DNA from: Halichondria panicea
Lineage: Eukaryota; Porifera; Demospongiae; Suberitida; Halichondriidae
Length of the DNA: 64,000 bases
Assembly: GCF_963675165.1 (NCBI RefSeq)
Contig: NC_087377.1
Span: forward strand, 12,262,632-12,326,631
Reading direction: 5' to 3'
In this document: positions 1 through 64,000 of the stretch, piece after piece
How positions within the stretch are numbered: position 1 is the stretch's first letter
Layout of the letters: each line of letters starts with the position of its first letter
Notes under the pieces: generated by a model
What the model saw: the letters and a program-made list of their open reading frames with translations, nothing else
Told to the model about the DNA's origin: nothing
Databases searched by the model: none
Made by a program: the position numbers and the translations under genes

Positions 1-364
1 TACGTACATGTATGCTTGAAAGAAAGTTTCAGTCTCACTTACTCATTACATTATGCACTATCCCCTCCCCCCCCCCCCCAGGACATACAGGGGATTTTGA
101 CTCTAATTTGACTTGAAATGTTACTCCATACTGGGGGATTTGACCTGGCTTTGCGTAGTAATTATAAAGACTGCTTTTATAACCTGTTTGCAACTGCTTG
201 GTGCTCAAACTGACTGGGGATTTGAACACAGAATCCTTCCTCCCACCAGTATGGTCAAATCCCCCATGTTAGCCCGACCCCTCCCAAGGGGGAGAGGGAG
301 AGTGGGGCGAAACATTGATAGGTGCATTACCACTAGATCTATCACATGCCAATATCTACTAAAC
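1..364. other. Intergenic sequence, no gene seen
   Basis: Contains a short poly-C run near position 70 and short open frames without any recognisable domain. The last 25 bases (accactagatctatcacatg and onward) recur near 12190 and 21740, so this is part of a duplicated non-coding flank of the Death-domain exon relic that follows. Confidence 0.5.
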
Positions 365-540
365 GTACTGATGCATACTCACCAGCTAGCAGCAGCCTCA
401 TGAATTCCTTTGCCAGTTGCTCCTCCTAAGATAATTATGGTCTGCCAGCTCCCTCCATGTTGGTCGTCCAGAGCAACTCTTCCATCCCTCCATTAGTCAA
501 CCACTTCAGTACAGCAGCTGAGACAAAACAGACGGTAAAG
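365..540 (-). pseudogene. Relic of a Death-domain second-half exon
   Basis: Read on the minus strand, this stretch aligns base by base with the second Death-domain exon of the receptor at 29023-34345 (its 31121-31280). Shared words include agttgctctgga and gaggagcaactggcaaagga, and the splice donor ctg/gtgagt at the exon end is kept. It is broken: an in-frame TAA follows Val-Val-Asp, and an extra stretch of about 11 bases shifts the frame before the conserved Trp-Arg-Glu part. No other exon of the same gene is visible to the right, so it is either an isolated relic or the edge of a damaged gene continuing leftwards. Homology is read directly from the sequence; the domain name rests on the intact paralogue. 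Confidence 0.6.
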
Positions 541-768
541 ATCCACTACACAATAAACATCAAGTGAGACAAGTTCTGATAAAGGGTCATGCATTCTATA
601 ACCATTATTTAATGGACACATAAAGGGTCATACAATCTACAACCGCGGATGTACATAATCATTACTGGTTGGCTGGTGGCAGTCTCTCCTCTGGGAGGAA
701 CTCCCTCGTAACCATAGAGGCTGACATACACAATAAACAATAAAACGTCTCATGCTTGACATGATACA

Positions 769-820
769 GGGAACCTCTTGCCTCGATTCCAGCAGCCTGG
801 AATCGAGGCTAGAGAACCTT
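769..820. mobile_element. Minimal TIR element (34 bp), Mutator-like family
   Basis: Positions 778-811 form an almost pure palindrome made of the two ends of a repeat family found repeatedly here (ends like TAGCCTCGATTCCAGG, and CCTGGAATCGAGGCTA in reverse). It is flanked by gggaacctc (769-777) and gagaacctt (812-820), a 9-base near duplication with 7 of 9 identical. This looks like a transposon reduced to its terminal inverted repeats. Confidence 0.5.
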
Positions 821-3361
821 GAGACAGTAATAAAGAGGTGGATGGTAATTGAAGCGTTTGGGCTGGTAAATCTGGCTATAGGAAAATGGTGATCGTAATT
901 GTCTCTCACAAATGTTCGCTTCATTTGCTAGGAAAAGGATTGGCTATGGATTTTAAGAAAGCTTTGTCCTAAAGCTATGCACGCAGTGGAACATGGGAAT
1001 TACAGGCTCCTTGTGGTATACTGGTTTAATTAGCTCTTATCTATATCGAACAGACATCATTTTTTGTACTGGTCGATCAGCACTTCTTCCTGTTCGTTCA
1101 GGTGTACCACTTGTTTACAATAACGATTAATTACCTGAACAGATCAACTATGCCTCGTGTTACGTTTTGCAAACGATACCAATTATAAGCTTATTAAATC
1201 AATTTCAAGCTTAAATGATGGCCTGCTAATGCAATCGGATGTTGCATCATTTTTTTGTTGTGGTCTGACAGTATCTTGCACCATGTTATAATTTATTGTA
1301 TCACTTAATTGCTGAAATCGTTGATGGTATACGGGTATGAGCACACACGACACCCTTGCCAAAATAATCCATCTTGTGTTCACGAGTGAATATGTACATA
1401 CTTGAGACACTAATTAAGGTGTTGACTTCGAAGCTGATTAGGTAAACATAGTAAACCATCTTACAACCTTGTCCACATTTAAACATCACACATAATTACA
1501 TTGCTAAACTAGTGATTCTTACCACAAGCCAATGGAATAGATGAATAGCCACGAGCAGGTAAGGCACAATGTATTATTGCCTTATGATATGGTAAAGTCA
1601 GAGTGTGTAGCATTTTCAACTTTTCCCGTCCCTCTCTAAACTTTTGTTATCACAGTCACTCATTTGTGTTTTGTTTTCTCTTGTGCCCATAAAGGTCACT
1701 ATGACTGGAGCATATACGGTATAATTTTTTTTATAGAGTTACTCCCTCTCATGGGCAAATAAATACACTTAAAGTGTTGACAGTTTAGACTAACATTAAA
1801 AACCACCAATTAGTTGCTATAGTATTATAGATAAACTAAGCCATCTACAGCAGTTTTAAGCACCTTTGCAACACACACACACAAATGGGTGAACCACAAT
1901 GTTAACCCACAATGTAAACATGGACTAAAGTCTATTTGTGTTGAGTTTGACCTTCATAAAGTTGTCATAACTTTGTCATACTTTACTGAAATTCAAAGTT
2001 TCATATACCATTGGATTCCTTGTTAAGCGCTTCAATCTATATGCTGTAGAGCTGGTAAACTCCAACCAGCTAAAAGTTAGCATTTTCCATGCAGAAGTCC
2101 CAGGCATACTTGTCCACCACATAAAGCATAAATGAAACCATAATTGACCACATAACTTCCGGGATCGAACTCAACGCAAATAGACTTTCAGTAGGACTAC
2201 TTGAGTGGTTTCTTTAAGTTTGCAGTATCAAATAAAAAAATTGGCCAGTGTTGCTATAGATCTAGCAGCTATATAGAGGAGGTTGCTAGCAATTTGAAAT
2301 GTGAACATGTTGACAGCAGTGGCGTAGGAAGAGAGTCATCCCTTAGAGCATGGGATAGTAGAAAGAGCTTAGAGGGTGAGCTGATATCGTTGCGCGTATG
2401 CGCACATTAAAGTGTGCCTGCAAGGAGATCTGGGGGTTTTCCCCCAAAAAGATTAATTTTGCATGCTCTGGGATTAACGCAATCTACGCAGGTGTATTTG
2501 GTAAAAGCTTGATTCTTTGATTCATTAAGCTTTGACTAACGCAATTGCAAGCGTGCAGTGTTATATAAAGGGGGGCTGCAGTCCCTGGTTCCTACACCAC
2601 TGCTGTGATAGTTAGGACTTAGGAGAACACTTAAAGATACTGGTACAGTGCGAAGTATGTATACATGCAAGGGTCACATGCACCACAGTAACCACAATTT
2701 ACTATTGTTTCATGCTTGTGTTCATGTGTTTGCAAAGGTGCCACAAATAGACAATCACCTTCCTATCCCCATATGTCCATATGGCTTCTTAGTTACAAGC
2801 CTATTAAATGGGCGTGTCCCTGAAATGCGCATGTGCATTGCAGCTGTTACTATGGAGACAGGTCTGCTTATCTTCTGCGCATGCGCAGACAACCATGTGG
2901 CACTATTGTTTATCAATAAAATGGGTGGATCAAGGCGTGGTTTATCTATTCGGTTATCCAGCCTGCCTCTGGAACCAAGGTTTCGTGGTTGAAGCTATGA
3001 CTACGAATAGAAGCGACCTGGCCTACCTTTACCTGCAGTGCAAGCAGTAACCACGAAAATATTATATCCACAAAATGGTTAAACATTGTTCAACCACGAA
3101 TGTTTTGCCCTATATACGGTATTATATACAGACCAGAACTAGAGTTATCATAACGCCATGATCATGCATGAACAGACATCATGCTAACAGTACGTACTAT
3201 ATAATGTATATAGTGGATACATATCTACACATCACACAAGAACAATAAATCCAGCTAGCTATAGCTAGAGGACACTTATAACAGAACAGTTAATTATAAT
3301 TATAATGGAGGCGTATGAAACACAGTGATCAATGGTTGCTATAATTATATACAAATATGTA
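821..3361. other. Gene-poor region with one TIR element
   Basis: No exon with family resemblance or convincing coding signal was found. At 2317-2602 a short element has inverted ends cagtggcgtagga and tcctacaccactg. A related end occurs near 39250. The rest is AT-rich unique-looking sequence with a few CA runs. Confidence 0.4.
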
Positions 3362-3408
3362 TCATGAATCAGCCGTGGTCTTCCCAAAAGAAGGCGGCTG
3401 ATTCATGA
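3362..3408. repeat. Inverted repeat, 14-bp perfect arms
   Basis: Arms 3362-3375 (tcatgaatcagccg) and 3395-3408 are exact reverse complements with a 19-base loop. Function unknown. Confidence 0.6.
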
Positions 3409-3629
3409 GACTAGTATCATGTATGTTGACTGCTCAGCATTAATGATTATTATGTCAATCAACCAACATGCAGACAGCACTATGAGTATAGCAACAATGA
3501 GAAGCAGGATATTGCGGTAAGGCATTGTATTGGTGTACATGCACCACAGGACACATCTACACAAACAGTTTCTTTGTGAAACCAAAGATGATTTGTTTAA
3601 CTTTAAATTAGTAGTTATAATGCCAACGA

Positions 3630-4245
3630 ATACAGACACCCATTAGTCACATTGACTGCCACTGAACCCACCAACGAGAACCCAGGATCACATTGAAAGG
3701 TAATGACTGATCCCTCGATTAGGTTAATGTTCTGAGAGTTAGTGTTGAGTAATGTTCCATTGAGTGGAGGGACAGGATACAAGGAATAATTATGATTGAA
3801 GTAAAAATGCAACGTTACGCTCATTTGAAGTTCGAACTTTGAGCTTAATAAATTGAGCACACTAAACCAGAAAACTTACTAGAATAATTTCTGCAGACAA
3901 TCTTTCCCGGGTTCTTGTCTCACTCTCTAGTGTCTAGACAGGTGATATTTATTATGCCCTAAGGGAACAGACCATTGTCACACTGGAAGGTCACTTGCAT
4001 ATAATGTGTACCGGGAATAGCTGGTACTGAATGTTCACTGATATAGTGCCATTCCTTGGTGAAGCTCTGCAGTTCATTGGAGCTGTGAGGGGAAAATATA
4101 ATATAAATTTTTTGTATAACCAAGAACTCAACTCAGGTGAGATGGTCACCGTGTAGGTGAGGTCATCTCTACCACCAGTCTCAGCAGGAGGATCCAACAG
4201 TAAAGCTAACTTTATTGGCTCAGAATGGAGCTAGTGTTTTATGGT
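3630..4245 (-). pseudogene. Broken Ig/FN3/CCP receptor copy
   Basis: On the minus strand the order is: start of an FN3 exon (4120-4245; Pro-Pro-Ala-Glu-Thr-Gly-Gly, TYTVTISP), an abrupt join to the end of a first CCP exon (ELSSWL), then a second CCP exon (about 3890-4085; APMNC, NGTIS) and the start of a third CCP exon (3630-3775; PLNGTLLNTNS, VITFQCDPGF). The rest of FN3 and CCP1 is deleted. The second CCP has an insertion of about 8 bases after Gly-Thr-His, and the third loses its frame after FSLVGS. The intron after CCP2 resembles that of the gene at 7222-10146, so the two are close paralogues. No signal exon or tail was found. Confidence 0.75.
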
Positions 4246-4375
4246 GGACAAATGCAGGGTAATTATATCTATGATTATACAATAGCTATTATTACCTCAC
4301 AATAAGTATAAGTATAAGTTATACTTATTGTGAGAAAATAATAGCTAGTGTATCCTGCATTCATAACCTTTATTC
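4230..4375. repeat. Fold-back sequence
   Basis: Core arms ctcacaataagtata (4296-4310) and tatacttattgtgag (4320-4334) are exact reverse complements. Imperfect complementarity (agctattatta / aataatagct; gcagggta / tatcctgc) extends outwards on both sides. It looks like a small palindromic element beside the FN3 relic. Confidence 0.5.
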
Positions 4376-4779
4376 ATGATTGGATATATACGCAGATCGT
4401 ATAATCTCACCTGACTCATGACGTAGTAGCACTGGGTGGGATATACTAATAGACAGTATAGGTTCAAAGCTTCACGGATTTTTTTGAAGCTCTGATGATT
4501 TAGAGACTAGACTGGATATCACAGATCCTCATGACAATGGTAAGTCAGACTATACAGGGTGTCATACATGATTTTGAAGTAGAGGGGGGAAATAGGCAAG
4601 TTTTGAAAAGTAACCAGGAAATTATGCTAAAAAAGGTCAACTGTTATTTTTTATATACCCTGTGTTAGTATGTAGCTACTCAGTAGTACCTGAATGCAAA
4701 TTTTAGGGGAGGAAATTGGAGCCAGAGGGGGGATATCCCCCTTTCCCTCCCTGAACTAGTTAATGAGTCCATTGTAGAG

Positions 4780-5660
4780 AGCACTGAAGTGCTAACCCTC
4801 GGCTGTTTACATGAACACAATAAATACAATAGTAGGCATGTATGAGCATGCGCCTTGCGCATTACGTTAACCTCGAATAGAAGCTGGCTAAGTAGCAATT
4901 ACGTAGTAACAAGAGCAATGAAATTCTAAGTAGACTCTAGAGCCGCTGAGAACGGACATGTATGAGAGACATGCACTGTGGACTAGCAAAGTCAGTCAGC
5001 AAAGAAGCCTAGAGTCTTAGAAATATGGCTCCTGCATGGTATAATTATATATGTTCTGGGAATAGGATAGGGACAAGCAAAAGAAGCAACAACCCTAATC
5101 ATAATTCTAGCTTTTTACTTTAGTGACGCTTTTCCATTGTTCCTGGTACAGGATCGCTTAGCTGTAAATACGTTCGAATAAAGGACGCTTGTAGTAGAGG
5201 TCAACGTGCAGTTTAAGCTTCTTAGCTTTTGCTCGCTTTTATTCGATAACAATTAGGCTTTTAACATAAAAATCTGAAACTATATAATAACTTGTTGCGT
5301 AAAGGCTATCCATGCTGTAAACGCAGTGCTATATGGCATCCAGGTGAGTATATAAACCGACTCAGAAATTACAAACAAACAAACAAACTAGAGCACTAAA
5401 GTGCTAACCCTCGGCTGTTTACATGAATACAATCAATAAAATGCAGTAGTATGTATGAAGCATGGAAGCTGCATGGCTAAGTAGCAAGTGACATGAGCAA
5501 TGAAATTCTATAAAACCTTTCCATGATCACTTTAGCTGTAAATACGTACCTCGAAAAAAGGACACATGTAGCTAGCTAGAGGCCACATGCAAGTTTAGGC
5601 TTTTTAGCTTTTGCTCGCTTTTATTTGACATTAACAACAAAGCTTTAACATCAAAGTCTG
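4780..5660. repeat. Dispersed repeat, two direct copies
   Basis: Two related blocks, about 4780-5250 and 5387-5660, share the start gtgctaaccctcggctg, a middle aagagcaatgaaattcta and an end agcttttgctcgcttttatt. A third copy is at about 15880-16230, and a short piece lies near 57970. The second copy abuts the orphan tail exon at 5676. No coding capacity seen. Confidence 0.6.
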
Positions 5661-5675
5661 AACTAATAGCTTTTG

Positions 5676-5902
5676 TCACGGCAGTTGTGTTCACCATCAT
5701 TGGATTGTTGATGGGACTCTTGATCATGTATTTGCTCATGCGTAAGAAGGCAGTGTACTCCCCGTCAGCTGAAGGTCAAGCTAATGTAGGACCCACTGTA
5801 CCAGCTGGTCCTGTTTATGAAGAGGTGTCACCCAAAGAGGCGATTGAACTGAACACTAACCAGGCTTATGGACCATTAGTAATTTCATCAACAGTTAATT
5901 AA
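5676..5902 (+). pseudogene. Orphan transmembrane/tail exon of a type-1 receptor
   Basis: An open exon fragment encoding the membrane span (FTIIGLLMGLLIMYLLMRKK), the linker GQANVGPTVPAGP and the tail motifs PVYEEV and NQAYGPL. It matches the last exons of the receptors at 13574-15149 and 61935 almost base for base. Its 5' end is cut inside the span, at about 5676, where a dispersed repeat begins, so there is no splice acceptor and no ectodomain exon. The usual end GPVGL-stop is replaced by GPLVISSTVN-stop. About 100 bases beyond the stop still resemble the 3' UTRs of the paralogues. It was probably stranded by a rearrangement. Confidence 0.75.
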
Positions 5903-6487
5903 TGTAGATGTACATAGCACTATACATCCGTTCATTATCAACAACCTTGCTAAGAACAATGTAAACAATAACATTGTTCATTAAAAAGCCACTACATGTT
6001 TTGTATCAAAATAAGTAATTCAAAGAAACTATAATAATAATAATATGCAGTTCAATATAATTATGTACCTGCAGCCAATGAAATGATAATAGCATGTGGC
6101 ATAAAGTTAAAGCAATTAGGCAGCTGTATATAATAGTATCTACGCGTACGATGGGGTTTTAGAAGCCTTAGAATCGTAAAGGCACTGCTGTATATAGTAT
6201 CCTTAGTGCAGTAAGGGTGGCACAACAAGTGCCTGGGGTGTTTAAATCCCATAGACACCCAAAAAATTGTGTCTAACTCATTTAGATACTGGTATATATG
6301 CGTGCGCAATCTCTCTACATGGCTTCTATAGAAACCGTGATAAAAGCAAGCATAAGTAAAAGCTGTAAACGCTATGTCAAACATTCAAAGAAACTCCCCA
6401 CACAATCTTAACATGCACAAAAAACCAGCCCCTCCCACTCTCTATATATGTAGTACACGATTACCACCTAATAATAATATTATAGTA
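5903..6487. other. 3'-UTR-like remnant and non-coding spacer
   Basis: The first 110 bases resemble sequences after the receptor stop codons near 15180 and 52640 (shared words tgttcattaaaa and catgttttgtatca). No gene is seen in the remainder up to the minisatellite. Confidence 0.5.
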
Positions 6488-6797
6488 GTATGGTGATGTC
6501 GGTGTGTACACTGTATGGTGATGTTGGTGTGTGTACACTGTATGGTGATGTCGGTGTGTACACTGTATGGTGATGTTGGTGTATGTACACTGTATGGTGA
6601 TGTCGGTGTGTGTACATTGTATGGTGATGTTGGTGTATGTACACTGTATGGTGATGTCGGTGTGTACACTGTATGGTGATGTTGATGGTGATGTTGGTGT
6701 GTGTGTGCACTGTATATGGTGGTGATGTTGGTGTGTGTACACTGTATGGTGATATTGTTATGTGTACACTGTACAGTGATGTTGGTGTGTGTACACA
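6488..6797. repeat. Minisatellite, about 27-bp unit
   Basis: Tandem copies of ggtgatgttggtgtgtgtac plus actgtat, with 25-bp variants lacking one TG. The same satellite occurs at 12788-13196, at the same distance upstream of the next receptor gene, and a decayed trace lies near 63110. Open frames on the minus strand here are repeat artefacts. Confidence 0.9.
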
Positions 6798-7221
6798 AAC
6801 ATGAGCTGTTTAAGCAAACTAGACACTTTAATGGATTGCTTTAACTGCTAATGAGACGATGGTTGAAAAATAACAGGTTAAAACTTGTAGGCGATCTTCG
6901 AAGGCGACAAAAAACACTATTTTCTAATCAATATAATTGTTGCTTTATAGATTCACGATCATTCCTTACAATGATGTTATAATGAAGTCATTACGGTAAA
7001 AAGTTATTGTATCCATTTTGCCGCTATGCGCGTACGCGTGCAATGAAGCTCAACGCACAGGGTGAATGCTCTATCAGAATCTTGTTATGATTACATTTTC
7101 TACGAAAACTGGAAGTGTAGTTAAAAGAAGCTATGAATAACTTATCATAAAGGAAGTAAACAAGGCGGTTGTGTAGTAGCAATCACATTGAAACCTTCTC
7201 ATTGTCAAGAAATAATTCGAG
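6798..7221 (+). promoter_or_regulatory. Duplicated upstream region of receptor gene
   Basis: This 420-bp segment between the minisatellite and the start codon is conserved upstream of the copy at 13574 (13197-13573). Parts of it (6798-6915 and about 6985-7090) recur inside an intron of the receptor at 61935. Conserved words include gcgatcttcgaagg, aaaaagttattgtatcc and gggtgaatgctct. Its position suggests a promoter and 5' UTR; I see no strong TATA box and do not assign factors. Confidence 0.5.
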
Positions 7222-10146
7222 ATGACACTAATAGAGATAATAAAGCTCATTACAGTTCTCCTGATTTGCTTTCTAGCTGGCTTCAGCACTGGTAAGACTG
7301 ACTATTCAATTATAGATTTCCTTACATTGACACTGCATGTTTCATAAAGCACAATATTCAGTGAGTGTGGAGAGACCATGTCCAATGGAAACAGTCATTT
7401 TCACCTGCACTGCTCCTGGAGATTCCTTGAGATGGGTACCATCAGATGTTTCTGCTCCAATCACTATCCTCTCTACTGCTGATCTCAATGTGCCACAAGA
7501 AATGCAGCCAGGTTACACTTTGACACTGATTGCATTCAGTAGCACTACATTAACATCTACTCTGTCAAGAATAGCAGAGAATGGGATCACAGTGTCCTGT
7601 GTGGGGTTTGATCCTACTTTAAATACTATAGGATCTGCAACAATCCAATTAGTTGGTGAGTTGCAGTTAGTGTCTCGGCCATAATTGTAAATGTTACGTA
7701 ATTATAGAACCACCAGGACCACCTTCCAGCAAAAGACACTCGATTCTGAGGATCTCAGCCAATGCAGTCAATGTATCTGTACAGTGGAACCCTCCTACTG
7801 AGACTGGTGGTAGAGATGACCTCACCTACACAGTGACCATCTCACCTCCGGCCCAGCTCTCCGCTATTGTCCTCACATCCACCTCTGTCACTGTGACTGC
7901 TCAATACAATGTGGACTACACTGTCAGTGTTGTGGCTACCAACTGTGCTGGGAACAGTACAGCAGCTGCCTACAATTTTAGAATCGGTTAGTCGAGTCGG
8001 ACGTATATAGTCTTTAAACAGCATACTATTAAAAAACACTGACTCCCTCTTGTGCAGGTGGCTGTCCTGTGTTGAATGGAGCGTTTGGACCAACCACCAG
8101 CAGATTGCCAGGATCTACAGTATTCATCCAGTGTGGCGCTGGGTATGTGTCTGCTGTTACAATGGTGACATGTGAGGGTACACTGATGTGGAGTCCAGAC
8201 CCCGATATTGAGTGTACATTGCAAACCACACCTTCTCCTACACCGTGTAAGTTTTGTTTGCATGTGCATGTAGATGAAATTTAATTTTTGATCTTCTAGT
8301 CCCTCCAATGAACTGTACAGCTTCACTATCCCCACCATGGAATGGCACCATCGGTAATCATTCAGTATCAGCTATTCCTGGTACACAAGTGACCTTCCAG
8401 TGTAACGATGGACTATTCCCTGAGGGCATAATGAATGTCACTTGTCTAGCTACAGGAGAGTGGGACAAGATCCCAGGGGAGATCGTCTGCAGAAATGAGT
8501 CTAGTAAATTTCCTGATTTATGGTTTAGTGTGCTCAATTTATTGAGCTCAAAGTCGAATTACTAAAACTTCAAATGAGCGTATAAATATTCCATTTTTAC
8601 ATCAATCATATAATTATCCTTGTATATAGTTTCGTGTGTCCTGCCTGCCCCTATATAGTCATCCATACACCATTCCTTGCAGTCTTCTGTGTCCTGCCTG
8701 CCCCTCCACTCAATGGAACATTACTCAACACCAACTCTCTGAACACTAACCTAGTCGAGGGCTCAGTCATTACCTTCCAATGTGATCCTGGGTTCTCACT
8801 GGTGGGTGCAGTGACTGTCACTTGTAACAACTCTGGTCTCTGGGATCCTGACCCGGCTCAGTTGGAGTGTGTTTGTACGTATACATATATGAATAGCAAT
8901 AAATCAGCTGGTACAACGATATACCGTAAATGCGCGAAATTTTCGAGGCATGCACTTACCGGAAACACTCCCAGGCCACGCCTTTAATATTTGCACGTTA
9001 TAGCAGATAATTTAGCGAAAATTAAGCCCCTCAAAAATTTGGGGCTATACTGTATAGCTCAAGGTTCCAATTATATATATAGCTAGACTCTCGCTATTCC
9101 GACTCTTTGAAGTACGACCACCTCGATATATACCTGCCATTTGGTTTGGCACGGATTGCACAAATAAACCAGGCTCACCCTGAAATACGGCCACTCGCTA
9201 TATTAATTCCGTATACTCTCAACTAGGTTTTTAATGTATGCCCCAAACTAGGTTTTCAATGTACGTTTACGCCGGACATGGTGTGGTTTGGCTGGATTAC
9301 ACTTAGAGAGCAGAATGATTTCATTATCCTCGAGACAGAACCGCAATATTAGTCATTAGATTCGAGGTAAAGTAGTTTTTAAGCCACAGCTATTTTCTGA
9401 AATACAGCCACCTCGCTATTCCGGCTAAGTTGCACTGTCCCAAGGTTGACCGAATTAACGAGAGTCTACTGTATACTAATTTATTGTTTATTGATTATTG
9501 ATATTTATGGCACTTAATATTAAATTGATATGATAGAGAGGTTAATCTTTTGTTTGGAAGGTTATAATTAGTTTAAGTAGGGAACTTCAGGGAAGGAAGC
9601 CGCTCATGGTATCGAGGCCGCAAAAAAACACTAACTTTTGAGCAAAATTGGCGAAAATAAAATTTAACTCTTGAAAATTAACATGTTCATACACAATTAT
9701 TATACTTGACATAATTTGTATACCTCATACAACACAGTACTCTGATTGTGATAATTGTCTATGATTATACAGGCTTCAAGTTATAGTGCTCTATTTGTTG
9801 TCCTAATAATTATTGCCAATCCTTCACAGCTCCAACTGCTACCACCACCCTATCGACTGGTGTAACTGTTGCCATCGGTGTTACTACTACTTTTGTGTTG
9901 TCTACTCTATTTCTCGCTGGACTCCTAGTGATGTACTCGTCCACGCGTAAGAAGGCAGTGTACTTCACAAGAAAAACAGCATTATCTGTTGTAGAACCCA
10001 CTAAACCAGTTGGTCCTGTTTATGAGGAGGTGTTACCCAAAAAGGATATTGAACTGAACACTAACCAGGCGTACGGACCAGTAGGACCACCCAAAGAGGA
10101 TATTGAACTGCATACTAACCAGGCGTATGGACCATTAGGACTGTGA
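7222..10146 (+). CDS. Ig-FN3-CCP3 single-pass receptor, type-1 tyrosine tail
   Basis: Seven exons: 7222-7291, 7350-7655, 7708-7986, 8058-8246, 8300-8503, 8683-8874, 9830-10146. They sum to 1557 bases, in frame, 518 aa. Order: signal peptide (1-23, LITVLLICFLAGFST); Ig-like domain (24-125; PCPMETV, FTC, LRW, ITVSC); FN3 (126-218; TETGGRDDLTYTVTIS, TNCAGNST); three CCP domains with four Cys each (219-281, 282-349, 350-413); membrane span (about 425-449) followed by Arg-Lys-Lys; tail to 518. The tail has PVYEEV (Tyr478) and two copies of NQAYGP (Tyr495, Tyr513) from a local duplication found only in this copy. The usual donor after CCP2 is lost; a GT 13 bases downstream keeps the phase. Intron 6 holds a transposon remnant. 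The domains suggest cell-surface recognition; the ligand is unknown. Splicing is inferred. Confidence 0.85.
9087..9474. mobile_element. Tc1/pogo-like element remnant in intron 6
   Basis: Ends resemble each other in inverse orientation: gactctcgctattccgactc at the left and cgagagtctactgta at the right. Related pieces are at 16335-16382 and 37295-37444. No transposase is seen. Assignment to a pogo/Tigger-type family rests only on the end motif. Confidence 0.4.
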
Positions 10147-12050
10147 AACTTCGTGCTACTAACATTTATATCTAGCCAATATAAGTATTACAATATGTAC
10201 CATATCATTATCAGAGTTTCATACAAAAGGCCGCGGGGGGGGCGCCCTGGGATTTCCCACCCCCATGCAGCTAACCCCCCCCCAAAAATTAATGATGTCA
10301 TAAATAAAGTGTACGACTTTTCTCCTTAAAAATGTCTACAATCTCAATGTTTGAAGCACACAAAAGACCCAAATTGCACCTCAGATACCATTCCTCAAAA
10401 AATGTTCCTGGGAGGACCCCCAGGCCCCCCTCAATTAAATGTTTCCCCCTCTCAGCTAAAAATCCTGATGAAACCCTGAACCTCGCTAATCCGTTAGTCT
10501 GAAACCTCGCAAATCCGGACAAATGGCAAACTGAAAAAAAGGAGAGGCTGTCAGTAGAATATAGACTACTGCGCATGCGCACTCTTAACTTTCTTTGCTG
10601 AACCAGAAATAATTTTATTGATAAACTGATCAATAAAGTAAAACCTCGCTAATCAGGACCCCTTTAGTCCGAAACCTCAAAAATCGGGAGAAAATGGTAG
10701 ACTGAAAAAGACCTGTCAGTAGAATAGACTACTGCGCATACGCGCTCTATTGCTGAATGAGCAAACTATAGGCCGTCGTGTTCTCGAGGCCAATAATATA
10801 TCCATAGAGAACGAGCGTAAAAACGGTGCATTAACTGGTTTGTAGTTTGCAGCTTCTTGCAGCTACTAATATACATGCAGCTATCGCTCTAGTATACAGA
10901 GCTAACTACAGGGGCACCCCTCTATAACGGACACCTTTGAAGAACAATATTTGGCCTTTATACAGAGGTGGCCTTTGGTGAGAGGTTATTTTGTACACAA
11001 ACTGTTCATTTGGGACCTGCATGGAGCAACTGGCCTTTATTCGGAGGTGGTTGTTAACAGAGGTTCCACCGTACTAAGTAGAATAGCAGCCTTCTAAGAA
11101 CAGATTTTACTATTCCTGATTCTGGAGAGACTGCAATGGCCTTCAATGTACTAGCTGGTAAGCAAAACTAGCCTTTACTCGAGAACAAAGCCTTTGTTTG
11201 CAAGATAGCATTGCTAGAAGCTTATAGAATCACTTAGCTGTACTTGAATGAGTACTGCAACAGTTGTATAGCTATTATAAAACTCTATGGCTTAAATGAA
11301 TTATTTTGATCACCAACCGTGCTCTAACTATACCCCAGCCACCCCAGCCGTGCTCTAACTACCAAACCGTTCCAAAAATGCCAACCACAGAATAATAGAG
11401 CACGGTCTTGGTTACTACAGTTGTAGATCCTAGCATAGTTTTTCCTTTGATCTATGTGCAAAACTACAATGGTGCAGCAGTTTTATAATTTTGTGACTTC
11501 TGTCTGCCCTTGAAAAAGTGAAATTTTGCACCTCATGAAAATTTCCCACTGTACGGTATTGAGCTGGGCCAAAATTTACAATCTTGACAGCACACCTCAA
11601 AATAATTATCAGCACAGTCTATAGTCTGTACAGTGTCTCACCATATAAGCCTTGGTGTCGCTGGTGAGAGCAGCAGCTGCCCCTCGTCTAACTGAGGGTG
11701 TGCTGTCCTCATGCAAGATTGGCAAAGAACAGTGGGAACAGTTCATATACACACTGAGCCCAAACCACTGAGCCCAAACATAATTATGATAAAGACCGGC
11801 AAGTGAGACAACAATTAAGGGTTGAACTGCATGTATGTGTGGACTTACGTGTGTGTGTGTGTGTGTATGGGTGTTTATCTCAATAGATGCTGGCCTAGTT
11901 TTTTAGATGCATTAAAAGCATTTAAAATGGAATGACAGAGACAAAGGATGATTCATGCATACAAGTGAATCTTACTGGACATGTACTCTAGCTACTGTAG
12001 TGCTTACGTACATGTGTATGTATGTGTATGTTAGAATGAATAGTTTGCAT
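10147..12050. other. Repeat-rich spacer between tandem receptor copies
   Basis: No coding exon seen. It holds a tandem pair of about 110 bp (10486-10590 and 10637-10755; shared aaacctcgctaatc and gtcagtagaatagactactgcgc), a short TIR element at about 10909-11075 (ends caggggcacccctctataac and aacagaggttccaccgta), and a piece at 11170-11215 related to repeats near 15600 and 45620. Confidence 0.5.
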
Positions 12051-12168
12051 GGTTTGTATTAGCCTTGGTCCCAGGCCGATTTTTTTTTTAATAGAACGAA
12101 ATTGTAGTAGGCGACCCCTAGCGTTCAATTGGAGACGGATTGGCCTGGGGTCGAGGCTAGGCTTGTAT
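12051..12168. mobile_element. 100-bp Mutator-like MITE with 9-bp target duplication
   Basis: Element 12060-12159 begins TAGCCTTGGTCCCAGGCC and ends GGCCTGGGGTCGAGGCTA, inverted copies of each other. It is flanked by ggtttgtat (12051-12059) and ggcttgtat (12160-12168), a 9-base duplication with one mismatch. No coding capacity. Confidence 0.75.
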
Positions 12169-12189
12169 ATGCAGTCGTCCTACTTACTC

Positions 12190-12245
12190 AATACCACTAG
12201 ATCTACCACATGCCAAATCTAATGTACTGCACACTCACCAGCCTC
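12190..12245 (-). pseudogene. Tiny fragment of Death-domain exon donor flank
   Basis: The words accactagatctaccacatg and gcacactcaccagcctcac match the 3' flank and donor site of the Death-domain exon relic at 365. A further copy is at 21741-21800. Too short to encode anything. Confidence 0.45.
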
Positions 12246-12253
12246 ACAGATAT

Positions 12254-12315
12254 ATACACTTTACATGAGCCCACTACCAAAAGAAAAAGAGGTAGTGGGC
12301 TCATGTAAAGTGTAT
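12254..12315. repeat. Perfect hairpin, 25-bp arms
   Basis: Arms 12254-12278 and 12291-12315 are exact reverse complements with a 12-base A-rich loop. The arm reads through acatgagcccactacc. It lies just before two minisatellites. Confidence 0.85.
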
Positions 12316-12357
12316 CTAGAAAGTGAAAGCACTAGGAGAAAGCAGTGATGTCATTGT

Positions 12358-12787
12358 AATGATGTCATGAATCGTGTAATCACCGTAATGGGTGTAATCA
12401 CCGTAATGTGTGTAATCACCATAATGTGTGTAATCACCGTAATGTGTGTAAAATCACTGTAATGTATGTAATCACCGTAATGGGTGTAATCACCGTAATG
12501 CATGTAATGCATGTAATCACCGTAATGAGTGTAATCACTGTAATCACTGTAATCACAGTAATCACCGTAATGTATGTAATCACCGTAATGGGTGTAATCA
12601 CTGTAATCACAGTAATCACCGTAATGTATGTAATCACCGTAATGTGTGTAATCACCGTAATGTGTGTAATCACCGTAATGTATGTAATCACCGTAATGAG
12701 TGTAATCACTGTAATCACTGTAATCACAGTAATCACCGTAATGTATGTAATCACCGTAATGGGTGTAATCACCGTAATGTATGTAAT
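12358..12787. repeat. Minisatellite, 9/18-bp unit
   Basis: Tandem arrays of gtaatcaccgtaatgtat and the 9-base form gtaatcact. All units are multiples of three, so long open frames appear on both strands; these are artefacts of the repeat. Confidence 0.9.
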
Positions 12788-13196
12788 CATGGTGATGTTG
12801 GTGTATGTACACTGTATGGTGATGTCGGTGTGTGTACACTGTATGGTGATGTTGGTGTGTGTACACTGTATGGTGATGTTGGTGTGTGTACACTGTATGG
12901 TGTGTGTACACTGTATGGTGATGTTGGTGTGTGTACACTGTATATGGTGGTGTTAGTGTGTACACTGTATGGTGATGTTGGTGTGTGTACACTGTATAGT
13001 GATGTTGGTGTGTGTACACTGTATGGTGATGTTGGTGTGTACACTGTATGGTGTGTGTACACTGTATGGTGATGTTAGTGTGTACACTGTATATGGTGGT
13101 GTTAGTGTGTACACTGTATGGTGATGTTGGTGTGTGTACACTGTATGGTGATGTTGGTGTGTGTACACTGTATGGTGATGTTGGTGTGTGTACACA
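12788..13196. repeat. Minisatellite, about 27-bp unit, second array
   Basis: Same unit as the array at 6488-6797 (ggtgatgttggtgtgtgtac, then actgtat), with variants lacking part of the unit. Its position upstream of the second receptor copy shows that satellite and gene were duplicated together. Confidence 0.9.
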
Positions 13197-13573
13197 ATGA
13201 GGTGTTTAAGCAAACTAGATACTTTCATGGACTGTTTTAACTGCTTGAGACAGTGGTTGAGGTTGAAATTTGTAGGCGATCTTCAAAGGTGATAAAAAAC
13301 ACTGATATAATCTAGACTCACAGTCATTCCCCATTGATGTTATAATTAAGTCAAAAAGTTATTGTATCCGTTTTTACAGCTGTGTGCATGCAATGAAGCT
13401 CAAAGCACGAGGTGAATGCTCTATGAGCATCTTGTTATGATTATATTGTCTACGAAAACTGGAAGTGTAATTAAAAGAAGCTATGAATAAATTATCATAA
13501 AGGAAGTAAACAAAGAGGTTGTGTAGTCAGCAATCATATTGAAACCTTCTCACTGTCAAGAAAATAATTCGAG
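13197..13573 (+). promoter_or_regulatory. Duplicated upstream region, second copy
   Basis: Homologous to 6798-7221 along its length, with small indels. It ends in the same context before the start codon (aataattcgagatgaca). Likely promoter and 5' UTR, inferred from position only. Confidence 0.5.
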
Positions 13574-15149
13574 ATGACAATAATAAAACTCATTAGAGTT
13601 CTTCTGATTTGCTATCTGGCTGGCTTCAGCACTGGTAAGACAATTATAGATTTCCTTACATTGAACATTGCATGTTTCTTTACAGCACAATATTCAGTGA
13701 GTGTGGAGAGACCATGTCCAATGGAAACAGTCACTTTCACCTGCACTGCTGCTGGAAATCTCTTGAGATGGAAACTGTCAGATAGTACTAGTTTTACTAT
13801 CGAGATCACCTCCACCTCTGATCTCAATGTACCCAATTTTGTATCAGGTTACACTGTGACACTGATTGCAGCCAATGACACTACATTAACATCCACTCTG
13901 TCAAGAACAGCAGAGAATGGGATCACTGTGTCGTGTGTGGGGTTTATGCCTGTAAGCACAATAGGATCTTCAACAATCCGATTGGTTGGTGAGTTGCAGT
14001 TATATAAAGTATTTCATTGAGTCTTGTTAACTATAGATCCACCAGGACCGCCCTCCATCATAAGACACTCCACTTCAAGCAGCTCAGCCAATGAAGTCAG
14101 CGTATCTGTACAGTGGGACCCTCCTACTGAGACTGGCGGTAGAGATGGCCTCACCTACACAGTGACCACCTCACCTCTGACCCAGCTCTCTGCTACTGTC
14201 CTCACATCCACCTCTGTCACTGTGACTGCTCAATTCAATGTGGACTACACTGTCAGTGTTGTGGCTATCAATTGTGCTGGGAACAGTACAACTGCTGAGT
14301 ACAGTTTTAGGATTGGTGAGAATTTTTTTTTTTACTGTGTCAACTTTTTCTCAGGAAACTGTCCTGTATTGACCGATCCAATGAATGGAGCATTTGGACC
14401 ACCTACCAGCAGCTAGGTTGCCAGGATCCACGGTAACCATCCAGTGTGACGCTGGGTATGTATCTGCTGTTACAATGGTGACATGTGAGGGTACACTGAT
14501 GTGGAGTCCAGACCCTGAGGCTATTGAGTGTACATTACTAACCACACCTACTCCTACAACTCGTGAGTTAAGCTCTTGGTTGTAGGAAATAAACACAAAA
14601 TATCTATGTTAATCATTACACAGCTCCTCCAATAAACTGCACAGCTTCACTACCCCCACCAAGGAATGGTATTATCAGTGATCATTCAGTACCAGCTATT
14701 CCCGGCACACAAGTTACCCTCCATTGTGACGATGAACTGTTCCCTGAGGGAATAATGACTGCTACCTGTCTAGCTACAGGAAAGTGGGACGAGGAGATCG
14801 TCTGCAGAGGCAAGTGTATTCATACACTTGCTTGCAATAATACTTTTCTCTTAAACAACCTACAGCTGCTCCTTGTAATTGTGCCAGCCTATCTGATGGG
14901 AGTCGATTTGATGCAGCTGTCTCCATCAGCGTGGTTGTCACGACAGTTGCGTTCACAATCATTGGATTGTTGATAGGACTCTTGATCATGCATTTGCTCA
15001 TGCGTAAGAAGGCAGCGTACTCCCCGTCAGCTAAAGGACAAGCTAATGTAGGACCCACTGTACCAGCTGGTCCTGTTTATGAGGAGGTGTCACCCAAAGA
15101 GGAGATTGAACTGAATACTAACCAGGCGTATGGACCAGTAGGACTGTGA
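13574..15149 (+). pseudogene. Ig-FN3-CCP2 receptor copy with frameshift in CCP1
   Basis: Exons: 13574-13634 (signal peptide MTIIKLIRVLLICYLAG), 13686-13988 (Ig-like), 14037-14315 (FN3), 14355-14562 (CCP1), 14624-14809 (CCP2), 14866-15149 (membrane span and tail). The third CCP of the 7222 gene is absent; CCP2 joins straight to the span exon. In CCP1 four extra bases after Pro-Thr-Ser-Ser give an in-frame TAG; reading resumes in another frame (LPGSTVTIQCDAGY) to the exon end. The exon is 208 bases where its paralogues are 189 or 204. Because it is phase 1-1, skipping it would restore an open protein of SP-Ig-FN3-CCP2-TM-tail. The tail is intact: PVYEEV, NQAYGPVGL, stop. The donor after CCP2 is GC (gag/gcaagt). 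It could be a recent pseudogene or an exon-skipped functional gene. Confidence 0.8.
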
Positions 15150-15399
15150 AACTTCTATTAATGTGCATGCTCGTGAACGATTTTAACAACTGTAAACAGC
15201 AACATCTGTTCATTAAAAGCCATTACATCTTTTGTACTAAAAAAGAAGCCATATTAAACGAGTGGTGTAAGCTGCGCTGTGCTAATGCCTCTCGCTATGT
15301 TTAGCTTCGCTCAAAAACTAGAGTGTTATATAACACTCAAATACAAAGCATACCAATACAAAATGATTATAAAAGAGGTATTAGTTTGCTTTGTATACT

Positions 15400-15453
15400 T
15401 TTATGTTATTACTATGCCTCGGTGCGTATGCGCAAGCAAGGTATACGATATAG

Positions 15454-15493
<40 letters not shown>

Positions 15494-15650
15494 TTGTATG
15501 TAGACTGCTACGGATCAATAGAGTTCAAGTAAGAGTTTCTATAGGCTTCTGGTAACATTTTCTTGGATTCTGATTCGTGGATTTAGTAATACTTCGTTCT
15601 CGAGTTATGCCTGGTTTTATTACTGGGAATGCCATTGCAGCCTTTTCAGA
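15400..15650 (+). repeat. Dispersed repeat with (GT)n core
   Basis: Contains about 17 GT units (15458-15492) flanked by tactatgcctcggtg and gtagactgct. The flanks are the reverse complement of those of the much longer (CA)n array at 45755-46058, and homology continues on to about 15640 (ctcgagttatgcctggtttt). A third partial piece is at 11170-11215. Confidence 0.7.
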
Positions 15651-17500
15651 AGAATGCGTAGCAAAATTTGTCCATGGAGTGTTGCTACTCTACTTAGTAG
15701 TTAGCTCTGCTAAAAAGTTCATCATGATAATCATATCATGTGTACGTATTAGCAATATTAGCTAGTAGCTTTATATTGACACAGCATCAGCACCCGCGGT
15801 ACTGTTGTAATTATTGACAATGAACTACACAGTCATTATAGAAGAGGGAAACAGAAGTCTATCTGATGGCTTGGTGAACTAGAGCACTGAGTGCTAACCC
15901 TCGGCTACTGACATGAATCTATACAAACCTGAAGCGTGTTACACAATAAATGCAGATGTATGTATGAGCATAAAAGTTGGCTAGTAAGCAGCAAGTAACA
16001 AGAGCAATAAAATTAAAGGCATGCTGAAACTTTTGAGAAATGCGTTTTAGTGGTGCATGAGACATGCACTGTGGACTAGAATCACATCAAAGTCAGCAAA
16101 GAAGCCTGGAGTCTTGTGGCTCCTGATATGCTCTGGAGCTAAAGAAGCAACAAACTACAATTCTAGCTTTCTACTGTAGGGACCCTGTTCCATTGCTCTT
16201 GGTAAAGGATCACTTCAGCTGAAAATACGCACCTTGATTAAAGGCCACGCGTATATTCATAATACATGTACACGTACGTGCAAGTGTCTTTGCGATTAAT
16301 GACATCTGTTAATCCGGAAATTTCATATATTTGGATGGAGTCTGGTCTCGCTCTATACCGATTAGCGAGGGTCTACTGTATTAATTTTGCATGCACCTCC
16401 CCATGCACTCTCTTTATGCAGTAAACGATAATTATTATCACCTCTTGAGGCACTTCTCACACGTATAGATCATATAAACTAATGTCTAATATGTAATGAC
16501 ACAATATGCGATTTGACATGGATACATGCAGTCGTCCTAGGCTTTAAGTTGTTGGCCTACATGTAAGTCATGTAGATATTATTTAATGACTCACATTGGA
16601 TTGTTTTGTTTTATTCTCCCTCTGAGGATCATTCTCCCCAGCAGCTGACATAGTGAGGTGAGACTCCAGCATATTGCACCAGACATTTGTGTGTGCATGT
16701 GCATGCATGTGTGTACATGTAAATAACTGGAGTACATTATCAATGTTGAAATTGCATCAAAGTACACAAACAGAAAGTGTTTTGGAGCAAACTTGTATGA
16801 TATTGTAAATAATGGCTTCTAGAGTCATAATAACCCACCAGTCCATGAAATATGGGGAGTCCAAGAACAGCTCGAGGTATCTCTTGAACACTCTCTTACC
16901 CAGTAACTTGGTAAACACTGGAAAATGTGGACAGAGAGAGAGAGAAAGTATTAGAGCAACATCGAACACATGCACTCAAGATACCGTAGTCACAGTACAA
17001 CACGAAATAATTATTTTGTAATGTTCTATGGAATCCACTTTGAAAGTTTCTTACAGTGTCAGCTTTTGAGGACATTAGTCTGTTTCAGTGAAGCACTAGT
17101 GTCTTATAAATGTCAACCCATACACTATCACTAAAGCAACTGGAGAGCTACTTTAATATCATCACCCACACTTGGATTGGTCAGTGTGCATGAAAGATAC
17201 AGGAAGTAGTCACGTTACTCTCCGCATACATCTGATGCACAGTATACCTACGTTCGATACTCTCTCTCTCTCTCTCTTGATTATGCTTTAATTGCCTCAA
17301 TTTACATCACACAACAAATTCACAAGCTGTACTCAACACTTGGATACTTGGATCCTTGTGTGTCACTAGTAACCACCACATTTATACCACATGCACATGT
17401 ACGAAAGTATACACACATCTATGTACATGATCAGTACACCTAATCTACACAACATACCTTTATCCCATACCCCACTACACCCTCAATCATATAGCATACC

Positions 17501-17725
17501 GTATAGCGCAAAATTTTCGAGGGGCTTATAATTTTCGCGGATTTCGTGAGTTAGCCACAAACAATTTTCTTTTAATTAGAATTATCTACGCTATAACGTT
17601 GCAAACATTAAAGGCATGGCTTCCGGTAAGCAGTTCTTCCACGAACATTGTGCAACGAAATGCTTTTAGAGGCCATTCCATGAAATATAAGTGCCTCGAA
17701 AATTTAACACTACGTATATACGGTT
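17501..17725. mobile_element. Fold-back MITE with AATTTTCG ends
   Basis: Ends accgtatagcgcaaaatttt and an inverse copy near cctcgaaaatttaacac...tatacggt. Related elements lie at 23077-23247 and 30800-31020, with single ends near 3105, 8925, 18553, 29998, 36690 and 63285. Non-coding. Confidence 0.5.
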
Positions 17726-19063
17726 ATAACATTGTGCTTGTTGTGTTTACCGTGTATAGAGTTGTTGTAAAGTTCCAATCTGGAGTTTTCCTACATGTCA
17801 AAAGTAAAGATTGTAACTTAACTTTACAACTTAATTAAGTTAATAGATCTAATAATTATGGTATGCATGTGATGTGTAAAAGTTTATGGTGCAGTGGGGT
17901 ATGGGATAAAGGTAACATAGCTTGAACGTGTGGTAGATAAATAATATGGTGGTAATGTGGTGGTCATTCATAAAATCTATAATTATATACGATAGAAGAG
18001 GAAGAAGGATTGGAAACGGAAGTGATTCACGTGATGTTTTACATTGAAGTCTACAAAGTGGTTCTGGGACCATCCGTATATATGAATCACATGCCCCCTG
18101 GTATAATAGTATAAGGAAGAAAATAAGAGCGCTTCTTCATACTTGTCTATAGTACCTATAATATTTATCCCATACCCCACTATACACCCTCAATCACATA
18201 CAAGTATATCCACACACATCTCACACCCTCACCCCTCACTCTCTCCCACGGCTCTCCTGCATGGCTTGTGATAGTGTGAGTCCATACATCCTCCCCTCAT
18301 GTGAACCACACGAGTACATCTGCTGGTTTGTGTGGGCCGGGTCATCATGGATACAATACATGCACCATCCCAAATACAGCCGGTCCAGTATCAATACCAT
18401 AGGAGCTGAGGAAGGGGGAGGAAGAACAGTAGTAAACTAATGTAAGTTGCTTCTTAAAACACAATATCTAAGTCAAATACAAATCTTTCAGACAGCTGTT
18501 CAGTAAGCTCAATGTACAGTAGCTTACAGGGTAACTGATTAGAGAAAGAGATACCGTATAGTGGGAAATTTTCACAGGTGTAAATTTTTGTTATTTGGCC
18601 CTCAGCAGAAATGTCCGTGGGTTCTAATATTCGCGGTTCAATGACTGGAATCACACCCACCACTAACTATCATCCTCTGAGCGTTGCTAATGCAATGTAG
18701 TTTGCATTATATAGCATTCGATAGAGCTACACAGTTAGCTAGACCAGTGGTGATAGCTAGATTAGTTTTATGCAGTTAAAGCAATTCATGAAAGTGTCTA
18801 TATAATAGTTGGCTCAACACAGTCACAAACCGACAGACACACCAATCACTCTATCCCTGTTGTGCATGCATACACAGACGAGGTAACAAGAGTTACGTAC
18901 CTCAACCATGCATGCAGCTCATAATTATGTTGTAAAGAAAACACATGATAGCTATAGCTATAAGTACAAAAGTGTGATAAAAAGAAGGTCACAGAAGGTT
19001 CACTCAGAGTCCATGTTGTAGAAACTCCACAGTTGGGTATAGGCGTGTGTGGGAAGGAGTAAA

Positions 19064-19198
19064 CAGCACTGGGGCTTTCCCAGGGATAGTACCACATGTA
19101 TATACGGACAGCACTGGGGCTTTCCCAGGGATAGTACCACATGTATATACGTACAGCACTGGGGCTTTCCCAGGGATAGTACCACATGTATATACATT
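19064..19198. repeat. Three tandem 45-bp repeats
   Basis: Unit starts cagcactggggctttcccag and repeats at 19064, 19109 and 19154 with only small changes. As 45 is a multiple of three, an artefactual repetitive open frame appears on the minus strand. A diverged single copy lies at 20758-20800. Confidence 0.9.
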
Positions 19199-20794
19199 AG
19201 TTACCTAAACCATGCAGCTCATGTATAGTAAACAACACAAACATTTAGTTTCTGATTCACCTAAAAGTGTGCCCAATGCTTGCAAATAGTGTCATATCAG
19301 TGATCATGCAATCAATATTAGTGGGAAGTGCAAGACACGCAATAACATGGGCCTTAATTACCGGTATATACACTTGAACATAATTCGTATGCAACATGTA
19401 GATCCACACAAGCATCCATTGTCACTAAAACTTTAGACACAGCTATATACACTTATAGCAGCTACACTGTCAAGTATATTACTATAAGAGAGGTGCATGA
19501 AGTTTAAATTTTCCTCTTAGACACAGACAATCCTTCTTTAGCAATTCTACAGCACCAGACAAAATAGTACTTCACTTTATAAAACTGAGCAAATACTGGT
19601 ATACTGCATGTGCATATTTTGTTTGATGTTTGTAAACAGGTGCCCACTCTAAGAATAGGGTTCCTGTGAAAAGGTGCCACCAACCCCATTGATAGTCACC
19701 GTAGTGACGACCAACGGGAAATTCCATCATTGGCAGCGTGGAATTATGAATGGATATGAAGTGTGGACTCTAGCTACCACTTTTATACCAGTAGGTATTA
19801 CTGATTACATCACACACAAAAACACATCATGTGACAGAAGCAAAGCAGTCTATTGGATAGCTATAAGCAAGGGATACCATAACAGTGAGAATGGGCAGAT
19901 GGTATGTCTGTGCACTTAGACAACTAAGTCTTCATAATGACCACTAAATCAATTGTGGGATGTGGGATATCATATAGTAGCAGCCTATGTATAGTGACCA
20001 CTGAACCACACTACCTTTTGGCGCCACTTACTTCGGGACTTTCCTAGGGACAGCCCTCTGTGAATCTTAAAACCACGCAAGTAAAATCAACCTTGGAGAG
20101 AGTATATACATTGAGGGAAATTCCTATATACTGTGTTGTGCTGTGTTATGTTGTATTTGTTATGTGAGGTGTGAACCTATAATTAACTCTTTTTAGCTAT
20201 TAATAGAAATTAGAAATTTAACTTTTGTGTACAAATAAATACACAGACATTAATTATTTTCTCAGAGCCATAAGCATGCCAGCCTAATAGAAGACACTAA
20301 AAGGAAAAACTAAGTGTGACATCAAATTTACCGACGCAGACGAGCAAATAACTAGCACAATAGTAAACAAAGTAGACATGCAGAAATCAACGGACATAAT
20401 TATTATGATAACGATGAGAAAGTGGAAATTATTCACCTGCTTGCAAAGAGTGACCATTGAGGGTAGTGCATGAGGTAGGTATATATAGCATAGCCAATTG
20501 CCACTGCTGAATACATGCACCAAAATGTTGGTGTCATAATAGACTGCACTCAAATAATGCATACATGCGTGTTAGCTATTAAGGCAGGCAAGAACTGAAG
20601 AAAACTTTATTCATTTGACGAAAACATAAGTTGGCATATACGATCCCACACGTCTTCTGGTACATAAATTATGGACAGAGCGAGATTATTTTTTTAACAG
20701 CTAAATATTATATAATGTAAAAACTCATCCACAGCTAGGGTTTGTGGGAAGAAATAAACAGCACCCAGACTTTCCCAAGGATAGTACCAGGCAT

Positions 20795-20837
20795 ACCACA
20801 TTCTAGTCTCGTCCCCAGGCCTCGGCTAATCACATTC
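20795..20837. mobile_element. 25-bp remnant of Mutator-like MITE with target duplication
   Basis: Element 20804-20828 (TAGTCTCGTCCCCAGG, then CCTCGGCTA) flanked by accacattc (20795-20803) and atcacattc (20829-20837), 8 of 9 identical. Only the ends remain. Confidence 0.55.
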
Positions 20838-22297
20838 ATGCAAGGGAGATCTATTAACAGTTACCTCAACAGCTTACAGTGCATGTTGTACAGTAACACC
20901 CTTGGATATAGCCGGCGTGTGGGTGTGTAGACACTGGGGCGGATAGTACCATGGTAACTATTATTAACCTAAATTAGCTCATGTTGTCAGCAACAAAGAT
21001 AAAACACATATTAATTCACCCTCTATAGTTAGTCATCTTCAAATCAATGTACATAAATTATAGAGTCAGTCTACATACATGACAACAAGAGTTCCATTAC
21101 AACTCATGATAACAGCTATGCCTATATGAAATAGTGTGCATGTAACATGCATGTTACAGGCAATTACATGCATGTTACCTGTAACATGCATTTTTATAAT
21201 TATTATACTTTGCCTCAATTTCATTACACAACAAATTCACAAACTGTACTCAACACTTGGACACTTGTATCACTAGTGACCACCACATTTATACCACAGC
21301 ACATCTACAAAATACCCTTATCACACACATCATTGTACATGATCAGTATACACCTAATCTACACAACATCATCATACCTTTATCCCACACCCCACTACAC
21401 CCTCAATCACACAGCATATCCACACATGCACATCTCACACCCTCACTCTTCTCTTACGACTCTTCTGGCTTATATATATTCAAGCAGCAGCACAAGTTTC
21501 CTACTCAAACTATATATAACCTCGGAACAAAAGGAAAACATATCAATGGCGTAAATATTAGACAGTACGAAAAGTTTTGTAAAAGCATGTGTGTGTGTGT
21601 GTGGGGGGGGGGGTTAGTATTGCATTAAAAGGGAATAATAACTTAAATGAAACAAAGGAAGATTCATGTATGCAGATGAACTATACTGTTGTTGCGTAGA
21701 TGTTGTTAGAATGACCAGTTTGTATGCAGTCCCACTTACTAGAGTCTACCACATGCCAATATCTAATGCACTAATGCACTGACTGCATACTCACCAGCCT
21801 CACACAGATGGTCAGCTTTATGGTGTTCTTCTGTAGTTACACCCGAGGCATAATATAATATCTGCCACCTATATAGTATTAACACTTTATAAGTAGAATA
21901 GTGGATTAGTAAAATATGATTGTAAAATTTGGACAAGGGCATCCACAAAATGGGCATTATATATATATATACTTGCAGTTTTGTGGCAGTAAATGATTTC
22001 CAGAGATCTAACCTTGATTTGGTAAAGAGTGTTAACTAAACATATGCATTGTTCATTAGCTTTTAGGTATTGATTTTTACCACATACCAAAACATATTCT
22101 ACTCATGCACTGGTCTAGCTAACAAAGATTAGCATTACACCCACAACAGTAGCACATGATAATACTTAAAGTAATTCGTTGGAAAGGAGGAACTATATAC
22201 GAGTTATACTTCCCACTCATGAAATGAAAATGCCTAAGAGGTTAACATTAGATTAAGAAATATCACTGAATATAAACTAACCCTAACCCTAACTATA
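20838..22297. other. Gene-poor region with duplicated blocks
   Basis: Block 21225-21480 repeats 17290-17500. At 21741-21800 there is another short fragment of the Death-domain exon donor flank, read on the minus strand. Near 22277 there are two and a half ccctaa units. No gene seen. Confidence 0.45.
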
Positions 22298-22810
22298 CCA
22301 CAAATATAGCCCTATCCTCAGGTCAATTTTCTTTTAATAGAACGGAAGGCCAAGGAGAAAAATAGGCTTGATAATTGCATATACTATCGGATGATCCAAT
22401 GACCACACTAATAGGTAAATTCAGGGAACACCAGTACACTTAAACCTGAGAGCCAGTGAACGAACTAGCAAACCAGAAAGAATAATTAAGGCCACCATAC
22501 ACCAGGCAATTTTCAGGCAATTTTAATTTTTGCCTCCAACATTGTGAATTGCCACAAGTATTGTATGCAATGAGTTGCTTGCAAATTTGCAGGCAATTTG
22601 TTGCTTACAACAGTTGTATATAATAGGCAACAAATTGCCTGAAAAAGTATGCATGGTTGCCATAAGAATAAATGTCATAGCCAGTGGAATGTGTTGGATC
22701 TGAATAAATTACGCCCACATGCATACACGCAATATTTACCCAGTTTATTTTTCTCTTTCCGTTCTATTAATTAAATAAAAATCAGCCTGGGGACGAGGCT
22801 ACCACAAACA
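22298..22810. mobile_element. 495-bp Mutator-like MITE with 9-bp target duplication
   Basis: Element 22307-22801 has inverted ends of roughly 55 bp (left contains ttttaatagaacggaaggcc; right contains ctttccgttctattaatt and ends ggggacgaggcta). Flanks ccacaaata (22298-22306) and ccacaaaca (22802-22810) differ at one base. Inside is an AT-rich part with repeats of gcaacaaattgcctg type. No transposase. Confidence 0.75.
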
Positions 22811-23076
22811 GATTAGCTTACAATTTCGGTGTTCAATTTACAGATGCCTGTATAGCGCTATAATGTAGTGAACAATACAAAGACAGTTGGCATGATGTCA
22901 ATTGTCATGTGCTTAAAAGCATTCAATTGTCACGACGTATAAGCCGTCAAAGAACAATCAATGGCTATATATATAGCATTCATTTCGATGTTGATGCATT
23001 ATGGTAACAATGTGATGACAATGATGGAGCCATAAACTAATATACCCACAGTGTACAGTGCATACAATGTCATATA

Positions 23077-23247
23077 CCATATAGAGCGGGTAATTTTCGT
23101 GGGCAAGCTGATCTACGAAATTTTCCTCCCAAAAAACGTATAGGCGTTGTTTACTGGAACGCATGCAATGTAGTGCATGTAATGAAGTCAAACGAAATAT
23201 TGAACAAATTTTTACCTCACGAAAATTACCCGCTATATATACGGTAG
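23077..23247. mobile_element. Fold-back MITE with AATTTTCG ends
   Basis: Inverted ends agagcgggtaattttcgtg and cacgaaaattacccgctat, the right one followed by tatacggta. Non-coding member of the same family as 30800-31020. Confidence 0.6.
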
Positions 23248-23714
23248 AGCAATCTAGATGATCCACTATAATTATAGCTGCTTCATATAGCTCAAGTTAC
23301 AGGTACATGCATGTGAGAGGGCCTACAATTATACTCAACAATAATAATACATGGTAATTTCTTAGGCCTATACAACAGTTTGAGGTATTATAACAGAACA
23401 GCTGGACTTGAGAAAGACAGTTAGGGGTCAATGGTTAAAATAAGCTATGTCTGATGAGCTATGTGTTAATATATATTTGATCATGCCTATCAACTCAGTA
23501 GATGCTATTTGACAATTATTCTACAAATGTTCCTTGGATAATCAAACAATAATTATTGGTAAAGTGATGCAAATGAAATGGAGAAGCCCTAACTTGAATA
23601 AACTCTCTTGACATGCTAAATGTGTAAGCTGACAAATGATTGCAAACTCCATGAATTCGAGTTGATTTTTTTGTGCAAACAATTTAGAAAAAATAATTCC
23701 ATACCACACACCTA

Positions 23715-24780
23715 GTGCTTGGTGTATTGTTTAGAAAGGCGTGGGGTTCATTGTTAGCCAAATACCAGCCAACACCTTTTCGTTGATGAAAACTTTGTGC
23801 TATACACAACAAACGTACTATAAGACATGGGTGCATCTGGTTTTGTGGCACTCAACTTACAGTTTAGGTGGGCATGAGGAAGGCAGCGTCTTTAGTTTCT
23901 CAGGGCTGTCACCTTGCATGTCAACATGTGAGATAGAGGAGATGGGAGGGGGCGAGGCTTCGTCATGCATACTTGTACATGGTCTTCAGTACAGCATTCA
24001 TGTTCAACTCTATACTGGCAGACGGACCTGTGAGTGAGGCTGAGAATGGAGTCTTAATTGTTACATTTTCTCCACCTCCTGCAAGTGATCACGGTTCTTG
24101 CTTTTGTTGATTATGTGCACACACACAAGGAAATCCATTAATATGATGCATTGCTGGTAAGTTTTGCAATCTTTTAGGTGTCTGCATAGCAATATAAGCA
24201 AACTACGTGTACCTGCATGTAGCTTAAAGCATTAGAAACCCCAAAATACCTATCCCTACATACACCCCTCACCCTCGAACATTTTTCAGTGTCACTGTGG
24301 ACCCATACTGCATAATATTATACCTTATACTGTATAAACGTACCTCCTGAATGATGTCAGATTGCACGGCATTGATAAATTAAAGTCAGCAATCGGATTG
24401 TGAGGGAAAAGAAGATAATTATGATATGAACACACTGTATAAATTATAACCAACAATAAAACATGCATGTTCTGGTAGAGCCTCAATCTAATTACAGCTA
24501 GCTAGATCAAAGGGGGTAATTATGTTGCACCAGAGGATTGAGGCTAACTTGTATAATTATAGGCGACTATACTGACCTAGTTTTTGGTGTTGGTGGACAT
24601 AAAATGTTATTTTTCAGGGAAAATCAAACTTTTTTCTTTGCAAATTTTACTCAGAATCAGAGATACAACTCGATTGCCATTCATCATATAAGACTACCAC
24701 TCGTAACACCAGGCAGAGTGCAGGTGAAGACAACAGTGTCACCAGGACAGGCCTGGCCACAGTGGAGGTGAATATCTAAG
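23715..24780 (-). pseudogene. Relic of a type-2 receptor (Ig start and proline-rich tail)
   Basis: On the minus strand, 24690-24780 encodes the start of an Ig-like exon (GQACPGDTVVFTCTLPG), matching the Cys-Pro and FTC signature of the cluster, then loses its frame. At 23870-23920 is a piece matching the penultimate exon of the 29023 gene (GDSPEKLKTLPSS, donor aaact/gtaagt kept). At 23720-23765 a decayed version of its last exon lies before the same cactaggt stop context. Near 24010-24030 a fragment reads SIELNMNAV, like the tail tyrosine exons. The domains between are missing. A dead copy whose tail resembles the ITIM/Death-domain receptor. Confidence 0.55.
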
Positions 24781-25232
24781 CGGCTGAATGACATATCTGT
24801 GCAAACGTTTCTACAATCTGGACAAGGGTGACTACATCTCAGCATCACACACAATTGCATTGCTGTCAGAAAAACCGATGTATTCGAGTAATCTTGAACC
24901 AATGAACTTCTCTATTACATATAGGGAGTTATTCATGGCTAATGTATACACTTATAAATGTGTTTACTGCATGTTGACGCTAACCACTGGCATGTTATTG
25001 CACTGTTATGATAGATTGAACCATGCAGTAAGATAAACTATAATTAACCCCAACTACCGCAAATACACAATCCACCTTCAGAAACGAAAACATTAGACAT
25101 CAGTATTTACTAGTTATAGTGACCTGGTCACTATGCATACACAGTATTATGCACATCATGCATATATATATAATTATATGCTATAAGTATGCATAGCAAC
25201 TAGGAAGCAATATAGGTACACGTAGGCTTCAT

Positions 25233-25305
25233 AGCCTAATATAGCCTCCTTCAACAGGCCTCCTCTTAAAGTGCAGTGGGCGTAGGGACGAGGCTAATCC
25301 TAACA
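25233..25305. mobile_element. 55-bp Mutator-like MITE remnant
   Basis: Element 25242-25296 (starts TAGCCTCCT, ends GGACGAGGCTA) between agcctaata and atcctaaca, 7 of 9 identical. Weaker than the other members. Confidence 0.4.
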
Positions 25306-26440
25306 TGCATAGGACATTTTAAGGCATGCAGGAAAAACAGACATGCATTTGCGTCAACATACTTGTATGATCCATAGGAAACTGTAAATATAGCACTAAT
25401 TACTTATATAGATCTGCATGATCACCCAATATAGACAGTTGGCATCATGTATAAAGTGTGTGGATTAAATTATCATGTGCTTGAAAACTTTGTCACGTAC
25501 GTGTACATATAAGCCGTTATAGTACAATTAGGGGCTATTCCTATCAATGTAGCGTCTATTGAAGCATTACGGCAATATATATTAATAAAAGCCACCCAAT
25601 TAAGCTTCCCGTCAATGTCCAAAACCTAAGTATAAGGTTTTTTAGGTGAATTCCAGACACACCCAGTGGTGTCAATAATATTGGTAATCAATGAACTGTG
25701 TGATGATGTTGACTGTACAATCCGTAGTGCTAGACTAAACACTGATTAATTAAAATTATGCAACATGGTAGCTACTCACATAAATAGCATTATATACTAC
25801 GCATAAACTAATTTCTAGCACAATGGCATTCAATGCTCGGCATCAAAGGGAAATAACAGTACGTTATGCCCATGCATACGTAATGATATAGGCCATATAT
25901 ATCACCTAATTTTCGAATATTGGTCTGTATGAACTGTATGACTACAACTGAATCTTACGTACACCCACTATAATAATCGTTTATCTACCATGTACACCAT
26001 CTTGTACATCTACAAAAGAACTACATTACACACACTTTTGCATACCTAATTAACCTACGTAAGCACACTTTTCCTGATACCCACTTCGACACCATCTGAT
26101 CTCCACACACATAACACACCCTCATGCACCCCTCACTTTTCTCCCAGTTTGTGAGTGAGTCCATATACATCCTCCATTCCACATGTTGGGGTCCATCTGC
26201 TGGTCTGTGTGGGTCGGGTTGTCATAGATACAATGCACCACCCCAAATACACTTAGTCCACCATAAATACCAGAAAGGAGCTGCTAAGAGAGAGGAGGAA
26301 AGGAGGAAACTAAATAAACTTTCCCTTTCCTCATAAATGACAATTACCATACATGGGCTCATTATGAATACACTTATTAGTGTTTACAGCCAGGCCATGC
26401 AGAGGGATAAAACCTTATGATTGAAAGATAGACTTAGTCA
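25306..26440. other. Gene-poor AT-rich sequence
   Basis: No gene seen. 25970-26340 carries a diverged copy of the block also found at 18165-18440. Confidence 0.4.
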
Positions 26441-28000
26441 CTATAACCATAGATGTAGGAGAGAGGGATTGGAAACAGAAGTGGGCCTCGGAAAACATCC
26501 GCGCCTCGCTTTCTTGTCTTCTTTTCTTGCCTCAAATGAGGAAAACTCATTGTAAGCGGTGAAAGAAGAGGGAAAGAGACACAATTAACAGTGCATTGGT
26601 ACATGGTAATAGTAAGGAGAATGTGCAGAGCTATAGTGGTATTGGATACTTGTTTCACAGTAGATATAAAATCATCAGAGGATGCTTAGTTCCCTGAAAT
26701 TGTGAATGTATTTGTGACTGTCAGAGGCTTCTCTTTTGCTGCCAACTTAAAATTAAATGAAAAAGAAAACCATCAAGAAGTCCACTAGTTTGAGGCAATA
26801 ATCATTCACACGACAAGATACATAATACACCATGTAACTTTCTTAATTGTTTTCACTTTTGATGAATCAGTTGTACGAAGTTTCTATATATACTAGGCTG
26901 GTGAGCGTACATTTCAATTTCCAATTCATTAAGTATAATTACATACACTTGGAGACAGCAAAACACTCCACAGCACTGCCAGTTGCTTTCTAAGTGTAAA
27001 ACGAGTGGGATCAAACCGAACAACATTAACAAAAACTTACACGATAAAAATGATTATTACAGCTATAATTATGATTAGTTTAGCACTCTAATCAGACAGT
27101 CTTAGATGGAGAGAAGCTGGTGAGGTATACAAGAGTGTATATATAGCCGGAACAGCCAATAACATTTACGAGGGCGGTGACGTGTAGGGGTGTAGAGAGG
27201 AGGGGTATTCTTCGGTATTCTTCTGTCTTCTTTTCTTCAGCGTACTCAGTAAGTTTTGGCTTGCGAGGTATTGCTATATAAAATATAGATGAAACAGCAT
27301 TTGTAGTAGTTAAATATCTCGGGCCTACAGGCCCTTCACCACAATCTACTACCGGGCCAATAACAATTGTGAGGTAAAAATAGGTGACTACACATTCATG
27401 CACACAAAAGCTATACATCCACCTGATCCAAAACTAATGCTCTTGGGGTGATCACCAATCATAAGGGAATGTATGCCTAAAATTAAAATTTCTGTAACGC
27501 TTAGCATATTCCCAAAAAAGGGATCTTTAGTGATGCTCTTTAATTCAACTTTTTTCTAGCACTAAATTCTACCAGCTGATGTATGACTAATTTTCTTTGG
27601 CTTGGGGTGATACCACATGATTTACCAACAAGCGTATTGAAGTATACGACCTAAACATTAATCATTTCAGAGAAAAAGGGATAAATGTGTACAATACAAG
27701 ATTAAACTTACCTAAATTCAATGAAGAAGATAGTTGCAACGGTAAATAGAGCTTGAATAATGGTTATTCACTATCTATATAAAGCACAGTTGCACTGGAT
27801 ACTGGAAAACTTGACAGAATACTAGTGACAACTCATAAAATCCTAGATTTGCAATAATCTCAGTTACCCGCGAGGTTACTGGGGAATAAATTAGCCCTCA
27901 TTAAGCGAGGCGTGGATGTTTATCGAGGTCATAATTTATGTGAAGTACATTGAAATCTACTTCCGTTTCCAATCCCTCTCTCCTACATCTATGCTATAAC
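26441..28000. mobile_element. 1.55-kb TIR element with 7-bp target duplication
   Basis: Element 26448-27993 starts catagatgtaggagagaggg and ends with the inverse (ccctctctcctacatctatg); inverted similarity goes on inwards (ttggaaacagaagt, gcgcctcgcttt). Exact 7-base duplications ctataac flank it (26441-26447, 27994-28000). No recognisable transposase. A relative is at 54533-55410. Confidence 0.75.
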
Positions 28001-29022
28001 CCAACTATCATAAACCAGAGGTCGACATTCATGTGTGCATGCACCAATCACTACAAGTGCTAGCTAGATAGTGCATTGGCCTGCATGAATACTATCACAT
28101 GTCTGCAATGACATCAATGCATGAATTGTGCACCCATGTCGGACCTCCTCTGACCATAAACTGACAATGCATATTCCTATCCCTGAGAAGAGACAGCAAT
28201 TCAACTATATATATAGGCCTCAACAATCCTCTTTTCACCTCACTTGAAATGCAAATCGAGAAACATTATAGCTTCAGTGTACACAGTGGGACCACACTAT
28301 TATAGACTCTGTATACACTAGTCAATACATAATGCTGGCATCCCATGCATTCATAAACAACCAAGAAAATAAAATGGACTTTATAGCCTTAAAATTAAAC
28401 AACTGTTTTTATAGCAGGAAAACTTACTTTCCTATAGAGATACATGTACATGCTATACGTACAGCACCAATGCAGTAGTTATAAATGTATCATTATATAA
28501 TTACGATGACTGTACAGACTCCTAGATATGAATAATGACCTATAACTATTGTAGGGAACAATACATCAAGACAGTTAATTGGCATTGTTTAAAACATATG
28601 CATGTCATTGTGAATTATCATATGCTTGCATGAAAGCTTTGTTATGTACATGTACAGATATAGCTATTAAGTTTCTCCATTGATGCATTACGGAAACTGA
28701 TTAAAAGTAGGCAATAAAAGCCAGGATCATTTAGAACAAGAGCTACAAAACAACTTCACCTGATCACATACATTAAATACAACATGCATGCAATCTAGAG
28801 GATGCCAAAATATATTTCGAGGATAAGCAGCGATAAAAAATTGATGTGTAAAAGTGATTTAAAACAGCAGTAAAATGAACGAATAACAAACTTTGATGTG
28901 TTAAGCATGTAAGCTGAAAATTAAGTGATGGTGACCAAACTACAGCACAAAATAAAAGTGAATTCATGCATGTATTGAGTTGATCTTGTGCTAAAAGAAT
29001 TGTTTAATGCCATACCACAAAC
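28001..29022. other. Gene-poor sequence downstream of the type-2 receptor
   Basis: Probably contains the 3' UTR of the minus-strand receptor. No separate gene recognised. Confidence 0.4.
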
Positions 29023-32000
29023 CTAGTGCTTAAAGGGGTGTGGAGGTGCCGGGGGTTCGATGTTAGGGGCTGGTTTAGGGGGACGGGCTGGAACCATCTC
29101 ACCAGTTCTGTATTGGGAGAGGAAATAAGGATCATGTAGCTATACACAAGTACATGGCAGCGTCTTGACGTAATTATAGTGAAAATCGCATGTTGTCCTA
29201 TTATTCACTGTGATTCGTACAGTGATTAATCGCGTACCAGTAATCACTGCCTTGACGACCATACTTTCGAATAACGGCCGCGGCAAATTTTTTTACTGAA
29301 ACTGCTGCTAAAAATGTCCTTAAAACTGCATCACAAACGATTAACAATCAATAGTATGGCTATACTCGTGCAATAAGGGATTCATAACAAGCACTGGCAA
29401 GGTTAATATTAGTATCCTTGCATTGCTTGTTACTCATACTTACGGGGGCACTCAGTGCATTTGCATTTGATATAAAAATAAGTAATCTAGTTGCTTTATG
29501 CATGGACACACTACACCAACCTACAGACACCAACACCTCTTTGTTGGTGTCTGTAGGTTGGTGTATTAAGACTTTGGTTGTACTAAGGAACAGCCATAAC
29601 AATTGTAATGGTAAGATATAATTATTATACCATACATACATAATTATGGGTGAACATTAATTTTAGTATTCAACTTACAGTTTTGGAGGGCGTGACGGAG
29701 GAAGTGTATTTAGCAGTACAGGGCTGTCATCGGTCACTGTGGGGAATTGAGAGGGGAGGGGAGAGGTTTTGTCGTACTTATGCAATGTTTTTGGTGCTGC
29801 CAAACAAGAGCTCAACTCCACAGGGAGACAACCTGTGTGTATGTGTAGAGAGTGTACGTGTCATTGGAATGATTCTCACCATTCTAGTATCGTAAATAGA
29901 AAAACTAGCTAAAGTTACAGATCTTTACATCGATCAGCTCTCTAAAATTCAGCAGAATACAACTACTTGCATGTTGTACAACTTAGATATACTGTATACA
30001 GTGGGTATAAATTTGGAAATTTGGCAAATCAAGGCGAGCTGGGTCGCCAAAATTAAAATTCGCCAATGTTTGCCTTCCTACTCAGTCCCAGTATTTCGTA
30101 AGAGATCAATGCATGCAGCATGAAATGATTGTCAAATTAAAAATTGCCAATAATAGTTCAATTGCCTTTTTCGCCAAATTTACCCGCTATACAATAATTA
30201 TATTGTTCTGGAACCTCCACATATCAAAGGGCTAAAGGTGACTATAGGTGAAGTACATCGTGTTGGTGATTGTTCAACATGTGAACTATACGTACATAGT
30301 CTGCGTATATACAGTATACTATAAACTGAGACATGCAGCTACACAGTAGGTTGCAATTGGTATGTCAGCAAATGAATCACACAGTGGACACTGTCAGGTA
30401 CGTAGGTGTATACTATAGTGGTTCCCTAAGTACAAGGAAGCGAGCATACATGTACAATTATGTTTTTTGAAGCCACCACTCTGATTCACTATGAATTGTG
30501 GTGGTATACCACAGGTCAGTCATAGTGAATGTATGTGGTGGCTTAGGACAACATATGCACTATCACTATACACACAACCACTCTTGGGAAAATGTATGTT
30601 TGCAACACTGGATCATCACCTTTTAAGAAAGCATCATAACAATTATTATACATGATGTTAGTGACATCATCAAATAAATTGATAGGCAAGTTAAGAATGC
30701 ATCCTATTTAAGCTGTTCAACAACTATGTATAATATGTGACAATATCAACTATGAAATGTACTGCATAATTTCAACTATGTAACAATATCAATCTTATAT
30801 ACCGTACGGGTGGAAAATTTCGAGGGTGTAAATTTTCGTGCAATTCAATATTCTGTCTTATTTGGAAATTTTCGCGGGTAGTAAATTTCGTGGAGTTAGG
30901 GTGTGGCACTATCTCACATGCGTATACGAAGCCTTCCACGGGTTTTAATTTTCGTGTTCTGCAGCCACCCACGAAAAACGCGAAATTAAAAACACCTCGA
31001 AATTTTCTACCCGTACGGTAGTGCTTAGATAATAGTAGGGCTTAATAAAGCATTGGAGTATCAAATATTATAATTATTCAGAAAAATTAGTGTATATATG
31101 CACTGACTGACTGTACTCACTAATGTCGTAGATAGTCATGAGTTCCTTTGCCAGTTGCTCCTCCCCAATCTTACTGAGATGGTTAGTCAACTCCCTCCAC
31201 GTTGGTTGTCCAGAGCAACTCCATTGGTTAATCACCTCCGTCAAGCAGCCAGCACTGTCATTGCAACATGAATCCTCAATCTATAGTTGAGAAAATGAAG
31301 TATAGTTTTATTTTGCCAGTAGTAATGTGTGACAAAACAATGGTAAAGCAGGGCATGAGAAAGTTACTGTCTACTAAAAGAACATGTAGCTCATACCATC
31401 AACAATTTCAATCTATTAAGAATGATGATGAATCTATGTTTATATCCATCTGCTCACACTTGCAATTGATATCTTTATACATGCAGCATACAATGATTGC
31501 CTCTTAATTGATGGGATTACATATACATACCTGTTCGATCAATGTCTCTGGCAGCCTCATAGTCTCAGCCAGCTCTCTCCACTTGTGTTTCATTGACCTG
31601 ATCTGCACCAAGGCCTGGTCAATGTCCAGGAGTTTGTCCACATCTGCCGAGGCTGAGGCTGTATGTTTATATGGGAATAAAAACACTGTTTCTAAGTTAT
31701 ACGTCCACTACATCAGAATTTATGGCAGTAAACCTCCGAGGATGAGGGCGAAGCTCCGAGGCCAAGGGTGGTTTACGTTTGCCATAAATTTGAATGTAGT
31801 GGACAATAAGTGTTATATACCCACTTGAATTAAAAGTACTTGCTACCTAAGCTACCTCACCTTGGATAAAACTAGCTAACAGTACGTCTCAAAAACGATT
31901 AAAAACGAACAAAAGTTTGTGCGTATAGCTTGTAGCCAGTGCTAAGCTTCTACAGCTCAACGCAATAACTTGTTAATGTCCAAGCAGTGAGCCCCACTCT

Positions 32001-34345
32001 TCCTCCAGCCTTCCTGGTGTTTAGCGATCCCCACCCATCTGTCCTACCCTTGTCAACAAGTGTCTATGTAGATCTAGTATAAAATCAGTGTGCCCTCAAG
32101 GCAAGGGAGTTTATGAGGAATGTGCTCTATATATAGGGCTGGTGTTTATGGTAGTTAAACCCCAGCCAGTTGCTATGATACAAACCCCAAGTGGGGTTAT
32201 AGACACTGCAACAGACATGGACTAGATAAACAATTTCTCTACAGTTTAATCACAATAATGGGAAAACTTATAAGGCTTCTGAATCAATACATTCTCTACC
32301 AGGAACACAGACTATATGCATGTAGCCTGTATACACTGCGATGAGAAGATGTTATCATTATCTTGTACAACTATCAAAACCATGCATCCACAATGAACAA
32401 AGCAATGACACAAACAGACTCACCTGTTGGGCTAGCTGGGATAGTGACTGTTTTAGCTGCTTGTTTTCTGGTGGCATCAGCATCGACAGTGGCATAAGTC
32501 ACCTGATGATGGTCCACTGTGGCAGTCGTGTTGCCTTTCTTGCGGGGCTGGCAGGAGCTAAGGGCAGCATAGATTACCGGCTCCACTGTGGCCTGGAGTG
32601 GCAAGAAACAGACAAAATAAAGAATTACATTTCACTTACAGATATGGTCCCTACACAAGCAGAAGATAGTGTGCATGTCAAACATTTCGTGAAATTACCA
32701 AACACATGTAAAGTCTAGACAAATTAAATACTCTCATAGTACTATTATGACTGGCATTTTACAATAGAAAGCCTACATCAAATTTATCATCCATTTCCAT
32801 ACTGTCATTTGATTTAAGTCTTACACTCTCTGTGAATATAATATTATTCATGATTAATTTGTCAGACGATGAAATAATGTGTCAACTCACCTTCTCTCTT
32901 TCCTCTGAGAACCACCAACAGAACTATCACCACCAGGATGATAAGTACCATGATCACTATACTACCAACAACACCTCCAGCTACAGCAGTAACATTTCCA
33001 GTTTCTGGGTCTATAGGTCATTATAGTTAATTATGCAGCATACAAGTACGTGGACATTAAACTTACATGAGCACTTAAATAGAGCCGGGTCAGGATCCCA
33101 GAGACCAGAGTTGTTACAAGTGGCAGTTGCTACACCCACCAGTGAGAACCCAGGATCACATTGGAAGGTAATGACTGAGCCCTCGGTTAGGCTAGTGTTC
33201 TGAGAGTTGGTGTTGAGTAATGTTCCATTGAGTGGAGGGGCAGGCAGGACACACGAAACTGGGTACAAGGACAATTGAATAGAATTATGTATCTGGTAAT
33301 AAAATCGAATCTACGGTACTAAGAGGGAATCGGTAGTGTACACATGTACACATGTACTCTGTCGACTCACCAATCCTAAAACTGTACTCAGCAGTCGTAC
33401 TGTTCCCAGCACAGTTGGTAGCCACAACACTGACAGTGTAGTCCACATTGTATTGAGTAGTCACAGTGACAGAGGTGGATGTGAGGACAGTAGCAGAGAG
33501 CTGGGTCAAAGATGAGATGGTCACTGTGTAGGTGAGGTCATCTTTACCACCAGTCTCAGCAGGAAGGTCCCAATCAATAGTCACATTAACTTCATTGGCT
33601 GAGCTGCTTGGAGTGGAGTGTCTTATTATGGTGGAAGGTGGTCCTGGTGGTTCTATATAATTATATTAAAGTTAATATGGATGAGACTACAACTCACCAA
33701 CCAATTGCACTGTTGAAGACCCTATAGTGCTTACAGGCACAAACCCCACACAGGACACAGTGATCCCATTCTCTGCTGTTCTTGACAGAGTTGATGTTAA
33801 TGTAGTGTCATTGAATGCAGTTAGTTTCACAGTGTAACCTGATTGCATTAGCGATACATTGAGATCAATGGTGTTGCGAACAGTGATGGGAGCTGAGGTA
33901 TCTGATGGTACCCATCTCAAGGAATCTCCAGGAGCAGTGCAGGTGAAAGTGACTGTTTCCATTGGACATGGTCTCTCCGCACTTACTGAATATTGGGCTG
34001 TGAAGGAACGTATAGTAACTATTTAAAGTGAAGACTCAAATTGGTTAAATAGTGAATTAACTTTGCTCACTGAAGATTGTGCTGTAAAGAAAACAGATTA
34101 TAATATAAAATTCCACAATTTAATATATATAGCTCAAAGCAGAAATGCTAGAACTATAGCAAAGAAGTCTCCACTGCACTGCACTGATGGACGCGGCTCT
34201 ATCAGTGAGGCTACCCCCAAGGGCCCACCACTATCTGAGAGACACTGTTCAGTAGCTTGTTATAGATCTACCATGTACCAGTGATAGCACTCAGAGAAGC
34301 AAAATAGAACACGACCACAATGTCAATGTTCAACTTGAGAGACAT
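29023..34345 (-). CDS. Ig-FN3-CCP receptor with two ITIM-like motifs and Death domain
   Basis: Eleven minus-strand exons: 34345-34279, 33997-33698, 33652-33371, 33258-33067, 33010-32891, 32650-32640, 32592-32424, 31658-31531, 31280-31121, 29736-29679, 29107-29023; 1572 bases, 523 aa, every phase consistent. Signal peptide (MSLKLNIDIVVVFYFASLSA); Ig-like 23-122; FN3 123-216; one CCP 217-280; membrane span about 290-315 then RGKRE. An 11-base exon at 32640-32650 is needed to restore the frame. Tail: VIYAAL (Tyr332) and VTYATV (Tyr357), both fitting the ITIM consensus; Death domain 384-476 (KWRELAETMRLPETLIEQ, then CLTEVINQW and PTWRELTNHL); proline-rich end (PPSRPPK, PARPPKPAPN). By family knowledge ITIMs recruit SH2 phosphatases, Death domains assemble signalling adaptors, and RPPKPxP can bind SH3. 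If the donor at 31120 is not used, reading ends at 31074 (491 aa). Ectodomain and span are secure; the last two exons are less so. Confidence 0.8.
29512..29565. repeat. Perfect hairpin, 24-bp arms, 6-base loop
   Basis: Arms 29512-29535 and 29542-29565 are exact reverse complements (arm includes aacctacagacaccaaca). It lies beyond the penultimate exon of the minus-strand receptor, in its last intron. Confidence 0.9.
30800..31020. mobile_element. Fold-back MITE (AATTTTCG family) in receptor intron
   Basis: Ends accgtacgggtggaaaattt and aattttctacccgtacggt are inverted copies, flanked by TA on both sides. It lies in the intron between the Death-domain exon and the proline-rich exons. Non-coding. 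Confidence 0.65.
31703..31804. repeat. Inverted repeat in receptor intron
   Basis: Left gtccactacatcagaattta and right taaatttgaatgtagtggac pair with few mismatches; inside, tggcagtaaacc pairs with ggtttacgtttgcca. It lies just upstream (on the minus strand) of the first Death-domain exon. Confidence 0.65.
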
Positions 34346-34430
34346 TACTGTTATACGTTAATGTTAATGTTACTGTACCCAGTCCTTTAATATGATCAAT
34401 CCCAAGTAGCTGGGCGGAGCCTAGACTCTG

Positions 34431-35210
34431 GCATAGACTCGCAAGCCACTCCCTTTTCTCTGATTGGACGGGGGCGGGAGAAAAGGGACTGGTGACTCCT
34501 GGGCCACAGCTTCTGTCTCTACCAGAATTTGGGTAGAGATTATTCATTGATTTTTCCACGTGATCCAAAAATTGCGTGAGGTTAAGTAGAATTGCGTAGC
34601 CTGCAAAAGTGATTGCGGGCTTCTTAGCTACAGTTTGAGAATGGATGCTAGTGCTAGAAAAGAGAAGATTGATGGAGTAATAACGACATCAGGCATTCAG
34701 CTAGGATATAGTCATCTAAGACACCAGCAGAGATTAGCTGTGTTTCAGTTTTACGTGATGAGAACTGGCAGCCGAAAGTCAGTGTGTTATTGGTTGCCTA
34801 AAGCTTTTAATAACCTGTACAATACAAGACAGATAATGGCAGAGGGCAGCAGTTGAATTGAGAGTAGTCAGACTTGTACAAGCTGTCTTAAATCGCTGCC
34901 ACTCCTAGATCCTCGGTTCAAAGAAGGACTGCCAAGATTTCTATGTTCATCAGCTGTTCCATGCTAATCCACAAGTTGTGGCACAACAGACACTGGTACA
35001 AGGATCTATAATATCAAAAGGCTGGCTAGATAGATCTGTGTACATACATGTACTTGTCTTTAGCTTCTGCTTGACACATCTGGATAATTTGCACGTGACA
35101 TTAATATTTAATAGCATTCCTGAGTTACAGAAGCTGTAGCCCAGAGTCACCAGTCCCTTTTCCCCGCCCCCGTCCAATCAGAGAAAAGGGAGTGGCTTGC
35201 GAGTCTAGCA
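34431..35210. mobile_element. 774-bp TIR element with RecQ-like helicase fragment
   Basis: Element 34434-35207 has inverted ends of about 80 bp (left starts tagactcgcaagccactccc; right ends with the inverse), flanked by GCA on both sides. Inside, 34635-34856 is an open frame of 73 aa with GYSHLRHQQR and TGSRKSVCYWLPKAF. This resembles the start and Walker A region of RecQ-type helicases, with the motif altered (Arg where Gly is expected before Lys-Ser). A separate right-end copy lies at 61276-61407. The element sits between two divergent receptor genes. The superfamily is uncertain; the helicase likeness is from memory of the family. Confidence 0.65.
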
Positions 35211-35392
35211 GTCCCCCACATCCGCAACAGCTTTTTGTAAGAGCTAGAGCCTGCCGCAAAGGAAAAGATTTGCAAACTGGCAAAGAGGATACATTAATAA
35301 CAGATCGTCCATAAAGAACATGACACCAACACCAATGGTAGGTAGATCTGTAATATAATTATGACCGTTTGCTATTCTCTATCTGTGTTCAG

Positions 35393-36485
35393 ATGATTAG
35401 GTCAGTGCTGCTTTTAGGAGTTTGTACATGTTTGATTGTGAATGTGTCCAGTCAGACGATGCTTAGGTCTTCTCTGCAATCAACCAACCAAACTTATGTT
35501 TGTCCTCATGAGATTGTTATTTATGTCTGCAGTGGAGTTGGAGATGTTATCGACCTGTATGCACCACCACATGTTCCATCGGACCTCCCTTTGTCATATG
35601 TGCGTGGATTTGACACTCCGGGGACTGAGTATGTTTTAGGTCCTATTAAAACAAATCTTACTTCAACTATTTTACCTTTGATGGAAGCAGATCTGTTTGT
35701 GCTAAACTCGTCATTGCCGGAGTTTTTTATTATTTGTAGCGTGAGTTCTGAAAATGCTGAAGCCCAGCAGCACAGACCTTCAGGTAAATTGCAGTCTATA
35801 TTAAAACCAATCATAATCCACCCCTAAGACTATTGCCCTAGAGGGCTATCGGGGATATGGTTTAATGCTTAATATTGGAGGGGGTGTTAAAGTAATGTCA
35901 TTTAATATTTCTTTACTATATAGGTCCTCCTTTAGATGTGACTTCTCCTGTGATTGGATCTCTTTTCAGACCAGAGGACTATAACACTGCCAGTGTGGAA
36001 GTTAACTGGGCGCACAATAATGGGAATTATGATCCTAGTTACTACACCGTCCAGTTATTTGAGAATAACACTGAAACTGAATACATCACTATTTCTGCAG
36101 AAAGCAATAGTTTAGTAGCAATATTCTCTGTATCATTTAATGCCGTGGTGGATGTCCATGCAAGGATAATAGTGACGTCCAAATGTAACGAGACAACCAA
36201 GGGAATTTTAACTCGCACCATTCGAATACCAGAGACAACTATACCAGAGACAGCTATACCAGAGACAACTATACCTATATCAGAGATAGCTGTACCAGAG
36301 ACAGCTAGTAAAAGTTAGTATAATTACATACCATTTACGCGTCTATATAAGCCTGTTTATTGAGATCTGATATCTATCTATGTAATGTGACCATACCGTG
36401 GCATCAATACTTTTTTATTCGTGCAGGTAAAAAAACAGCGTACGTGTTCTGGGTAATTCTTTCAGCTGCAGCAGTTGTCCTATAG
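35393..36485 (+). CDS. Ig-FN3 receptor, stalk and probable GPI anchor, no tail
   Basis: Three exons, 35393-35783, 35924-36313 and 36427-36485; 840 bases, 279 aa, phases agree. Signal peptide (MIRSVLLLGVCTCLIVNVSS) and Ig-like domain share exon 1 (YVCPHEI, YVC, FIIC), unlike the other loci, which split them. FN3 (131 to about 235) keeps the single Cys (TSKCNET). A Thr/Ile/Pro/Glu repeat stalk follows (about 236-260; variants of IPETT), then SKK and a 16-residue hydrophobic end (TAYVFWVILSAAAVVL) directly before the stop. With no charged residues after the hydrophobic part, it fits a GPI-attachment signal; a tail-less membrane protein is the alternative. No CCP domains. A short exon at 35321-35338 (MTPTPM) ending in gtaggt could add six residues at the N-terminus. 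It is divergent from the minus-strand receptor starting at 34345. Confidence 0.8.
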
Positions 36486-36760
36486 CAATAGAGTAGGACA
36501 GTTAGTGTCAAACTGCTATTAAAGGTAATTATGCTATAGCTAGTAACAGCAGTATTCGAGGTGTATAAATTATACTGTAAAGTCACGTTTTTGAGTGAAT
36601 TATAATACTTTTATATCTGCCTGGTTTGTTACATGCATGAGACTTGATTTTAGTACGCAGTGCATGTTGAGTAATTAGCTATACTATATATACCGTATAT
36701 ATACTGGTAAATTTCGTGGGATTATACCTATAATAGCTAATTGCATGATTGTGTAAGTAT

Positions 36761-36810
36761 CCTAGTCGGCAAAGATGCTGATGTATACTTCAGCATCTTT
36801 GCCGACTAGG
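36761..36810. repeat. Perfect hairpin, 21-bp arms, 8-base loop
   Basis: Arms 36761-36781 and 36790-36810 are exact reverse complements (arm starts cctagtcggcaaagatgctg). Unique in this window. Confidence 0.9.
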
Positions 36811-38110
36811 CAGTTGGTAGTATGCTGCCAATGAACTATCATGTATGAACTATCAACTATATATAGGGACCTACACAAGAGCTGTATAGCTACACTCAGA
36901 CACTCAGCAACAAAGGCTTAGACAAGATACATGCAGAGACTCTGCATGGAGGCCACAGGTACACCTACAGCAGGTCAGAGAAACTCAGGTGGGGACCTTC
37001 TGAGCCTGAGATCGCACAGGCACGCCTGCAGGAGGTCAGACTCACAGCAACTTGCAAGGTTAAGGATAGTGTTGGCAACGGATGACATTTACATAGATCA
37101 ATTTTCTTTTTTGCGGCTTCTAACTCCTATGTTATATAATGTTACTATCTCTTGCACATTTTCTAGGCAACTGGATAAACAATTTGGTCAAGCGAATGCA
37201 GAGAATCAGATACAGCGTTTTGAAGAACACTAGCCAAGATCCAATTTTATTTGCTCAACCACACCCAATAAAATAGAGAACAGATTATCCTACATTATCC
37301 TCGAGACAAGAACCGCAAAAGTAGTCATTAGATTCGAGGTAAGGTCGTTTTTAGGCCGTGGCTATTTCCTGAGCTGCAGCCACCTCGCTATTCTGGCCAA
37401 GCTGCATGGTCCCAAGGGTGACCGGATTAACGAGAGTCTACTGTACTTCTCTTAGCCCAAGGAGCTAATCCAAACTATATCTTTCCAGAATCACCTACTA
37501 GGTATAGCACACTTCACAAAGCATGCTGCAATAACAACTCACAATTAATAAAGGAACTACTAAAGCATGATGCATGTACTGAACATGCACAATCAACCTA
37601 AAGACGATCAATGGCTATACTCCCTTGCACATAGCGTGCGTGTTTGGACACATACAATGCATAAAGCTTCTTCTTGAAAGTTGTATAGATACAACTTTCA
37701 ATACAGGTAATTTTGTATGAAAAGACCATTATCCTGCATGCATGCTTGGAAAATGCGTTGACCATGCAATGACCTAACTCCATTGACTCATGCACTCACT
37801 GTGTTTCTGATCCAATATATATACTTGGCTAATTGCTGTTGAAATTAATGCCATGCATGTCTGTGGTAAAATTAATGCTACATGCATGTATATTGCATAT
37901 TTTATATCATTTGCATTGTATAAATTATCCACTTATTTCACTGCCAGAAGTGAAAAATAACGAAGATAAAACACCCTAGATCTGGTGAAAGAAAAAGCAA
38001 AAGGCGAACTAAATGGAAAATTCAACAAATCCAAAAGTATACATGGAATGCTTTCTTGCTATATAACAGCCCACCTATATATAGCAATACCTTTATGACA
38101 AGTAAGCTCG
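36811..38110. other. Repeat remnants, no gene seen
   Basis: 36865-37035 is a diverged copy of 38826-38960 in the palindrome (shared ggggaccttctgagcctgag). 37295-37444 is a remnant of the element at 9087-9474 (gattaacgagagtctactgt). The remainder has no supported feature. Confidence 0.5.
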
Positions 38111-38474
38111 TCTATGCATAGTCGGGCGCCGCCGCCCTCTACCGTTGCCCGGAAGGAGGTCGGGAATCAAGCCTATCCACAGTTTTGTTCTGTTGTTGGA
38201 AATCCAACAATTCCACCAGCTCCAATCAGATTGCAGTATCTCAAGGGGATTGATCACACCCACTCAACTGTACCACGTGTGAATTTTGCACACGTTGGAT
38301 TGACTGAGAGGCGAGGCCAACACCCACTTTAATAAATGATATTCATCGTTAGCACCCCCATAGAATGAATGATATTCATGATACTATTGCGTAACAGGCC
38401 AGAACAAAACTGTGGATAGGCTTGATTCCCGACCTCCTTCAAGGAGGGCGGCGGCGTTCGACTAGTCTATGCAT
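38111..38474. mobile_element. 346-bp TIR element with exact 9-bp target duplication
   Basis: Element 38120-38465, inverted ends of about 75 bp (left cgccgccgccct, ggtcgggaatcaagcctatc; right the inverse), flanked by tctatgcat at 38111-38119 and 38466-38474. Non-coding centre. TIR length and 9-bp duplication fit a Mutator-like element of a family distinct from the TAGCCTCG one. Confidence 0.8.
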
Positions 38475-41400
38475 GTATATACTCATGCAGTCTGCTGCGT
38501 ACATGAATGGACATGTAGCCTTATGCCTTTATTATATTAGCCTTATATTATTATGGTGAGCCTTTTGTTTCAAAATGGCGATACAAAATACCATGTGTTT
38601 GTGTCCCAAACTGGAAGGATAAATCGACTCGATGTGTTTTATCAACTCCACTTTATCTGGTAGGGATCGACTCGATGTGTTTTATCAACTCGATTTTATC
38701 GACTTCATCTGGTAGGTATCGACTCAATGTGTTTCATCAACTCGATTTAGCGACTGCTTCTGGTAAGGATCGACTCAATTCCAGGTCACTGGAGGAAAAG
38801 GCGAGTTTCGAGGGCGGCCTGATATGGCTGTATATACTCTAGCGTGCAACAAAGGCGCTAGGCTCAGACAAGACACTGAGACTCTTGAGGCCACAGGCAC
38901 GCCTACAGCAGCTCAGAGTAGTTCAGATGGGGACCTTCTGAGCCTGAGATCACACAGCAGCTACTTGCTATGTTTCATGAACTCAAGAGTCAAGTAGACA
39001 AGCATTTAGTGATTTAATTTACTGTGATCCAGCACAAGTAAGCTGCTGTGACCTTCTGCAGGCGTGCCTGGAAGGTCAGCTATTCTGACCTGCTGTAGGC
39101 CTGCCTGTGGCCTCAAGTACGGTGGCCCTGAGTGCTACTCCAGTTGGTAGTTGGCAGTTGGTAGTTGGCAGTTGGCAGTTGGCAGTTGGTAGTTGGGAGT
39201 TGGGAGTTGGTAGTTTGTACGGTGGCCCTGAGGTACACACCTACTCCATTTCAGTGGCGTAGGAAGCACGGGTGCTGGAGCACCCCCTTATCTCAAGCTA
39301 CCTTACCTACTTGCTCCATGAAGTTCAGAACAGCTAGCTAGAAGTCCAGCTAGTAGCTAGCTATTAGTTACTAAGCTAGCTATACTATACTATTACGTAC
39401 ACAGTACAAAGGTCAGCTAGATGAACCACATCGTAGATATCTCTAGCACATTGCGAACAGCTACTAAAGAGGGTAGCTAGAGGTAGCTAGACTATAGATC
39501 AAGTGTAATTGGATCCTAAAATAGACATGCTGTAGTTAGAACGTTCGTTTTCTTCACTGCGAAGATTGAAACGTTCCTCTGAAGTACAATGACACATGCA
39601 ATGCAATCTTTTTTTATTGTATATTCATACCCACTTAACAGATTCTATAGATTTAAAGTATATCAGAAAAATGTTGATACTGATAATTTTGTACCAAATT
39701 TGCTCAGAATTAATCTCCGGGAATGTAGAGTGCCAAAATTTTCCTGGGGCAAGCCCCAGATTTGTAAAGCACCCCCTTACAAAAACATCTTCCTACTCCT
39801 CTGCATTTTTCATTTGCGGTTCATTTCGCAGTTCAACTACGCTTCTGCAGTTCACTTTGCAGTTCACTTTGCAGTTCACTTTTCAGTTCACTTTTCAGTT
39901 CACTTTGCAGTTCACTTTTGCAGTTCTCTTCTGCAGTTCACTTTTGCAGTTCTCTTCTGCAGTTCACTTTTGCAGTTCAGTTCACTTTTGCAGTTCTCTT
40001 CTGCAGTTTACTTTAATTGCAGTTCTCTTCTGCAGTTCACTTTTGCAGTTCTCTTCTGCAGTTCAACTATGCTTCTGCAATTCACTTTTGCAGTTCGCTT
40101 TTGCAGTTGACTTTTGCAGTTGCTCAATCACAATAATCACGTGACATCACATGACTTGTGCTTTCAAATTCATTGCAGCATTAAAGACAAAATAAATGAA
40201 GAAGTACATGTGTATACTGTATATAGTACAATGTAAAAAACAACAATAATAATTAGTTTGTTGCAACTTAATTCTTTAATAAGAAACAAGCAAGAGAATA
40301 TTATGCTGGCTAGCTATAGCTGTGTGTCTAATATCTCTGCAGTCTGTGTTTGAACGATTAGTTTGTAGGGTCTCCACGAGTAAAAGTATTTTATCAACAG
40401 ATCTGGGGTATTTAATATCTGCATACATCCTACCCTATAGGCTATACCGTTGAGTTGTTGTGTAGATTAATGTGCCATGATAAACGTTAAACACAGACAG
40501 ACACAGCAGAGACATAGCTAGCTATAGCTAGCTATTAGTGCTACATAATAACATTCTCTTACTTGTCTTGTTTCTTATTAAAGCACATGTGATTGAGCAG
40601 AAGCCAGACAACTGCAAAAGCAGAGCGAACTGAAAAGTGAACTGCAAAGTGAACTGAAAAGTGAACTGCAAAGTGAACTGAAAAGTGAACTGCAAAGTGA
40701 ACTGCAAAGTGAACTGCAGAAGCGTACTTGAACTGCGAAATGAACCGCAAATGAAAAATGGAGTAGGTGTGTACCTCAGGGCCACCGTAAGTTTGTGACC
40801 TTTAAACTTTGCAGTTAGCAAATGTTGTATATAGATCTTTGCACCGCCTCTAATCTTTTAACCATAACTTTAAATAGCCTCAATAGAATCTAAAAGTGCC
40901 ATGCAAAACCTGTTTCTATAATTCCCCCCTCCCTGCTGGGATCTGGGAATATAGGTACATGAGGATTAGACTTGAAATGATCTCCCTACCTAGATGTGTA
41001 CATATAAGATTAATTGTGTACATATAAGATTAATATTACCGTCTTAGACTTAGGCCAGCTAGATATCGGTGCCAGTATCATAATTTAAAAGCAGGCTAAT
41101 TATTGTTGCAAAGTTTAAACGTTACGAACTGCCAACTCCCAACTCCCAACTGCCAACTACCAACTGCCAACTACCAACTGCCAACTCCCAACTACCAACT
41201 CCCAACTACCAACTGCCAACTACCAACTCCCAACTGCAAACTACCAACTGCCAACTGCCAACTACGTGTTTGAACTATCAAGTATATAGCAACTGCGAAC
41301 TACCAACTACGCATTTGAACTATCAAGTAGCAACTGTGAACTACCAACTACGCATTTGAACTATCAAGTATATGAACTACCAACTAGAGTAGCGCTCAGG

Positions 41401-41805
41401 GCCACCGTACACTCAAGAGTCTCGGTGCCTTGTCTGAGCCTAGCGCCTTTGTTGCAAGAGTACAACCATAGATAGCCTCGATATCAAGCCGCCCTCGAAA
41501 CTCGCCTTTTCCCCCAGCGGCCTGAAATCGAGTCGATCCTCTCACCAGAAGAAATCGAGTTGATGAAACACATCGAGTCGATCCTTAACAGATGAAATCG
41601 AGTTGATATAACACATCGAGTCGATCCCTACCAGATAAAGTCGATAAAATCGAGTTGATAAAACAAATCGAGTTGATTTTCGGGACACCAACACATGGTA
41701 TTTTGTATCGCCATTTTGAAACAAAAGGCTCACCATAATTATTATATAGGCTACATGTCATGAGTTCATGCATGTGTATATATTATACAGTTTGCTGCAA
41801 GCTAT
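38473..41805. repeat. Large imperfect palindrome (about 3.3 kb)
   Basis: Left and right halves mirror each other in order. The outer pairs are ggtgagccttttgtttcaaa (38556) with its inverse (about 41717-41736), and arrays of atcgactcgatgtgtttt (38620-38780) with the inverse at 41530-41680. Further in, cagttggtagttgg arrays (39140-39220) pair with caactgccaactac (41130-41400). The innermost are gcagttcacttt arrays (39840-40120), which pair with aaagtgaactgc (40610-40730). The unpaired centre is about 40140-40550. The open frames inside are repeat artefacts. A fold-back transposon or inverted duplication. Confidence 0.85.
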
Positions 41806-44516
41806 ATGCTCAAAATTAACAGTGTTTTTATTGTGTATACCAGTATAACTATAGTTGCAGGTTCTGACGTGGTTTCCCATCGCATTGATATTGACAAGCA
41901 CCTGCATGCGTTCACTTTTGGAGGTCTTATCTGATGTGTTTTGTAAATGGTTTGAATTTGGAGTTGAAATTCAAATTGAAGGCTCTGAGCTAGAGGTATA
42001 TATAAAGATAATTATCAATGTATAATAATGTCAGCGATTCAGTATGGAAAATCAAGCAGTCCAACAATGTTTCACAGCTATGCTGGTGCATTTTTTCACT
42101 CATGATACAACTTCTACTTGGTCAAGCATCATTAGGGTAGTGCAGTCACGTACTGTTAACTGTCCACATTTAGTGAAGCAACTTATCAATTTGGCCGAAA
42201 AATGTGCTAAATATTATCTTCGTTCCGTTAATTACCGTTGCTGATCATAGCTATATAGCTTCAGAATTATGCCAGTATACTAGCTTTCTATTACATGTGG
42301 CATTGCCAATTAGTAATTGCATGCATGACACTGTAAGTTGTAAGTGCATGGTCCTATATATATATATATATAGCCTCGTATAGGCCAAGGAAGGAGGAAC
42401 AGGCAGCACACATGCACCATGCACAGGCAACACAAGCACAATTAATGTATGCATGGTCTATATGAGCTCGATGGCGAGTATATAGTGTCGCGAGGGCTTG
42501 CATAAATACAATAATAGGCTAAGCGTATATACTGGATGTTTTCGTACACTCCAAGATTTCGACCAAAGATCAGCATCTGAGGGGCTGTTTTCTTTCCCGA
42601 GGTGCCTCCAGAGTTTGGCAATCAGCTGCATAAATTATATAGAGTATAGATTCTATATAATTATATATAATTTTTTATACTTACAACTTCCTTGTTCCCA
42701 TGCAAGAAAGGGAAACTGAAAGGAATTATAAGTTGTCCAAAATGGCAGAAACATGTATGAACAAGATGCTCGGAAATCTCCTTCCTTTATATACTGCTGA
42801 GCAATGTGAGGCACGTTATAGTTTTTTCACAGAAACCATATTTGGAATTTACTTTCTCCACGGAGAAACGTGCAAAATTGATATACTTTTGTATGAGAAA
42901 AATCCCTAAAGGAAACATACTTGCAGTTGCAGATATAAGAGCATTCATTCGTCTTCCCTTCAGAAACACTCTTTTGTCGCTTTTTGGATTTTTCAAATGT
43001 GCTGATGTGCTCTATCTTCACGCTTCTTCCTTCTGATTTTGCCTCCTCTTCTATTTCACAGAGTTTTTACGATACGATATGGCCCTTCAATATTATGTGT
43101 ATTTATAGCTAAAACTTATACTTTATGCATGCATGTTGGCTTACAGTTCCTTCCAGTGGTGACAACAGGATAGGTAGCATTTGACTACTTGAGCGGCAAC
43201 ACTTCTGTAGTCATCAGCACTTGGATTTTTTTTATGCATTTACATTACGCTGGCAATCCTGGCCTGAACTACCAAATCCATACATACACTTCAGGTGCAA
43301 ACCTGCTTCAATATCAGAGCGATAATGGGTGGGGAACGGGAACGAATCGGGTCAATCAATATCATCATTCCCAATATTATCACCCCTTTGTAAGGGGTTG
43401 CTGGGTCTATTGTGCCATGGCGGAAGCATCCTGTAGAAAGCAATGGGAGTATAGGTAAATGTGCAAGCATGCATGCATGCAAGGTAACTTATTATCTTTA
43501 AACATAATTATAATAACCATGTAAGAGAAACAGTGTCTCACTTTACTAGGTGTAAGTTACTTTAAATTTATATTCATTCTACAGATAGCATTCCCTATAA
43601 CCATCCTCTAAGTGTATACAGAGGTTTTCAGGTAGGTTGAGCTCGAGAGAACGCTTCAGAGTGTAAATTTACTCATGCATATTAAGTTATAAAATATTAC
43701 TGCTGTATTGTAACGTTCAACAGTAATTTATGAGTATATATATAACTTGACACTCTAGCTGAAGCATTCCCTCAACCTACCTGAAAATCTCGATATGAGG
43801 TGCAAGTGCATGCATGGGAGCACACTTTTGTGTTTGTAACCTGATTGATTGTTGTCAGGGATTTACTGTACAAAAAATTGGCATAATGTTAGAGCACTAT
43901 TTATTATATAGACATTGTTAGACTAGTATATAACACTTCCATGGGTGCATGACTGAAGTAAGTATGTGCGTATCAAGAGAGTAACCTATTCATTAGGAGA
44001 CATTGTTACGAAACGACCGTTTGTATAAACATTATACTTAATTCGCTTGAATGAAGATCAAAGATCTTTGGGTTCTTTTGTGATCGAAATACTTATGGGT
44101 AAAAAGATTATGAGCTTGTAAGCTGCATATGCTACATGATCTGAGGCTAAAGAATGCACGTCGGCAATGAATTTCCTGGTGACGAGGCAATTCATTGCCT
44201 ACAACCAAAATTAGTGTAGGCAATAAATTGCCTGGAAGTTTGAAAATTCCTGGTGCATGTTATTGTATGGTGGCCTTAAAGTGCAGATACTGGCACTGCT
44301 ATATATGAGTTTCCCGTGATTATGCCTGCATGCATACAATAAGTATTCAGCATGATATCATGTGTGTATATATTAGCAATAAGTTTAGTAGCTTTATATT
44401 TATGTTATATATAGCTTTGACACGTACATGTTGAGGCATCAGCACCCGCAGGCAGTGCTTTCATTACAAACGTTCTCAGCAATTAATATTTAATCTTTTA
44501 TTCCTTCACAATCACT
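41806..44516. other. Low-information region
   Basis: An open frame at 42044-42244 (66 aa; TWSSIIRVVQSRTVNCPHLV) might be a coding remnant, but I do not recognise it. 44150-44235 has repeats of ggcaattcattgcct type related to those inside the element at 22307-22801. Nothing else supported. Confidence 0.35.
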
Positions 44517-44965
44517 TCAACTGATGTATATTTCCATGAGCTGAAGTCCAATATTAGCGTGTATGCTGGGATTATAGAAGCACATTCGTAGCTCAATGTC
44601 ATCAGTAGTTGGAGTTGATAGAGTTTTTGTAAACCACGGAGGATTGTTGTTATTGTAACATGTGCTTGTTGAGGCTAGATTTACCATCCCACAACGCATT
44701 ATCGGGATGCAAACGAAACGGGTTTACATTATAGTTATTAGATGTGGCCACACTATCTATCACAAAAGTAGTTATTTCCGACAAATGGAGGAGAACCAAA
44801 AGTGTTCCCCTCATCACAAGGACAGCGCACGTGAGCGTCAGTATCACCACTGGTTCCATTAAAATAACCACTAGCAAATGTCCAGATATGTGTGCGTGGA
44901 GATTGTCCATGCGTGACACTGAGTCCATCGACATATGCAACATCGATAGTATTCCTACCTGCTAT
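44517..44965 (-). pseudogene. Broken exon of a marine-invertebrate extracellular domain family
   Basis: On the minus strand the reading runs NTIDVAYVDGLSVTHG, HIWTFASGYFNGTSG, CPCDEG, PPFVGNNYFCD. It then shifts frame (SNNYNVNPFRLHPDNALWDG) and shifts again to NNNNPPWFTKTLSTPTTDD, IELRMC, MEIYIS and a stop. From memory, this run of motifs is a domain seen in many uncharacterised sponge, cnidarian and lancelet proteins. An acceptor (ttaatagcag) precedes the first part. At least two frame breaks make it a pseudogene or a fragment with sequence errors. A transposon sits within about 10 bp of the acceptor. Confidence 0.6.
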
Positions 44966-44968
44966 TAA

Positions 44969-45582
44969 CTACTACCAAGGGCGTATACAGAGAAGAGGGC
45001 ATGCAACTCACTATGTATCCTACGTACTCATCCGACTTCGTATCAGAGACCGGATATGCTAAAAATAGAATCCAGTATACGGACGTGAACAAGTGGGCGG
45101 TGTTGTTTACGGAGTTATAATTATGGGCGTGTACATCAGAGCTGCCTAGCTAGCTAGCTAACAGTGCAGTATTATTTTAGAGAAGTGTCATGACCAGTCC
45201 TAGTCCAGCCAGGTCCAAGACAACCCCTTCGAGCATGAAGTTGAGTGCTGGGCGCATTGTTAAGAAGTACCAGAGACTCAGGAAGACAGATTATTGTACC
45301 TAGGTTTCATCTTCTTGGAGTTGCAACTGTTGGATGGTTTGCCTTTGCCTTTGACACTGCTAGTACAAGCCATACTGCTGCTGAGAACTAGTTTTACTAT
45401 GCTGCAATCGAGCTAGCTAGCTGGCACAGATATAAAAAATACTTTGATTTACCTTGTGCGGTCAAAGGTTACGCGTGGGCGTTTTTGTGGGCAGTTCTAA
45501 AAATAGCTCAATACGAAGTCGGATGATTCTGAGAATGGGGCGAGTTGCATGCCCTCTTCTCTGTATACGCCCTTGCTACTAC
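44969..45582. mobile_element. 600-bp TIR element with 7-bp target duplication
   Basis: Element 44976-45575 has exact inverted ends of about 34 bp (starts caagggcgtatacagagaag). It is flanked by ctactac at 44969-44975 and 45576-45582. A 38-codon open frame at 45191 has no known match. Inserted beside the pseudogene exon at 44517-44965. Confidence 0.8.
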
Positions 45583-45751
45583 TCTGATGAAAAGGCTGAA
45601 ATGGCATTCCAAGTAAGCAAAACTAGGCATAACTCGAGAACGAAGCATTATTTGCAAATCAGAGTGACCAATCCCAAATCCAAGAAAACATGACTAAAAG
45701 CCTATAGAAACTCTTACTTGCACTTTATTGATCCTTGAGCAGCTGTAGCAG

Positions 45752-46059
<308 letters not shown>

Positions 46060-46129
46060 ACCGAGGCATAATAATTTTTACAGTAACAGTATATTCAAGA
46101 CAATTCACTCACCCAGGTTAGGCTCAGAC

Positions 46130-46575
46130 AGGGTCATATCTCCTCCATGTAGTTAGTACAGTACAACAGTAGGACCCGGTTGGAGTGAGCTAGGGGTTGG
46201 TCACTCTGTAGTTTAGTCTGATGATCTGAGAACCATTCCTGTTAATGTAGAACTGGTGTCCTGGTTCACCACCATTGTTCAGTATCACACACCCACCATG
46301 CAGGATATGTCCACTGTCCTAATAGTCCATTACCATTGTTGTCAGCACCATTTCTACAGAAGGTAGTGAGGTCAGTGCGACAGGTGAGAGAAGGGAGACC
46401 ACCAATGATTATGTAACTCTCTCCAGTGTCAGTGATGAAGATCTAAGTCTAGGACCATATCCCATGCAGATCAGGTAGACTGTTCAGTGATTTATAGCTT
46501 CTACCACAGGATTACCTTGCTGTCCCAAACAGGTGGACACAACACACAGTAGCAACACCTTGAGTATTCTCCATT
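46130..46575 (-). pseudogene. Broken Ig-like extracellular exon with signal peptide
   Basis: On the minus strand it starts MQWRILKVLLLCVVSTCLGQ (signal-peptide-like) and GNPVVEAI. After frame breaks come FITDTGESYIIIGGLPSLTC, RTDLTTFCRNGADNNGNG, GQWTYPAWWVCD, then NGSQII, RLNYRVTNP and, in another frame, SNRVLLLYCTNY. From memory this is the pattern of an Ig-like ectodomain common in sponge predicted proteins (double Cys, GQWTYP, NPLTPTGSY). There are several stops and shifts, so it is not functional as read. Confidence 0.5.
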
Positions 46576-47137
46576 GCATGCTGCAGCCTTTATATCTGTT
46601 TGGAAGTTTTTCCATTAATGATCCTTACCCACCCAGAGCCAGTCTAGCCTCGAATCCAGGCCGATTAAAATACCTTTTCTCAGAGGGGGGAGGGGGAAGA
46701 CCTCCCTTGATTTTCCCCCGAGCTATTAAGTCTGGCCCCCAGACCAGCCCAGAGCACGCAGCAAAATCTTGGTCCACACCACTCCTCTGAGTCCTCAGAG
46801 ACACCATCACTGTCCCTCACCCGTTGTCCTACAGGTGGTATCTCCATGCACGGCAGCTCAGGCTCCGCTGGATTGGTTTAATAGGTCGGAATTGTCCTCT
46901 TGTGATTTGTCTCATTCATGCGCATCTTCATAATCATGGCATTCTTACACAAACAATAGCAATAGAAGTATATAGTGGTACACAGCAGATCTTTGAACCT
47001 GCAAAAATTAATGCTGAAAAAATAAAACTCGTGAATATTTATTTGTGAGGGACCACAATACGCTTAAATATAATGCTCACTGAAGCATGTAACAATGCAT
47101 GGAGAATTCAAATTTTAGCCCAGTGACAGGAGAAGTC
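46576..47137. other. Spacer with one MITE end
   Basis: 46645-46675 carries a single left end of the TAGCCTCG family (TAGCCTCGAATCCAGG, then attaaaatacc) without a partner. No gene seen. Confidence 0.4.
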
Positions 47138-49328
47138 CCGGTGTCATAAAATTTTAGGCCCCCCCCCCCGGGCCTAGAATGTTAACAGTTTAGGCCCCCA
47201 GGGGGTCCAATCTGTTAAAATTCTAGGCCCCCAACTGTGAGATTAGGCCCCCCTCTTCTGCTATCCTTTTCTGCACGATAGAACGAAGTCAAAGAGATAT
47301 AATAATATGGTAAGGTTAGCTCTATTAGTTGACAAAGCATCAGAGAGACTGCATGCATGCAAAGACTCTGTATCAAAGTAGCAAAAATGTTTGCATTATT
47401 ATTCTATCATGGAATTCAAAGTGAAGGAAGATTTACCTTTCAAGTTACTCTAGCCTCGAGTTACTCATGCTTATACCTATAAGAGTTAAATGCTTTGATG
47501 CAGCTCTGCAATGTTGGATCTGCCTGTAAGACAATCGATGTTGTGCATAGCTATCGCCATATTTGCAACTTCGTGCTTACTTTCTCAGCCAAATTTTAGG
47601 ACAAAACATGGCGGCGTTATCCCCAAGCGGCTGGCCGCCAAAGGAGGCAAAATTTTGTGAATTCACAATAAAGTATAAAGCACACAATTTTCAGTGCAAA
47701 GACAACAATTCATATCTTCCTCCATGTTCCTCCATAGAAGATGTAAATTGTTGTGGGGATGCTCCAATAGCATCACTGGCTCAGCTCTCAAGTAATGTGG
47801 AATTATAGATAGAAGTCAAGAGAGAAACTGTTGTATCTATGGTGGAATCACAAGCAGTTTCCTTTCGGGACAAGGGTAATCTTGGACAGTCCTGACCAAT
47901 TTGGGACAGTTGGCACCTATACGTGCTTTGTGCTGCATGAGGCCTGATTCATAGAATGACATGGTGCAGTGTGATGGCTGTGGGGGACCATAGCCTCGAT
48001 CCCAGGCCGAGTTTTCGCTTTTATAACGGTTAGGCGAACAACTGGGCCTGGTACTAGTTGTCTGCGCATGTGTCAATCGTTCGTCAGATTCTGACGAATG
48101 GATATTCTCGTTCACTTTTGTGACATTTATATTCGTGTACTATCGTGTACTAGAAGTCAGTTCCCGTTTTATCAGTATTGGAATCGATTGGAATGGCTCT
48201 TAGCTGAAGCTTCTCTCTTCTCTGAAGCTTATTCTGAAGACTGAACAACAAGGGAAGAGGTATAAAGCTTTGTCAAGCTTGTTAAGGTCAGATATTTTTG
48301 TGTGGGCCCTATGGCCGGCTATGCTATCAAGTCTTGTTCATGTTTGGCAAGAATGTAGGTAGACTATAGTTTCATCATTAATATGGTGGATCAAGTGAAG
48401 AGTGTGAGCTAGAGAACTTGGTGCTGCCATCATCAGCTCGTCGACAATGACACTATAACCGAGAAATTTAATATGTATAGATCTACACGTATTTAAAATG
48501 TCTACTTCTCTGTACAGGAGCAATGGCTAATATCCAGCTATCCCAACAGTGCTCCTCTTGGCTATACTAACGGACGAGACTGGACAGTTTGAGGTAAGGG
48601 TTTAACCGTCTTTGGTTTCTTTTAATATTGTCCTATACTCACAGACACAGGACTGGAGTATGACCTGCTCATTCGAGCATTGCTGGGTAGCTCAGAGACA
48701 TCAAGAGAATCTACGTTTTCTCAAGCAATGAGTTACGAGTTGGGGCCTAGAATCAGAGAAGTCCAGCAGCCTGCTAAATCTTTTTGAAACGTAATTTGAA
48801 GGCATTCAATCATCCTGAAGTTGCCCTGGGTCACTGTAATTGTGCTGCAGCACAACTGGCAACTCCCCAGGCCTTTGTGAAGCAGCTCCCTATGTGCATC
48901 TTTTGTGTACTCACTCTGTGCATTTTCTGTGTACAAATTTCTATTATTGATTTATTAAATATTTTTGCCGACCACAAATATACAATGAAAATTTGACGCA
49001 TGCGCAGACAACTAGTACCAGGCCCAGTTGTTCGCCTAACCGTTATAAAAGCGAAAACTCGGCCTGGGATCGAGGCTATGGGGGACCAGTGGTATACTAC
49101 TGTACATGCATGAAATGATGAAATGTGTGTTGTGAGGAGAGCTGCATTCAGTAACTGGCATTGCATAGACTGTGAATACCATCGAAGACTGTATTGGTGT
49201 ATTTTGAGAATGCACTGTCACATAATGTTACCGCTGTTGCGCTGTTAATGGGGGACCTAAACTTTTAAGAGGGGGCCTAAAATGTTAAAATTCTAGGCCC
49301 GGGGGGGCCTAAAATTTTATGGCACCGG
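47138..49328. mobile_element. 2.2-kb TIR element hosting a nested transposon
   Basis: Outer ends ccggtgtcataaaattttag and ctaaaattttatggcaccgg are inverted copies followed inward by C-rich or G-rich runs and ttaaaattctaggccc. A complete Mutator-like element (47991-49078) lies inside. No clear flanking duplication was found, so the ends are less certain. Confidence 0.55.
47981..49088. mobile_element. 1.09-kb Mutator-like element with exact 10-bp target duplication
   Basis: Element 47991-49078 with long inverted ends (about 80 bp; TAGCCTCGATCCCAGGCC, gcttttataacggttaggcg). Exact copies of tgggggacca flank it (47981-47990, 49079-49088). Length of duplication and ends fit Mutator-like elements. 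It has no recognisable transposase; internal frames are unassigned. Confidence 0.85.
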
Positions 49329-49557
49329 CTTAGAGGCAGGCGGGAGCACGACTGCATGGACATTGCTGCTAACGGTGTTTGTGGTACATTTTTAAATCAG
49401 AAGCTGGTGCAGTGATCACAATGTTGTACAGCTGGGAGTGTGAGGAAGAAGTCAGACTGCTCATTTCCTTGACGGCCAGTAGAGCTCATTTCTGAACTGC
49501 TGACTAGACACAATAATAATAGCGCCGACTCAGCACATTTATAGCTTCTCTGTGTCG

Positions 49558-50346
49558 GCGCGGCAGTAGCCTCGAATCCAGGCTGATTAAAATACCGTAT
49601 ATCTTCTAATTTATCGGAATTTCTAATTACCCCGACACTCTTTTGGGCAATTTTCGTTGTTCTAATAACGGACACTCCAGTACTTTAATATTACATTTGT
49701 TCTAAATATCCGGACAATACCTTGAAAAGTTGAGTTACCATTCATAGACGGCAAGTAAGACTTGGAGTGCTGCAGTTAGATAGCTTTGAGTTTATTCGAT
49801 TTAAAGCGACACTTTTAAATAATTACAAAGCCAGAGGTCGTTTCTTTTGGAGGTTGAAAAATTATGTTGAAGTCCTGGTGTCGCATATTTAGAGGGTCAC
49901 ATCTAATTGGAGGTTATTCTACTGTCCTCGATTATAGGCCGCTTAAATTACATTGTTTCTTGCGGCCTGGAATCGAGGCTGTGGTTTGACCTCTATTTAG
50001 GACCCGACATAAAAAATAATTGTGAACGCTGCAGTCGCTATTTTTAGAGGTCAGAATATTGGGAAAGATCGAGGGTGTCGCATATTTGGAGGGTCACTTT
50101 AAATCGAATAAGTGCGGTACCTAGTTTTAGATAGTTAGTGCAACTATTCAGTGTACCTTGTTCTATTAAAGCTCGCATGCAGCTGCTTGCTCGTTCTAAT
50201 TATTCCGGACACTTGCATGCTCTATAAAAAATCTGTTCCAATTATACCTGGACAATTTCCAAAATAATTATTTTTTGCTGTCCGATAAATTAGAAGATAT
50301 ACGGTACTGTATTTTAATCGGCCTGGTCTCGAGGCTAGCGTGGCAG
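49558..50346. mobile_element. 771-bp Mutator-like element just upstream of a receptor start
   Basis: Element 49567-50337 has inverted ends (left TAGCCTCGAATCCAGG, ccgtatatcttctaatttat; right ataaattagaagatatacgg, ending CGAGGCTA). It is flanked by gcgcggcag and gcgtggcag (8 of 9 identical). A smaller TIR pair, cctcgattataggcc / ggcctggaatcgagg, is nested at 49926-49979. The right end is 40 bp before the receptor start codon at 50378. Confidence 0.8.
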
Positions 50347-50377
50347 CTACACCGACCTTGAGCTAACTCCGACGGTG

Positions 50378-52583
50378 ATGGAATTTCTTGTCCAAAGATG
50401 TCTCCTGCTTTGTCTCTACACAACATCAGCTCTAGGTGTTGCAAGTAAGTTCATGTGGTTGTGTATGAGGCTATAGAGCTGAGGCCTAGACTCTCAGTTA
50501 TGTATAGGTTTAGGCTCAGCATGCAGTCAGCACTAATCAACCACAAAATATATTTAAGAAATATGATTCTTATACCAATCATTCTTGTGTGGATATAAGC
50601 TGGCAATCTAACAGTAAACTATTTTGTTTTCAAGGTATCTATTTAATTTTCAGTCTCAGTCTATTGATTTCTACTAAGTTCAGAATCTACTGAGTAATGT
50701 ATGCATGTGCTATAGATCTATGCAGATATGGTGTGTTTAGCTATTAAACTAATTGAACAAAGAGGGCAAGCTTTTTATCACACATGCTGTTATCGTCTAT
50801 TTTTGCAGCCATTCAGTTGACATCCAGCACTGGTGATGGTGCGGCATGTCCAAATGACCCTGTTGTATTCACCTGCTCTGTGAGTGGAACTGTTTTACGA
50901 TGGATAGCTGATCCTCCACCTGGCTATGTCATATCTGGGCAGGTGACACAACTTTTATTTTCTACTATTACTGTTAATCTCCTGCCTGCTGGAGTTGAAG
51001 GATTCATGTTTCAAGCTGCTGTAACGAATACAAGTAATGGTACTCTTACCTCCACTCTCACCACCATCACTGAGGTGTCCTTGCTGAATGGTAGTGTTGT
51101 CACCTGTTCCAGCGGTGGAACAATGGAGTCACGATCAATTACAGTGGCCAGTCAGTGAGCCAAAACAAAACACTGCATGTATATTATTGCATCTCAAACA
51201 GACTCTCCATCGTCTCCATCAACTCCAATATTGGCTTCACAACATAATGTAGTCAGTTCCACTATTATCACTCTGGACTGGGAATCTCCCTCTTCTACTG
51301 GTGGTGTGTCACTCAGCTATGTCCTCATAATCTCCCCAACACCTCTCTCCGGGTCAACAGTCACTGTGGAGACCACCTCAGCACAGATCATTACTTCTTA
51401 CAATATTCTCTACACTGTGGCCATCAGAGCTGTAAACTGTGCTGGATTTAGTAGTGATATTATGATGACGATGATTCCTTCTATTGGTAATTAGTTGCTA
51501 TACACTAGCTAACCTTGTGTTATTTATTTTCTGCATGCTGCAGTTACCTGCCCCTCTAACCCAACACCTGCAAACAGAGTGACCATCAATGGTGCTCCAC
51601 CACTGCCTGCACTAGTAGGATCAACACTAAGCTTCACTTGCAATGGACAGATGGTACTAGCAACCTGTGAGAGTGATGGACGATGGTCACCTGACTCCAC
51701 CACATATAACTGTCCCTCAGGTTAGATAGATCACTTTCATGACTGTTACTATTTGCCCCCTTCCTTAGAGGTCACCTGTGGGCCTCCTGTCACACCTTCC
51801 AGAGGCAGTGTGGACGTTCAGGGCCAGACATCACCCTTTTTGATGGACTCAGTGATAAACTTTCGTTGTGACAAGGGACTTTTCCCAGCTGGTGATATGT
51901 CCAGTACATGTGACAGTGTAGGAGGAGTGGGAATTTGGAGACCAGACACTAATATAATTTGCAGAGACATACCTGGTGAGCATGCCGTTAACTATATAGT
52001 GTGCATCATAACTATAATTATGTTGCATTCACCACAGTCAACTGCTCTCTACCCAAGGAACCATCCAAGGGTATTATTATAGTGGACTATGAGCTGTTGA
52101 ATGAGACAGTGTTCGCGGGAACAATGCTGACTTACCAGTGTGACAATGGACTCTCACTGGCTGGACCCAACACCATCACTTGCACTAATGCTGGAGTCTG
52201 GAGCACTGAGCCTGAGGCAATCATGTGTGTGTCACCAACTGAAGGTGAAGGCCATCATGTGTGTACTTGAATGTGAGTTATGGTTCGTAATCTCATAATA
52301 CCTCGATTTTACAGGTCCTACTGCCACCTCCCTATCCATTGGTGCAGTTGCTGCTATCAGCGTAATTATTACTTTCTTTGTGGCTGCCATTCTTGGATTC
52401 CTCACTGGACTCATAGTGATGCACCTTTGCTCTCGTAAGAAGGCGGTGTACTCTCTAGCAGCTAAAGGACAAGCTAACGTAGGACCCACAGCACAGCCAG
52501 CTGGTCCTGTTTATGAGGAGGTGTCACCTAAAGAGGAGATGGAACTGAACACTAACCAGGCGTATGGACCAGTAGGTCTGTGA
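50378..52583 (+). CDS. Diverged Ig-FN3-CCP3 receptor, type-1 tyrosine tail
   Basis: Exons 50378-50444, 50809-51150, 51202-51486, 51544-51720, 51769-51975, 52038-52244, 52315-52583; 1554 bases, 517 aa, phases agree. Signal peptide (MEFLVQRCLLLCLYTTSALG); Ig-like (ACPNDPVVFTC, LRW, VVTC); FN3 (SSTGGVSLSYVLIIS, VNCAGFSS); three CCP domains with four Cys each; membrane span about 438-467; tail with PVYEEV (Tyr495) and NQAYGPVGL (Tyr512). The ectodomain is far from the 7222 and 13574 copies, yet the tail from RKKAVYSLAAKGQANVGPT on is nearly identical. Likely a cell-surface recognition receptor that signals through tyrosine phosphorylation (inference). A transposon ends 40 bp upstream. Exon structure is well supported; the ligand is unknown. 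Confidence 0.85.
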
Positions 52584-52724
52584 ACCGTGCATTTTGTTTT
52601 CCACCCAACGTACATTGTCGTTCAGAATACATGTATAATTATAGCTAGCTTTAAGGTATAGTTGAGTTACGTGTTATGCATCTGTTCATTATAAAACCAT
52701 CACATGTTTTGTATCAGTATTATC

Positions 52725-52730
52725 AATAAA
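52725..52730 (+). promoter_or_regulatory. Probable polyadenylation signal AATAAA
   Basis: AATAAA 142 bases after the stop codon of the receptor at 50378-52583, in a 3' region also similar to those after the other type-1 receptors. Confidence 0.55.
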
Positions 52731-53264
52731 ATAAGCAACAATTAAGAGAAGTCAAACTTGCCCTAAAGGAAATGAATCACAGCACATACATAAATATTGG
52801 TACTGAAACAGCATAATAATTATTATCATGAAGTTAGGATAATAAGTGACTGTATGTAGATCTATGTACAGTGAAACCTCCACCGGCACACAATAGTATT
52901 TGTTTTTGGGACTCGAGATCCGGAAATTCCGGCTACGTGATTTTATTACGCATGCATGTGCACAATCAGCGCTATAAATATTATGTTAAATGAAAGTAAA
53001 ATTTTGGATCTGAGTAAGCCATGCAGTGTATAATTATATATTCCTCAGAGGGCTCTGCTGCTGTGTATCCCACACCATATCATGTTTTTAACCATCACCA
53101 ACATACCTCCTGTCACGATTCCAGGATCCATGCTCACCTTCATTCACTTGCCATGGAGACAGAAATGAAGAACCTCGGCAGTTACTGTAGCAGGTGGTCC
53201 CTTAACACTGGGACTTTTGATTCACTGCTTACATGATCATCTATTCAGCTCTAGGTGGCAGGGA
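52731..53264. other. Spacer with possible CCP remnant
   Basis: 52868-52945 resembles ends of pogo-type repeats (cagtgaaacctccaccgg). Around 53095-53200 a weak resemblance to a CCP start (ccaggatccatgctcacc) may be a decayed domain of the relic that follows. Confidence 0.3.
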
Positions 53265-53560
53265 TGCTGCCTTTGGACGTACAGTATAGCTATATAGTTG
53301 GCTGTTGGAGGTGTTGTTGGCGGTCTGTGTGTGCATGGTGGTACTGATTGTTGTAGAGCTCATAGTTTCACCAAGAAAAGAGTTTATGTTTCACGATACC
53401 TTTCATTTGTCATTATGACAAGTGAGACAATGATCTGTCGAAAGTGATTGAGATTGTGTCTAATGACTATCTTGTCCTATAGAGGCCACAATGATGATCG
53501 AGTTGCAGTCGAATCAAGTTTATGAGAATCAAATATCGGGTAGAGAGTAGCTATAAAGCA
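53265..53560 (+). pseudogene. Relic of type-2-like receptor span and tail exons
   Basis: 53297-53400 starts AVGGVVGG after an acceptor (tatatag), like the GGVVGS span exon of the 29023 gene, but its frame then decays. 53483-53538 follows an acceptor (tcctatag) and reads ATMMIELQSNQVYENQIS before a donor (g/gtagag). Its start resembles the ITIM exon of the 29023 gene (gccaca), and NQVYEN resembles the NQAY motif of type-1 tails. YEN fits a Grb2-type SH2 consensus. No ectodomain is found. Confidence 0.45.
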
Positions 53561-54525
53561 TTAGCTAGCTACTTGATTGCACTGAACTGTTTGTTTGCAT
53601 TCATCTCTATAGTCAACAGTTTGCTTTCAAAAGAATGTATCCTTTTTATGGTTACAGCAGCTGGCTAAACCAACACCAACAGGTTACTTTTCTTCTCAGC
53701 CTATAAAGTAAGCAATTTAGCAAATGTTTCCTTAACGATCATGACTGACGCAGGACCAGAGCTACCCATAATTATTAATTTATACTGACAATAAACCCAC
53801 TGTTCTGGTACGTGCCATGACTGGAGAGGTATATATCTAATCTAGATCTAGTGTATGTCACATTTGCTTATGCACTTTTTTGCCATGTTAAATATTGCGG
53901 TGATCAAGATTTACCGAAGATCGCCAAATCAAATTTAAAAACCGTCAAATTAAAGTTTTCCGGTGGACACAACATCATTGCAGTAGCCACGCCTGAGACA
54001 CCGAATTAAGAAATACCAAGTGCAGGGTGTCACATTTGCTGTATCATTTGTGGACAAAAAAATCAGCATATCAATTTTGTGAACAGGAAAATGATCACAA
54101 TTTAAAAAAGTATTACATCTATCTACAATCAAGCTGTGTATGTACCAGTCTCTGCCAACTATCTCCAAACTACCCTAGACTGTCTCAGATTTAGTTCTAT
54201 CACCCCTGTCCCGAAAAGAAACTGCTATTCACCTCATACATCCCTGATTTTCAAGGTTGCTGCTCTTGAGCGGGGTTATTAAGCTCCAATAAAGCTTAGC
54301 AAGCCTTAAAGGCTTCAAACTACTGCTAAATAATAGTAAATCCTGACAAAATCAGCTTTGAACAAGAAAACTTCTAGAAAACTAGATTATGAATGACAGT
54401 CCAATAAGTGGGCGGGGCTCACTTAGACTAGACGCACTATAACTAAGTGCAGCCACATCCAGAGCTGTGCAGTGATGCTAGCGCTACTGCATGCTGGTCT
54501 ATCTGGGACACCACAATACTCACAT

Positions 54526-55417
54526 CTTCCATCATAGATATAAGAAGGAGAGGGATGGGAAACACTACGTAAATAGCATTGACGATCCGCGTTTCGGTCA
54601 ATGTTTTCTTCTTTATTTCCTCCAACCCATGCTTTTAGCTAGTACTAGGCTATAAACTAGCTACTGAGCTCCATGTATTAGCAATGGCTAGTGGAACAGT
54701 CACAACAAGGTAGCAGAAATAGTTAGTGAGACCCTCCAAGCAGTAAAAAGCAGCTTGGACAGGCAAATTCTTGAGAGGAGCTCTGTCTGTACCGTTGAGT
54801 ATTCCAGTACAGTCACAGACATGATAGAGAATTATGGAAATGTAGCAAAGTTCTGTCGTAAATTACTGTGCCGATACGATGAACCAACTATCAATGAATA
54901 CAAAGAGACATTTACCTACATTCAATCATTGATGTAACTTTCTAAATGGGTACACAAAAAGTCTGCTTTTAAAAACCATCTTACTAAGACAAAAATGAAC
55001 ATTACTTACCAACCTAAAGCCAAGTGGCTTTGATTTTACTTGCATACAATGCCCAGCTACTTAAGAAAGAGGGAATCATTAATATTTTGGGCTGTAGTCA
55101 CAGCCTCTCCTTGTAGAGGTACACAAAGCCACTAGATAGAGCCGAAACGATAATACAACACTCAAAAAACTGCCTTTGAAAGTTTTCAAGCTCTTGGTGA
55201 GATACACAACGCTTCTATATGATGCACAGTAGGTGTGGATGCTCAGCACAGTACTAAGAGTCCCAGTGGGGAGCTGTGAATGATAGTAATAACATTTCCC
55301 GCTGGGTTGGCGGGGTGTCTTGAGCCGAAACGCGGATCAACCTTTGGCATTACACAGAAGTGATTGTGCGCACGTGTTCCGTTTCCCATCCCTCTCCTCT
55401 TATATCTATGCTTCCAT
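54526..55417. mobile_element. 878-bp TIR element with 7-bp target duplication
   Basis: Element 54533-55410 begins catagatataagaaggagag and ends with the inverse. Further inside, atccgcgtttcggtcaa pairs with ttgagccgaaacgcggatca. It is flanked by cttccat (54526-54532, 55411-55417). Same family as 26448-27993. A 60-aa frame at 54755 is unassigned. Confidence 0.75.
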
Positions 55418-56008
55418 GTAGGAAAACTTGTATTCCTTGTTGTTTTTGCACTGAAAATCAAATTCACGCTATTAATTGTTGTCTCAGAGTCTGTATGGGC
55501 TTAAATTATTATGAATCCCCAAAATGTGCCTCCTTCAATGGCAGCAGGGCTGTAACGGGCCCATGTTTTTTTCCTAAATCGGGAAGTTGGCACCTATGCA
55601 TTCTTTTACACATTAATTGATTACTAACTTTCATGCTTTAGAAGTCCAAAGGCTGCTTGTAGTATCCACATCTTAGTGAGAGTTTTATTAGCCCTAGGGC
55701 TTGAGGGCTTCTAAGTCATGTAGAAACTAAACAGTGTCTAAGAATTTTATATCATAGTGTCTAGATGGATTTGCTCCTAGCCATGAATTGTTATCTAATC
55801 TTTGCTACATGATTGTTACAGTAAGTGTTTTCTAGTGAAGTACATGATTGTCTTGTACACAATTTTCTAAGTTGGATAGAACACTTCCTGTAACCAATCA
55901 AATTGCACTATTTATGGCTATAAGAACATGCTCTAACATTACATAGATAGTTTGTCTTCTAAACCTATATAGATCTGCAACAATGTCCCTACTTCCATCT
56001 ATATAGGT
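55418..56008. other. Non-coding spacer
   Basis: No feature supported. AT-rich sequence before the transposase-like gene. Confidence 0.35.
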
Positions 56009-58640
56009 GAAATATATCAACAGCACAAACGTCGAAAATTACAGACCTCTTCCCTTCTCTCTTCTTACGAATCACTGGCTTCGATCGACCTCAACACATG
56101 GAGCACACTCGATAAGTTGAGCAGAGAAGTGAAAGAATCTTGGTTGGTAGCTAGGTTTGGGTTTGTACTTGTGAATGAGGTGTGCCTTTTACTGCATTCG
56201 ATCTCTGGCAATGTTACTGATTCCGAAAAAAAAAATATCTTGTGTAACTGTGACCTCTCTCTACCTGGTGTCCAACAGGAAAGTATAGAAATGGTGGCTG
56301 AATTTGTCGATAATCACTGCACACACCTTGTACGATCTACTCCGAATAACTATACCTTCCATTGTTGACTCCACCCACAAACACCTGTTTTGACTGTGAC
56401 CGACCATTGGTGTCTAATCATTCTTGCCATGTGAGTTTTTTATTGGCTAAACTATTATTTTTATCCTAAACAATATTTTCAGATAAAGTGTTACTCTCTC
56501 AATGGTTTTGTTAAAGGAAGAAAGTGTACGCTAAGGTGCATGTAAAGTTTGCAACATAACTTATAACTATGCTCACTTTGGAAACAAGTCTGAGAATGGA
56601 TTCCGTATGTACCCAAACTCAAACATATGTTGAAGTGTCTGACACCGTTTATTTTTCAAGGGATTTGTTGGAGTGGCAGTGTAGCCTTGCGTAAGTGAAC
56701 AATGTTTAGTACTTATAATTATAGCAAAACTGTTTCATGAATAAATAATGTCCATCTCAACATAATTATTTGTCCTGTAGTAATCACTCTTGGGTTTCCT
56801 TTCAAGGGTTTGCTGAAAGTTACAATACTGCTTTAGAGATACTACCAGATGAAGGTATATAAATAGAGAAGCAAATAATTTATGTCTAGATAAATAATGG
56901 TGTTCAAGTACAGAGCTTAGTCCCTATATTGTTGGGGAAGCCTTCTATAATGGAGAAGTGGAGAATGAGTTGAGACGAGTCAATAAGATCGACTATCGTT
57001 TCCATAAAGACAGTGAGAGAGAGGAGTGTATGGAAAGGATTGAAGAAGTAAGGCGGCAATCTATATACCACCACAAAGAAGACACTTGTACTGCTGAATG
57101 CAAGAAAAGAGATAATTATAGTGCATGCATGCATGACTGCATGTGTATAATTATTATTGAACCCAATAGGTTGTGGTTCACTGTGGGTTACAGATGGAAT
57201 TTGGAAGACTGTTTTCCCACACTGCATGTTCAAAGTTGAGGTGATGGATGGCAACTTATTCATTTCCACAAACATTATAGTTACATTGTAATTTGTAATT
57301 TCAAAACCTTTGCAGCAAATCAGTGATGGAATTCCAGCTCTCAATTTACCTGATGTGTGTACAAACTCCCCAATTCGCAATAAGGCGTTTTGCGAGGAAC
57401 ACTGTCTTTTGCTACAGAATGAAGCTCCTGATGTGCCTATTGATCTGAGACAGTTTCTCAAATATTGTGGTGCTCAAGCAGTTGGTAATTTAAGATACAG
57501 TGGTACAATTATTTACTTACACGATTTAATTAGAAAATGAAGAGGAGTGTGAGGGTGACACTGATACTGTTGATGCAGTTGTGAACTCTATTAAAGTCAA
57601 TACAAACCAATTTGGAACATCTGCTACCACCTCACAAGGTATATAATTATGTAGAATTCTCTATTTACTTTTATTGAACTTTATCCTAGGTACTGCAGCT
57701 TTAATTGAGAAGCATCCTGAACTAGTACAAAGTACTGTGTATGATGACCCTAATGAACGAGTTTGCAGGAAAGATACGGGTAAATCCAAACGGTTGAGGA
57801 AGTGGTCTAGAGGGCACCAATTTGTCATCAGAGGGGGTGGTCATATTGACACTTGGCAACCATTGTACAGGTACACGCCATGCATTCACATGACCCTTTT
57901 CCTGTATACATTTTAGCATAATAGCTATACATTATACTGAACTGTAATAGCTAGTGCCTATAATTATAAGTACTAACCCTCGACTGTTGACATGAATAGA
58001 AACTATGCATGTATAAAACAAATGCACTCTACACTGTAAAAAAAAAGTGCGGTGAGCACACTAAAACCGTCGCATATAGCACACTTTTTCCAAAAAAGCA
58101 CTTTTTTTCAATCATTTTTTACAGTGTATATATAATTTATATACCTATATAGGTCTGAATCGCCATCACAAGTGTTCTTAATTTTGATTCAATGGCTGCT
58201 GTCTCTAGCTAAGTCTCGTGGTGGTATTGGGAAGCCTATCTCATTGGCCTATGACAACATATGCAATTTAGCAAAGCTGAAGGCTGCTCGTGCTCCTCTA
58301 TATATATATATATAGTATACCATTTACTCCGCCATTGGACCGTTTGTGGCTTGATGTCAACAAAATCATGGATGTGTTTCATTTTCAAAACCATGTGTCT
58401 CCAGATTGTAAATTAAAGTTTTCTCCTGCTGAACTGAAGAGCGAGAATCCTGACTTCAATACACAGGCTGGGGAGCAGACATTTGTTTGGGTACATCGGT
58501 TTAGTCATATTCTGTGCTCAATGAACAAGGTTCACCACCTTTTTTATCTCCACCGAATGGTGTTAAGGCGAAACGAGTATACCAGCAAGTGCTATGCTAG
58601 AGGAAAAAAGCCAATTCTCCCAAAAGGAACTGCAAAGTAA
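56009..58640 (+). pseudogene. Broken KDZ-type transposase-like gene
   Basis: Coding blocks in order on the plus strand: about 56010-56368 (NTWSTLDKLSREVKESWLVARFGF), 56945-57130 (VENELRRVNKIDYRFHKDSE), 57316-57490 (LPDVCTNSPIRNKAFCEEHC), 57540-57640, 57691-57871 and 58156-58640. The last has YDNICNLAKLKAARAPL, FQNHVSPDCK, EQTFVWVHRFSHILCSMNK and FYLHRMVLRRNEYTSKC. That run and the Cys cluster recall KDZ-type (Kyakuja/Dileera/Zisupton) transposase-associated proteins, from memory. A TA run at 58298-58315 shifts the frame inside the last block and several joins lack good splice sites, so I treat it as dead. A transposon origin is the best guess; a domesticated host gene cannot be excluded. Confidence 0.55.
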
Positions 58641-58963
58641 CTGTTTTAAAAGTAAATTGTTTTGCAGTGCTTATACATATGAATGCGTTGAGATATACAT
58701 GCATTTGCAGTCACCTAATTAGCAATTACTATCACTTTACTTTATATGATACCTACATCTAAATTGATTGTAAATATTGGCTGTAATAAATTATTGTTGT
58801 TATAGAAGTGGTGGGTGTAGATATGTTTGAGAAGAGGGCGGAGTTTACTACTGCATGTGCATGGATAATGTGTGCATGACCGTGCTGTGCACAGCATCTA
58901 AAACAGTGTCTCTCTAGCACACTAGTACTGCAAGCTGCTTGTGCACATAGATCGATCAGTTCA

Positions 58964-60474
58964 ATGAGGCTAGTGCAGGAAAACCACAGCATTGGCTACT
59001 GGAAAGGAAAGAGTGGTCCTGCCAGAAAATTCTATAAGCTTACAAATTTCAGTTTGAGGCTATTGAAGCATGTCCGAGCACCAGAGGAGCTACCACATTT
59101 TTCTGGATTTGTAGTGGAAGTGACCCAAAAGCAGAGGTACCATGGTGAAGTAAACGAAAGTTCAAGCGATATCTCAAAAGGGTAATGAATGCATGCATGC
59201 ATTTTTGCTTATTTATAATACAGGTTGGCATTCATACCATGGTACAAGATACCAAACACAGACCAACTTCTGCAATATCTCAGTCCTGCTATTCCATCAG
59301 GGGCATTATCTTCACAACTCTCACTTTCTCAAACAAAGTCATTATTGATGCAGCTGTGTCAAGAGTTTTTTGAGTAAGCTATATTTTTTAGTATAAAGAA
59401 TCCATGCAATGGCTATAAGTATTATAATTATACCTGTGATGATTTTACCGCTACATCTATGAAGTGTTAGACACTAGTTGATAGTATCTATATACATGGG
59501 AAGTATACGTACATGCATGGGAAAAGTGCCTCAGAGCAGGTATATACTATGGGACTTATAGTATATGTATACCTGCAATTTACTTATAGTACACCTATAT
59601 ATATAGTAATCCTTTGTCAAGTAGTATAATTATATAGTCAAGCCTTGAGGGCAAGGTTTGCACATGCATGCGCACTATAGTATCTAGACACTTGCACTCA
59701 CTGTTTTGTCAGTGTCCATGTGATTTAGAAGCCCTTAGCCACTTGTAGTACCCTCGCTATTAGTTGTACTATATTTTGGCATGTGACTTTCATTATTTGT
59801 GCAATTGGCTATAGCCATTGGATCACTTTCCACATGTCTTGTTACTATACATGCTGTGTCATTCCCCCATTGTGTTTTGCAATCCATTCACTACAAGTAC
59901 CTGTATTTGGATATGTTATGTTCTATCTTCAGTGTGCATGAATTTACAAATTCATATAATTACACAATATACTTTTCAATATACCTTTCAATTGTGCACT
60001 CTTATTAAGTCTCCCGTACCCCCTTATATATAATACCTATATATTATGTGTTTAGGTGATTTCTCTCTTGGATGCTAATAAATTAAGTAGCTACTACTGT
60101 ACAGCCATTTTTACCATGAGATAGTTCTTAACTTTCTAATAATATACAAAAAACAAATCAAAACTATAATAATGAGTAATCGAAATACTGTATATTAAGT
60201 AACATTGAAGGCCATTACCTATAAGGCTTACAAACACATACATTATGATTAATATGCATGCATGCACATGAATTATAGGAATGAAGACAGTGATGCAGAT
60301 GAGGATGACACAGAGCCATCACAATACCATCCTGTATTTTGCACTGGGCTTCAACCTGATTCTAAAGTGTTTGTATTTGGACCTGAGGCACAGTTTTCTG
60401 CCAGGTGTTCTCCCATCGTCACGTGCAATGAGTTCGTTATGGAAAAATTGGCTCAAGCAGATGCTCTCGTCTGA
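58964..60474 (+). CDS. Three-exon gene of unknown function, 187 aa
   Basis: Exons 58964-59181, 59224-59373 and 60279-60474 join with agreeing phases (all phase 2) to 564 bases. Start: MRLVQENHSIGYWKGKSGPA. Then FYKLTNFSLRLLKHVRAPEE, SGFVVEVTQ, LAFIPWYKIPNTDQLLQYLS, TKSLLMQLCQEFFE, an acidic stretch (NEDSDADEDDTEPSQ) and SKVFVFGPEAQFSA before the stop. I do not recognise a family. There is no signal peptide or membrane span; Cys are few. It lies on the same strand, 320 bp after the broken transposase-like gene, and could be its second product or an unrelated host gene. Consistent splicing argues it is a real gene or a recent one. The true start could be upstream. Confidence 0.5.
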
Positions 60475-60599
60475 TTTCTTGTTTCCACGCTTTTTTGTGG
60501 TTCCCCTGGCCAATCCTAGCAATTTTCACATTGCAAATGTTTTTCTAGTCGGATATACATATTATGGCCGGGGTGCATGAGGGCCCTGTGAGGTGCATG

Positions 60600-60845
60600 C
60601 ATCATGGGGTTGCCAATAAAAGTCTGTCAATTGTGAACGCTTATATACTATATATATAGTATAAACTAAATTTGTAATCATTCTGTCAATTGTGAACGCT
60701 TATATCAAACGTATACTATATATATAAATTTGTGATCATTCTGTCAATTGTGAACGCTTATATCAAACGTATACCTTACATGATTCCACAAATAGAAACT
60801 AATTAATTTTGTGAACATTCTGTCAATTGTGAACGCATAATAATA
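60600..60845. repeat. Four spaced copies of a 17-base motif
   Basis: tctgtcaattgtgaacgc occurs four times between 60624 and 60838, with AT-rich spacers partly repeated (ttatatcaaacgtatac). Confidence 0.85.
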
Positions 60846-61275
60846 AAGCGAAAATGTTGAATTTTCTACATAATATTACTTTCATGCAATAGAGATCTAT
60901 ATGCATGACGTATTTATCATACACTCCATGATATAAATGGAGGACTTATTATACTCTGAGTTCATGATAGTTTAATAGTGCATGTACTCAGAGTATAATT
61001 ATAGTGGCAGTTTTTCTAAAAAAAAAGTCAACTTTATTTGTTTTTAGACCCTAATACGCTATATATATATAAACTACACATGCATGTCTATCAGTTTGCA
61101 TAATAGCACTATATATAGGCTATAGAGAATTGGAGACAACTCAAGTTCAGGTAGATTCTTCACCAGTTCTGATAGCAGTATATCATGATTGTGATAGTGT
61201 GATAGTATCACAATTTATGCCCCACCAAAAAACCGTCCACAAATCAAACAGTGTATCCTGCTTTGACGCAAGAAT
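60846..61275. other. Non-coding spacer
   Basis: Contains a short inverted pair around 60950-61005 (tattatactctgagttcatg / atgtactcagagtataat). No gene seen. Confidence 0.4.
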
Positions 61276-61407
61276 AAATTGGATAATTTGCACATGACAT
61301 TAATATTTAATAGCATTCCTGATTTACACAAGCTGTAGCCCAGAGTCACCAGTCCCTTTTCTCCCGCCCCCGTCCAATCAGAGAAAAGGGAGTGGCTTGC
61401 GAGTCTA
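61276..61407. mobile_element. Single end of the RecQ-fragment TIR element
   Basis: Matches 35079-35207 almost base for base (ataatttgcacatgacatta to the terminus gcttgcgagtcta). The opposite end is absent here. Confidence 0.75.
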
Positions 61408-61478
61408 CAGTTATATTAGATCTGCATTCTTCCTCTGGCCGGCTAGGCTAGACATACGCATACGCGCTGCCAGCACTG

Positions 61479-61900
61479 CAGGGGCGTAGCCAGGGGGGGT
61501 GCTAGGGGTGCTCGAGTACCCCCAACCAGCCTGAGTCAAGTATGAAAATCACAGAGAAATGTATCTGATTATCCAGCTGAGCACCCCTTTTCTTCCAAAT
61601 CTTGCTACAGTTAGGCTGTTAGCTAGCTAGTATAGCAAGGAAAACGATTCAGTCTCTACACTGTGAGGTATTCTGGCTTAAAATCTATAACTCTTTTGTG
61701 ATCGTGGCCAGCTTCTTATGCAAATAAACGTTCAGCCACGCCCAACTTGGCAGATAAGTCAATTGTGACGTCATTAATAAGAGGTGTGGCTTCCGGTCAA
61801 CCAAATTTTGGCGCTGCGCGGCTAAAATCGGACGCTTTGCGCCCTCTTTCATCTGTGACATGATAGCACCCCTTTCTCCAAAATCCTGGCTACGCCCCTG
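61479..61900. mobile_element. 422-bp TIR element just upstream of a receptor start
   Basis: Ends caggggcgtagccagg and cctggctacgcccctg are exact inverted copies. No clear flanking duplication. The right end is 34 bp before the start codon of the receptor at 61935. Confidence 0.75.
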
Positions 61901-61934
61901 AGCAAGATAGCAGCGAAGTTGTAAGTGAAGGAGA

Positions 61935-64000
61935 ATGGCAATCAAGATGTGGCACTCATGTGTCTTCCAGCTTTTACTGATTGGCGGTAAGAACCTGTAC
62001 TGCTTTTCTAGTTCTTAAATAGCTAGCTCTATTAAATTATGTCATGTCAAGCTAGAATGCTCATGAAGTGCATTATGATATGAATGATCGATCTGTTCAT
62101 CACCCTGTTAGATTCTTCCACTATACACTTCTGGATACATGTAGGTATTCCGTTGGTGTTGGGTGAACTGACTCGTGACTATACTGGGACCCCCTGTACT
62201 GGAGATGTGGTCTCGCTCACTTGTACAGTGCCTGGAATGTTGTTGGGATGGGATATCCCTGATTCAAATAATCACATAGTACTTGACAGTGGAAGTGAAC
62301 TTCCATTCGTAAGAAATCCATACACAGTAACATCACTTGTGATCAATTCCAATATCACCTCCAATTTGATTTTCCCTGCGATGGAGGGGATCACTATTGG
62401 TTGTTTTCCTGTAGGACAGTTGCAGCTGAGGGAAGAACTCACCATACGGACAGTAGGTGAGGTTATATTGAGGTTATTATTACAATATCATGCTCTTTAC
62501 AGATACTCCTTTACCACCAAATGGATTCAGTAAATCAATTCTGAGTAGCTCAGCCGATGTAGTTAGTGTAGCTGTTGGTTGGAACCCTCCTACTGAGACT
62601 GGTGGTAGAGATGACCTCGACTACACAGTAACTATCTCACCTCCGGCCCAGCTCTCTACTACCGTCCTCACATCCACCTCTGTCACTGTGACTGCTCAAT
62701 ACAATGTGGACTACACTATCAGTGTTGTGGCTACCAATTGTGCTGGGAACAGTACAACAGCTGGGTACAACTTTAGGATCGGTGAGTCAACATCGTCTAA
62801 ATTTAAACAGTACACTACACTGACTCCCTCTAGTGCAGGCAACTGTCCTGTGTTGACCGACCCCATGAATGGAGCGTTTGGACCAACCACCAGTAGTTTA
62901 CCAGGATCCATAGTAACTATCCAGTGTGACGCTGGGTATTTGTCTGCTGTTACGATGGTGACATGTGAAAGTACACTGATGTGGAGTCCAGACCCTGACG
63001 CTATTGAGTGTACATCACTAACCACACCTACTCCCACAATTTGTGAGTTTAAGCTCTTGGCTATATATTTACCCCATGTGTGCATGTGCAGCGAGCAGCA
63101 GGGGTGGAGTGATTGGTGTGTGTGTGTCGGTTTGTGTGTGTGTGTGGACACAAAATGAGCTGTTTGAGCGAACTAGACACTTTCATAGGCTGCTTTAACT
63201 GCTCTACTTAAATATAGTTGAAACTTGTAGGCGATCTTCGAAGGTGAAAAACTAATACGAAATATAAGTGCCTCGAAAATTTCGCGCTATACGGTATATG
63301 ATTGTGAATCTATAAAGCAACGATTAGATTGATTAGTTTTTCACCTTTGAAGATCGCCTACAAGTTTCAACTATATTTATTAAGTTATACGCTATACGGT
63401 ATTACCCTAATGATAAAGATGTTACGGTAAAAAGTTATTGTATCCATTTTGCTGCTGTGCGATGAAGCTCAACGCACAGGGTGAATGCTCTACTGAGCAT
63501 CTTGTTATGGAAATAATACTTCCAACAGTATGTTAATTACACAGCTCCTCCAATGAACTGCACGGCTCCACTATCCCCACCAAGGAATGGCACCATCAGT
63601 GATCATTCAGTACCAGCTATTCCTGGTACACAAGTGACCTTTCAGTGTGACAACGGACTGTTCCCTGAGGGGATAATGACTGCCACCTGTCTAGCTACAG
63701 GAGAGTGGGACAAGAATCCAGGGGAAATTGTCTGCAGAGGCAAGTTTATTCATATATAGTCATGCTTCTATATACCTTGAACCACCTACAGCTGTTTCTT
63801 ACAATAGCAGATTATCTGATGGGAGTCGATTTGATGCAGCTGTCTCCATCAGTGTGGTTGTCACGGCAGTTCTATTCACCGTCATTGGATTGTTGATGGG
63901 ACTCTTGATAATGTATTTGTTCATGCATAAGAAGAATGTGTACTCTCTAGCAGCTAAAGAGCAAGCTAACGTAGGACCCACTGTATCAGCTGGTCCTGTT
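61935..64000 (+). CDS. Ig-FN3-CCP2 receptor, type-1 tail expected, cut by window end
   Basis: Exons 61935-61986 (signal peptide MAIKMWHSCVFQLLLIG), 62145-62456 (Ig-like: TPCTGDVVSLTC, LGW, ITIGC), 62503-62781 (FN3), 62839-63042 (CCP1), 63545-63739 (CCP2), 63792 to beyond 64000 (span and tail start); phases agree. FN3, CCP1, CCP2 and span exons are close to the 7222 and 13574 copies (RDDLDYTVTIS, NCPVLTDPMNGAFGP). The Ig-like exon is very different, so the gene is a mosaic. The span ends FMHKK, where other copies have R-K-K. The frame is open at the edge, stopping just before the Tyr of PVYEEV. The donor after CCP2 is GC. The CCP1-CCP2 intron (502 bp, usually about 60) holds a copy of another receptor's upstream region. 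Confidence 0.85.
63110..63515 (+). repeat. Copy of a receptor upstream region inside an intron
   Basis: 63155-63250 matches 6795-6915 (gagctgtttgagcgaactag, gtaggcgatcttcgaagg) and 63417-63510 matches about 6985-7090 (gttacggtaaaaagttattg, gggtgaatgctct). 63110-63150 is a TG-rich trace of the minisatellite. Between them, arms 63209-63256 and 63332-63379 form a 48-bp inverted repeat with few or no mismatches around a small AATTTTCG-type element. Confidence 0.8.

Follow-up and report, generated by a model that had tools for sequence, protein, structure and literature searches.

Vertebrate paired receptors, among them the KIR, LILR, SIRP and Siglec families, are encoded by linked genes with near-identical heads and opposing tails, the ITIMs being of the VTYAxV or VxYAxL style and the activating members using charged transmembrane segments and adaptors. 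Among invertebrates, the fuhc locus of Botryllus schlosseri holds the fester co-receptors (FcoR) and the fester family (FF), a multigene set of type I proteins with Ig and sushi domains and ITIM or other tyrosine motifs, in which each gene adjoins a partner gene of another type and for which 53 FcoR and more than 37 new FF loci have been counted (PMC12065747). In the sections of this 2025 review drawn on here, candidates from sponges, cnidarians and ascidians are described as mutually unconserved and the invertebrate mechanisms as "a mystery" (PMC12065747). Here, we describe a window (the whole stretch of DNA analysed, 64 kb long) that the initial annotation had marked as a paired-receptor-like cluster, using the genomic DNA of one assembly for gene structures, linkage, motif conservation, head interchange and divergent pairing, and a structure model for the V-type fold.

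Table 1. Features of the window, with coordinates counted from its first base.
Feature	Position	Strand	Composition or basis
Remnant CCP3-CCP2-FN3 matches	3642..4215	-	partial
Orphan Y-tail exon (PVYEEV, NQAYGP)	5678..5899	+	no upstream same-strand ectodomain exon found
Gene B	7222..10146	+	SP-Ig-FN3-CCP1-CCP2-CCP3-TM-Y-tail, 518 aa; spliced reading frame and Pfam scan
Gene B exons	7222-7291, 7350-7655, 7708-7986, 8058-8246, 8300-8503, 8683-8874, 9830-10146	+	
Gene C	13574..15149	+	SP-Ig-FN3-CCP1 (frame-broken)-CCP2-TM-Y-tail
Gene D	29020..34345	-	SP-Ig-FN3-CCP-TM-JM-ITIM x2-Death-Pro-rich, 537 aa, 11 exons
Gene D Ig V-type exon	33698..33997	-	structure model, fold match
Gene D FN3-like exon	33371..33652	-	splice phase, sub-cut-off Pfam
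Gene D CCP exon	33067..33258	-	Pfam Sushi (CCP), E 3.5e-8
Gene D transmembrane exon	32891..33010	-	spliced reading frame
Gene D juxtamembrane exon	32777..32829	-	shifts phase 1 to 0
Gene D ITIM exon	32424..32592	-	VIYAAL and VTYATV
Gene D Death domain exon 1	31531..31658	-	Pfam Death, paralogues
Gene D Death domain exon 2	31121..31280	-	Pfam Death
Gene D two proline-rich exons and stop	29736-29679, 29107-29020	-	
Gene E	35393..36486	+	SP-Ig-like-FN3-like-stalk-GPI-signal-like end, tail-less, 279 aa; divergent to gene D
Gene E exons	35393-35783, 35924-36313, 36427-36486	+	
Gene F	50378..52583	+	class-2 SP-Ig-FN3-CCP x3-TM-Y-tail, 517 aa
Gene H	61935..64000, end 72 bases beyond window	+	SP-Ig (H type)-FN3-CCP1-CCP2-TM-Y-tail, 440 aa

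Four of the genes (B, C, F and H) end in a tail with the motifs PVYEEV and NQAYGP, here called the Y-tail. The spliced reading frames of B, F and H are open through both motifs, which confirms the tails previously read at 7222 and 50378, and the one predicted for the gene at 61935 was found in locus L049, this gene ending 72 bases past the window end; in gene B the NQAYGP unit is doubled in tandem. The tail reported at 13574 is likewise present, though the CCP1 exon of gene C is frame-broken; skipping this exon preserves the frame, and on its sequence gene C is probably a pseudogene or exon-skipped. Set against an ITAM, the Y-tail reads YEEV-x13-YGPV/L and is not canonical, because its +3 residues are Val or Leu, its spacing is 13 and the hydrophobic membrane segment of these genes lacks any K, R, D or E with which an adaptor could pair. 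The Y-tail fits neither the strict ITAM nor the strict ITIM pattern, and the strict ITAM or charged-transmembrane activating member that completes the vertebrate scheme was not found.

The two ITIM-like motifs, Death domain and proline-rich end annotated at 29023-34345 resolve into a single minus-strand gene, gene D, an inhibitory-type member with ITIMs of the consensus [SILV]xYxx[ILV]. Across 17 distinct exons, this consensus is kept by the second ITIM in all 17 and by the first in 16, the sole miss being locus L056, whose exon has a stop. The ITIM cores are invariant at 10 of 12 alignment columns, against 8 of 46 in the rest of the exon, and VTYATV is encoded by seven synonymous codings. Pfam places the Death domain of gene D just above its cut-off (22.9 against 22.6 bits, E 9.5e-5) and that of eight of ten paralogues scanned above it (best 1.7e-7), the other two falling slightly below; a sequence comparison of this domain with solved structures gave no real match. 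A Pfam match of the transmembrane-ITIM region to SIT, an SHP2-interacting adaptor, lay below cut-off (E 0.016) and was treated as chance.

That Ig-FN3(-CCP) ectodomains are shared across the locus, as had been proposed, is true in that similar heads sit on different tails, but the heads are not of one type: Ig identity to gene D is 29% for gene F, 31% for H and 16% for E, and two diverged head classes occur, each found with both tails. No Pfam Ig family matched genes B, D, F or H; the Ig exon of gene D is assigned because its model (pLDDT 92) matches TCR V domains, predicting a V-type Ig beta sandwich. FN3 is a provisional name, since Pfam fn3 stays under its cut-off in the same four genes (best 20.8 against 25 bits, E 4.5e-4). 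The hydrophobic, tail-less end seen at 35393 belongs to gene E, in which no Pfam family exceeds its cut-off (weak matches to Ig_ILCR1, E 0.048, and ComJ, E 0.03) and whose Ig exon gave a low-confidence model (pLDDT 61.7, pTM 0.50), too poor for a fold search. A tail-less gene lies head-to-head with class-1 ITIM genes in eight of eight cases and with class-2 ITIM genes in none of six; overall it lies upstream of 11 of 19 near-full ITIM exons, divergently in all 11, with a chance expectation of 1.7.

The cluster reaches well beyond the window, over several megabases of contig C1 (11.25-14.93 Mb). At least 150 Y-tail exons were scored among 296 candidates, all within this interval, while exact GPVYEEV codons occur at 218 sites, a genome-wide count for which the location within C1 holds among the matches listed, and at none in the reversed control. 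On C1 are also found 21 of 22 ITIM exon matches, all 23 matches to Death exon 1 and all 20 matches to the tail-less gene (19 close copies and one weak). None of the listed kinase matches (129 of 1749 candidates scored) fell in the C1 interval as a tyrosine-kinase tail. The near-full ITIM exons comprise 15 stop-free copies and four with a stop; in one of the 15, at 13.633 Mb, the ITIM exon is intact and the FN3 match carries a stop. Because of this stop, the frame break in gene C and the broken FN3 matches of the Y-tail copies at loci L027 and L029, not all copies are functional genes.

A single clade of ITIM-gene heads was rejected by the AU test for Ig (p 0.0019), FN3 (p 0.0006) and CCP3 (p 0.012), and not for CCP2 (p 0.084); label shuffles reached the observed change count in 32-49 of 500 cases for Ig, 162-170 of 500 for FN3 and all 500 for both CCP2 and CCP3. 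Two opposite-tail genes about 24 kb apart are identical at 179 of 180 bases of an Ig stretch, their FN3 and CCP parts being more different, and a divergent opposite-tail pair at 13.61 Mb has about 1,050 bp in common at 91.4%; the Ig exon of the ITIM gene was not found in that pair. These comparisons indicate that heads have been interchanged across tail types, and such interleaving is the signature of paired receptors. With linked genes encoding near-identical ectodomains on different cytoplasmic tails, a paired-receptor architecture is well supported by the sequence; the earlier proposal is partly supported, in its similar, linked heads on differing tails, while self/non-self or microbe sensing and a Death-domain link to cell fate would be candidate functions. 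Median dN/dS is 0.17 and 0.22 in the Death exons, 0.32 in the ITIM exon, 0.34 in the Y-tail and 0.57 in the Ig exon. Ig variation is concentrated in CDR2- and FG-loop-like segments (pN 0.28 and 0.27 against 0.07), the segments having been taken from model strands after the alignment had been viewed; selection for diversity is not demonstrated, because even in the most variable segments pN/pS stays at 0.93 and 0.75.

We consider it likely that the window covers one part of a duplicating, multi-megabase cluster of germline-encoded paired cell-surface receptors that signal through their tails as follows. We infer phosphorylation, the sign of each tail, GPI anchoring, the Death-domain output and a role in recognition. 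The V-type Ig domain, carried on its FN3-CCP stalk, would bind ligand; the short Y-tail, with two or three tyrosine motifs, could then be phosphorylated and dock SH2 or PTB proteins, its partners being putatively of the Src, Syk or Shc type and its sign probably activating. The two strict ITIMs may recruit an SHP-2-type phosphatase for inhibition, and the Death domain and SH3-ligand-like proline-rich end might connect the receptor to a death-fold adaptor. Also present in the genome, as named by eye, are exons for an SHP-2-type SH2-SH2-phosphatase and SH2 exons resembling those of Src or Syk. The tail-less, probably GPI-anchored Ig-type protein encoded head-to-head with class-1 ITIM receptors would most likely act as co-receptor or cis-ligand, sharing a promoter with the ITIM gene.

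Exon models built from genomic DNA alone leave some room for ITIM and Death exons forming a separate gene that lies behind the receptor gene, a reading made barely credible by the splice phases of gene D, which match across its Ig, FN3, CCP, transmembrane, juxtamembrane, ITIM and Death exons. Furthermore, a Death exon lies 0.27-5.8 kb downstream on the same strand in all 15 near-full stop-free ITIM copies and in none of the four with a stop, and same-strand CCP exons are found upstream in those ITIM loci whose upstream part was covered, except L011 and L056, which have none. The Ig, FN3, CCP, membrane, ITIM and Death exons are accordingly modelled as one gene, and their membership of a single receptor, on which the initial annotation depended, holds in phase and co-occurrence. 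It is also very unlikely that uncollapsed haplotypes have inflated the cluster: some copies spaced about 234 kb or 86 kb apart have identical scores, but most of the 150 tail matches share 64-91% identity with the query, their scores take many different values, and all lie on a single contig.

As to function, adhesion proteins also use the Ig-FN3-CCP layout, and the genes might encode tandemly expanded adhesion or matrix receptors engaged in homotypic adhesion with no self/non-self role, their tyrosines serving trafficking or cytoskeletal linkage (YxxV as an endocytic signal, NQAY as what we take to be an NxxY-type PTB motif) and the ITIM/Death variant giving a survival signal of attached cells. 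Pooled pN/pS values never above 1 agree with this, yet recognition is the better fit because at least 150 tail copies, duplicates and pseudogenes among them, are gathered in one region, opposite tails exchange heads and variation is focused on the CDR2- and FG-loop-like segments; we regard adhesion as unlikely. Paired receptors can also be pathogen-driven, and sensing of symbionts or pathogens by the same paired logic, with a microbial ligand, is a serious possibility, if short of an even one; it overlaps with paired recognition as proposed here, which fixes no ligand, and the data do not separate microbial from self ligands. Portions of the sponge literature discuss SRCR, NLR and Death-domain expansions as innate immune repertoires (PMC4772301, PMC12909245), in keeping with such sensing. 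A bolder version of the paired-receptor reading, in which a 3-4 Mb complex of a non-bilaterian animal, probably a sponge, works like the NK receptor complex and holds activating/inhibitory V-Ig pairs, with the inhibitory arm on a cell-death adaptor and a class-1 GPI-type partner or self-ligand, and supplies the variable receptors for sponge allorecognition, is tentative and rather doubtful.

A COX1 search of the genome gave only a nuclear mitochondrial fragment with the motif KITGYSYNEVYGKIHFW, which we take to be sponge- or cnidarian-looking, and a cathepsin-family search for silicatein was uninformative, CATHSILICATEIN among its entries being presumably not a sponge protein. If paired recognition is correct, activating/inhibitory pairing with canonical-looking ITIMs extends to a probably non-bilaterian lineage, recognition is tied to a Death domain within one molecule, and the loci outnumber the Botryllus counts in PMC12065747; the locus is a testable candidate for invertebrate recognition. 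A search of titles and abstract openings in full-text literature, with subscription journals and preprints outside it, returned no report of sponge receptors with ITIMs or of any receptor that joins ITIMs to a Death domain, nor was an ITIM+Death tail found in the portions of literature searched, including those of PMC12065747, PMC11999971, PMC4772301 and PMC12909245.

Compared with the vertebrate paired receptors, the genes described here have a tyrosine tail of their own, a Death domain on the inhibitory tail and an FN3-CCP stalk. To our knowledge, the Hydractinia Alr complex, compared by description, differs in head layout, cluster size and the ITIM+Death tail. In the part of the review that treats it, Alr resembles the present cluster as a linked set of candidates for invertebrate allorecognition that carry ITIM/ITAM motifs (PMC12065747). 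The sponge aggregation factor, SRCR and NLR repertoires are sponge recognition or immune families too, but built of other domains, and the portions of literature examined describe no ITIM receptors for them. The closest known systems, likened by description only, would be Botryllus FcoR/fester and Hydractinia Alr. Botryllus FcoR/FF similarly combine type I Ig and sushi architecture, tyrosine motifs, a multigene family and a neighbouring partner gene; their heads are described as V-Ig, sushi and two C2 Ig domains with no FN3 named (PMC12065747), against Ig-FN3-CCP here, and 53 FcoR plus more than 37 new FF loci compare with at least 150 Y-tails. A Death domain, unnamed for FcoR/FF in section 11 of PMC12065747, is present here.

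The window (C1:12262632-12326631, in a genome of 131 Mb and 39 contigs) contains six receptor genes and fragments, whose models were spliced by hand from genomic DNA. Splice phases agree, and the introns use GT-AG sites apart from two of GC-AG type, which separate CCP2 from the membrane exon in gene C (14809/14866) and gene H (63739/63792). Five of the six read through, and every extracellular exon of these five is in phase 1 at both ends, so that exons could be skipped or exchanged in frame. The Y-tail, a cytoplasmic tail with the tyrosine motifs PVYEEV and NQAYGP, had been expected for gene H and is present just past the window end. Related minisatellites lie upstream of genes B and C (6488-6796 and 12374-13195), an (AC)152 repeat with 100% matches occupies 45755-46058, and a reading frame at 24687-24911 on the minus strand, which contains an Ig-like stretch and a weak Ig_F match and has no family neighbours, is a probable remnant.

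Receptor genes of the window
Gene	Position	Strand	Reading
B	7222-10146	+	reads through
C	13574-15149	+	CCP1 exon frame-broken
D	34345-29020	minus	reads through
E	35393-36486	+	reads through
F	50378-52583	+	reads through
H	61935 to just past window end	+	reads through; tail in L049

Searches of the genome place most relatives of these exons on the same contig, C1. The Y-tail protein query gave at least 150 matches, all 150 at C1 11.25-14.93 Mb, a lower bound because 150 of 296 candidates were scored, while the GPVYEEV codon pattern has 218 genome sites (reversed control, 0), all on C1 among the matches listed in contig order. The exon bearing the two ITIMs of gene D (VIYAAL and VTYATV) has 22 genome matches, 21 at C1 11.41-13.81 Mb and a weak one on C7; Death exon 1 has 23 and the gene E Ig exon 20 (one weak), all on C1. 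For the FN3 exon (a provisional domain name) of class-2 heads, the diverged heads like that of gene F, 2 of the 150 matches scored from 272 candidates are off C1 and 3 lie at C1 9.87-9.98 Mb, outside the main block. Upstream of the Y-tail, matches to Ig, FN3 and CCP stand in order in 24 of 30 loci (L019-L048, with L019 and L033 coming from the window itself), in part in four and not at all in two. Tails or FN3 exons with identical scores recur at C1 11.80/12.04 Mb (~234 kb offset) and 12.229/12.315 Mb (~86 kb), which would reflect recent segmental duplication, conversion or an assembly effect. Elsewhere, locus L063 holds a cathepsin-L-like frame with its active Cys changed to Ser and His to Arg, probably a dead protease, and L067 a COX1 fragment inserted in the nuclear genome.

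The ITIM and Death exons form one unit, as the initial annotation had proposed. Among the 21 C1 matches 19 ITIM exons are near-full, and a Death exon follows on the same strand, 0.27-5.8 kb downstream, in all 15 that are stop-free and in none of the four with a stop (Fisher p 0.0003, a guide only, as the copies are related); the two short matches also have no downstream Death exon. In one of the 15 genes with a stop-free ITIM exon, at 13.633 Mb, the FN3 match is interrupted by a stop. Across the 15 intact exons, 10 of 12 columns in the ITIM cores are invariant against 8 of 46 elsewhere, as are all six key positions, and VTYATV is encoded in seven different ways. Median pairwise dN/dS, with stop-bearing exons and pairs outside dS 0.03-0.6 dropped, ranges from 0.17 for Death exon 1 through 0.57 for Ig to 0.59 for the gene E Ig exon (4 rows); most of these exons are therefore coding sequence whose protein product is kept under constraint. 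Searches of papers on ITIM, on Ig/FN3/Sushi/Death and on receptor expansions turned up no tail combining ITIMs with a Death domain. Four of the matches to Death exon 1, at C1 14.43-14.51 Mb towards the far end of the cluster, are diverged (38-53%), and C12 1.04-2.08 Mb carries an array of about 31 Death-domain exon matches among those listed.

That similar heads are borne on different tails, also proposed earlier, is borne out by sequence and phylogeny. Within the window, the exons of gene D and those of genes B, C and H, which run on the opposite strand, match at 84-91%. On the Ig tree (25 rows, 6 ITIM), tail type must have changed at least four times, given the starred branches. A single ITIM clade is rejected on the Ig tree (p 0.0019), the FN3 tree (p 0.0006; 28 rows, 6 ITIM) and the CCP3 tree (p 0.012; 9 rows, 6 ITIM); on the CCP2 tree (25 rows, 4 ITIM) it is not rejected (p 0.084). 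When the tail labels are shuffled, 32-49 of 500 draws for Ig and 162-170 for FN3 give numbers of changes as low as that observed; tail label is thus hardly clustered on these trees. The strongest opposite-tail pairing is that of the ITIM locus L051 with the Y-tail locus L023. Near 13.79 Mb, their Ig exons are separated by ~24 kb and are identical at 59, 55, 60, 60 and 59 positions of 60-base blocks, with 53-57 in FN3 blocks and lower values in most CCP blocks, a pattern to be expected if the binding domain had undergone gene conversion. An inverted duplicate at 13.606-13.611 Mb consists of an ITIM gene on the minus strand and a Y-tail gene on the plus strand (~1,050 bp at 91.4%; identical residues 87/92 in FN3 and 58/61 in CCP3) whose similarity stops between CCP3 and the tails; an Ig exon was looked for on the ITIM-gene side and not found. 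Class-2 heads likewise occur with both tails: their FN3 exons lie upstream of 6 of the 15 stop-free ITIM exons, and L052 joins a class-2 Ig-FN3-CCP head with ITIM and Death exons.

Among 23 class-1 (gene D-like) Ig exons, changes, synonymous ones included, cluster in the CDR2- and FG-like segments: pN is 0.28 at residues 32-54, 0.27 at 84-92 and 0.07 elsewhere, with pS of 0.30, 0.36 and 0.16. Since synonymous change is higher there too, conversion of the remaining parts of the exon may contribute, and positive selection is not shown by the pN/pS ratios of 0.93, 0.75 and 0.41.

Both Y-tail motifs are present in all 29 distinct tails; these were collected for their similarity to a single tail and completed with the window's own. 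YEEV is similar to a Src-type SH2 ligand and NQAY to an NxxY PTB site; a strict ITAM is ruled out by tyrosine spacing and +3 residues. The genome has 71 SH2 matches, which include exons named by eye as SH2-SH2-phosphatase (L064), Src-like kinase (L065) and Syk-like SH2 (L066). Among the kinase-domain matches listed (129 of 1749 candidates scored), none is inside the receptor cluster; one block of 26 PF07714 matches lies beyond it at C1 15.55-17.36 Mb, and a tandem of 15, most with long open frames, at C10 1.70-1.94 Mb.

Several lines of evidence thus support a paired-receptor architecture that is not due to chance. Its putative function is most likely recognition with opposing signals, within which the self/non-self and microbe-sensing roles suggested by the initial annotation are not separable on present evidence. 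Gene E, divergent to gene D, ends as had been described in a hydrophobic, tail-less sequence, SKKTAYVFWVILSAAAVVL, by eye a putative GPI signal, and the L055 copy has a similar hydrophobic end (two ends read). Of the 19 near-full ITIM exons, 11 have a gene E copy 2.0-5.5 kb upstream, on the opposite strand in all 11, and none has one downstream; random placement gave a mean of 1.7 and a maximum of 7 in 2,000 draws. Eight of the 11 partnered exons are stop-free, all with class-1 heads. Among stop-free ITIM genes of visible head class the partner accompanies 8/8 of class 1 and 0/6 of class 2, the fifteenth (12753841) having neither visible head nor partner. Eight further copies and one weak match have no ITIM exon within 8 kb. 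A similar arrangement is seen in Botryllus, where FF and FcoR genes are paired as neighbours (PMC12065747, section 11).
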